DNA of 34,217 bases from Actinomycetota bacterium. Its GTDB lineage: Bacteria; Actinomycetota; Actinomycetes; Streptosporangiales; Streptosporangiaceae. The translations under genes were made by a program, and so were the position numbers. Where the stretch lies: assembly GCA_003168215.1 (NCBI GenBank), contig PMSW01000129.1, positions 4,937 through 39,153 of the forward strand, given 5' to 3'. Positions 1-34,217 of the stretch are shown here, piece after piece. The notes beneath the pieces were generated by a model, which was given only the letters and a program-made list of their open reading frames with translations, was not told where the DNA came from and did not search any database. Positions within the stretch are counted from its first letter, which is position 1. Each line of letters opens with the position of its first letter.

Positions 1-290
1 CGGGTGGAGGTCAGCACGATCACCGGGCTATCGGGCTGGGCGGCCAGCCGCCTAGCCACCTCGAACCCGTCGAAATCCGGGAGCTGGATGTCGAGCAGGA
101 CGAGCCGGGGCCGGACCGTCCTGGCCGCCTCCGTCGCCTCGGCGCCGGTGGCCGCCTCGGCGACAGTGAACCCGGCGGCCTCGAGCATGATCCTGGCAAA
201 TGCCCGGAAACCGTCGTGGTCGTCGACGACCAGGATCTCAGCGGATGGGTTCACGAAATCCAGTCTGACATCGCGGCAAGCCGCTGGCAT
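1..290 (-). CDS. Response regulator receiver domain (partial, runs off left edge)
   Basis: This is the N-terminal 96 residues of a response regulator whose remainder lies outside the window. A receiver domain is clear: the acidic pair sits in EILVVDDHDGF, the phosphoacceptor Asp in LVLLDIQLPDFDG and the conserved Thr/Ser strand in VIVLTS at the edge. The output domain cannot be seen. I chose the ATG at 290 because it has an AGGG about 9 bases upstream. The alternative GTG at 254, closer to the domain start, has no Shine-Dalgarno sequence. It follows the hybrid histidine kinase on the same strand after about 137 bases, so the two probably form one signalling operon. The partnership is inferred from position only. 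Confidence 0.85.
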   Translation of the reverse strand, partial: MPAACRDVRLDFVNPSAEILVVDDHDGFRAFARIMLEAAGFTVAEAATGAEATEAARTVRPRLVLLDIQLPDFDGFEVARRLAAQPDSPVIVLTST

Positions 291-427
291 CAGGGCAGAC
301 CCTGAGCTGGATCGGGCTTACTCGCAGGCGAAAGTCCAGGGTGCAGCCCGATTACGCGAGCCCACCTGCCGGGCGGCTGGCTGATCTACTCGGTTATCGG
401 CCTGGAGCCAGCGCACCGGGCTGTCGC

Positions 428-2155
428 TTAGCCGGATTTCTCGCCGAGGCCAGTACTCAGCAGCTGGTTGACCTTGGCCAGCAGCGTGGCGCGGGAGAAC
501 GGCTTGTCGAGTACCTGCGATCCTGTCATGGCGCCCGGTAGCTCGTATCCCGACATGAACAGCACCCGGATGCCGGGGCGCACGGTCTCGACCTGGGCGA
601 CGAACGCCTCACCGGTCATGCCTGGCATGACGACATCGGTCAGGAGCAGGTCGACAGGCACGCCCGGCTCCCTGAGGAGGCCCATGGCCTGCGCCTGGCC
701 GGCGGCCGTCATGACCCGGTAGCCGGCCCGGGTAAGGACCCGGTGCACGACATCCCGGATCGCGGCCTCGTCGTCCACGACGAGCACCGTGGCATGCGGC
801 GTCGCCGCCTCAGGGGGCGCGGCCGCCGGCCCGGTCTCGCTGGAGCCGGAGCCGGGGGCGGCAGGCAGCATCAGCGTCACGGTGGTTCCGCTGCCCGGCT
901 CGGACCGCAGCCATGCCTTGCCGCCTGCCCGCGCGACGAACCGGTGGACCGCGGACAGGCCGAGCCCGGACGCCTGGTCTCCGCCCTTCGTGGTGTAGAA
1001 GGGCTCGAAGGCCCGCCCGGCGGTCACCTCGTCCATTCCGGCACCGGTGTCGCTGATGCGAAGCTCAACGTAGCGCCCGGGAAGCAGGCCAGCGAGGTCG
1101 ACGGCGCTCTGCCGGTCAGCGTCCATATTCTCGGTGTCTATATTCGCGGTGTCGATGGTGACCTGGCCGCCCGTTGGCATCGCGTCGCGGGCGTTCACCG
1201 CGATGCTGATGATGGCCTGCTCAAGCTGTCCGGGATCGGCCTCTACCTGCCAGAGCTCGGCCCCCGGCCGGCTGACGAGGTGGATGTGGTCGCCAAGCAC
1301 CTGGCCCAGCAGGCGGACGACGTCACTGACCAGCTGGCGGAGATCTACCAGCACCGGCTCCGTCTGCTCCCGCCGGGCGAATGCCATCAGGTGCTTGACC
1401 AGCCTCTTGGCACGGTCCGTAGCCTCCTCGATCTGCTCCATGTCCCGGCGGACAGGTTCCCATCTAGTCGCGCTCTCCGTCGCCTCGGCCGCGCTCACCT
1501 CGTCGCGGGCGAGGCTCGCGTAGTTGCCTATCACCGCGAGCAGGTTGTTGAAGTCGTGCGCGATTCCGCCGACGAGCTGTCCCAGGCTTTCCAGCCGGTG
1601 CGACTGCTGCAGCTCGTGCTCAAGCCGGCGTATTTCGACCCGCGCCTGCTCGGCGGCGGTCGCGTCCTCGATGAAGGTCACAAGGTGACGCTCACCTTCA
1701 GGCGGCTCAATCACGGATCCGGTGAGATGCACGAAGACGATCTCGCCGTCCTTCTTGACCAGCCGCGCGCCGGTCCGAATCTGGCTGGCGTCGCCAGCCA
1801 GGATCCCCTGGATCGTGACCTCAAGTGCGGGTTGCTCTTCGGGGTGGATATCAGCGAGGAAGTTCGAGCCCTTCATTTCACGCCACGAGTAGCCCGTCAG
1901 CCGGCAGTACGCGTCGTTGGCCGCGAGGTAGGCGTTCGGCTGGCCGGCCGCCAGGCTGGTCATGATCGTCCCGAAGGGCGCATGGCTGAACGCCTGCAGG
2001 AACCGCTGCTCGGCGGCCCCCGGCGCCTCGCTGCCGTCCGTGTTGTCACCGCTGGCAGTGTTGTCACCGCTGGCCGCGCCGCCGTCGCTGGCCGCGCCGC
2101 CACCGCCGTCCGGCGCCAGCAACTCGTCCAGGGCAGTGCTTTCTTCCTGTGCCAC
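428..2155 (-). CDS. PAS-containing hybrid histidine kinase
   Basis: A 575-residue soluble sensor kinase with no transmembrane segment. Order: low-complexity Gly/Ala/Asp-rich N-terminus with a repeated SGDNTA motif (about 5-45), PAS domain (about 45-165), coiled-coil linker, HisKA with the phosphoacceptor His200 in GGIAHDFNN, HATPase with the G2-type GLGLSAVHRF motif, and a C-terminal receiver domain with VLVVDDE and phosphoacceptor Asp507 in LLLTDVVMPG. The H-box is of the HDFNN type common in hybrid kinases with an attached receiver. The open frame extends to an ATG at 2227, but I prefer the GTG at 2155: it has AAGGGGG a few bases upstream, and the 24 extra residues are Pro/Arg/Gly-rich without a domain. 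It probably controls the response regulator that follows. The signal is unknown. Confidence 0.9.
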   Translation of the reverse strand: MAQEESTALDELLAPDGGGGAASDGGAASGDNTASGDNTDGSEAPGAAEQRFLQAFSHAPFGTIMTSLAAGQPNAYLAANDAYCRLTGYSWREMKGSNFLADIHPEEQPALEVTIQGILAGDASQIRTGARLVKKDGEIVFVHLTGSVIEPPEGERHLVTFIEDATAAEQARVEIRRLEHELQQSHRLESLGQLVGGIAHDFNNLLAVIGNYASLARDEVSAAEATESATRWEPVRRDMEQIEEATDRAKRLVKHLMAFARREQTEPVLVDLRQLVSDVVRLLGQVLGDHIHLVSRPGAELWQVEADPGQLEQAIISIAVNARDAMPTGGQVTIDTANIDTENMDADRQSAVDLAGLLPGRYVELRISDTGAGMDEVTAGRAFEPFYTTKGGDQASGLGLSAVHRFVARAGGKAWLRSEPGSGTTVTLMLPAAPGSGSSETGPAAAPPEAATPHATVLVVDDEAAIRDVVHRVLTRAGYRVMTAAGQAQAMGLLREPGVPVDLLLTDVVMPGMTGEAFVAQVETVRPGIRVLFMSGYELPGAMTGSQVLDKPFSRATLLAKVNQLLSTGLGEKSG

Positions 2156-2241
2156 CGGTGCCCCCTTCGGACCAGGCCCGCCCGTGCGCGGACGTGGGCC
2201 GGCCGCAACGGCCGATGCTCGATGCATCGGAAAGTAACTTA

Positions 2242-2247
2242 ATAGTA
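2242..2247 (-). promoter_or_regulatory. Possible -10 element upstream of the histidine kinase
   Basis: An AT-rich island in otherwise GC-rich DNA reads GATACTATTAAG on the minus strand, and TACTAT resembles a -10 box. No good -35 hexamer lies at the usual distance, which is occupied by a GC palindrome (2261-2276, GCCGCGGC twice). A start site near 2235 would make the kinase GTG at 2155 a better start than the ATG at 2227. The rest of the gap between 2156 and 2378 shows no gene. Confidence 0.25.
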
Positions 2248-2378
2248 TCTCTGAGTAATTGCCGCGGCGCCGCGGCTCCGCTCGTGCCCGCGGCCGGCGA
2301 CAGTCTCGTCTCTGCTAGTGCCAGCGGCCCGTGAAGCAGCTCGCCGATGCGTTGCGCAGGATGCCGGTCCGGCAGGTC

Positions 2379-3080
2379 TCAGACCTTGATCCGGGCTAGC
2401 GAGAGCACGAGCTCGCTGACGAACTTGCCGATGTCGGGCCAGGGGAACAGCGGCAGGGCCGTGCGCAGGCTGACGGTCCCGTGCAGCGCGATCCACATCG
2501 CCGTGGCGTCCGCGATGACGTCGGTGCTCGCGGACGCGCCCGCCTTGACGCAGGCCTCGATGCCCTCGACGAGCAGCGCGAACGACTCGGCGCCGAATTC
2601 GAGCACCGGCCTGCCGTCAGGACCGATCGGGACCGGCTTGCAGTAGTCCTGCGCCGCCATCCGCCGCTCGGAGAACAGCACGCCGTAGCGCGCGGGATGC
2701 CCCAGGCCGAAGGCCACGTACGCCTCGGCCCCCGCGACCAGCCGGGCGGCCGGATCCTGGCCGGCCGACTCCGTGCCCTTCTGGATCGCCTCCCCCAGCT
2801 CATCGAAGATCCGCATGACGACGGCCATGACGATGGCGTCCCGGTCAGGGAAATGGGCGTAGATCGACGGGGCGGCGATGCCGACCTCGCGGGCTACCGC
2901 GCGCAGCGTAACCGCCTCGTCCGAGCCGGTCCGCTCGATCAGGGCGAGTGCCCCCGACACGATGTCTTCCGTCAGCCTGGCGCCCTGGCCGCGAGCGTTC
3001 CGCTGCCGCCGGCGCGTGCCGGGAGTGGCTGCCGGGCCGGTCACTACCTGGGTGCCGGCGCTCCTGAGTACTGATTCCAC
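2379..3080 (-). CDS. TetR/AcrR-family transcriptional regulator
   Basis: A 233-residue repressor-type protein. The N-terminal HTH is clear at about 35-85: the helix following LTEDIVSGALALIERTG leads into TLRAVAREVGIAAPSIYAHFPDRDAIV, the typical TetR recognition helix with YxHFPxRD. The C-terminal ligand domain (GAEAYVAFGLGHPARYGVLFS onward) has the look of the WHG/TetR_C_13-like group. The start is a GTG at 3080; its Shine-Dalgarno spacing is tight, so an internal GTG about 12 codons in is possible. It is divergent from an MFS exporter across an 87-base gap carrying inverted repeats, the usual layout for a repressor controlling itself and its exporter. Confidence 0.88.
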   Translation of the reverse strand: MESVLRSAGTQVVTGPAATPGTRRRQRNARGQGARLTEDIVSGALALIERTGSDEAVTLRAVAREVGIAAPSIYAHFPDRDAIVMAVVMRIFDELGEAIQKGTESAGQDPAARLVAGAEAYVAFGLGHPARYGVLFSERRMAAQDYCKPVPIGPDGRPVLEFGAESFALLVEGIEACVKAGASASTDVIADATAMWIALHGTVSLRTALPLFPWPDIGKFVSELVLSLARIKV

Positions 3081-3115
3081 AACTCCACTTTACATCTGTT
3101 AGCTCATCTGTCTAT

Positions 3116-3144
3116 ACTTACGCTTGTAAGTCAACGTGCGTAAG
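3116..3144. promoter_or_regulatory. Operator-like inverted repeats between tetR gene and MFS gene
   Basis: A perfect inverted repeat ACTTAC-GCTT-GTAAGT spans 3116-3131. It overlaps a second, wider pair CTTACGC (3117-3123) and GCGTAAG (3138-3144). A further GTAAG follows just before the exporter's GGAG ribosome site. The nested symmetry in the divergent promoter gap is what a TetR dimer or dimer pair would bind. Binding itself is inferred. Confidence 0.6.
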
Positions 3145-3167
3145 CAAGCAGTTGTAAGGAGATTTCG

Positions 3168-4808
3168 ATGAGCAGGACACCCGCCGCCCGCCCGGTCGCT
3201 GCCGCGCCGGGTGCCGGCAGCCTCGCAAACTCCCGGTGGCCCGATGGCCACCCCCGCAGGCGGCAGATCCTGCTCGTGCTCTGCCTGAGCCTGCTGGTCG
3301 TGGTGATCGACAACACCATCCTGAACACCGCGCTGCCCACGCTGGCACGGGTGCTGCACGCGGGCACCAGCTCACTTCAATGGATAACGGATGCCTACAC
3401 GCTGTGCTTCGCGGCACTGCTGATCCCGGCCGGGGCGCTCGGAGACCGCTACGGGCGCCGGCTCTCGCTGCTCGGCGGCTTGACGGTCTTCGCCCTCGGC
3501 AGCACCGCGGCGGCGTTCGCGACCGGCACCGGAATGCTGATCGCCGCGCGGGTAGTGATGGGCCTCGGCGCCGCATTCGTCATGCCGGCCACGCTGTCGA
3601 TCCTGAACGCCGTCTTCCCGCCGAAGGAGCGCCCGCAGGCGATCGCGGCCTGGTCGGCCGTCGCCGGAGTCGGCATCGTGATCGGCCCCACCCTGGGCGG
3701 CTTCCTGCTGACGCATTTCTGGTGGGGCAGCGTCTTCCTCATCAACGTGCCGCTCGTCGCCCTCGCGATCGCCGGCGTGCTACTGACGGTGCCGGAGACC
3801 GCCGAGCCCGATGGCCACCGCCTCGACATCGCCGGCACGGTGCTGGTGGCCGGCGCGCTCTTCGCCATCGTCGACGCCATCATCGAGGCACCGGACCGGG
3901 GCTGGACGTCCGCGGCAACTCTCGCCGAGACCGCCGCCGGGATCGCCGCGCTGGGCATCTTCGCCTGGTGGGAGCTGCGCACCGAGCACCCGCTCATCGA
4001 CCTGAGAATCTTCGCCTCCCGGGCCTTCTCCACCGCGGCCGCGTCGGTGACCGTCATCTTCTTCGCCCTTTTCGGCAGCCTATTCGTGCTGACCCAGTAC
4101 CTGCAGCTGGTGCACGGCTACAGCCCGCTGTCCGCCGGGGTCCGCGCGCTGCCGTTCGCCTTCGCCATGGCCGCCATGTCGCCGCTGTCGCCGGTCCTGG
4201 CCAAGCGGCTCGGGACCAGGGTGGTCATCCCGGCCGGCATGGCGCTGATGGGCGGCGGCCTGCTCGACCTCTCGATGGCCGGCGTGCACGCGGCCTACCC
4301 GCCGATCGCTCTCGCCGTCGCGGTCATGGGCGCCGGCATGGGCCTGGTGATGGCACCGGCCAGCACGACCATCATGACCACGGTGCCCGCGCACCAGGCC
4401 GGGGCAGGCAGCGCGATCAACGACACGATCAGGGAAGTCGGCGGCGCCCTGGGCGTCGCGATCGTCGGCAGCCTGTCCGCGGCGGTGTACCGCTCCAGGC
4501 TCGGGGGAGTGCTCGCCACGGCACACGCGCCCGGCCACCTCGTGCACATCGCGACCAGCTCGGTCGCCGCCGCCGACATCGCCGGCGGGCGGCTCGGCGG
4601 CGCGACGGGCAGCGAGCTGGTCGCCGCCGCGCACAGCGCCTTCGTGCACGCGATGGCGATGGGCATGCGCGTCGCGGCATGCGTGGCGATCGCCTCAGCG
4701 CTAGCCGCCTACTTCGCGCTGCCGCGGCGCCCGCTGCCGCAGGGCCAGGACGCGGCGGCCGGCGGGGTCACCGGGCCGGTCACGGCAGTGCTCGTGCCGG
4801 CCGGCTGA
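3168..4808 (+). CDS. MFS drug exporter, DHA2 (14-TM, EmrB/QacA type)
   Basis: A 546-residue integral membrane protein with a short hydrophilic N-terminus and about 14 hydrophobic segments. The TM1 region carries VVVIDNTILNTALPTLA, the DHA2 signature of H+ antiporters, followed by motif A GALGDRYGRR and motif C GVGIVIGPTLGGFL. The start ATG has AAGGAG 8 bases upstream. Proton-driven export of a hydrophobic or cationic compound is the family role; the substrate is not evident. It is probably repressed by the divergent TetR protein. It lies about 6 kb outside the biosynthetic locus, so I do not assign it to that pathway. Confidence 0.92.
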   Translation: MSRTPAARPVAAAPGAGSLANSRWPDGHPRRRQILLVLCLSLLVVVIDNTILNTALPTLARVLHAGTSSLQWITDAYTLCFAALLIPAGALGDRYGRRLSLLGGLTVFALGSTAAAFATGTGMLIAARVVMGLGAAFVMPATLSILNAVFPPKERPQAIAAWSAVAGVGIVIGPTLGGFLLTHFWWGSVFLINVPLVALAIAGVLLTVPETAEPDGHRLDIAGTVLVAGALFAIVDAIIEAPDRGWTSAATLAETAAGIAALGIFAWWELRTEHPLIDLRIFASRAFSTAAASVTVIFFALFGSLFVLTQYLQLVHGYSPLSAGVRALPFAFAMAAMSPLSPVLAKRLGTRVVIPAGMALMGGGLLDLSMAGVHAAYPPIALAVAVMGAGMGLVMAPASTTIMTTVPAHQAGAGSAINDTIREVGGALGVAIVGSLSAAVYRSRLGGVLATAHAPGHLVHIATSSVAAADIAGGRLGGATGSELVAAAHSAFVHAMAMGMRVAACVAIASALAAYFALPRRPLPQGQDAAAGGVTGPVTAVLVPAG

Positions 4809-4988
4809 CCGGCCGCCACGGCCGCCGAGATGCGCGTGCTCTCCTGGACCGGCCACGCTCCTTCGCCCGCGAGTCGACTGTCCGGGCCGAACTGGCCAGG
4901 GCACTGGCCGGCCGGCTCCGGCAAGCGCTGGGCCCGGTATCGCGGAGGCGGCGTTACCTGTCCTGAGCGAGTCCGGCGCCCAGCGCTT

Positions 4989-7900
4989 TCACAGCAGGTG
5001 CCTGGTTTGCTCTGCGTGCCAGGTGAGGTCCATGGCCTCGAATCGCTCCAGCGCCTGCCTGAGCAGTGCCCGGTCACCCCGGGCGGCGCCGAGCGCGCGG
5101 AGCGCGAACGGCTCGGCGAAGGTGCCCTGCTGCAGCCAGTTCGGCGCTTCTGCCTCGATGCGCTCACGGTCGCCGAGCGCGGCAAGAGCGTCCAGGAAGG
5201 TCGAAGCCGGCTCCCACTCCCAGTCGAAGCCGGCGGCGGTGAGTTCCGCGAGCTGCCCGTTCTCGTGCCGGGCCAGCGCGAGGCGGACCTTGGGCGGCTC
5301 GAACCAGCCCTCATACCACCGGCCGCCTTCCATGCCGAGCCCGTTCGCTTTGGCCTCCAGCCGGCGGGCCTCGTCCGCGTCGCCGGCCTGCGCGCTGCCG
5401 GTCGCGCAGTTCAACAGGATGGAGACGTCCAGGCAGCAGGGGGTGGCCGCGGCCAGGTTGGCGTCCACCACCCGCTCGGCCTCGGCCGCCCGGGCCTGCA
5501 CCTCATCCCAGCGCCCGGTCACGCTGGCCAGTATGAGCTGCCAGCCCGCTGCGTGCACGCGGTGGTGCGGGGTCAGCCCGGCCGCGGCCTCGGTGGCTAG
5601 CGCGCTGGCGCGTGCCGCCGCGGCGAGGTGGCCGGATTTCATGTAGATGAAGACCGCGGAGTGCAGGGCCGTGGAGCAGACGTCGGGATTGGGCAGCCCG
5701 GGAAGAAGCGCCATCACCTCATCCGTCAGGGTGCAGGCCCGGTCGAAGTCCCTGGCCAGGAGGGCGGTGTAGGCGATGTTATGCAGCACTGTGCAGCGAA
5801 GCTCGTGGTCGCCCAGCCGTTCGGCGATCGCCAGGGCCGACCGCGCGGGGGACTCTGCCGCGGCTTCGTCGTCGCTGCTCATGGCCAGCGCGGCGAGCGC
5901 GTGGCCCTGGGTGAGGGAGCCCTCCTCGGCGAGGTCCAGGGCCTGCTGGATCCACTGTTCGACGAATGCCCAGTCCGGCTGCTGCACCCACATCCCGGCC
6001 CGCAGCATCGTCTGCAGGGCGAGGTCGGCGTAAACCTCGGCGGAAGGGCCGGCGATCTCCAGCGCTTTCTGCATGGCCTGCAAGAAACTCTCGCCATCGT
6101 ATTTGAGAGCGCAGGCCCTGCCGATGCGCCGCCAGATCCCGGCCTGCTCCCGCGGGTCATTTTCGAGGCCGAGGGCGCGGTGCAGCAGGGCCAGGCCCTG
6201 GTCGATCTCGTAGCGGCCGATGGCCAGGTCCGCGGCCCGCCGCGACCACAGCACCGCCTTGACGCGCAGCGCTTCCGCCTGCTCCTCCCGGCCGGCCCAG
6301 GCCAGGTCAAGGTCTTCGGGAACGACCGCCGCGGCGTAATGGTGCGCGAGCAGCGGCGCGTATTCGGCCTCACCCTTGCCGTTTCGCTCCAGCCACTGGG
6401 CGAAGCTGGCGTGCAGCGGCGCCCGCCTGGCCCTGAGCAGGCTCTGGTAGGCGATCTCGCGGGTCAGCGCGTGCTTGATCAGCCACTCCCGCTGCCCCTC
6501 GATCGATGACTGAGCGCGCGCGAGCACGAAGGCCCGATCCTGAAGCAGCCCGAACTCTGGATCCGCGCCCTCGACGAGCTCGCAGACCGGACCGCTCCAG
6601 AACACCCGCCCGATCACCGCGGCCGTCTGCAGCGCCGCCTTCCCGGGCCGGGGAAGCAGGTCGATGCGCGCGGCGAGCACGGCCTGGACGGTATCCGGCA
6701 CGCGCAAATCCGGCGGGAGCTCGCCGAACGACCACCCGCCGTTCCGGCGGGCGAGAACTCCCCGGTCAGCCAGCGTCGCGATCAGCTCCTCGGCGAAAAA
6801 CGGGTTTCCCTCCGCCCGTTCCGCGACCAGCTCGCGGATCGGGGCCGGGCAGCCGCTGCCCAGCAGCGCGCCGGCCAGCAGGTCCGCCTCCGCTCCTGGC
6901 AGCGCCTCCAGCCGAAGCAGCGATGCCCCGGCCGGCGCGGTCCAGCCCGGCCGCTGATCAAGCAGCTCGGGCCGCGCAGTCACCACCAGCAGCAGCGGCC
7001 CGGCCACCCGTTCGGCGAGCATCTGCAGCAGGTCACACAGCTCATCACCGGCCCAGTGCAGGTCCTCGACCAGCACCGCGGCCGGCCGCTCGGCGGTCAG
7101 CTCCTGCAGTAATTCGGCCCACGACGTCCGAATCCGGTCCCGTACGGTCAGCGGGTGCATGCCCTCCGGCGGCGCCAGGCCGAGCGTGAAGCCCAGCCCC
7201 TCGCGGCCCGTCACCCGCGCGGCGGCCACCTCCGGCGGATCGCTCTCCAGGATCCCGAAGTGCTCCTTCAGCACCTCGCCCAGCGGCCAGTACGTGATCC
7301 CGTGGCCATACGACAGGCACCGGCCACTGCGCAGCAGCGGCTGCTCCGGCTGCCCGCCCAGCCACCGCCAGAACTCACGAACCAGCCGTGTCTTGCCCAC
7401 CCCGGCCTCGCCGACGACGCTGACCATGAGCGGCCTGCCACCGGCCACCACCCGGCGATAGGCCTGCTGCAACTGCGCCATCTCGCCGCCGCGGCCGACG
7501 AACACCGGCTGCAGCCCGCCCAGCCCACGCGGGCGCGTCAGCGACAGCGCGCGTACGAGCCTGCGGCAGACGACCCCGCCGGGCTTGCCCTTTGCCTGCA
7601 CCGTCGCCGGCTCGGCGAACTCGAACGCGCCGCGCGCGGCCGCGACCGTCCGCTCGCCCACCAGGATCTCCCCCGGAGCGGCCGCCTGTTCCAGCCGCGC
7701 GCACACGTTGACTGCATCGCCGGTGACGAACGAACTGCCCTCCCGTGGCTGCCCCACCACCACATCGCCCGTATTCACGCCGATGCGAAGCGCCAGCCGG
7801 CCGCCGAACAACTCCGCCAGCCGCCGCTGCATCCCCAGCGCCACGTGCAGCGCCCGCTCTGCGTCGTCCTCATGCGCCGCCGGCGCCCCGAAGGCCGCCA

Positions 7901-8084
7901 TCACCGCGTCGCCGACGAATTTCTCGACCGTCCCCCCGGCCCGCCCGACCTCCGCCGCCATCGCATCGTAGAACCGGTCGAGCAGCGCCCGGACCCGCTC
8001 AGGATCCTGGCCCCCCGCAAGCTCGGTCGACCCGACGAGATCCGCGAACAGAACCGTCGCAAGCTTCCGCTCCTCAGCTGGCAC
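4989..8084 (-). CDS. Class III adenylate/guanylate cyclase-AAA ATPase-TPR regulator
   Basis: A 1,031-residue multidomain protein. Residues 1-165 form a class III nucleotide cyclase with both metal Asp residues (Asp15 in LFADLVGST, Asp59 in KFVGDAVMAAF) and the transition-state Asn126/Arg130 in GDAVNVCARLE, so activity is plausible. A zinc-ribbon segment is absent. An AAA/STAND-type ATPase follows: Walker A GEAGVGKT at 225-232 and a Walker B-like AAVLVEDLHWAGDE near 320. The C-terminal half is alpha-helical and TPR-like. The family usually has this architecture at 1,000-1,200 residues; no LuxR HTH is seen. I chose GTG 8084 (GGCGAG upstream, 7-base spacing) over TTG 8102. It converges on the MFS gene, and 180 bases without an evident gene separate them. 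Confidence 0.88.
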   Translation of the reverse strand: MPAEERKLATVLFADLVGSTELAGGQDPERVRALLDRFYDAMAAEVGRAGGTVEKFVGDAVMAAFGAPAAHEDDAERALHVALGMQRRLAELFGGRLALRIGVNTGDVVVGQPREGSSFVTGDAVNVCARLEQAAAPGEILVGERTVAAARGAFEFAEPATVQAKGKPGGVVCRRLVRALSLTRPRGLGGLQPVFVGRGGEMAQLQQAYRRVVAGGRPLMVSVVGEAGVGKTRLVREFWRWLGGQPEQPLLRSGRCLSYGHGITYWPLGEVLKEHFGILESDPPEVAAARVTGREGLGFTLGLAPPEGMHPLTVRDRIRTSWAELLQELTAERPAAVLVEDLHWAGDELCDLLQMLAERVAGPLLLVVTARPELLDQRPGWTAPAGASLLRLEALPGAEADLLAGALLGSGCPAPIRELVAERAEGNPFFAEELIATLADRGVLARRNGGWSFGELPPDLRVPDTVQAVLAARIDLLPRPGKAALQTAAVIGRVFWSGPVCELVEGADPEFGLLQDRAFVLARAQSSIEGQREWLIKHALTREIAYQSLLRARRAPLHASFAQWLERNGKGEAEYAPLLAHHYAAAVVPEDLDLAWAGREEQAEALRVKAVLWSRRAADLAIGRYEIDQGLALLHRALGLENDPREQAGIWRRIGRACALKYDGESFLQAMQKALEIAGPSAEVYADLALQTMLRAGMWVQQPDWAFVEQWIQQALDLAEEGSLTQGHALAALAMSSDDEAAAESPARSALAIAERLGDHELRCTVLHNIAYTALLARDFDRACTLTDEVMALLPGLPNPDVCSTALHSAVFIYMKSGHLAAAARASALATEAAAGLTPHHRVHAAGWQLILASVTGRWDEVQARAAEAERVVDANLAAATPCCLDVSILLNCATGSAQAGDADEARRLEAKANGLGMEGGRWYEGWFEPPKVRLALARHENGQLAELTAAGFDWEWEPASTFLDALAALGDRERIEAEAPNWLQQGTFAEPFALRALGAARGDRALLRQALERFEAMDLTWHAEQTRHLL

Positions 8085-8187
8085 ACCGCAATTCTCGCCC
8101 AAGTACCCGCCAGTCCGCCACGTTCGCGCCGCTGGTTTCCGAGACTCGGACCAGCAGCGGCCCCCTGGCGCGCGACCGTTGAAATTA

Positions 8188-8213
8188 CCCGCCTGCGGAT
8201 GCGGGCAGGCGGG
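8188..8213 (-). terminator. Rho-independent-type terminator after the second tetR gene
   Basis: Perfect 9-bp arms CCCGCCTGC and GCAGGCGGG enclose an 8-base loop. On the minus strand the hairpin is followed by TAATTTC. It lies about 40 bases past the stop of the TetR gene and before the cyclase gene, so it probably ends the tetR transcript. Confidence 0.6.
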
Positions 8214-8252
8214 GGCCGTGCGCTTGTCGGGCCGTGGGCCGTTGGCCTGCGG

Positions 8253-8816
8253 TCATGTCCGGGATGGCAGCAGGTTCATCAGTTCCTGAGCGGTAGTCTC
8301 CAGGGGCTGGCTGCTGCGCTCGGCGCGGCACAAGATGAGCGCGCCTTCCATCGCGGCCAAGGTGGCGGTGGCTATCGGCCCGGCCCGGTGCGCGGGCACC
8401 CCGGTCTCCTGGAGCTGGCCGGCCAGCAGGGCAGTCCACTGTGCGAAGGCGGCGCGCGCGGGGCCGATCAGGTCGTCGGCGGCGGCGCCGGTGTCGATCG
8501 CGATGCCGGCTACCGGGCAGCCGGATGAGCCTCCCGAGGCCTGCACTGACTGCCGCCACAAGTCGATGAACCAGGCCAGTACGCCGGGGGCGGTGGTCGC
8601 GGGACAGGCGCGAAGATGCGCGAGCACCTGCTCGGATGTCCACATGATCGCGTCCTGGGCGAGCTGCTTCTTGCCGCCAGGGAAGTGGTGGTAGATCGAC
8701 CCGCGGGGGGCGCCGCTGTCGGCGAGCACGTCGGAGAACGATGTCGCGGTCAGCCCGTGCGAGCCGAACAGTGCGGCGGCGCTGCGGATCATGCTCGCCC
8801 GGCTGTTGCTGCCCAC
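8253..8816 (-). CDS. TetR-family regulator (TetR_C/LmrA-like)
   Basis: A 187-residue regulator. The HTH at about 5-55 reads SRASMIRSAAALFGSHGLTATSFSDVLADSGAPRG and ends in SIYHHFPGGKKQL, the signature of the YxdF/LmrA-like TetR subgroup. The C-terminal domain includes SGGSSGCPVAGIA, also typical of that subgroup. The GTG at 8816 has AGAGG 8 bases upstream, and longer reading would cross the operator repeats. It is divergent from a tautomerase-like gene and probably represses it. A terminator hairpin follows its stop. Confidence 0.85.
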   Translation of the reverse strand: MGSNSRASMIRSAAALFGSHGLTATSFSDVLADSGAPRGSIYHHFPGGKKQLAQDAIMWTSEQVLAHLRACPATTAPGVLAWFIDLWRQSVQASGGSSGCPVAGIAIDTGAAADDLIGPARAAFAQWTALLAGQLQETGVPAHRAGPIATATLAAMEGALILCRAERSSQPLETTAQELMNLLPSRT

Positions 8817-8832
8817 GCATCTCACCTCTTGA

Positions 8833-8885
8833 CTATGACGGCTGGCATAGTGCAGTCTGTAGCCGTCGCTATGACGATTATCATA
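8833..8885. promoter_or_regulatory. Two operator-like inverted repeats in the tetR/tautomerase gap
   Basis: One repeat is CTATG-8-CATAG at 8833-8850; the other is TATGA-6-TCATA at 8870-8885. Both lie in the 91-base gap between the divergent genes, and the second sits just before the tautomerase ribosome site. Their shared CTATGACG core suggests two sites for the same TetR protein. Inferred from symmetry and position. Confidence 0.55.
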
Positions 8886-8907
8886 AAAGGCCGCGGAGGA
8901 GACAGCC

Positions 8908-9351
8908 ATGCCCATGATCGACGCTTACGCCGCCGCCGGCACGTTCGCCGACACGCACCAGCTGGCCATGGACCTCGCGACTGCCGTCATGACGATCGAG
9001 CAAGTCCCCGACATCCCCATGTTCCGCAAGAACACCGCGGCGTTCGTGCACGACCTCCCGCCGGACTGCCTGTCCAACGTCGACGGCGACAGCACCTATG
9101 TCCGTGTGCAGGTGCTGACCAACTCCGGCGCGCTGGATCGCGGCAAGCAGCTCGCCGTCGTGCGCCAGCTCACCGACATCATCGCGGCGGCAGCCGGCGA
9201 CCCCACCCTCGCTGACCGCACCTGGGTGCTGCTCACCGAGGCGCCCGAAGGCGGATGGGGAATAGGCGGCCACGCCAACACCAACGCGGAACTCATCAGC
9301 GCCGCCCGTGCCCAGCTCGCCGAACTGGCGAACAATTCCCCAGGCACATAG
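8908..9351 (+). CDS. Tautomerase-superfamily (4-OT-like) protein
   Basis: A 147-residue cytosolic protein starting MPMIDAYAAAGTF, which places the catalytic-type Pro right after the initiator Met. The second half contains RTWVLLTEAPEGGWGIGGHANTNAEL, resembling the later strand and hairpin of the 4-oxalocrotonate tautomerase fold. The length is about double a single 4-OT unit, consistent with a fused or cis-CaaD/MSAD-like member. GGAGGA lies 7 bases before the ATG. A substrate cannot be named. Control by the divergent TetR protein is likely. Confidence 0.75.
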   Translation: MPMIDAYAAAGTFADTHQLAMDLATAVMTIEQVPDIPMFRKNTAAFVHDLPPDCLSNVDGDSTYVRVQVLTNSGALDRGKQLAVVRQLTDIIAAAAGDPTLADRTWVLLTEAPEGGWGIGGHANTNAELISAARAQLAELANNSPGT

Positions 9352-9430
9352 CAAAGATCTCTGCGGCAAGTCACGATGGCCGGCCCGGCGATCGCCCGGG
9401 AGATCGGGCCAAACGTGAGCGGTCGCGGCA

Positions 9431-10513
9431 CTAGTGGCAGAGCCCGAAGGTCCCGCACATGTTCTTGGTCGTCGTGTCGGCCGCGTGCCGGAGGAACTTC
9501 AGCCCGAGCAGGTACTCGGTGGTCCGCAGCAGGGAGTAGTGCGAGAAGTCCTTGCTGGACACCTTGTGCGTGGTGTACGGCGAGATCACGATGTTCGGCA
9601 CGATGCAGTTGGATGCGGCGGAGGTCACGCAGTTCGCTCCATCCGTGCCCTTGCTGCCCTCATCCCAGGCAACGTCGATCATCAGGTGCCCGCTGGTGTA
9701 GTCCGGCCCGCTGGTAATGACCGGGATCCACTTAGCGAGCCAGCTGTCGCCAGTCTTGATCGGGTTCGAGCACCCGGCAACCCCCAGCGGGAACGTGTGC
9801 ATGTCGTTGCAGAGCCCGGGAGTGACGAACGAGAACCTGGGCAGCGTCCCGGTCCGGACGGCATGATGCAGCCGGCCGGACGAGACCGACCCGAGCCGTC
9901 CGTCGAACCTCGGGCAGTCGCCCGCCGTCGGCGCGCCAACCGGCAGGGACGAATAGGAGTCCGCGGGATTGTGCCTGCCCACGTAGTAGCCCGTAGCCGC
10001 ACTGCCGGTCATCGCGATGTGATCGCAGCCGACCGGCATGTACTGCTCGTAGCTGCGCCACGACGGATCGACCTGCGAGAAGATGCTCTTGCTGGTGAAA
10101 AATCCGAGGTGGTCGCTGACGGACTCGTGGGTGCTGCCGCTGGTGGCGGCGAGGTAGTTCGGGTAGCTCGGATGCGAGACCCCGTGGTAGTCGGATGAAC
10201 TCCCGCACTGTGCCAGCAGCGTTCCGTCGATGTAGGCCGCACTCGGGTCGCCGGGGATCTGCTTCGCGCCCGTGCCGTAGGACGTGTTCTCCATGAAGAT
10301 CCAGAGCACCTTGGTGATGTGCGGCCTGGCCCCGGCCATGGACCCGCAGACGCGGGCCGACACAGCCGTGGTCGTCGCTGTCGGCGTCGCCAGCGCGGTC
10401 GTCGCTGTCGGCGTCGCCAGCGCGGCCGGGGCTCCCAGGACGTTGAAGGATGCCGCCGCGCACAGGGCCGCCGCGGCCGCCAGGGTTCGCCTGCCCATTT
10501 TCAGCCGCATTCT
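9431..10513 (-). CDS. Secreted phosphoesterase (SapM/AcpA-like alkaline-phosphatase family)
   Basis: A 360-residue exported hydrolase. The N-terminus reads MRLKMGRRT followed by an Ala-rich hydrophobic core and an AxA-type end near GAPAALA, a standard Sec signal peptide. The mature part begins after a Thr/Ala/Pro-rich repeat and shows the metallo-phosphatase landmarks KVLWIFMENTSYG, HPSYPNYLAATSG, FVTPGLCNDMHTF and DVAWDEGSKGTD. Together these match the PF04185-type acid phosphatase / phosphatidylinositol-3-phosphatase group. I placed the start at the ATG at 10513, directly before the signal peptide. An ATG at 10573 adds 20 residues and lies beside a palindrome. It is not obviously part of the biosynthetic locus. 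Confidence 0.85.
   Translation of the reverse strand, partial: RMRLKMGRRTLAAAAALCAAASFNVLGAPAALATPTATTALATPTATTTAVSARVCGSMAGARPHITKVLWIFMENTSYGTGAKQIPGDPSAAYIDGTLLAQCGSSSDYHGVSHPSYPNYLAATSGSTHESVSDHLGFFTSKSIFSQVDPSWRSYEQYMPVGCDHIAMTGSAATGYYVGRHNPADSYSSLPVGAPTAGDCPRFDGRLGSVSSGRLHHAVRTGTLPRFSFVTPGLCNDMHTFPLGVAGCSNPIKTGDSWLAKWIPVITSGPDYTSGHLMIDVAWDEGSKGTDGANCVTSAASNCIVPNIVISPYTTHKVSSKDFSHYSLLRTTEYLLGLKFLRHAADTTTKNMCGTFGLCH
10371..10424. repeat. 27-bp perfect tandem duplication inside the phosphoesterase gene
   Basis: Two identical 27-base units (10371-10397 and 10398-10424) encode a duplicated Thr/Ala/Pro-rich nonapeptide right after the signal peptide. The frame is kept. This is a linker-length variation, probably from slippage. 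Confidence 0.9.
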
Positions 10514-10577
10514 CAGTCCCGCCGTCGCTGGTTGAGTCGCTCGCAATAGGAAGATCACGTTCGCCGGAATCATGACG

Positions 10578-10592
10578 CCAGGCAGCCTGGCA
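10578..10592. promoter_or_regulatory. Short palindrome upstream of the phosphoesterase
   Basis: GCCAGGC-A-GCCTGGC is a perfect inverted repeat with a single-base centre, 65 bases before the chosen phosphoesterase start. It could be an operator. A one-base loop makes it a poor terminator. The rest of the gap up to 10742 shows no gene. Confidence 0.35.
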
Positions 10593-10742
10593 TCTAGCCT
10601 AGTTCACCAAGATTTGCCGGGCTGCTTGCCAGTACGAAACCTGAGTGCGGTCAGCCATGGCATCGAGCGGATATCCGCCGCCCGCACGGGGCCGCTGGTC
10701 AGCACCGGTCCTCGCGTCACACCTATGAACGGGTGCAAGCGG

Positions 10743-11486
10743 TCAGATGTCTGACGTCCGGATATGTCGATGGACCGCAGTCAGCGGCATCGTCGTGGCG
10801 AGCGCCAGCTGGTACCCGGTCGGTGCAGCGGCTCCGTGCAGGTGCACGGGGACGTCAGGCCAGCGCGGAACCCGGTCCACAATCACCCTTGAGCCACTGA
10901 CGTCCAGCTGGTTCGGCGGTGCCTGAAGTCCGAGCCCGGTCAGCTTCATCGCCGCCTCCTTGCGCGTCCACGCAATGAAGAAAGCCGCCGCACGCTCGGC
11001 CGGCGGCATCCTCGCTGCATGCTCGAGCTCACCGGCGGTCAGTGCGACACCGGCCAGCGCGTCGATGTCGCGATCGGATTCGACACACTCGATGTCGGCG
11101 CCGACGAGGCCGGCCCCGACGACTGCGACCAGGACCCAGTTGCCTGCGTGGGAGACCGAATAGTCAAGGGTCCCGGCGTCGAAGACCGGCCGGCCGTGCA
11201 GGGCGCCGCAGTATCGGCAGACCCGGCTGACGCTGACCTGGCGGGTCGGCAATCCCAGGTAGCGAGAGCCGATCAGCCGCTGTGCCGCCCTGGACGTGAC
11301 GAAGGTGTCCCGGACGTGACGGACCGTCAGGCGCCGGGCGTGCCGGCGCTCGTCGTCGTCGAGCAGGTCCAGCCAGTCGACGCGGCGCCGGATCGGCACG
11401 AGCCAGATATGGCACTCGCCGGGAGCCGGCGCGTCCTCACCCGTTTCAACGGCGGGGCACCGGTAGGCAACCCCGGGCGCGGTCAT
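10743..11486 (-). CDS. Sfp-type 4'-phosphopantetheinyl transferase
   Basis: A 247-residue enzyme that would move the phosphopantetheine arm of CoA onto ACP/PCP domains. Motifs in order: RVCRYCGALHGRP, the Sfp-family Cys-rich segment; DYSVSHAGNWVLVAV; the metal-binding GADIECVESDRD; and FFIAWTRKEAAMKLTGLGL, the WxxKEAxxK motif. The ATG at 11486 overlaps the stop of the protease gene by ATGA, so it is translationally coupled and is the last gene of the minus-strand operon. The locus also has an AcpS-type enzyme (27468-27947). Two types in one cluster suggest carrier proteins with different needs. Confidence 0.93.
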   Translation of the reverse strand: MTAPGVAYRCPAVETGEDAPAPGECHIWLVPIRRRVDWLDLLDDDERRHARRLTVRHVRDTFVTSRAAQRLIGSRYLGLPTRQVSVSRVCRYCGALHGRPVFDAGTLDYSVSHAGNWVLVAVVGAGLVGADIECVESDRDIDALAGVALTAGELEHAARMPPAERAAAFFIAWTRKEAAMKLTGLGLQAPPNQLDVSGSRVIVDRVPRWPDVPVHLHGAAAPTGYQLALATTMPLTAVHRHIRTSDI

Positions 11487-14400
11487 CGCGGCCGGCCGCC
11501 TAATCGCGGCACGGCGGCCGCCCTCGCGGGCCGGCCGGACCACTGGCCAGTACCCGACGGCCGTTCGCCGAGCCCGTGGCCGAGCACCCTGACGGCAGCC
11601 CCCAGCTGCAGGTCCTCGGCAGGTTCGTGCCGCCCTCCGCGACCGTCCCTGCGCGGCTCCAACTCCACCTCGACGTCGGGGTGGACGCCTTGATTCTCCA
11701 GCCCGCGTCCCACGTTGGAGAGGTCGTAGCAGAATTCGGGCTGCGTCGTCACCGTGCCATCAACCAGAGCGCGGCGCGGCCAGGTGGCTATGGTGCCGCC
11801 CCAGGTCCGGCGTCCGACCAGCAGCCCGAGGCCACGATCACGGAACAGGTGAGCGAACAGCTCGCCGTCGGAACCTGTTTCCTCGTTGATCAGTACAACC
11901 ATCGGCCCGCGCGGCGCCTCCGGCGGGTACGGGACCGCGCCGGTCCACCGGCCGTGCTCGGCTCCGCCCCGGCGGCGGGACAACCGGTCCAGCAGCAGTG
12001 GCGAGACGTGGCCGCCGCCGTTGAACCGCACGTCCACGACGAGCCCGTCGCGGTCTAGCTCGGACAGGAAGCCCCGAATGAAGTCGGCATATCCGTCGGC
12101 CGACATGTCCGGCACGTGCAGGTACCCCAGCCGCCCCTCCGACACGGCATGGACGTGGGCGCGATTGCCGTCGACCCAGTCCAGGTAACGCGCACGGGAC
12201 TCATCCGCGACAGCGCGCACGGTGACCCGCCGGCCGGGCGACCCAGCGCGCGCCAGCGTCAGCTCCACTTCGCGCCCGGCCTGGCCGACCAGCAGCTCAC
12301 CCGGCCCCGGCCGGCCGAGCGGCTGACCGTTGACCGCCAGCACCTCATCGCCCGGCCGGATGTCGGTACCCGGCCGGTTGCACGGCGAGGTCGCCGACTC
12401 GTTCCACGAGTCGCCGCGCAGGAGGCCGGCGATTCGCCAGGCTGGCCTCCGGTCGCCGGGTTCGGGCTCGGCCCAGTCGACGCCGAGAAAGCCCTGCCCC
12501 GGCGGCTGCGACGATTCTTGCGGCCGTCCGTGAACCCCGTCGTGACCGTAGTCGCCACCGCGTTCGTAGGCGTGTGAACTCGCCAGCTCGCCCTGTAGCT
12601 CCCACAGCAGATCGGACAGCTCTGACCGGCAGCCGACCAGCTCGAGGAGCGAGAAGTACCGCTCGTACATCGCGTCCCAGTCCAGGTCCGACATCGCCTC
12701 GTCCCAGAACGCCTCCCGCTGCAGTCGCCATGCCTCGCGGAACATCTGGTGCCATTCCGTCGCCGGCCGCACCGCCACCCGTACCCGGTTCAGGTCGAGC
12801 CAGCCGCTCGGGCGCCCGGCCGCCGCCCACGGCACGTCCTGCTCGGACGCCTTGTCGGAGTCGGCGTCGGCGGCGAGCACCCGCAATCGGGTACCGCTGC
12901 GGTACAGCACCGTGCGGGACCGGGCGTCGGTGCTGAGCTCGTCCACGCCGTCCAGGTAGTCCGCCGTTACCTCGCCAGTGGCCAGGTTCACCGCCGTGAC
13001 GGTTCCCTCGGGATCGCGGCCGCCCGTGGCCGGGTCCGGCGCGGCGACCGGGACCCGAAGCAGCAGCACCCGGTCCGGCAGGCCGAGGACGGTCGCATAC
13101 CGGCCCTCTGCCACCGGCAATGCGACCACCCGCCGGGCGATGCCGGGGAATTCGATGTCGGTCACCGGCGAGGCGTCCGGCGCCTCGGCGGGCAGCGGCG
13201 CTCCGGGCCCGAAGGGCGATGGCTCGCGCGCGCGCAGGGTCACCAGGTAGGGACGTGCGCCGAAGGGGAATCCGACGTCGAACTGCACCTGGTCGAGATC
13301 CGGCGTCAGATCGCGCTGGCCGATGAAGTACAAGTAGCGCCCGGCCGGGTCGAAGGCCGGCCGGCAATCCCGGAAAACCGGCTCGGTGACCGCGAAGGTA
13401 CGGCCGGTCCGCGCCTCGACGACCTTGATCGCCGAGGTCCGCGCGGTGTCCGGATAGGTGTAGGCCAACCATCGCCCGTCGGACGACCAGGCCAGATCCT
13501 CGATCCGCTCGTGCGCGGTGGCGTCCACCAGCCGTGGCGTCGGCTCGTCCGCGGCGGTGTCCAGCAACCATAGCTGCTGGCGGTTGGTCGCGAACGCCAC
13601 CTGCCCGGTCGCGGGCGAGGCCAGCAGTTCGGTGACGCAGCCGATCCCCTCCAGGGAGATTTCGGTCGCGGGCGCGGGGGAATCGACCGGCAGTAGCACC
13701 AGGTGCTCGGCAGGACGCGAATCGGCGGCGGCGGCGACCAGGCGCGTGCCGTCGGCCAGCCGGTTGAGGAAGGAGTAGCGCACCCCGTCCGCCGTGCCGT
13801 GCTGCCGCACCGGGCCGGACCAGGGCGCGAAGGTGAATGCCTTGCCGCGTGCCACCACTGCCAGCTCAGCGCCGTCCGGGCTCAGCCTGGCGCCGTCCAG
13901 GTAGTCGGCCGCCGCGACGAATCGCCGCGCCCGCTGGATCTGCGAGCTAGCCAGCTGCACGTCGATCGGCCGGGCCCGGCCATCGGCCGGGTCGAGCAGG
14001 TACACCCGCGCGCCGGCCTGGTAGACCAGCCGCCGTCCGTCCGTGGCTAGGTTGCGCGCGTAGTGATGTCGGTGATCGCTGTGACTGAGCAGGTCCGAAC
14101 CGTCCGGCAACACCGAGTACACGTTCGCAGTTGCCTCGTGGTCACTGAGGAAGTAGACGCGGTCACCGACCCAGCATGGGTCGACCAGGTTTCCCGGCGG
14201 CAATACGGGTCGTCGGAACGGCGCCTCTGCTGCGGTACTCAGCCAGAGCTGGCCGGCCGCGCCGCCGCGGTACCGCTTGCGCCGGGCCGGATCGGCGATG
14301 CTGCGCCCGAGCGCGATCCCGCCGGCCGGGCCGAAAGACACCGAGCTGGCTGCGCCCCACGGCAGCAGCCTGCTCGGGCCGCCATCGGGCGACACGGCGA

Positions 14401-14755
14401 AGAGGCGGTAGCCGAACGCGGCCGGCTGCCCGGCAGTGCTGGCGTACAGGACTTCGCCGGTGCCCGGATGCCAGCCGACCACCGAACAGCGAGCCTGATA
14501 GGTCAGCCGTCGCGCGGTGCCGCCGGATGTCGGCAGCACGTAGACCTCTGCCGGGCCGTCGTTCTGACAGCAGAACGCCACCCGATCACCATCGGGCGAC
14601 AGCCGGGGACGGGTGGCCTGCGACATGCCGGAGGTGAGCCGGCCCGCCGGCCCGCCAGCGGCCGGGACCTGCCACAAGTCGTCCTCGCAGCAGAAGACCA
14701 CGGAGTCACCGCTGATCGTGGGGTGCGCCAGGTACCCGGCGGCCGGACCGGTCAT
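11483..14755 (-). CDS. Tricorn-type S41 serine protease
   Basis: A 1,090-residue cytosolic protease. The N-terminal about 600 residues are beta-propeller repeats (repeated LSPDG, SPDGxxLA and FDPAGRYLYF blades). The core follows with ASSHAYERGGDYGHDG, equivalent to the tricorn SHAYE catalytic His motif, a PDZ domain (IRPGDEVLAVNGQPLG), and the S41 segment DVRFNGGGHVSPLLLDRL, with the nucleophile Ser in NEETGSDGELF. Length and order match tricorn protease homologs. It overlaps the upstream GNAT gene and the downstream PPTase gene by ATGA. Tricorn proteins normally degrade peptides from larger proteases; in this operon, trimming or releasing a modified peptide is an inferred role. Confidence 0.93.
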   Translation of the reverse strand: MTGPAAGYLAHPTISGDSVVFCCEDDLWQVPAAGGPAGRLTSGMSQATRPRLSPDGDRVAFCCQNDGPAEVYVLPTSGGTARRLTYQARCSVVGWHPGTGEVLYASTAGQPAAFGYRLFAVSPDGGPSRLLPWGAASSVSFGPAGGIALGRSIADPARRKRYRGGAAGQLWLSTAAEAPFRRPVLPPGNLVDPCWVGDRVYFLSDHEATANVYSVLPDGSDLLSHSDHRHHYARNLATDGRRLVYQAGARVYLLDPADGRARPIDVQLASSQIQRARRFVAAADYLDGARLSPDGAELAVVARGKAFTFAPWSGPVRQHGTADGVRYSFLNRLADGTRLVAAAADSRPAEHLVLLPVDSPAPATEISLEGIGCVTELLASPATGQVAFATNRQQLWLLDTAADEPTPRLVDATAHERIEDLAWSSDGRWLAYTYPDTARTSAIKVVEARTGRTFAVTEPVFRDCRPAFDPAGRYLYFIGQRDLTPDLDQVQFDVGFPFGARPYLVTLRAREPSPFGPGAPLPAEAPDASPVTDIEFPGIARRVVALPVAEGRYATVLGLPDRVLLLRVPVAAPDPATGGRDPEGTVTAVNLATGEVTADYLDGVDELSTDARSRTVLYRSGTRLRVLAADADSDKASEQDVPWAAAGRPSGWLDLNRVRVAVRPATEWHQMFREAWRLQREAFWDEAMSDLDWDAMYERYFSLLELVGCRSELSDLLWELQGELASSHAYERGGDYGHDGVHGRPQESSQPPGQGFLGVDWAEPEPGDRRPAWRIAGLLRGDSWNESATSPCNRPGTDIRPGDEVLAVNGQPLGRPGPGELLVGQAGREVELTLARAGSPGRRVTVRAVADESRARYLDWVDGNRAHVHAVSEGRLGYLHVPDMSADGYADFIRGFLSELDRDGLVVDVRFNGGGHVSPLLLDRLSRRRGGAEHGRWTGAVPYPPEAPRGPMVVLINEETGSDGELFAHLFRDRGLGLLVGRRTWGGTIATWPRRALVDGTVTTQPEFCYDLSNVGRGLENQGVHPDVEVELEPRRDGRGGRHEPAEDLQLGAAVRVLGHGLGERPSGTGQWSGRPARAAAVPRLGGRPR

Positions 14756-15336
14756 GAGGCCTGATTCGCCTTCGCCCGGATCCGCTCGGCGAGGTCCCGC
14801 CGGCGTTGCGCCACCTTGAGATCCTGGATGCGCGCGTCATCCTCGGTGTCGGTCCAGAACATCGCGGTGCGCCACTGCCCGACCGTGTAGGAGTCGAACT
14901 CGCACCGGACCCGGGAGGCGGCAGCCAGTGACTCGGCCGATTGCAGCATGGTGTTGTGATCGAGCACCTGATTGATGATGACCTGCATGTTCAGCTCCGA
15001 GCGCAGGTAGTGCAACGCCGCGCGCACTGCCGTGATGCCGAACCCGCCACGAAACTTGGGCAGGACGCCGAAGGACAGCTCGCAGCTCTGGCTGCGCCAG
15101 TCGATGGTGGTGATCCAGGCGAAGCCGACCGTTTCGTCATTCGGCCCGCACAACGTGAATATCTGCTTGACATGGTGTTCCTCGGCGATGGTTCGGCGCT
15201 GGTTGGCGAGCAGGGCGTCGTCAGCGGTGGACACCGCGAAGTCGGTCAGGTTCGCCTGGAATCGCGTCTCGCGCAGCAGCCCGGTACGGGCTGCTATGTC
15301 ATCGAGGGTGAAGTGTCTCAAGGTCACGAACGACAT
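14752..15336 (-). CDS. GNAT-like N-acyltransferase (fourth of four)
   Basis: A 194-residue protein of RimJ/RimL-like GNAT type. It contains VGFAWITTIDWRSQSCELSFGVLPKFRGGFGITAVRAALHYLRSEL; the R/GxGxxA-like acyl-donor loop is GGFGITA. The helix and strand MQVIINQVLDHNTMLQSAESLAA closes the fold. A Lys/Arg-rich tail follows. The ATG at 15336 has GGGGGA upstream and overlaps the previous gene by 13 bases; a longer in-frame start at 15432 lies inside that gene and lacks domain content. Acyl donor and acceptor are unknown. The operon head (lysine-rich peptide) makes a lysine acceptor a reasonable guess. Confidence 0.8.
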   Translation of the reverse strand: MSFVTLRHFTLDDIAARTGLLRETRFQANLTDFAVSTADDALLANQRRTIAEEHHVKQIFTLCGPNDETVGFAWITTIDWRSQSCELSFGVLPKFRGGFGITAVRAALHYLRSELNMQVIINQVLDHNTMLQSAESLAAASRVRCEFDSYTVGQWRTAMFWTDTEDDARIQDLKVAQRRRDLAERIRAKANQAS

Positions 15337-15773
15337 AGGTCCCCCACTGTCGCGAAATACACGTGAACGTCCTGGTACTGGCCAGTCTGGTAACGGTGAC
15401 CGCGCAACGTGCCGGTGCGGTGGAAGCCGCAACCGTTGAACGTGCTCTCGGCCGCGCTGCCGGACGGCACCATGGCCACATACGAGGTGCAGCGTTGATA
15501 CGAGCCGAGGAACGTCAGGAACTCGGTCATCAGATCGGGATCAGCCGAGGTCGTCGCGACCGTGGCCTGGCGCGGCTGCTCGCTGTTAGGCACGAACCCC
15601 AGCAGCGCCTGCCCACGGCGGAACACATGGGCACCCAGCCGGGTCAGCTCACCCGCGATCGCCATGTCGTTCTGGGTCACCGGGTCGACGCCGAGGAAGC
15701 CGCGTGCGCCGTCCGGCGTGGCCCGCAGCGCTGCCGCCGCAGCTGGCGGGTCCAACCGCTCGAGGTCAGTCAC
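15324..15773 (-). CDS. GNAT-like acyltransferase (third of four, divergent)
   Basis: A 149-residue protein whose end GCGFHRTGTLRGHRYQTGQYQDVHVYFA is the usual GNAT C-terminal strand pair (GFxxxGTLRxHxYxxGxYxDxxxY). The middle QPRQATVATTSADPDLMTEFLTFLG replaces the normal donor-binding loop and no clear RxxGxG/A motif is seen, so it may be a short or inactive GNAT. The GTG at 15773 overlaps the upstream stop by 8 bases (GTGACTGA). Its position between other GNAT genes suggests tandem duplication followed by divergence, or subunits of one complex. Confidence 0.65.
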   Translation of the reverse strand: MTDLERLDPPAAAAALRATPDGARGFLGVDPVTQNDMAIAGELTRLGAHVFRRGQALLGFVPNSEQPRQATVATTSADPDLMTEFLTFLGSYQRCTSYVAMVPSGSAAESTFNGCGFHRTGTLRGHRYQTGQYQDVHVYFATVGDLCRS

Positions 15774-16227
15774 GACGGACCGCCGCCCAGATCTCGCGTG
15801 GCACGGGCCTGCCGTCGAACCAGACGGCGCTCGGAATCGTCGCCTCGCGCTGGAGTCCGGCCCGTTCGCAGAGGTAGGGCGGCGGGTGTGTCGCGGGGGT
15901 GACCCAGCCATAGACGCGCCGCAGGCTGAGCGTCCGGAAGCCGTACGCAACGGCAGCCGAGATCAGCAACTCCGCCGAGTCGACCGCCTCGCGCCGTACC
16001 CCGATCTCCAAGCGTGCCCTGCGATGCACCCAGTCGACGTCGCAGTAGCGGACGAAGCCCGTGCCGGGCGCCACGCACAGCTCCGACGTCTCGTCCGACG
16101 GCGGCCCGACCGTGGCCGGCTCAGCCAGCACGGGCCAGTTGGGCAAGGGCAGCCCCAGCAGCTCGCCGGACAGCCATGTCCCGGACAGCAGCTCCAGGTC
16201 GCCGGCGCGATATCCCCTGAGCATCAT
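15766..16227 (-). CDS. GNAT-like acyltransferase (second of four)
   Basis: A 153-residue protein. It begins MMLRGYRAGDLELL, a standard GNAT first strand, and contains GTGFVRYCDVDWVHRRARLEIGV, equivalent to the central strands. AELLISAAVAYGFRTLSLRRVYGWVTPATHPPPYLCERAGLQREATI is the typical helix, strand and end of a RimL-like fold. The donor P-loop is poorly conserved. Start ATG overlaps the upstream stop by ATGA. Specific substrate unknown. Confidence 0.72.
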   Translation of the reverse strand: MMLRGYRAGDLELLSGTWLSGELLGLPLPNWPVLAEPATVGPPSDETSELCVAPGTGFVRYCDVDWVHRRARLEIGVRREAVDSAELLISAAVAYGFRTLSLRRVYGWVTPATHPPPYLCERAGLQREATIPSAVWFDGRPVPREIWAAVRRD

Positions 16228-16754
16228 GATGTCAGCGCCCAGATCCGCGCGAAGAAAACGTATCCGTAGCGCTGGCCTCCGTGCCGGACGACGCTGGCCA
16301 GGGTGCCCTCCTCGGTGAGTCCCAGCGAGCGGGCGAAGGCCAGTCCGCGGCCGTCGAACTCGCCGACCTGGACGGCGAGGCGCACCAGTTCCTTCTTCCA
16401 GGTGAGCGCCCGGACGATCTCTTCGAACGCCGAGTGCCACCAGGCATTCGGCGCCGCGGCCCGCAAGCGCAGGTGCAACTGGTAGTGACAGCCGTGCTCA
16501 CCGCCGAAGCCCTCGAGGGCGTACAGGCCGGCCGGCTCGTCGTCGGCGAGCAGCAGCCGGGTGTCCGCGCCGACCAGTTTCCGGATCTCCCACTCCGACC
16601 TGGTGTCCGGTTCGGCAGTGCGGAAGAAGAAATCAGGCTCGCTGAAGAACGCCAGCACGTCGTCGTAATCCGAGTCTGAGCACGCCCGGGCAGACCAGGC
16701 GGGAGCGCCGGTGGCGGGCCGCGATGCCGGTGCGCGGAGCACGGTCGATGTCAC
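16224..16754 (-). CDS. GNAT-like acyltransferase (first of four)
   Basis: A 176-residue protein with a GNAT outline: an N-terminal strand and helix (SARACSDSDYDDVLAFF), LLLADDEPAGLYALEGFGGEHGCHYQLHLRL, a helix with AFEEIVRALTWKKELVRLAVQV and the closing FDGRGLAFARSLGLTEEGTLASVVRHGGQRYGYVFFARI. The end is the best match to the family. The GTG at 16754 overlaps the stop of the dehydrogenase gene by GTGA. It is the first of four such genes directly after the acyl-CoA dehydrogenase. Confidence 0.72.
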   Translation of the reverse strand: MTSTVLRAPASRPATGAPAWSARACSDSDYDDVLAFFSEPDFFFRTAEPDTRSEWEIRKLVGADTRLLLADDEPAGLYALEGFGGEHGCHYQLHLRLRAAAPNAWWHSAFEEIVRALTWKKELVRLAVQVGEFDGRGLAFARSLGLTEEGTLASVVRHGGQRYGYVFFARIWALTS

Positions 16755-17887
16755 GATGCCAGCCCTTGCCGCGCCGGGACGGGCGCGATGTTGAGGCGGA
16801 GGATGTTGCTGGTGCCATCCATGAATTCGAAGGCGAACACGTCCCGGCACCATTTCTCCAGCAGCGGGTGTTCGGCCAGCGAGCCCGGACCGAGTGCGTA
16901 CTCGGCCCACCGGGTGGCCTGTACGGCGAGGTCGGTTACGTGCAGCTTGGCGATCGAGGGTGACCGACGGTCGCCAGGGGAGCCGTCGATCGTGGCCGCG
17001 ACGTCGTAGAGCAAAGCCCGGGCGGCTGCCAGCCGCGCCGACATCAAGTCAAGCCCGGACCAACCGGGACGCTGCTCGCGGACGTAGCCCCAGGCCGCGA
17101 ACCCCACTCCGAGCGCCTGTGCCGCGATCTGCGCCCGCATGACGTTGAAGACGCGGCCGGCGCCCCACATGCCACGCCGGGAGGCCGGCAGGTGGCTGCC
17201 GAGCAGCTCGTCCGGCAGGATGCGTACCCCGTCGAAGGCCAGCCCGCTGATGCAGGCGCCGCGCAGGCCGATCATGTCGAGCAGGTGCGCGTCGAAGCCG
17301 GCGGCCGGGAGCTGGACGAGGGCGGCGCGAATGGTCAGGGCCGAGGGGCCGGTGCGGGCGAACACCACGCCGATGCCGCCCCGGACGGCGTTGGCGACGT
17401 AGCGCTTGGCGCCGTTGAGCCGCCAGCCGCCGCCGGGATCCTTATCGAGGCGGGTCTGCATGGCCGAGGCATCGCTGCCTCGGGCCTCCTCCGTCATGGC
17501 GAAGAAGGTCCAGGTCCGGCCGTCGGCGATGGCGCGGTAGAACCGCTCCTGCTGATCGTCGCTGCCGAGCGCATCGACGGCAAGCCCTGCCAGCGACGCC
17601 CCGGTGTTCGCGCTCAGTATTCCGGCGTCGCCGCAGGCGAGCTCGGCGTTGGCGACGACACGGGCCAGGCAGCTGCCGGTGTAGCTTGCCCCGAACAGTG
17701 AATCGTCGCAGTCCCGGAATCGCCTGGGCGTACTGGCGGTGCGCAGCGACGTCAAGGTCTCCGAGTCCAGGTGTGCAGCCATCTCGAGGGGCCGGGCGTC
17801 GACGGCCAGCGCTCGGGAGCGCAGATCGACTGCCACCTCCCGGCACGTGCTCCGCAGTTCCCTGAGCGCGGGCTCCAGCTCGGTCAT
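16751..17887 (-). CDS. Acyl-CoA dehydrogenase-family flavoprotein, catalytic Glu replaced by Asp
   Basis: A 378-residue ACAD. FAD/substrate-contact motif FFAMTEEARGSDASAMQTRL, then GGWRLNGAKRYVANAVRGG (beta domain), then the C-terminal helical domain ending EFMDGTSNILRL. In most ACADs the catalytic base is the Glu of the YEGT motif; here it is Asp357. The arm B paralog (24844-25983), which aligns from the first residue without a gap and has almost the same length, keeps Glu358. The substrate is probably ACP- or peptide-bound rather than a free CoA ester, inferred from context (compare the prolyl-carrier oxidases RedW and PltE). It starts by TGATG overlap with the half-size ACAD-like gene just upstream. 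Confidence 0.88.
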   Translation of the reverse strand: MTELEPALRELRSTCREVAVDLRSRALAVDARPLEMAAHLDSETLTSLRTASTPRRFRDCDDSLFGASYTGSCLARVVANAELACGDAGILSANTGASLAGLAVDALGSDDQQERFYRAIADGRTWTFFAMTEEARGSDASAMQTRLDKDPGGGWRLNGAKRYVANAVRGGIGVVFARTGPSALTIRAALVQLPAAGFDAHLLDMIGLRGACISGLAFDGVRILPDELLGSHLPASRRGMWGAGRVFNVMRAQIAAQALGVGFAAWGYVREQRPGWSGLDLMSARLAAARALLYDVAATIDGSPGDRRSPSIAKLHVTDLAVQATRWAEYALGPGSLAEHPLLEKWCRDVFAFEFMDGTSNILRLNIAPVPARQGLAS

Positions 17888-18471
17888 CAGCCTGCCTCCC
17901 GGGCGATCCAGCAGTTGGCTATCAGCCGGGCGACGTAGGCGCCGCGCGCCGGGCCGCAGGCCAGGTACCCGCTTGCGCCCAGCAGCTTCGCCACTTCCCA
18001 GTCGATCGCGTTCAGCCGGTCGTGCAGATCGGTCACGGCCACCGCCACGTGCCCGGCCACCAGCAGGCGCTGGCGCAGCGACTCGGTGGCCGTCAGGGCG
18101 TCGGCCAGCGTGCCGGCCACCAGCTGCTTGCGAATGGTCGCCTCACCGCCGGCCGTCCGGCCGGAAAGATGCTCGACAGCTCGTTCGATCAGCAGCCCGG
18201 TGATGCCGAGCCGGACCGCGCCGAGCCGGGCGCCGAGCGCGGTGAGCCCGCGCGCGGGCTCATGGTCGGCGCATCGCACCAGGCTGATCCCCTCGAGATC
18301 GGCCAGCCGGTGCCCGATCACTGCCGCGCCAGCCGGGACCGCGGCAGCCGGGACCGCCGCCACCGGACCGGGCGGGCAGAGCACGTCCACCCCGGTCAGG
18401 GCCTGGGCGAGGCCAGCAGCCAGGCCATCGGCGTAGCCGGCCTTCTCGCACTCGGCGATCGCGTCCAGCAT
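17887..18471 (-). CDS. Half-size ACAD-like protein (C-terminal helical domain), probable partner subunit
   Basis: A 194-residue protein that resembles only the C-terminal helical half of an acyl-CoA dehydrogenase: RLGAVRLGITGLLIERAVEHLSG, then TLADALTATESLRQRLL and WEVAKLLGASGYLACG. The N-terminal FAD motifs are absent. The first about 85 residues (AIAECEKAGYADGLAAGLAQALTGVDVL) have no family I can name. It is a paralog of the gene at 24230-24847, sharing DGLAAGL, the RLGxVRLG helix and KLLGASGYL/KLFGAIGYL. In both arms the gene precedes a full ACAD with overlap, so a heteromer like actinobacterial FadE28/FadE29 is likely. I chose ATG 18471 (GGGAGGA 5 bases upstream) over 18549. Confidence 0.72.
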   Translation of the reverse strand: MLDAIAECEKAGYADGLAAGLAQALTGVDVLCPPGPVAAVPAAAVPAGAAVIGHRLADLEGISLVRCADHEPARGLTALGARLGAVRLGITGLLIERAVEHLSGRTAGGEATIRKQLVAGTLADALTATESLRQRLLVAGHVAVAVTDLHDRLNAIDWEVAKLLGASGYLACGPARGAYVARLIANCWIAREAG

Positions 18472-18562
18472 CAGGTCCTCCCTGCGGCGTGCCCGCCCGG
18501 CGCTCGCGGGGCGGCCATACGAGTGCCCAGCCCGTGGCTCGGCGATCATGCAATGTGCATTC

Positions 18563-18649
18563 TCAGTGGAATTGGTGCGTGATGAAGCGACTCCGGCACG
18601 GCGGCAAGAAATCCCCGAAAGAACCTCCTGCCGCCATGCCGATGGCCAT
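18563..18649 (-). CDS. Possible second small peptide, translationally coupled (28 aa)
   Basis: An open frame starts in the TAATG junction of the lysine-periodic peptide gene's stop codon and runs 28 codons to a TGA. The peptide begins MAIGMAAGGSFGDF and ends in a basic, His/Phe-containing tail with one Cys. The TAATG junction would allow re-initiation, but there is no ribosome site of its own at the right distance, and the frame crosses a strong stem-loop. It could be chance. No family recognised. Confidence 0.3.
   Translation of the reverse strand: MAIGMAAGGSFGDFLPPCRSRFITHQFH
18595..18640 (-). terminator. Intercistronic stem-loop after the lysine-periodic peptide gene
   Basis: Twelve-base arms GGCATGGCGGCA and TGCCGCCGTGCC (minus strand; one T-G wobble) enclose a 22-base loop. 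It begins nine bases past the peptide stop and lies about 120 bases before the next gene. There is no strong U-run, so partial termination or a stabilising 3' end is more likely than full termination. Such elements commonly give excess precursor peptide over enzymes in RiPP operons; that role is inferred. Confidence 0.55.
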
Positions 18650-18738
18650 TACGCGGCCTTCGCGGCGGCCTTCACGGCGGACTTCGCTGCGGCCTTCGTT
18701 GCGGCCTTAACGGCGGCCTTCACGGCGGACTTCGACAT
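18649..18738 (-). CDS. Lysine-periodic small peptide, seven K-x-A-x tetrads (29 aa)
   Basis: This short gene heads the minus-strand operon. After Met-Ser it consists of seven consecutive units starting with Lys, at residues 3, 7, 11, 15, 19, 23 and 27: KSAV, KAAV, KAAT, KAAA, KSAV, KAAA and a final KAA before the stop. All lysines use AAG. The ATG at 18738 is preceded by GAGGTGAT with 6 bases of spacing, an eight-base match to the 16S anti-Shine-Dalgarno tail. A consensus TTGACA lies about 95 bases upstream. It has no acidic, aromatic or Cys residue and no leader-like segment. Downstream are four GNAT-like genes, an ACAD pair and a protease, so a multi-lysine acyl acceptor (scaffold or RiPP-like precursor) is the leading idea. 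A cationic helix or DNA-binding peptide is the alternative. Confidence 0.75.
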   Translation of the reverse strand: MSKSAVKAAVKAATKAAAKSAVKAAAKAA

Positions 18739-18759
18739 CAGAAATCACCTCGCTCCCTG

Positions 18760-18771
18760 TCGATATATCGA
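18760..18771. promoter_or_regulatory. Palindrome in the leader of the peptide gene
   Basis: TCGATATATCGA is a perfect 12-base palindrome, about 10 bases upstream of the peptide gene's ribosome site. It stands out as an AT-rich symmetric site and may be an operator or part of a promoter. Confidence 0.4.
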
Positions 18772-18806
18772 GCTATCCGAATTAGCCAAATCGGCTTCGG
18801 TCCACT

Positions 18807-18837
18807 TAGACTCGCCGTTGGCGAATCCCGCTGTCAA
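18807..18837 (-). promoter_or_regulatory. Candidate promoter of the peptide/GNAT operon
   Basis: TTGACA (18837-18832, minus strand) is an exact -35 consensus. About 18-21 bases on lies AGTCTAAG, a poor -10 match. A start near 18800 would give a leader of about 60 bases containing the palindrome at 18760-18771. The -10 uncertainty keeps this tentative. Confidence 0.4.
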
Positions 18838-18934
18838 GGGTTTCGATTTTTTCCGGCCACCACTGCGGTGACAGCTATGCGCCATGTACAAATGGACACC
18901 GGCAGGCAGTGCCGCAGCCCTGCGGGATGCGTGA

Positions 18935-18949
18935 TTATCAGACTGATAA
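18935..18949. promoter_or_regulatory. Operator-like inverted repeat before the arm B operon
   Basis: TTATCAG-A-CTGATAA is a perfect inverted repeat, 34 bases before the start of the condensation gene in the 244-base divergent gap (18739-18982). It could bind a dimeric regulator of arm B. The LuxR-type protein at 28024-29094 is one candidate. No gene is seen in the gap. Confidence 0.5.
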
Positions 18950-18982
18950 CCGTGACTGCCGGACGTGCCGAAGGAGGGCCAG

Positions 18983-20839
18983 ATGCTTACCGAACGCAGT
19001 GCGAACCTCTGCTGGGGCCAGCGGTACCACTGGCTGCGCTACCTCGCGGCACCCGCCGGATCGCGGCACGAAGCGCACATTACCGATAGCTTCCCGTTGC
19101 CCGCCGGCGTCACCGTCACGCAAATCCAGCTGGCGCTGAACTGCCTGGTGCGCCGGCACGAGGTCCTGCGCACCGTCTTCGCACTCGATGCCCGCGGCCT
19201 GCCCCGGCAGCACGTCCAGCCGCCCGCACCGATGCCCATCACCCTCGCTGTCGCGGACGACGGCACCGCGACGCCCGCCGAGGCGATCAGAGGAGTCACC
19301 GAGACCGACTTCGACATGGGCCGGGAGTGGCCGATCCGGGCCTGCGTCGTCACCGCGGCCGGGGTCGTCAAGCGATTGCACATGGTGTTCAACCACGTCG
19401 CCTTCGACGACGTGAGTCTCGGGGCGCTCCGCAGTGACCTGGACATGATGCTGACGGCGGTCATCAGTGGCCGGCCTGTTGCGCTGCAGCCGGTCGCGCA
19501 CCAGCCGGTCGATCTGGCCCGCCGCGAGTCCGCCCTGCCGAGCGCCTCGACGCAGCCAGCGCTCGAGCATTGGCGCGACGAGGTCCGCCGCCTGCCCGCC
19601 GACGTCTTCGCCAGCCGGCGCAGGCGCGTCCCGGTGCCCGGCGCTGCGCACAGCGCATCGCTGACCTCGCCGTCATTGCTGCAGACCACCCAGGATATCG
19701 GGAAGCGGCAGCGGGTCTGGCCCTCGGCAGTGCACCTGGCCGCCTATTCGGTGACCATGGCGGCCTACACCGGCGAGAAGTGCACGGCGCACCGGATGTA
19801 CACCAGCCAGCGTGAAGCGAGCGGCTATCCGTCCGTCGTTACGTGCATGTCGTACCCCACCATGGTGCGGATCGACCTCAGCGATGACCCGCCGTTCAGT
19901 GAGGTCCTGCGCCGGGCCACGGCTCGGGTCGAGCAATCGCTGGCCCACGCGCATGTCCCCTACGACGAGATTGCCGAGCTGGTCGCCTGCGAGAGCACCC
20001 GGCGCGGCCAGCCGGTCCGCCTGGCGTCGGAACTGAATTTCCTCAGCCAGGCGCCGAAGTCCTGCGGCACCCGGCGGGACCGGCTCACGCCGAACCCGGC
20101 GCCGGCTGACTGGGCGCGGGCCGGCTCCGACACGTACTTCCGGATCTATGAGTGGTCCGACGGCGTGACGCTCGTGTTGCAGGCGATGGCAGCCGTGATG
20201 AGGCGGGAGGATGTCGAGCGCTGGCTACGCGGGTATGCGCGGCTGCTGGCCGCCCACCGGGATCCCGCGGTGGACCTGCGGGTCAGCCAGGTAGCCGGTC
20301 TGCTGGGTTTCGCACCGGACGCATCGCGCCGGATCGTGCGGGTAGGTCCGGACGCGGTGGACGTCGACGAGACCGAGGCAGTGCTCTGCGGCCACGCAGC
20401 CGTCGACTCGGCACAGCTGAGCGTCGTCGATCGCGGACTCGTCGCCAACGTGGTCGTGAAGGGCTCGGTGACGGCCGCTGCATTGCGCCGGCATGTGCTC
20501 GGCGCGATGTTCGAGCATGCGGCGGTGCGCTGCCCGGACTGGTTCCGGCTCGTCGACATCGAGGGACTGGCGCCGACCCTGGCCGGAGACGGCCTGGATC
20601 ACGACGTCCTGCTGGCAGGCACCGCGGCCGAGCGGGCGCTGGCCGCAGCCGTGTCGCAGGTCAACGGGGTCGGCCGGCTCAATCTGGCCGACAGCTACCC
20701 GGCCTCCGGCGGTCGCGCGCTGCGCTCGCCGCGAGTGGTTGAGGCGCTGCGCGAGTCCGGCTGGGCCGGCATCTCGATCGGCCAGCTCGGCACTGCCCGG
20801 CCGCTGTCGGCCCTGGCCGGCCTGCTGGAGCGGGCATGA
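18983..20839 (+). CDS. Stand-alone NRPS condensation protein with decayed A-tail and carrier remnant
   Basis: A 618-residue protein. Residues about 1-420 are a condensation-domain fold (LNCLVRRHEVLRTVF is the C2-like motif). The active-site motif HHxxxDG reads NHVAFDD at 137-143: the second, catalytic His138 and Asp142 remain; the first His and the Gly do not. The end is not random: RVGPDAVDVDETEAVLCGHAAVDSAQL resembles the C-terminal subdomain of an adenylation domain without its catalytic Lys. VNGVGRLNLADSYPASGGRAL resembles a peptidyl-carrier domain with the phosphopantetheine Ser replaced by Ala. The start is the ATG with AGGAGG upstream; an earlier in-frame ATG at 18965 lies before that site. 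Likely role: moving an ACP-bound acyl group onto an amine. It overlaps the KAS III gene by ATGA. Confidence 0.82.
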   Translation: MLTERSANLCWGQRYHWLRYLAAPAGSRHEAHITDSFPLPAGVTVTQIQLALNCLVRRHEVLRTVFALDARGLPRQHVQPPAPMPITLAVADDGTATPAEAIRGVTETDFDMGREWPIRACVVTAAGVVKRLHMVFNHVAFDDVSLGALRSDLDMMLTAVISGRPVALQPVAHQPVDLARRESALPSASTQPALEHWRDEVRRLPADVFASRRRRVPVPGAAHSASLTSPSLLQTTQDIGKRQRVWPSAVHLAAYSVTMAAYTGEKCTAHRMYTSQREASGYPSVVTCMSYPTMVRIDLSDDPPFSEVLRRATARVEQSLAHAHVPYDEIAELVACESTRRGQPVRLASELNFLSQAPKSCGTRRDRLTPNPAPADWARAGSDTYFRIYEWSDGVTLVLQAMAAVMRREDVERWLRGYARLLAAHRDPAVDLRVSQVAGLLGFAPDASRRIVRVGPDAVDVDETEAVLCGHAAVDSAQLSVVDRGLVANVVVKGSVTAAALRRHVLGAMFEHAAVRCPDWFRLVDIEGLAPTLAGDGLDHDVLLAGTAAERALAAAVSQVNGVGRLNLADSYPASGGRALRSPRVVEALRESGWAGISIGQLGTARPLSALAGLLERA

Positions 20840-21780
20840 CCTACCTCGAGCGGATCGGCGTCTTCCTGCCTGAGTCCAGCGCCTCTGTGCAGGACCTCAG
20901 CGAGGCACTGGCGCTCAGCCGGAATCAGGTCTCGTTCCTCACCCGCTACCTCGGCCTGGACCGGATCGCTATCGCCCCGGATCTCGATCTTGCCGACATG
21001 CTGACTGCGGCCGGCGCGGATGCCCTGCGGGACGCCGACCGCGACTCGGTGCGCTTCCTTATCCATGCCCACACCATGCAGCACGTCGCGACGGCGTCGA
21101 AGAGCATGCTCTGCGACGTCCGCACCGCGCTCGGGCTACGTAATGCGGTGGTGTTCAGCATGTCCCACATGAATTGCGTGGTCGGACTCCACGCGCTGCA
21201 GGTCGCCCGCGCGCTGCTGCAGTCTGCGCAGCCCGGCGACAAGGTTCTCCTGCTCACCGGGGACAAGATCGTCTCCGACACGCAGCGCATCATTCCCGAC
21301 ACCACGCTGCTGGGCGAGGCAGCAGCCGCCGCCCTCATCGGGCAGGATGCGACCGGGGACCGCGTCGTCGGCCGGGCGCTCACCGTGCTCGGGCGCTTCT
21401 ACCAATGCCTGCATTGGCCGGAGGAGCTCCGACTGGAATACAAGAAGATCTATGTAGAAAATCTTCGCAATGTCATGCAGGCCGCAATTGCCGACGCCGG
21501 ACGGCAGCCCGGCGATATCGATATTATCCTGCCGCACAATGTCAACCGGCTGACCTGGAAAGGCATCTCCCGAGATCTCGGAATTCCGATGGAACGGGTC
21601 TACCTGGACAACATCCCCAAGTTCGGCCACTGCTACGCGTCCGATCCTTTCATCAACCTTGCAAGTGTCCGGGACACCGGGCTGGTGAAAGCCGGCGATC
21701 TCGTCCTGCTCGTTTCCGCCGGCCTCGGCGCGGCATTCGCGGCAACCCTGGTCCAAATCGGCGAAAGAAGAGGCCGATGA
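20836..21780 (+). CDS. KAS III-like ketosynthase/acyltransferase
   Basis: A 314-residue thiolase-fold protein. The nucleophile Cys114 lies in SMSHMNCVVGLHAL, the His in PHNVNRLTW (FabH MHQAN position), but the FabH Asn (GNT) is replaced in FGHCYASDPFINL, where His follows the Gly. Loss of the Asn with Cys-His kept is also found in PqsC and is compatible with acyl transfer or unusual condensation. A Cys-less KAS III-like partner is encoded at 23343-24233. The start overlaps the condensation gene by ATGA, and the end overlaps the decarboxylase by ATGA. Chain extension of the ACP-bound unit is the inferred job. Confidence 0.88.
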   Translation: MTYLERIGVFLPESSASVQDLSEALALSRNQVSFLTRYLGLDRIAIAPDLDLADMLTAAGADALRDADRDSVRFLIHAHTMQHVATASKSMLCDVRTALGLRNAVVFSMSHMNCVVGLHALQVARALLQSAQPGDKVLLLTGDKIVSDTQRIIPDTTLLGEAAAAALIGQDATGDRVVGRALTVLGRFYQCLHWPEELRLEYKKIYVENLRNVMQAAIADAGRQPGDIDIILPHNVNRLTWKGISRDLGIPMERVYLDNIPKFGHCYASDPFINLASVRDTGLVKAGDLVLLVSAGLGAAFAATLVQIGERRGR

Positions 21781-23078
21781 AAATCCAGGGCATCGAATAC
21801 GCCGAACTGGCAGAGCGCTTCGGTACGCCGCTGTACGTCTATGACGGCGACCAGCTCACCCGGACCATCACCGAGCTGGCCGCTGTGCTGCATCCGGCTC
21901 TGGAGATCTTCTTCTCGCTGAAGGCCAATCCGAACATCAGCGTCGTGCACCTGCTGCATGCCGACGGTGCGCGGGCCGAGGTCTCGTCGATGGTCGAGTT
22001 GCGCACCGCGTTGCTGGCCGGCGTGGCGGCCGAGAATATCATCTTCCTCGGCCCCGGCAAGAGCGACCGAGAGCTGCTGGCCTGCCTGCAGGCCGGTGTC
22101 TACGCTATTGTCTGCGAATCCTTCGGCGAGCTGGATCGGATCGAGCGGTTCGCGCGCGAGCGAGGCGTGCGTCAGCGGGTGCTGCTGCGCATCAACCCGG
22201 CCTACGCGATCAAGGGCTCCCGGCTGACCATGGGCGGCAAGCCGCGCCAGTTCGGCATCGACGAGGCCGAGGTGCTCGCGGCGGGCGACCTGACCGGACG
22301 GTACCGGCATGCGGACGTGGCCGGCATCCACGTCTACCTGGGTACCCGGATCCTCGATGCCGAGGTGATCGGGAAGAACACCAGCTATGTGCTGGAGCTG
22401 GCAGAGCGGGCGGCGGACCGGCTCGGCATCCGGCTGGACGCGGTCGACATCGGTGGCGGCCTGGGGGTCGCCTACTTCGACGGCGAGGCCGATCTCGAGG
22501 CCGAGGCTGTTGCGGCGCAGGTCAATCCGCTGCTGGACAAATTCGCCGGCAACCACCCGGACACCCGGCTGATCATGGAGTCCGGCCGCTACCTGACCGG
22601 CCGAGCGGGTGTCTACATGCTGGCTGTCCGGTATGTGAAGACGTCCATGGGAGAGCGGTTCGCGGTCACCGACGGCGGCACCCACCACCACATGGCCGCG
22701 GTGGGCACCGGCTCTTTCGTGAAACGCAACTTCCCTGCCGCGATGCTGAACCCGGCGCGGTGCACTGGCGCCGGGGGCGAGCTGACGCGGTGGAGCGTGG
22801 CCGGCCCGCTCTGCACCCCGAACGACACGCTGCTCAAGAATGTGCCGCTGCCCGACCTGAAACCTGGTGACCTGATCGGCATCCTGAGGTCGGGTGCCTA
22901 CGGGCCGTCCGCCTCGCCCGGGCTGTTCCTCAGCCACGGCTTCCCGGCCGAAGTGCTGGTGGTGGACGGCGAGGCGCACCTGGTGCGCAGCCGCGACGAA
23001 CCTGAGGACCTGTTGAGGCCCCAGCACCTGTACAGCGTGACCCCCGACAGCACCCATCACAGGAGTGAGCCCGCATGA
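21777..23078 (+). CDS. PLP-dependent decarboxylase, DAP/Orn-decarboxylase fold type III (first copy)
   Basis: A 433-residue enzyme of the alanine-racemase/DapDC fold. PLP Lys49 is in FFSLKANPN, the phosphate-binding Gly-rich loop is in DIGGGLGVAY, and the C-terminal active site carries GPLCTPNDTL and GAYGPSASPGLFL. In true DAP decarboxylases the latter reads CESGD and GAYxxxMxSxYN. The changes match the carrier-acting relatives (BtrK, VinO and the exosortase-associated decarboxylases), where the substrate is an aminoacyl-ACP. An ACP follows by ATGA overlap. The ATG at 21777 is coupled to the KAS III stop. The substrate amino acid cannot be told. Confidence 0.88.
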   Translation: MKIQGIEYAELAERFGTPLYVYDGDQLTRTITELAAVLHPALEIFFSLKANPNISVVHLLHADGARAEVSSMVELRTALLAGVAAENIIFLGPGKSDRELLACLQAGVYAIVCESFGELDRIERFARERGVRQRVLLRINPAYAIKGSRLTMGGKPRQFGIDEAEVLAAGDLTGRYRHADVAGIHVYLGTRILDAEVIGKNTSYVLELAERAADRLGIRLDAVDIGGGLGVAYFDGEADLEAEAVAAQVNPLLDKFAGNHPDTRLIMESGRYLTGRAGVYMLAVRYVKTSMGERFAVTDGGTHHHMAAVGTGSFVKRNFPAAMLNPARCTGAGGELTRWSVAGPLCTPNDTLLKNVPLPDLKPGDLIGILRSGAYGPSASPGLFLSHGFPAEVLVVDGEAHLVRSRDEPEDLLRPQHLYSVTPDSTHHRSEPA

Positions 23079-23338
23079 ATCGCACCGAGATCATCGCCCA
23101 CCTTCAGATCGCCCTGTCAGCTGTGCTGAACCGCGACATCCCCGAGCTGCCGGAGGATGCCCGGCTGTTCGACGAGCTGGGTCTGGACTCCACGAGCGTC
23201 ATCGAATTGCTGATGGCGCTGGAGGACACGATCAACCTGGAAGTCGATCCCGACGAGCTGGAGCCCGAGATCTTCCAGACAGTCGGCAGCCTGACCGACT
23301 ACATCGAGGCCGGATTCGTCTCCGCCGCAGCGGTGTGA
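23075..23338 (+). CDS. Acyl carrier protein (arm B)
   Basis: An 87-residue ACP. The phosphopantetheine site is Ser39 in ELGLDSTSVIELL, followed by the acidic helix MALEDTINLEVDPDEL. The ATGA overlap with the decarboxylase gene suggests it carries that enzyme's substrate. It is a paralog of the ACP at 29387-29656, with the Ser at the same residue number. Confidence 0.93.
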   Translation: MNRTEIIAHLQIALSAVLNRDIPELPEDARLFDELGLDSTSVIELLMALEDTINLEVDPDELEPEIFQTVGSLTDYIEAGFVSAAAV

Positions 23339-23342
23339 GGAC

Positions 23343-24233
23343 ATGACCCAGCAGCAGACGCTCGCGCGGACGGTGAACGTCACCGCGCCGCTTGCGGCAG
23401 CGGGGATCCGCGTGTCCGGCATCGTCCATCGCGTGTTCTCGCAGCGAACCCAGCCGCTGATCGCGTGGGACATCGGGCCGGACGACTCGGCCCGCGACTT
23501 CACGCTGGCGTACGGGATCACCGGCGAGCTGCAGGAAATCTCCACGCGCATGGGCAACGGCTTCATCTCGATGAGCGAGGCGCTGCTGTCGCAGCTGGCC
23601 GAGCCCCTTCCCGAGCTGGACGCGGTGATCCTCGCCTATCACTCGCCGGACCTCTTCCATGCCGATGTGGCCGGTTTCTACCTCTCCCAGCGGTTGCCCG
23701 GCTCACCCGTCCCGTGGTCGGTGGCAGAAACCGGCCCGGGGGCCGGGTTCACCGCCCTGCGGATTACCGACGGCATGCGGCGAATGGGCGAGCTGGATCA
23801 CGGCGCGCTGTTCGTCTACGACCAGAATGCCGCGATGTCCGAGCCCGACGACACGGTCAGCGCGATACCCGACGCCGCCGTACTGCTGACGGTGGGCGGG
23901 ACCGGCGGCGCAGTCGTCAGCGATTTCATCGATGCGCGGACGTCCGAACCCGGCGACCCGACCGCAGCGGGCGCCCTCGCCGCGGCCATGGCCCGGCACG
24001 GCGTCGGCACCGGGCCGACAGCTATCCTGGCCGGTGCCGGACTGGCGGCTGCGCTGGCCGGTACGGCCCTGGCTGATCGCGTGCAGGTCGCCGACGCCGA
24101 CGCGCAGAGCACCGGTGTCTGGGCTGCGCTGGCGAGCCGCTGGCCGATCAGCGAACCCGTCCTGGTCGCCGACCACGATCCGGTCGGCGGCATGTTCCGC
24201 AGTTGCCTGCTCTGCCCGGAGGCCGGACGGTGA
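23343..24233 (+). CDS. KAS III-like protein without active-site Cys (probable partner subunit)
   Basis: A 296-residue protein with a thiolase-like outline (LDAVILAYHSPDLF, then WSVAETGPGAGFTALRI). The GPGAGF segment aligns with ACAGF of FabH and puts Gly133 at the nucleophile Cys position. I cannot find the His (HQAN) and Asn (GNT) motifs. This is what a structural, non-catalytic partner looks like: PqsB with PqsC, or chain-length factor with KS-alpha. The gap from the ACP stop is 4 bases, with GAGG before the ATG. A degenerate, non-functional gene is possible but less likely given the unbroken frame and overlaps. Confidence 0.72.
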   Translation: MTQQQTLARTVNVTAPLAAAGIRVSGIVHRVFSQRTQPLIAWDIGPDDSARDFTLAYGITGELQEISTRMGNGFISMSEALLSQLAEPLPELDAVILAYHSPDLFHADVAGFYLSQRLPGSPVPWSVAETGPGAGFTALRITDGMRRMGELDHGALFVYDQNAAMSEPDDTVSAIPDAAVLLTVGGTGGAVVSDFIDARTSEPGDPTAAGALAAAMARHGVGTGPTAILAGAGLAAALAGTALADRVQVADADAQSTGVWAALASRWPISEPVLVADHDPVGGMFRSCLLCPEAGR

Positions 24234-24847
24234 GCGCCGCCACCGGCGAGCTCCGGAAGAGCTGCATGCGGGAATGCGAGCTGGTCGCCCGGTCCGATGG
24301 CCTGGCCGCCGGCCTCGGACTGGCGTTGCTCGGAGTGGATGTTCTCGCCGTGGCCCCCGGCCGGTGGGCGGCGGTTCCGTCCCGGCAGGCGCCGATCGGC
24401 GCCAAGACGCGGACACACCGGCTGGCCGAACCGGAGGGCATCGTCTTCGTGGCGTGCCCCGGCGACCGGCCGCAGGCCACGCCCGGCCTCCTGAGGACCG
24501 GCAAGCTGCTCGCCGCCGTCCGGCTCGGCCTCGTCCGCCGGCTACTGGACCTGGCCGTCGAGCATCTGGCCGGCCGCACCACCGGCGGGGAGCCGTTGCT
24601 GAGCAAGCAACTGCTGAGCGGCGATATCGCCAACGTCATCGCCGACGTCGAGCTGCTGCGGGTATACGCGCGGTGCCAGCACGACCTGGCTGCGATGGCC
24701 GAACTGCACCGGCAGCTCGGCGAGCTCGGCTGGCAGGTCACCAAACTCTTCGGCGCAATCGGGTATCTGGCCGATTATCCCGTCCGCGCGCTGTACGTCG
24801 CGGTCCTGGTGGCCGACACCTGGCTAGCCGGGGAGGCGGCGCAGTGA
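24230..24847 (+). CDS. Half-size ACAD-like protein (arm B copy)
   Basis: A 205-residue paralog of 17887-18471. It has the same layout: an N-terminal about 90 residues of unknown family including RSDGLAAGLGLALLGVDVL, then ACAD C-terminal helices RLGLVRRLLDLAVEHLAGRTTGGEPLLSKQLLSGDIANVI and WQVTKLFGAIGYLADYP. The FAD-binding N-terminal region is missing. The GTG start overlaps the previous stop (GTGA), and its own stop overlaps the next ACAD start, so it is coupled to its likely partner. Confidence 0.72.
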   Translation: MSAATGELRKSCMRECELVARSDGLAAGLGLALLGVDVLAVAPGRWAAVPSRQAPIGAKTRTHRLAEPEGIVFVACPGDRPQATPGLLRTGKLLAAVRLGLVRRLLDLAVEHLAGRTTGGEPLLSKQLLSGDIANVIADVELLRVYARCQHDLAAMAELHRQLGELGWQVTKLFGAIGYLADYPVRALYVAVLVADTWLAGEAAQ

Positions 24848-25983
24848 CCGGCATGGACGCGCGGCTGCAGGCGATCAGGAACGCCACCCGGGTGGCGTCG
24901 GAAGACCTGCGTGCCCGCGCACTGTCGATAGACGCCGATCCGGACGCGATGGAGGCCCACCTCGACTCCCCGGTGTTCGCGTTGATGCGCGAGGTCGGCA
25001 CGCCCGACGCCTACCGCGAATCCCACTCCGCCAGCGGGGAGTTGCTGAAGCACGGTGCCTCCTGCCTGGAGAACGCTGTCGGGACCGTGGAACTGGCCAG
25101 GGGCGACGCCGCGGTGGCGCTAGCCTGCCCGTCACCCGCGCTGGCCGGCGTCATCGTCGACCTGCTCGGCACCGAGAAACAGCAGGAGCTGTTTTACACC
25201 CGCCTGCACGGCGGCCGGACCTGGACCTTCTTCGCCATGACCGAGCCCCGTCACGGTAGCGACGCGACCGCGATGGAGACCCGCCTGGAGCGCGACGGCG
25301 CCGGGGACTGGCTGCTCTCGGGCCGCAAGCTCTACATCGGCAACGGCGCCCGCGGCGGCATCGGGGTGGTGTTCGGCCGCACCGGCCCGTCCCCGCTGTC
25401 CATCCGCGCGGCGCTGATCGAGTTGCCCGCGGCCGGCTGGCAGGGCAAGCGGGTGGACACGATTGGCCTGCGGGGCGCCTACCTCAGCGAGCTGAGCTTC
25501 GACAAGGTGCCGGTGCGCAGCGACATGCTGCTCGGCCAGCACCTGCCCGCCACCCGGCGCGGCATGTGGGGCGCGATCAAGACCTTCAACGCGATGCGGG
25601 TGCAGGTCGCCGGAGCCGCCGTCGGCACCGCGCTGGCCATGACCGAGTACGTCGCCGAGCATCACAAGAATGCCACCGGCGCCGACCTTGTCCTGGCCCG
25701 GGCACAGGCCGCCCGTGAACTGGTATTCGAGGCGGCAGCGCGGACCGATCGGGACCCGGAGCGGAGTTACCTGTCGTGCGTGGCCAAGCTCGGCGCCGCC
25801 CGGGTCGCTGTGCAGACAGCGCGCTGGGCGTCCAGCGCCCTCGGTCCGGCCGGATTGCTGGAGCACCCGCTGCTGGAAAAGTGGATCCGCGACAGTTGCG
25901 GTTTCGAGTTCATGGAGGGCACCGGCAACATCCAGCGGCTGCACGTGTCCCGGGGCTACCAAGCCGGCGATGCCAGTGTGTGA
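24844..25983 (+). CDS. Acyl-CoA dehydrogenase-family flavoprotein (arm B copy)
   Basis: A 379-residue ACAD with FFAMTEPRHGSDATAMETRL, DWLLSGRKLYIGNGARGG, a helical C-terminal domain and EFMEGTGNIQRL. The catalytic Glu358 is present, unlike in the arm A paralog. The GTG start at 24844 (GTGA overlap with the half-size gene) makes the first 13 residues align without gaps with the paralog, which supports it over the ATG at 24853. Probable role: desaturating the carrier-bound acyl or aminoacyl chain together with the half-size subunit. Confidence 0.9.
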   Translation: MTGMDARLQAIRNATRVASEDLRARALSIDADPDAMEAHLDSPVFALMREVGTPDAYRESHSASGELLKHGASCLENAVGTVELARGDAAVALACPSPALAGVIVDLLGTEKQQELFYTRLHGGRTWTFFAMTEPRHGSDATAMETRLERDGAGDWLLSGRKLYIGNGARGGIGVVFGRTGPSPLSIRAALIELPAAGWQGKRVDTIGLRGAYLSELSFDKVPVRSDMLLGQHLPATRRGMWGAIKTFNAMRVQVAGAAVGTALAMTEYVAEHHKNATGADLVLARAQAARELVFEAAARTDRDPERSYLSCVAKLGAARVAVQTARWASSALGPAGLLEHPLLEKWIRDSCGFEFMEGTGNIQRLHVSRGYQAGDASV

Positions 25984-26028
25984 TCTCGATCGGCCCGATG
26001 CTGGACGCCTGTGCGCAGGGAGGGCCTG

Positions 26029-27396
26029 ATGACTACCCGCAGCCTGACGGAATCGCCCGATGCCGCCCGGGACGATACGAGCGGACAGCACGGCGATGTC
26101 TCATATCAGCGGATCATCAGGGTGTCACTGCCGATGGTGGCGTCCGCCGTCGTCGCGGTCGTGATGCAGGTGGTGGTCCTGGCCCTGATCGGCCACATGG
26201 GCGGTTCCGCGCTCTACGTGCGCTCCGTGTACACCCCGGTCTCCTATCTGTTCCTGGCCATGACGACGGGCCTGGCCGTGACCGTGCAGGTGTCGGTCGC
26301 GCAGGCGTGCGGTCGCGGCGCCCCGCAGGCGAGCGCGGACTACCTCGGCAGCATCGCCCGCGCGGGTGTGGCCGTCTTCGTCGTGCTCGGCGGGCTGCTG
26401 ATGGCGCTGGCCGGACCGCTGTCCAGCGCCATCGGCGTCGCTGGCGGCTCGCGCGGGACCTTCCGCGTGTTTCTGGCGGCCATGGCGGTCGCCACGGTGT
26501 TCGGCATGCTGGGCGAGCTCTGCTCCGGGGTGCTGCGCGGGGCCGGCCGCACCGGGATCGCGGCCATCATCACCGCGACGTACGTGACGATCAACCTGGG
26601 CATCGTGAGTGCCGACCTGGCCCTGCACGGCGGCCTGATGGTGGTTCCGATCGCGGCCGGCGCCGCTGGTGCCGTCGAGATCGCGCTCGGCTTCGGCGCC
26701 CTGGTGCACGTCGGCCTGGTGCGCCCCCGCCGCCTTACTGCCTGGCGCCCGGACACCTGGCGGATGCTGTTGCGGATCGGGCTTCCGGTCGGCATCACCT
26801 CGGTCGTGCTGGCCGTGGTCGACCTCGTGCTGCTGCGGATCGTCGGGCCGGCCGGCCAGCAGGCGGTGGCCGGCTTCAATGTCGGCTACACCATCCAGGC
26901 GGCTGTCATCGTGCCGGCGGTCGGCCTGGGTTCGGCGATAGCGGTCCTGATGAATCAGAGCCTGCCCGGGCACGGCCTGGCTGCCTACCGGGTGGTGTTC
27001 CGCCGCGGACTGCTGCTGGCGACGGCCGGCTACGCGTCGGTGACGGTGGCCCTGATCCTGCTCGGCGGACCGCTGGCCAGCGTCATGTCAGGTAACCCCG
27101 CCGTGGCGGAGCAGGCCAGGCACTTCGTCATGATCGTCGGCCCGACCTTCGGCTGCACCGGCCTCACCCTGGTCGTGCTGACCATCCTGGAACAGGTCGG
27201 TCACGGACGGATCGCGGTGCTGATGAACTCGGGCTACTTCCTCGTCGTTCTGGTCATCGGGGCGCTGGCGGTGCACGCCCATCACCAGGTCACCGGCTTG
27301 TACTGGACGATGGCCATCGCCGCTGTAATCGGCCTGGTCACCGGCATGCCCATCACCGTGCGGGCGGGCAGGAACCCCCGGGTCCTGCGTCGTTAG
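26029..27396 (+). CDS. MATE-family efflux transporter
   Basis: A 455-residue membrane protein with about 12 hydrophobic segments and the two-lobe pattern of the MATE family. The first lobe begins YQRIIRVSLPMVASAVVAVVMQVVVLALIGHMG. The ATG at 26029 has GGGAGG 5 bases upstream; an in-frame ATG at 26011 precedes that site. It lies 45 bases after the ACAD gene in the same direction, so it probably exports the arm B product or an intermediate. The substrate is inferred from context only. Confidence 0.88.
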   Translation: MTTRSLTESPDAARDDTSGQHGDVSYQRIIRVSLPMVASAVVAVVMQVVVLALIGHMGGSALYVRSVYTPVSYLFLAMTTGLAVTVQVSVAQACGRGAPQASADYLGSIARAGVAVFVVLGGLLMALAGPLSSAIGVAGGSRGTFRVFLAAMAVATVFGMLGELCSGVLRGAGRTGIAAIITATYVTINLGIVSADLALHGGLMVVPIAAGAAGAVEIALGFGALVHVGLVRPRRLTAWRPDTWRMLLRIGLPVGITSVVLAVVDLVLLRIVGPAGQQAVAGFNVGYTIQAAVIVPAVGLGSAIAVLMNQSLPGHGLAAYRVVFRRGLLLATAGYASVTVALILLGGPLASVMSGNPAVAEQARHFVMIVGPTFGCTGLTLVVLTILEQVGHGRIAVLMNSGYFLVVLVIGALAVHAHHQVTGLYWTMAIAAVIGLVTGMPITVRAGRNPRVLRR

Positions 27397-27423
27397 GGCT
27401 GCACAACTGCGCACCGCACTGAT

Positions 27424-27457
27424 GGATCCCGGCGAAGAAGGGATCCCGGCGAAGAAG
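27424..27457 (+). repeat. 17-bp tandem duplication carrying the acpS ribosome-site region
   Basis: GGATCCCGGCGAAGAAG occurs twice without a gap (27424-27440, 27441-27457). The second copy leads directly into GGGAG, the Shine-Dalgarno site used by the AcpS-type gene, so the duplication gives a near-copy of the translation-initiation region. Confidence 0.85.
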
Positions 27458-27467
27458 GGAGTTGGTC

Positions 27468-27947
27468 ATGAGGATCGGCGTGGATCTCCTGTCCATCTCA
27501 CGGTTCACCCGGATTGCCGAGCACCCCCGCTATCGCTCGATCCTGTTCACCGAGGCCGAGCTGGCGGAGGCACAGCAGCTCGGTTCCGAGCGGCTGGCCG
27601 AGCGGCTGGCCGGCCGGTTCTGCGCCAAGGAAGCGACCTGCAAGGTCCTGCGCCGCGGCTTCGGGCAGGGCCTGCGCTGGCGTGACATCGAAGTGACCAG
27701 CGACCGCTGGGGCGCGCCCTCGGTGACGCTGACCGGCGGGGCACGCAAGATGGCGGTCGAAGCCGGACTGCGGGAGATCTCGGTGACCCTCACCCATCAG
27801 GCCGATCTGGTGGTGGCAGTCGCGGTGGCCATGCCGGCAGCGCCCGCTGGGCCGGCGGCGTCCGCTGGCGGGCGCAACCTCCGCGGCATGATGCCGCGGC
27901 GAAGGGCACGGCACGAGGCCGCAGCGGACGCTGCGCTGCGGCGATAA
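27468..27947 (+). CDS. AcpS-type holo-[acyl-carrier-protein] synthase
   Basis: A 159-residue enzyme of the trimeric AcpS family. The metal-binding Asp6 is in MRIGVDLLSISRF (family GIDIVEIxR) and Glu55 in GRFCAKEATCKVL (family RFAAKEAxxKAL). The last about 35 residues, Ala/Arg-rich, extend past the usual end of about 120. The ATG at 27468 has AAGGGAG with 6 bases of spacing. Last gene of arm B, 71 bases after the MATE gene. It would activate the locus ACPs, alongside the Sfp-type enzyme of arm A. Confidence 0.9.
   Translation: MRIGVDLLSISRFTRIAEHPRYRSILFTEAELAEAQQLGSERLAERLAGRFCAKEATCKVLRRGFGQGLRWRDIEVTSDRWGAPSVTLTGGARKMAVEAGLREISVTLTHQADLVVAVAVAMPAAPAGPAASAGGRNLRGMMPRRRARHEAAADAALRR
27918..27942 (+). 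terminator. Possible terminator at the 3' end of arm B
   Basis: GCCGCAG and CTGCGGC arms with an 11-base loop overlap the end of the AcpS gene, and a second small hairpin (CCGCAG/CTGCGG, 27981-27999) lies in the convergent 76-base gap before the LuxR gene's end. Neither has a strong T-run. Confidence 0.35.
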
Positions 27948-28023
27948 TCTGTCCATCTGGCCGTCCGCGCCCGGCATGTTCCGCAGGGCGAAGCTGCGGG
28001 AGCCGGCCGTGGAAACGTTCCGG

Positions 28024-29094
28024 TCAGGCGCTTACCGCGGTCGGGACGCTGAGCTGCCTGGCCGCCTGCACACCGGCCTGGAACCGGCTCACCGAATCGA
28101 GGTTCTGCAGCAGTGCGGCGATGTGACGCCGGCAGGTACGCACCGACATCCTGAGCCGGCGGGCCACCACCTCGTCGGTGAGACCCTGTGCCATCAGCCG
28201 CAGGATGGACTGCTGAAGGTTGTCCAGAGCGTCGGCGTATCCGGGTTCCCCGGAGGCGAAGGCGGTCGCGCCCTCCCACAGCTGGTCGAAGAGGTCCACC
28301 ACGAACCGGACCACGGCCTGGTCGCGCACCCGGCGGGCGCCAGGGCTGCCGCCGACTTCGGAGAGGTTCAGCATGACCGCCAGCGAGCCGTCGAACACCA
28401 CGGCCGCTTGCGGGACACGGCTGAGCGTGCGGATCTCCGCGCCGCCGTCGACAAGCCGCTTGGCCTTGGCGCGCGAACTGAAACCGGCCCTGCTGCTATG
28501 CGGGCTGATCACCCTGACCGCGACGCCGCGATCCAGCACGTTGTAGCAGGTCTCCAGCAGCTCATCGAGCAGTTCCTCGTCGGCGTGGCTGGGACGCAGC
28601 ACGAGCAACTCGTGCCGGCACACCTCGCTCGCCACCTTGAACAGCCCGCGGATCTCGGCAACTCCGTCCAGACCGTCGATGGAACCGCACTGCGGCCGGG
28701 CGATCGCCTCGATCTGTCCCCGCAGCTGGTCGGTGAGATCCCGGCGCCGATAGGTCTCCCGCTCGAGCGGTGAGATCAGCCGCGTGACTGCGAGTTCCGG
28801 GTCCGTCGGCAGCAACCGGTTGCCGCCAAGGCCGTCAGTCTGCAGCAGGCGCAGTTCGATCAGCTTCGAGACCGCCGTGCAGATCTCTTGCACGGGCCGA
28901 CCCACCTCGGCCGCTACCGCGTCAAGCGAGCCGATCGCTCCCCTGCGGGCGGCGTGCCGGTACACGTCTACGGCCGGATCGCTGACGATCGCGCCGGCCT
29001 GGCCGGCGGCTTTGGCAGTGCTTTCGCTGACAAGCTGGCCGCGGTCATCCGCAGCGTCGGTCCAGCTCATCTGCGCCAGAGAACTCGCCGTCAT
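28024..29094 (-). CDS. LuxR-type regulator with TrmB-like N-terminus
   Basis: A 356-residue transcription factor. The N-terminal winged-helix-like region is ARRGAIGSLDAVAAEVGRPVQEICTAVSKLIELRLL, the middle is a sensor-type domain, and the C-terminal LuxR HTH (about 300-352) reads ILRLMAQGLTDEVVARRLRMSVRTCRRHIAALLQ. This order is frequent in actinomycete cluster regulators. The ATG has AGGAG 7 bases upstream. It faces arm B's end and diverges from arm C, placing it to control arm C and perhaps all arms. Target sites are not identified. Confidence 0.87.
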   Translation of the reverse strand: MTASSLAQMSWTDAADDRGQLVSESTAKAAGQAGAIVSDPAVDVYRHAARRGAIGSLDAVAAEVGRPVQEICTAVSKLIELRLLQTDGLGGNRLLPTDPELAVTRLISPLERETYRRRDLTDQLRGQIEAIARPQCGSIDGLDGVAEIRGLFKVASEVCRHELLVLRPSHADEELLDELLETCYNVLDRGVAVRVISPHSSRAGFSSRAKAKRLVDGGAEIRTLSRVPQAAVVFDGSLAVMLNLSEVGGSPGARRVRDQAVVRFVVDLFDQLWEGATAFASGEPGYADALDNLQQSILRLMAQGLTDEVVARRLRMSVRTCRRHIAALLQNLDSVSRFQAGVQAARQLSVPTAVSA

Positions 29095-29386
29095 GAATTT
29101 TCTCCTGGTCCGAGGGTGCCTGCACGTTTGCCTGCAACCCGCCCACCGTGACAGGCGCGCCCATCGCAGCGCTATCGCCGTACCTGCTGCGCCTGCGCGC
29201 GGCCGATCGCCGCGAGCCGGCTATCGATGCGACGGCGGCAGGGCCTGGTCGCGATAGCGCCATGATGGCCGCCCGAGAGCAGCCCTTGGTTCATTTGACC
29301 GGTCGGCGGGCCGTCCTGCCGTCCGTCAGGCTCCGGCCGGCGCGTGCCTAGAGCGATGCGGCTTCGGCCGACCGAGAGGGATTCAG
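29095..29386. promoter_or_regulatory. Divergent control region between the LuxR gene and arm C
   Basis: This 292-base gap has no supported gene. Two copies of TGCCTGCA (29117-29124, 29129-29136; 12-base period) lie just before the luxR start and could be autoregulatory sites. A perfect 10-base inverted pair GCGCTATCGC (29169-29178) and GCGATAGCGC (29251-29260) spans the middle. An AGAGG site serves the downstream ACP gene. No consensus -35/-10 pair stands out. Confidence 0.5.
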
Positions 29387-29656
29387 ATGACGAGTGTGCA
29401 CATTCCCCGCTCCTTTCGGGACACCTTGCTGGCTCACCTGCCATATGCGGAATCCAGCAACCTGACCGCGAAGGACGATCTCGCCGCGCTGGGTCTGGAC
29501 TCGATGGGCGTGATCCAGTTGCTGGCCGATCTCGAGGACAGCCTCGGCCTGGAGATGCCCGACGACATGCTGACGGAGGAGACCTTCGCAACGGCGGGGT
29601 CGCTGTGGCAGACCGTGTCAGGTCTGCTCGGCCCCGCGCAGAGCGCCCATGTCTGA
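29387..29656 (+). CDS. Acyl carrier protein (arm C)
   Basis: An 89-residue ACP with Ser39 in ALGLDSMGVIQLLADLEDSLGLEMPDDML. AGAGG lies 8 bases before the ATG. Its end overlaps the ligase start by 8 bases, and ligase and decarboxylase follow, the gene trio of carrier-bound amino-acid decarboxylation. Probable role: to carry the amino-acid starter unit. Confidence 0.93.
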   Translation: MTSVHIPRSFRDTLLAHLPYAESSNLTAKDDLAALGLDSMGVIQLLADLEDSLGLEMPDDMLTEETFATAGSLWQTVSGLLGPAQSAHV

Positions 29657-31289
29657 GGTAGCCGGCGCGCCGCGGCGCACCGCCCTGCTACCGGTCCGCA
29701 TAGAGCCGCAGCGCACCGCCCTGCTACCGGTCCGCATAGATCAGCTTCTCGGGCGTGGTGAGCCCGATCGGCCCGCGCTGACCTACAAGTCGCAGACGTT
29801 GACCTACCGCGAGCTGAGCGAGCGGGTCGCGAGATTCGCCGCAGGGCTGCACCGGCTGGGCATCCGGCGCGGCGACCGGGTCGCGGTGTACGCCGAGAAG
29901 CGGATCGAAACGGTCGTCGCACTGCTAGCGACGTCAGCTGCCGGCGCGGTGTTCGTACCGGTCAACCCGCTATTTAAGGTCCGCCACCTCACCCGGCTGC
30001 TCGCCGACTGCGCGGCCCGCGCCGTGGTCACCACGGCCGAGCGGGCGGAGGTGGTCAGGGAATCGCTCGCGGCGAACACCGCCGTCGAGCACGTGCTGAT
30101 CATCGGCGACCCCGGCAAGTCGCGGCTGCCCGGCGGCCCCTGGCAGGTCAGCGGCTGGGATCGGGTTGCGGACGCCGAGCCGGTGCCCGTCCCGGACGGC
30201 CAGGCCATCATCGACGACGACATCGCCGCCATCCTCTACACCTCCGGCAGCACCGGCGGACCGAAGGGCGTGGTGCTCACGCACCGCAATCTGCTGGCCG
30301 GCGCCGCCAGCGTGGCCGGCTATCTCGGTCACACCAGCGATGACGTGGTGCTGTCGGTGCTACCGATCAGCTTCGACGCCGGGCTCAGCCAGCTCACCAC
30401 GTCCTTCATCGCCGGAGCGCACGTGGTGCTGATGAACTACGTGCTGCCCCGCGAGGTCGTCCGGCTGTGCGCTGAGCACCAGGTCACCGCGCTCACCTGC
30501 GTCCCGCCGCTGTGGCTGCAGCTGGCCGGGCTGACCTGGCCGGAGGAGTCGGTCGCGAATCTGCGCTACTTCGCCAACACCGGCGGGCGGATGCCCATCG
30601 TCACCCTCGGCGTTCTGCGCAAGCTGTACCCGCATGCGGAGCCCTACCTGATGTACGGCCTGACCGAGGCATTCCGGTCGACCTATCTCGAGCCGGCCGA
30701 AGCGGACCGCCGGCCGGATTCGATTGGCAAGGCGATCCCGAACGCCGAGGTGCTCGTAGTGCGCCCGGACGGTTCGCTCTGCGATCCCGGCGAGCACGGC
30801 GAACTGGTACATCGCGGCGCGCTGGTCGCGCTGGGGTACTGGAACGATCCCGAACGCACCGCGGAGCGCTTCAAACCGGCCCCCGGAGCGAGCAGCAGCA
30901 CGGCCCGGCCCGAGATCGCGGTGTGGTCAGGCGACACTGCCTACTGCGACGAGGACGGCTATCTGTACTTCGTCGGCCGCAGCGACGACATGATCAAGAC
31001 CTCGGGCTACCGGGTCAGTCCGACCGAGATCGAAGAGGCTGCCTACGCCACCGGCCTGGTCGGCGAGGTGGTGGCGCTCGGGATCGGTGATGAGCGGCTG
31101 GGGCAGCACATCGTGCTGATGGTGAAGTCCGCGGCTTGCGACGTTACCCACGAAGGTCTGGTCAGGGCGCTCGCGCAGGATCTGCCCAAGTACATGCTTC
31201 CCCAGCGCACCCAGATCCTGCCGGAACTGCCCCGTTCCATGAACGGCAAATTCGACCGGGTCGAGTTGCGCCGGATGGAGTCGCGGTGA
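29649..31289 (+). CDS. AMP-forming acyl/aminoacyl ligase for ACP loading
   Basis: A 546-residue ANL-superfamily enzyme. A3-type P-loop LYTSGSTGGPKGVVLTHRN, A5-type MYGLTEAF, A7 SGDTAYCDEDGYLYFVGRSDDMIKTSGYRVSPTEIE and the catalytic Lys in MNGKFDR are all intact, so it should adenylate a carboxylate and thioesterify it. Order ACP-ligase-PLP decarboxylase resembles BtrI/BtrJ/BtrK and also the ligase/decarboxylase pair associated with exosortase A loci; no exosortase is seen here. The N-terminus carries an in-frame 12-residue duplication (RTALLPVRI twice). The substrate is unknown; an amino acid is expected from the decarboxylase. Confidence 0.9.
   Translation: MSEVAGAPRRTALLPVRIEPQRTALLPVRIDQLLGRGEPDRPALTYKSQTLTYRELSERVARFAAGLHRLGIRRGDRVAVYAEKRIETVVALLATSAAGAVFVPVNPLFKVRHLTRLLADCAARAVVTTAERAEVVRESLAANTAVEHVLIIGDPGKSRLPGGPWQVSGWDRVADAEPVPVPDGQAIIDDDIAAILYTSGSTGGPKGVVLTHRNLLAGAASVAGYLGHTSDDVVLSVLPISFDAGLSQLTTSFIAGAHVVLMNYVLPREVVRLCAEHQVTALTCVPPLWLQLAGLTWPEESVANLRYFANTGGRMPIVTLGVLRKLYPHAEPYLMYGLTEAFRSTYLEPAEADRRPDSIGKAIPNAEVLVVRPDGSLCDPGEHGELVHRGALVALGYWNDPERTAERFKPAPGASSSTARPEIAVWSGDTAYCDEDGYLYFVGRSDDMIKTSGYRVSPTEIEEAAYATGLVGEVVALGIGDERLGQHIVLMVKSAACDVTHEGLVRALAQDLPKYMLPQRTQILPELPRSMNGKFDRVELRRMESR
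29667..29738. repeat. 36-bp tandem duplication at the ligase 5' end
   Basis: Two 36-base units (29667-29702 and 29703-29738) differ in only two positions near their start and share a 30-base identical core. The frame is kept, adding twelve residues before the AMP-binding domain. Probably recent slippage or duplication. Confidence 0.85.
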
Positions 31290-32494
31290 CCGCGACCGTC
31301 GTCGCCGGCCATCAGCTTCTGGTGGGCGGGATCGCCGTGGACCGGCTGGCAGCCAGGGTCGGTGCGACGCCTTTCTTCGCTTACGAACGCGGGCTGATCA
31401 CCGAGCGGGTGACCGCGGTCCGGTCGGCGCTGCCCGCTGGCATCCACCTGAGCTACGCCGTCAAGGCGAACCCGATGCCGGCGCTGCTGCAGCACATGAG
31501 CGGCCTGGTAGACGGCTTCGACGTGGCGTCCGCCGGCGAGCTGCGGCATGCGCTCGACACCGGGACGCCTGCGGCAAGGATCAGCTTCGCCGGACCCGGC
31601 AAGACCACCGCCGAGCTTGCCCAGGGGGTGGCTGCCGGGGTGACGATCGAGCTCGAGTCGGCCACCGAGCTCACCCGGGTGCGGCAGATCAGCCAGTCGC
31701 TGGGCATTCGAGGACGGGTCGCGATCCGCGTCAATCCCGACTTCACGGTCCGCGGCGCCGGCATGAAGATGGGCGGCGGCCCTCAGCAGTTCGGCATCGA
31801 TGCCGAACTGGTCCCCGCGGTCCTTGCCGACCTGGCCGCGGCGGAGCTGGACTTCCAGGGATTCCACGTCTTCGCCGGTTCGCAGAATCTGCATACGCAG
31901 AGCATCTGCGAGGCCCAGCGCAGGGCAGTCGATCTGGTCATCGAACTGGCGGCCAGCGCGCCCGGGCCAGTGCGTTACCTCAACCTCGGCGGCGGCTTCG
32001 GCATTCCGTATCACGAACGTGACCGCCCGCTGGATATCGCCCCGATCGGTGCGAACCTGGCGGAGCTGCTCGTGACCAAGGTCGGGCCCAGGCTTCCGGC
32101 CGCGCGGGTGGTCATCGAACTCGGCCGGTATCTGGTCGGCGAGGCCGGCGTCTACCTCACCCGGGTGATCGACCGCAAGGAGTCGCGCGGCAAGACTTTC
32201 CTGATCGTCGACGGGGGCATGCACCACCAGCTGGCGGCGTCGGGCAACCTCGGCCAGGTAATACGGCGCAACTACCCGATCGCGGTAGCGAGCAGGCTGC
32301 ACGAAGCGCCGGCCGAGACGGTCACCGTCGTGGGCTGCCTGTGCACGCCGCTCGATCTGCTCGGCACCGACGTGGTGCTCCCGCGGGCGCAGATCGGGGA
32401 CCTGATCGCGGTGTTCCAGGCCGGTGCGTACGGCCTGACCGCGAGCCCGACTGCGTTCCTCGGCCATCCCGCGCCGGCTGAGGTCCTCGTCTGA
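31286..32494 (+). CDS. PLP-dependent decarboxylase, fold type III (second copy)
   Basis: A 402-residue paralog of 21777-23078. PLP Lys60 in LSYAVKANPMP, Gly-rich loop NLGGGFGIPY, and the C-terminal active-site motifs GCLCTPLDLLG and GAYGLTASPTAFLGHP. The CTPLD form in place of CESGD is shared with carrier-acting and exosortase-associated decarboxylases. The GTG at 31286 overlaps the ligase stop by GTGA; the open frame upstream of it lies inside the ligase gene and is not used. It would decarboxylate the aminoacyl group on the arm C ACP to give an amine starter. Confidence 0.88.
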   Translation: MTATVVAGHQLLVGGIAVDRLAARVGATPFFAYERGLITERVTAVRSALPAGIHLSYAVKANPMPALLQHMSGLVDGFDVASAGELRHALDTGTPAARISFAGPGKTTAELAQGVAAGVTIELESATELTRVRQISQSLGIRGRVAIRVNPDFTVRGAGMKMGGGPQQFGIDAELVPAVLADLAAAELDFQGFHVFAGSQNLHTQSICEAQRRAVDLVIELAASAPGPVRYLNLGGGFGIPYHERDRPLDIAPIGANLAELLVTKVGPRLPAARVVIELGRYLVGEAGVYLTRVIDRKESRGKTFLIVDGGMHHQLAASGNLGQVIRRNYPIAVASRLHEAPAETVTVVGCLCTPLDLLGTDVVLPRAQIGDLIAVFQAGAYGLTASPTAFLGHPAPAEVLV

Positions 32495-32545
32495 CCTCGG
32501 GCAATTGGCCCGTCGTGACAGTGAGATAGTGACCGGGAGGTCGCC

Positions 32546-34217
32546 GTGGAAGAGACCGACTACGACTCCGCCGTAGCGATCGTCGGCATGTCCGGGCGTT
32601 TTCCTGGCGCTGTCGACGTCGACGAGTTGTGGGCACGTGCGGGCGCCGGCATCAGCGGGCTGCGCGAGATCAGCGACGACGAGCTTAGCCGCGCCGGCAT
32701 CGGCCCCGGCCTGCGCGGCGACCCGAGCTACGTACGCGTCGGCGGCCCGGTGACTGGTGTCGACATGTTCGACGCTGCCGCGTTCGGCTTCAGCCCGCAC
32801 GAGGCCGAGACCATGGAGCCGCAGCACCGGCTGTTCCTGGAGTGCTCGTGGGAGGCGCTGGAGCGAGCCGGCTACAGCCCGATGGAGACCTCCGGTTCGG
32901 TCGGGGTCTTCGCGGGCTGCGCCTTTCCCGACTACATGATCGACAACGTGTTCGAGCTGGCGTCTCAGCCGGAAGAGGCGCAGCTGTTCGCCACTGGCAA
33001 CGAACGGGATTCGCTGACCTCGCTGGTGTCCTACAAGCTGGGGTTGCGCGGCCCGAGCCTGACCGTGCAGACGTTCTGCTCGACCTCGCTGGTCGCGGTG
33101 CACCTGGCCTGCCAGAGCCTGCTGACCTACGAGAGCGACCTCGCCCTGGCCGGCGGCGCGTACCTGCCGCTGCCCCAGCCGGCCGGCTACCGCTACGACG
33201 CCAGCGGCATCCTGTCGCCGGACGGCCGGGTGCGCAGCCTGGACGCCGCGGCGAATGGCACCGTGATGGGCTCCGGGGTCGGCGTGGTCGCGCTCAAGCG
33301 GATGGCCGACGCGCAGGCCGACGGTGACGTGATCCACGCCGTGATCCTCGGATCCGCCGTCAACAACGACGGCCGGGCGCGCGCCGGATATGCCGCCCCT
33401 GGGATCGACGGGCAGGCTGCGGTGATCGAGTCCGCGCTGGCCGTCGCGGGTGTCGGGTCGCAGTCCGTCGGCTACGTCGAGTGCCATGCAGTCGGTACCC
33501 CGATGGGCGACTCGATCGAGCTTGCCGCGCTGAGCCGGGTGTTCGGCGCCGGCCGGGAAACGCCATGTGTGCTCAGCTCGATCAAGCCGAGTGTCGGTCA
33601 CCTGGACCGGGCGGCCGGAGTCACCGGGCTGATCCGCGCGGCTCTCAGCCTCCGGCACGAGACGTTGCCCGGCACCGCGGGCTTCCAGGCGCCCAGCCCG
33701 GCGCTGGCCGCGGATCGGTTCACGGTGCTCACCGAGAATCGCCCGTGGCCCGCCGGGCCCGAGCCGCGCCGTGCCGGGGTCAGCTCGTTCGGCGTCGGCG
33801 GCACCAATGCGCACGTGGTGGTCGAGCAGGCACCGCCGCTGCCGCCCCGGCCGCCGTCGGCCGGCCCGCAGTTGCTCACCCTGTCCGCGGGCAGCCGGAC
33901 CGCCCTGGCCGCACTGACCGAGCGGCTGCGCCAGCACCTCGCGGCGAATCGGCAGCTGAACCTGGCCGATGTCGCGTACACGCTCGCCGTCTCGCGTGGC
34001 CGGTTCGCGCTCCGGCGCGCCGTCGTGAGCCGGGACCTCGACGACGCGGTCGCGGCACTGGCGAACCCGGCTCGCTGGATCGACGGCGAGACCAGGCGGC
34101 GGGATCCGCAGGTTCGGCTCGTCGTCGCCGACGGGATCGGCGAGTACTGGTGGCCGGAGCTGTCCCGGGCCGCCCGCCGGGTGCTGCCGGGGCCGGGCCT
34201 GCCCCCGGCTGGCCTGC
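32546..34217 (+). CDS. Modular type I polyketide synthase, N-terminal KS (partial, runs off right edge)
   Basis: The first 557 residues of a large PKS. It begins directly with a ketosynthase: VAIVGMSGRFPG, Cys178 in VQTFCSTSLVAVHLACQSL, His314 in VECHAVGTPMGD and His352 in SIKPSVGHLDRAAG, so all three catalytic residues are present. The context VQTFCSTS rather than DTACSSS is closer to KS domains of hybrid NRPS-PKS proteins. A KS-to-AT type linker follows (FGVGGTNAHVVVEQAPP). The next domain is cut off. The GTG has GGGAGG 5 bases upstream and 51 bases separate it from the decarboxylase. No loading domain precedes the KS, so a separate ACP (29387-29656) probably supplies the starter. Confidence 0.92.
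   Translation, partial: MEETDYDSAVAIVGMSGRFPGAVDVDELWARAGAGISGLREISDDELSRAGIGPGLRGDPSYVRVGGPVTGVDMFDAAAFGFSPHEAETMEPQHRLFLECSWEALERAGYSPMETSGSVGVFAGCAFPDYMIDNVFELASQPEEAQLFATGNERDSLTSLVSYKLGLRGPSLTVQTFCSTSLVAVHLACQSLLTYESDLALAGGAYLPLPQPAGYRYDASGILSPDGRVRSLDAAANGTVMGSGVGVVALKRMADAQADGDVIHAVILGSAVNNDGRARAGYAAPGIDGQAAVIESALAVAGVGSQSVGYVECHAVGTPMGDSIELAALSRVFGAGRETPCVLSSIKPSVGHLDRAAGVTGLIRAALSLRHETLPGTAGFQAPSPALAADRFTVLTENRPWPAGPEPRRAGVSSFGVGGTNAHVVVEQAPPLPPRPPSAGPQLLTLSAGSRTALAALTERLRQHLAANRQLNLADVAYTLAVSRGRFALRRAVVSRDLDDAVAALANPARWIDGETRRRDPQVRLVVADGIGEYWWPELSRAARRVLPGPGLPPAGL

Follow-up and report, generated by a model that had tools for sequence, protein, structure and literature searches.

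The window, here the whole 34,217-nucleotide stretch of DNA from an Actinomycetota bacterium of the family Streptosporangiaceae, carries a gene for a small lysine-periodic peptide and three groups of genes (Table 1). Arm A consists of four GNAT-like proteins, a tricorn-type protease, a phosphopantetheinyl transferase, and an ACAD pair. Arm B contains condensation, KAS III-like, PLP decarboxylase, second ACAD pair, and export genes, and arm C contains Asp-type loading and PKS genes. The gene inventory and coordinates of the first-pass annotation, from the phosphopantetheinyl transferase through the second PLP decarboxylase, were confirmed by open reading frame and domain analysis. Its two PLP enzymes, two ACPs, and one ligase each have domain or profile matches, and its two phosphopantetheinyl transferases (Sfp-type and AcpS-type) and MATE exporter match Pfam.

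Table 1. Features of the window, with position, strand, basis of assignment, and counterparts in other clusters
Feature	Position	Strand	Basis and counterparts
Sfp-type phosphopantetheinyl transferase	10743-11543	(-)	PF01648; same position in type I clusters, 44-53% identity
Tricorn-type protease	11483-14755	(-)	Peptidase_S41, Tricorn_C1, PDZ_Tricorn domains; 51-62% in all other peptide clusters
GNAT1	14752-15336	(-)	PF13302; 52-68% in all other peptide clusters; start inferred from alignment
GNAT2, GNAT fold	15324-15776	(-)	Predicted structure, pLDDT 86; matches SpeG/RimJ-type GNATs
GNAT3, weak GNAT	15766-16227	(-)	Orthologs 48-61%; one ortholog against PF13302, E 0.047, below cut-off
GNAT4, GNAT fold	16224-16754	(-)	Low-confidence model, pLDDT 63, best matches GNATs; orthologs 44-59%
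ACAD1, acyl-CoA-dehydrogenase-type flavoenzyme	16751-17887	(-)	PF02770/PF00441; 59-67% in types I and II
ACADs1, small ACAD-like partner	17887-18549	(-)	Weak PF00441, just below cut-off; 43-58% in types I and II
Lys-period-4 peptide, 29 aa, 7 Lys	18649-18738	(-)	ORF with AGGTGA upstream; counterparts in eight other clusters
Free-standing condensation protein, degenerate C-terminal carrier-like domain	18965-20839	(+)	PF00668
KS3a, KAS III-like	20836-21780	(+)	PF08541, motifs (active Cys and His present); 63-66% in type III clusters
PLP1, fold-III PLP decarboxylase	21777-23078	(+)	PF02784/PF00278; 74-77% in types II and III
ACP1	23075-23338	(+)	PF00550; 74% to type III, 66-70% to type II ACP
KS3b, possible cysteine-less KAS III relative	23343-24233	(+)	Weak profile match; 55% in type III
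ACADs2, small ACAD-like partner	24230-24832	(+)	PF00441; 58-60% in type III
ACAD2	24829-25983	(+)	PF00441/PF02770; 73-74% in type III
MATE exporter	26011-27396	(+)	PF01554; 60-66% in type III
AcpS-type phosphopantetheinyl transferase	27462-27947	(+)	PF01648; 65-67% in type III
LuxR/TrmB-like regulator	28024-29094	(-)	Weak GerE/HTH; position conserved in types I and II
ACP2	29387-29656	(+)	PF00550
AMP ligase, VinN-like, predicted L-Asp loading via beta-carboxylate	29649-31289	(+)	VinN best match
PLP2, BtrK-like aminoacyl-ACP decarboxylase	31286-32494	(+)	Best PDB match BtrK, E 9e-79; 69-73% in type I
KS-KR-ACP PKS, first half	32525-34216	(+)	Pfam; second half on contig C122:96-2105

The translation of the reverse-strand ORF 18738-18649, MSKSAVKAAVKAATKAAAKSAVKAAAKAA, is a member of a conserved peptide family, and the lysine-periodic peptide first read from the window alone is real. 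The family spans at least nine actinomycete gene clusters, and the peptides of these nine have lysine at all 134 period-4 sites, with 7 to 24 repeats and with residues between the lysines that diverge from peptide to peptide. They are built of tandem tetrads, K-A-A-S and variants, which differ inside a single peptide. The TBY4 peptide is rich in glycine and still keeps the period-4 lysines, and cysteine is absent from all nine. The window peptide begins with MSK; the remaining members are repeats along their entire length. Repeat number differs by one unit even between near-identical clusters. Two close peptides, with flanks 93-94% identical, differ at codons by 8 synonymous and 1 nonsynonymous changes, and by this comparison the pair is under purifying selection. 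A chance origin of the reading frame was rejected, since six lysine codons with a 12-base period are unique to it within the 4.6-Mb assembly and its product recurs across the nine clusters. In type I clusters, the peptide gene lies upstream of the ACP1, ACADs, ACAD, and GNAT genes on the same strand.

The tricorn-type protease has its catalytic motifs SH, S, and E intact in all seven sequences compared. The four proteins proposed as GNAT-like stand at different levels: GNAT1 alone passes Pfam, GNAT2 and GNAT4 are assigned solely by predicted fold, and GNAT3 is a weak case with its ortholog match below the cut-off. The predicted structure of GNAT2 is nearest to polyamine and ribosomal-protein acetyltransferases, and profile-profile comparison of the four with one another gave signals too weak to serve as evidence of homology. 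On reading the sequences, the R/QxxGxG/A loop usual for GNATs is missing in GNAT2-4 and altered in GNAT1, and some of the four may therefore be non-catalytic.

The condensation protein retains HxxxD in all eight aligning rows of nine, and its carrier-like region reads GGR[A/M/L/V]L without the serine in 9/9 condensation proteins. The KAS III pair of the first-pass annotation holds for KS3a, but KS3b lacks the expected active-site cysteine and has no match in Pfam and NCBIfam searches. PLP1 matches to TIGR03099 and lysA fall below the cut-off. The specificity region of the arm C ligase has VinN (3wv4/3wvn) as its best match; equivalents of VinN Asp230 and Arg331 are conserved in 9/9 ligases, and Thr occupies the place of Ser299. 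The contig ends inside the PKS gene, whose remainder lies on contig C122 in this assembly; the window covers residues 28-573 of an ortholog and C122 covers residues 589-1282.

Comparison across genomes found arms A and C together with the peptide in six other genomes (type I) and arms A and B together with the peptide in two (type III). The co-occurrence anticipated for all three arms thus holds in pairs, but among the genomes seen the complete set is joined in the window alone, and a universal A+B+C cluster was rejected. All nine peptide clusters have GNAT1-4, the tricorn-type protease, an ACP, an ACAD pair, a PLP decarboxylase, and a phosphopantetheinyl transferase. In contrast, GNAT1-4 and the tricorn protease occur in none of the 16 peptide-less relatives examined, a set made up of two type II clusters plus fourteen loci retrieved by means of the dehydrogenase. 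The type II clusters, in two genomes, have the arm C core without peptide or GNATs, and inspection of the small ORFs between their condensation protein and ACADs1 found no Lys-repeat peptide. Modules like arm B are also common without peptide or GNATs. In the plasmid records searched, GNAT1 and the condensation protein had no match. Judged by gene content, the peptide module requires neither arm B nor arm C. Arms A, B, and C are nevertheless, on this comparison, members of one modular pathway family because A and C meet in six other genomes and A and B in two. The conserved gene set appears as such combined with a polyketide arm in type I, with a dehydro-beta-alanine-like arm in type III, and with both in the window.

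Dehydro-beta-alanine pathways are known for bolagladins (PMC7756342), AFC-BC11 (PMC12186527), and enamidonin, autucedine, and olenamidonin (PMC11204786). The sections of these reports considered here supply precedent for the loading of Asp, for its decarboxylation, for desaturation by an ACAD, and for amide formation by a KAS III, and in AFC-BC11 a KAS III joins the chain to Lys-CoA (PMC12186527). The window shares with them, as far as those sections describe, a VinN-type ligase with the Asp230 and Arg331 equivalents, a free ACP, a BtrK-type PLP decarboxylase, a KAS III-like protein, and an ACAD-type desaturase, the last two recognised by domains and motifs. In contrast, those pathways use an NRPS or Lys-CoA where the window has a ribosomal repeat peptide, and the GNAT quartet and tricorn protease have no mention in the same sections. 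VinN-type macrolactams with beta-amino acid starters (PMC11284099) similarly have an Asp-type ligase, ACP, and PLP decarboxylase feeding a modular PKS. However, no counterpart of VinK-type transfer or of macrolactam release was identified in the window, and the peptide, GNATs, and tricorn protease are additional.

Among ribosomal products, goadvionins and lipolanthines (PMC9505594) resemble the proposed pathway in that a dedicated acyltransferase joins a polyketide chain to a ribosomal peptide. They differ in having an avionin ring and a short core after a leader, unlike the leaderless, many-lysine window peptide; no lanthionine enzyme domain was found among the scanned window proteins, and the peptide lacks cysteine. 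In selidamides (PMC9505594), GNATs acylate Lys/Orn side chains, and GNAT-superfamily proteins adjoin a peptide with Lys/Orn acceptors as in the window. Selidamides, however, have a proteusin-type leader and use fatty acids of primary metabolism (PMC9505594), whereas the window has a leaderless repeat of 29 aa without a long NHLP/proteusin leader, four GNATs, and dedicated carrier pathways. A gene-encoded precursor conserved with candidate modifying enzymes, as in RiPPs, is present in 9/9 clusters. No comparable system was found in the literature searched, which covered few subscription papers.

We give a nearly even chance to a pathway in which carrier-bound chains are built, moved by the GNATs onto lysine amines of the peptide, and trimmed by the tricorn protease. 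The VinN-like ligase would load L-Asp via its beta-carboxylate onto ACP2, and the BtrK-like PLP2 (and PLP1 on ACP1) would decarboxylate it to beta-alanyl-ACP. The ACAD pair would desaturate the carrier-bound beta-alanyl unit, and the KAS III and condensation proteins would form amides. Chain building by KAS III and PKS had been proposed; the PKS is present, but the KAS III protein is probably amide-forming rather than carbon-chain building because arms B and C resemble the VinN/BtrK-type and dehydro-beta-alanine pathways. The arm C chain would be extended by the AT-less KS-KR-ACP PKS and a modular PKS with hydroxymalonyl units; with no terminal TE domain, its release would fall to a condensation protein or a GNAT. 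The GNAT-fold proteins would transfer the carrier-bound acyl chains to lysine side-chain amines along the peptide, an acylation that we infer, and the modified peptide would be trimmed or cut by the tricorn protease and exported. In favour of this pathway stand the invariant lysine period and purifying selection, the restriction of GNAT1-4 and tricorn to peptide clusters, the shared strand of peptide, carrier, ACAD, and GNAT genes in type I, the VinN and BtrK features, the intact protease motifs, and the precedents in dehydro-beta-alanine pathways and selidamides. Three observations run against it. The GNAT loop is altered or missing in all four proteins; types I and II share the condensation protein and ACAD1 and type II has no peptide, so both proteins need not act on it; and up to 24 lysines per peptide imply a very large product. 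Tentatively, and at somewhat below an even chance, the family may be a new class of leaderless ribosomal comb peptide, onto whose evenly spaced lysine amines the four GNATs load dedicated chains, polyketide or dehydro-beta-alanyl, to give a multiply acylated product or a tricorn-cut scaffold.

An unlikely alternative is a scaffold or carrier peptide, pearlin-like or amino-group-carrier-like, whose lysine amines hold intermediates during their assembly or oxidation until tricorn digestion frees a small molecule, with the peptide absent from the final product. The protease in every peptide cluster, the polyketide core without peptide, and the drift from 7 to 24 repeats, expected if only lysine capacity matters, agree with it. 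Pearlin-type peptides gain residues at the C terminus via a tRNA-dependent ligase, but the gene maps of types I and III showed no gene of this kind. Less likely is a multi-core precursor, from which tricorn would release a short acyl-Lys tetrapeptide many times over by cutting between tetrads. Multi-copy precursors are known in cyanobactins and fungal RiPPs, and the tandem tetrads and intact protease motifs fit; however, the tetrads vary within one peptide and only lysine itself is visible as a possible cleavage signal. It is quite improbable that the peptide stays unmodified and serves as a small cationic helper that binds nucleic acid, membranes, or carrier proteins, with the GNATs acting on a small-molecule amine. 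Lys/Ala repeats do resemble histone-like protein tails and the GNAT2 fold points the same way, but lysine keeps its strict period while other residues change, even in the Gly-rich TBY4 peptide, and in 9/9 clusters the peptide is accompanied by GNAT1-4 and tricorn. The earlier alternative of unrelated neighbouring clusters, two or three, is largely refuted and very improbable: the arm C core and modules like arm B can each be found in peptide-less loci, but peptide-bearing arm A accompanies arm C in six genomes and arm B in two, and in the window the genes for the condensation protein, KS3a, PLP1, and ACP1 overlap to form a single transcription unit.

The peptide, GNATs, protease, and carrier-bound acyl machinery together look like an undescribed joining of small-molecule chains to a ribosomal peptide. 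The period-4 lysines beside GNAT1 are easily searched, and the whole family can therefore be mined, with its natural variation in repeat number as a variable for testing. If the lysines are acylated, a leaderless multi-site peptide would join the few known polyketide-RiPP hybrids, and dehydro-beta-alanine chemistry would be linked to ribosomal peptides.

All the elements named in the first-pass annotation are present in the window (G000:C161:4937-39153), within 10743-32494 and slightly outside it, in an assembly of 176 contigs that is 74.6% complete. The peptide central to the proposed acyl-transfer pathway is a 29-aa ORF, and its 12-base period of six Lys codons is unique within this assembly. 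The peptide at the equivalent place in Streptomyces sp. TBY4 is MVKSSGKVSGKKQGKVSGKKQGKVSGKKQGKVA. Counted from the first Lys, every fourth residue is Lys in all nine peptides (107 of 107 sites in seven peptides and 27 of 27 in two further ones), and with Lys randomly placed within each peptide the probability of all sites being filled is 1e-6 for the window and 2e-5 for TBY4. In two close clusters with flanks 93-94% identical, the peptides are one full tetrad apart, and their codon differences comprise eight synonymous and one nonsynonymous. Since the TBY4 peptide has lost the Ala-rich sequence and kept the Lys spacing, the conserved feature seems to be the spacing rather than a helix.

Coordinates of the features discussed
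Feature	Location	Strand	Content
Lys-period-4 peptide	window 18738-18649	-	MSKSAVKAAVKAATKAAAKSAVKAAAKAA; AGGTGA upstream
Condensation protein C	window 18965-20839
AMP ligase Lig	window 29649-31289
C122, other contig of the same assembly	G000:C122:1-34447 (L134, L135)		PKS second half, ACAD, type II TE, hydroxymalonyl-ACP genes, modular PKS, SARP-like regulator
Second condensation protein, G1119	L117:8699-10105	-	far end of type I cluster
ACP/small ACAD/large ACAD/Sfp set, Streptomyces sp. NBC_00868 plasmid	L067:6165-17835

The genomes sampled numbered 1998, in several partly overlapping draws, and beyond the window the gene starts were set by a simple purpose-made gene caller. A search with the acyl-CoA-dehydrogenase-type flavoenzyme ACAD1 led to TBY4, whose contig carries genes of arm A (peptide, GNAT1-4, tricorn-type protease) and arm C (ACP2, Lig, PLP2, PKS). 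The free-standing condensation protein C retrieved seven more Streptomycetaceae genomes, five of them with the peptide, and GNAT1 retrieved two additional peptide clusters. GNAT1-4 and tricorn accompany the peptide in 9/9 clusters, and were found in neither type II cluster nor in fourteen 13-29-kb loci found with ACAD. These counts are given without a p-value, as the sample is non-random (the three queries differ) and related genomes are non-independent; for the two GNAT1-retrieved clusters the independent evidence is confined to the peptide, GNAT2-4 and tricorn.

Type I (TBY4, G1197, G1119, G1104, G1115, G1158; all Streptomycetaceae) has the row peptide, ACP1, ACADs1, ACAD1, GNAT4-3-2-1, tricorn and Sfp, adjoined by C, a regulator, ACP2, Lig, PLP2 and a KS-KR-ACP PKS, with a SARP regulator and an ABC pair between PLP2 and PKS where gene-called. 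G1119, mapped in full, continues with hydroxymalonyl-ACP genes, a type II TE, a second AMP ligase, a modular PKS of ~29 kb without a TE domain by Pfam, and a second condensation protein, whose sole match in the window's genome is weak and is the window's own C. Type II (G1105, G1222) shares C, ACAD1, Lig, ACP2 and the KS-KR-ACP PKS with type I and also has PLP1, several KAS III and two ACAD2; G1222 additionally has PLP2, a modular PKS and hydroxymalonyl genes. The Lys-repeat peptide, GNAT1-4 and tricorn were not found in either cluster. The G1222 C gene (L087) has one TAG inside the match, most of which a shorter 551-aa gene call covers. Type III (G1164, G1191) contains the peptide, KS3a, PLP1, ACP1, KS3b, ACADs2, ACAD2, MATE, GNAT4-3-2-1, AcpS and tricorn, and C, Lig/PLP2/ACP2 and a modular PKS were not found within the 40 kb read. 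A conserved 445-aa protein lies between KS3a and PLP1 in type III (L144/L142-L143) and occurs in the general module too; the window lacks it and has overlapping KS3a and PLP1 genes.

By sequence comparison, the window combines a type I cluster with the arm B found in type III (identities to type III: KS3a 63-66%, PLP1 74-77%, ACAD2 73-74%, MATE 60-66%). Its ACP1 groups with those of types II and III (66-74%), and the peptide-adjacent type I copy is missing. Of the proposed joining of three arms, synteny bears out arm A with C in the six type I genomes and A with B in the two type III genomes; among the genomes sampled, all three combine only in the window. A related KS3a-PLP1-ACP1-KS3b-ACAD module occurs in Streptomyces at large, in most neighbourhoods read (ACAD match at E<=1e-50 in 26/392 genomes), and none of these neighbourhoods contains the peptide, GNAT1-4 or tricorn. 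The NBC_00868 plasmid set adjoins a class I tRNA-ligase-family protein, an N-hydroxylase, a GNAT and a carbamoyltransferase, and is a different use of the ACP/ACAD/Sfp module.

The PKS gene is cut off by the end of the window, which covers ortholog residues 28-573, and C122 begins with residues 589-1282, with ~15 residues missing between the contigs and no sequence overlap. There follow an ACAD, type II TE, FkbH-like protein, ACAD, ACP and 3-hydroxyacyl-CoA dehydrogenase, then a modular PKS; the type II TE, FkbH-like protein, ACAD, ACP and dehydrogenase match G1119 at 60-80%. Given the complementary PKS halves and shared synteny, C122 is probably the continuation of the cluster.

The best match of the Lig specificity region is VinN, with equivalents of Asp230 and Arg331 kept in 9/9 orthologs and Thr at the Ser299 position; PLP2 best matches BtrK. 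Lig also shares ~58% identity with rhizobial-plasmid acyl-CoA ligases named 'exosortase A system-associated', and PLP1 matches an exosortase-associated decarboxylase model below the cut-off; such systems may therefore have an aminoacyl-ACP loading unit in common with the window. For bolagladin, Asp loading and decarboxylation are proposed for BolO/BolC/BolN and N-acylation for a KAS III homologue, and deletion of the ACAD-like bolQ leaves the unit saturated (PMC7756342). For AFC-BC11, carrier-bound Asp loading and decarboxylation were reconstituted in vitro, and a KAS III-like enzyme was assigned release and Lys-CoA coupling (PMC12186527). Enamidonin-type Streptomyces lipopeptides carry the same residue, dehydro-beta-alanine (PMC11204786). 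The KAS III pair had been annotated as chain builders, but by these precedents amide formation is likelier for KS3a, and KS3b is without the KAS III cysteine.

Pfam identifies GNAT1 as a GNAT; for GNAT2 the assignment comes from the predicted fold, as it does with less certainty for GNAT4, and GNAT3 gives a weak match. In our reading of the sequences, the CoA-binding loop is altered or absent in all four. Acyl-ACP-using enzymes such as LuxI-type synthases deviate from this motif too, and ACP-bound donors are thus plausible. C keeps HxxxD in the eight rows aligning at that site, and its C-terminal carrier-like domain has lost the Ser (GGRAL in the window; Ser-less in 9/9 relatives aligned); the protein has the appearance of a degenerate NRPS module. 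A GNAT1 search of the window's own family found no match in its 340 other genomes, while six Streptomycetaceae carry type I; the window's genome therefore probably lies outside the Streptomycetaceae, and the gene set has probably moved between families.

Follow-up and report, generated by a model that had tools for sequence, protein, structure and literature searches.

In the 34,217-nt stretch of actinobacterial DNA analysed here (the window), a minus-strand gene encodes a 29-residue peptide with a Lys at every fourth position. The gene, its frame and its Lys register are conserved in nine other genomes, and the peptide co-occurs strictly with three acetyltransferase-like genes (gnat1-3) and a tricorn-like protease. 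We consider it probable that the peptide is a leaderless multi-unit ribosomal substrate, on which GNATs would acylate Lys with an ACP-borne aminoacyl or enamide group before the tricorn-like protease cuts the chain. Lys acylation, the acyl group, the protease cleavage, the order of the steps and the product are what we infer from conservation, co-occurrence and the relatives of the enzymes.

Translation placed Lys at positions 3, 7, 11, 15, 19, 23 and 27, with Ala or Ser next to each and Ala after that, exactly as a sequence-only reading of the same DNA had described (Table 1). The strong ribosome-binding site named in that reading is also present, although its spacing to the ATG is five bases and not the claimed six. 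Likewise, the gene content reported downstream was essentially correct (two ACAD-type genes, four GNAT-like genes, a tricorn/S41 protease and a PPTase), but a long hairpin (about 18594-18641) separates the peptide gene from these genes. The peptide is indeed unlike the tails of HupB or histone H1, which are basic, Pro- or KK-rich and attached to a longer DNA-binding protein: it is a stand-alone open reading frame, devoid of Pro and with strict four-residue Lys spacing. It matched no NCBIfam or PHROG family, and no description of such a system was found in the open-access literature on tricorn, Lys-repeat and GNAT precursors; subscription journals may differ. The window covers most of contig C161 of the source draft genome (4.6 Mb, estimated to be 74.6% complete), in which the peptide occurs once.

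Table 1. Features of the window around the Lys-repeat peptide gene
Feature	Position	Strand	Remark
Sfp-type 4'-phosphopantetheinyl transferase	10743..11486	-	
Tricorn-like S41 protease	11483..14755	-	PD40 propeller, C1, PDZ and catalytic domains
gnat4	14752..15336	-	Pfam Acetyltransf_3
gnat3	15324..15773	-	predicted GNAT fold (AlphaFold2 model and Foldseek)
gnat2, distant SpeG (spermidine N-acetyltransferase)-like	15766..16227	-	profile match to SpeG
gnat1	16224..16751	-	predicted GNAT fold (AlphaFold2 model and Foldseek)
AcdA, acyl-CoA dehydrogenase	16751..17887	-	
AcdB, acyl-CoA-dehydrogenase C-domain-like	17887..18471	-	start probably 18471 (ribosome site), revised from 18549
Hairpin	18594..18641	-	22 bp, 7 nt 3' of peptide stop codon, -39.0 kcal/mol, no U-tract
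Lys/4 peptide gene	18649..18738	-	translates to MSKSAVKAAVKAATKAAAKSAVKAAAKAA, then stop; orthologous peptides in 9 other genomes
Ribosome-binding site GAGGTGAT	18744..18751	-	5 nt 5' of ATG of Lys/4 peptide gene
Putative promoter TTGACA-N18-GAGTCT	18808..18837	-	99 nt before peptide start codon
Stand-alone condensation (C) domain protein	18965..20839	+	divergent from peptide
KS3, KASIII-like	20836..21780	+	
ODC1, BtrK-like aminoacyl-ACP decarboxylase	21777..23078	+	
ACP1, acyl carrier protein	23075..23338	+	
KSb, conserved, no Pfam match	23343..24233	+	between ACP1 and AcdB in BGC family
Second AcdB-like subunit	24203..24847	+	
Second AcdA (acyl-CoA dehydrogenase)	24844..25983	+	
MATE transporter	26011..27396	+	
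AcpS-type phosphopantetheinyl transferase	27462..27947	+	
LuxR/HTH-type regulator	28024..29094	-	conserved in type-A clusters
ACP2, acyl carrier protein	29387..29656	+	
AMPlig, VinN-like adenylating enzyme	29649..31289	+	
ODC2, BtrK-like decarboxylase	31136..32494	+	true start probably near 31280

None of gnat1, gnat2 and gnat3 reaches the Pfam threshold. The AlphaFold2 models of gnat1 (pLDDT 78) and gnat3 (pLDDT 88) nevertheless have the predicted fold of a GNAT, with best PDB GNAT matches at E values of 5e-8 and 2e-7, respectively. Together with the SpeG match of gnat2, these models bear out the earlier count of four GNAT-like genes. Beside the cluster, and probably outside it, is a gene (9431-10573, minus strand) for a Phosphoesterase-family protein (PF04185) with a stretch at its N-terminus that resembles a secretion signal.

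We scanned 84,980 genomes for the pattern ATG-x-(K-[AST]-A-x)4 and obtained 40 matches, among which the sole comparable stand-alone actinobacterial one is a 49-residue peptide from Streptomyces sp. XM83C (MTKAATKAASKAASKAAAK...KAA, then stop). It is followed by a hairpin, AcdB, AcdA, gnat1, gnat2 and gnat3, with 51-59% identity to the window (55% for AcdB, 57% for AcdA and 59% for gnat1), and a C-domain gene is divergent from it. The XM83C cluster belongs to a type that we call A and is split over contigs; only gnat1-3 are visible on these fragments. Searches guided by gnat1, and blind to the peptide, led to eight further clusters, one in genome G895 and then seven strong loci in the family of XM83C. 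The peptide was present in all eight, giving ten clusters with the window and XM83C. Six type-A loci share the order ODC2-AMPlig-ACP2-LuxR-Cdom and, divergently, peptide-ACP1-AcdB-AcdA-gnat1-gnat2-gnat3-gnat4-tricorn-sfp. At two type-B loci (L126 and L127), the peptide is at the front of an operon in which KS3 comes first and ODC1, ACP1, KSb, AcdB, AcdA and MATE are also present, with gnat1-4 and tricorn farther along; the first 20 kb looked at in these two contained no peptide, and the flanks showed that it leads the KS3 operon.

A protein search with AcdB retrieved a wider BGC family (KS3, BtrK-like decarboxylase, ACP, ACADs, MATE) without the peptide, which we used as a control. The peptide accompanies the GNATs and the tricorn-like protease, itself present throughout, in ten of ten clusters, whereas none of 14 related clusters without gnat1-4 and tricorn has it. 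The peptide finder demanded a frame with period-4 Lys and could miss a differently spaced peptide, but none of the ten clusters needed one. Absence of the frame or its Lys period from related loci was to have counted against the sequence-only reading; instead, all ten GNAT-bearing clusters have the peptide, with Lys at 146 of 146 register positions. A gnat4 search in 297 genomes of the class returned only the window, a gnat1 search in plasmids returned none, and a gnat1 profile run on 260 genomes of the window's order returned the window plus two weak partial GNAT matches. Weak gnat1 matches at L128 and L129 were rejected as cluster members, as neither locus has such a cluster. The wider family (L017-L030), with KS3, BtrK-like decarboxylase, ACP, KSb, an AcdB/AcdA pair, MATE, C domain and PPTase, was seen in about 5% of the genomes sampled from the window's family, and its members lack the peptide, the GNATs and tricorn. 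As a separate observation, positions 10743-32494 of the window resemble a merger of two cluster types that share one peptide: the minus-strand operon together with ODC2, AMPlig, ACP2 and LuxR is orthologous to type-A clusters (L108, L121-L125), and the plus-strand operon (20836-27947) is mostly 55-77% identical to the type-B clusters.

All ten peptides have the common form M-x(1-2)-(K-x-x-x)n-K-x-A-stop with n from 6 to 23, resulting in lengths of 29 to 97 residues and 7 to 24 equivalent Lys per peptide. Only three Lys residues in the ten peptides are off register. Ala fills the +2 position in 138 of 146 units, and Ala, Val or Ser predominate at +1 and +3. Since such repeats expand by slippage, the 146 positions do not count as independent; the contrast of ten of ten with none of 14 is free of this caveat. 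The G895 peptide (KSSGKVSGKKQGKVSG...) has little in common with the others beyond the Lys register, with spacers such as KVSGKKQG. The peptide genes of L124 and L125 differ by eight synonymous codons and one nonsynonymous codon, plus one whole unit. Spacer residues vary among species and leave no clear unit boundary for any product. No leader peptide or recognition domain was identified, as only M-x or M-x-x precedes the first repeat Lys in each of the ten peptides.

The putative promoter in Table 1 has counterparts in seven of eight type-A loci, in which a TTGAC-N17/18-GARTCT element lies 99 to 122 nt before the start codon; a generic sigma-70 scan found nothing at the window locus. A G+C-rich hairpin lies 3' of the stop codon in all ten loci. 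The predicted layout is that of a first cistron with high expression and only limited passage of transcription into the genes behind it, as many RiPP operons have where the precursor gene meets the enzyme genes. With a strong promoter and ribosome site, and a hairpin after the stop codon, far more peptide than enzyme would be made.

The window contains the features of a beta-aminoacyl-ACP cassette, namely a VinN-like ligase, BtrK-like decarboxylases, free ACPs and acyl-CoA dehydrogenases. VinN is the best stand-alone solved relative of AMPlig; in the alignment Asp230 and Arg331 are conserved and Ser299 is replaced by Thr (residue roles according to PMC7756342). Both ODC1 and ODC2 best match BtrK; the ligase and the decarboxylases have VinN- and BtrK-type relatives, respectively. 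In known pathways, a VinN-like ligase, a free ACP, a BtrK-like decarboxylase, a KASIII-like protein and an acyl-CoA dehydrogenase produce beta-aminoacyl or dehydro-beta-alanyl thioesters (PMC7756342, PMC11204786, PMC11284099), the bolagladin cassette making N-acyl-dehydro-beta-alanyl thioesters (PMC7756342). The products of the bolagladin, autucedine and vicenistatin cassettes (among them VinN/VinL/VinO and BolO/BolC/BolN/BolQ) feed NRPS or PKS lines (PMC7756342, PMC11204786, PMC11284099). The window shares the ligase, free ACPs, decarboxylases, KASIII-like protein and ACADs with these cassettes, and this set also resembles the autucedine/olenamidonin pathway (PMC11204786). Unlike in those cassettes, a ribosomal Lys array is always present here, and the window contains one free C domain with no NRPS or PKS line. 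Together, the VinN- and BtrK-like enzymes, ACPs and ACADs point to an ACP-borne beta- or gamma-aminoacyl group, possibly desaturated, as the GNAT donor. Between KS3 and ODC1, L126 (840-2240) carries what looks like the gene for a BtrJ-type ATP-grasp ligase, and a gap of similar size is found in L017-type loci. In the window KS3 and ODC1 overlap (21777-21780), which leaves the VinN-like enzyme, or one encoded elsewhere, as the ligase.

The small open reading frame would accordingly provide a leaderless multi-unit substrate of K-x-A-x units, either as a RiPP-like precursor or as a consumable scaffold. The VinN-like ligase and BtrK-like decarboxylases would build a beta- or gamma-aminoacyl thioester on the cluster ACPs; as in the pathways to bolagladin or autucedine, the acyl-CoA dehydrogenases might desaturate it. 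At least one of the four GNATs would then acylate the side chains of the regularly spaced Lys residues, and the decorated chain would be cut by the tricorn-like S41 protease into small, exportable lysine-containing units. The strict link with GNATs and a protease is what an acyl-acceptor scaffold or a multicore RiPP-like precursor predicts, and the earlier proposal of such a role is partly supported. In all ten clusters an encoded precursor lies beside genes for modifying enzymes, as in RiPP clusters, and the leader or recognition sequence that is common but not universal in RiPPs is lacking. We more tentatively suggest, at slightly less than an even chance, that the peptide is a disposable Lys-array template representing a new class of ribosomal natural product biosynthesis, whose side-chain amines ACP-dependent GNATs would load with beta/gamma-amino-acyl or dehydro-beta-alanyl groups before the tricorn-like protease releases many identical small lysine-derived molecules from each chain.

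Multicore RiPPs such as dikaritins and ustiloxins are likewise built of short units in tandem, variable in number and later separated by cleavage, as we propose here. Unlike them, the present peptides have no leader and no recognisable cleavage motif between units, and in their tetrapeptide unit only Lys is fixed, with Ala nearly always at +2. LysW, an amino-group carrier protein with a single C-terminal Glu on a folded domain, is comparable as a small protein that may serve as a consumable or reusable carrier for amine chemistry, but here many Lys residues line a repeat. PQQ and mycofactocin are products of peptide scaffolds that are later proteolysed, the fate we propose for this peptide. 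The same holds for the PEARL scaffold pathway to ammosamide, in which the encoded peptide is proteolysed to free the small molecule (PMC12715798); here, by contrast, the scaffold is all repeat without a conserved leader, and no lantibiotic-dehydratase-like PEARL ligase was found among the window ORFs scanned. The closest precedents for the proposed acylation are the selidamides and nostolysamides, RiPPs acylated by GNATs on Orn or Lys side chains (PMC9505594, PMC13060382). Those described are lanthipeptides in which one residue or a few bear fatty acyl groups (PMC9505594, PMC13060382), and selidamide precursors carry NHLP- or Nif11-type leaders (PMC13060382). Our clusters likewise have GNAT genes beside a ribosomal Lys-bearing precursor, although Lys acylation is deduced here. 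They differ in lacking a leader, whether of the NHLP or Nif11 type or any other, and in having 7 to 24 equivalent Lys along with four GNATs and an aminoacyl cassette based on ACPs.

The period alone proves nothing, since 12-bp K-x-A-x repeats are common in the window's order: a four-unit match at the DNA level occurs in 58 of its 347 genomes, and those inspected lie mostly within longer proteins or in unlikely small-gene frames. This pattern was therefore discarded as a sole marker across the order. The probability of strict period 4 for seven Lys randomly placed among 28 residues (P ~3e-6) overstates the significance because the DNA itself is a 12-bp repeat. That the gene is an unexpressed, fortuitously open tandem repeat is nonetheless scarcely credible. 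Conservation of frame, register and neighbourhood in nine other genomes raises the peptide above chance; it is present at ten of ten syntenic loci, mostly with ribosome sites, its promoter element and hairpin are conserved, its repeat units have diverged synonymously, and no such peptide occurs in 441 kb of control and flanking DNA. The same repeat could instead be the leader peptide of an attenuator, in which ribosomes stalling at Lys (or Ala) codons control a terminator hairpin before the operon. A short frame rich in AAG codons, a run of possible control codons, does precede a strong hairpin in all ten loci. We regard this as very unlikely, because the best duplex between the frame and the 5' arm in the window reaches only -23.9 kcal/mol against -39.0 kcal/mol for the hairpin, 95% of whose pairs stay in the joint fold; the window, whose hairpin lacks a U-tract, showed no mutually exclusive antiterminator that comes near this stability. 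Attenuation would also not lead one to expect 29 to 97 codons with an exact period of four, and gives no reason for the co-occurrence with GNATs and tricorn.

The peptide might also act without being consumed, as a basic structural or regulatory chain that binds RNA, DNA, ACPs or a cluster enzyme. It is a short, basic chain with much Ala that probably forms a helix in most copies, and basic small proteins occur elsewhere, such as 25-residue KK-rich ORFs in Cytophagales. Such a role seems unlikely to us: it leaves the strict link with GNATs and the protease unexplained, as well as an exact four-residue period that persists while the rest turns to V-S-G and K-Q-G, and no NCBIfam or PHROG family supports it. 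Distinctly unlikely, too, is a toxic cationic product against which the GNATs and the tricorn-like protease protect the host by acetylation or degradation. GNATs and proteases are common immunity factors, the peptide is cationic and an ABC-2 exporter flanks one type-A locus; but four GNATs are more than immunity would call for, this reading gives no role to the ACPs, VinN-like ligase, decarboxylase and ACADs, and neither a signal peptide or leader nor an exporter dedicated to peptides was seen. The GNATs could also acylate a product of the C domain and ACPs, or serve resistance, rather than modify the peptide.

If the multi-unit substrate reading is true, carrier-protein beta-amino-acid chemistry, so far found to prime PKS or NRPS lines, is joined to a ribosomal peptide, and an entire precursor can be repeat without a leader. 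The combination of M-x-(K-x-x-x)n-K-x-A-stop, a hairpin, GNATs and tricorn offers a handle for mining clusters whose precursor gene is too short and repetitive for routine gene finding, and the 29-residue size makes a synthetic peptide suitable for direct enzymology.

Several other loci deserve mention. In another genome of the order (L055, G243), KAAT repeats occur in an open frame of 59 residues. Cytophagales/Bacteroidota repeatedly contain KK-rich ORFs that stand alone and are 25 residues long (MAKTAKKAAKKSAKKTAKKAAKKKK and variants), preceded by similar sequences that end in CGCT (L062, L063, L064, L070, L071, L074, L078, L082, L086, L088, L093, L095, L097, L098, L099); we judged them unrelated to the peptide, and they may form a separate family of small basic proteins. 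The type-A cluster seen at L123 and L136 has, on one side, a SARP regulator (BTAD/NB-ARC) and a pair of ABC-2 transporters, and on the other a CDP-glycerol glycerophosphotransferase; the SARP regulator and ABC-2 exporter are typical of specialised metabolism.
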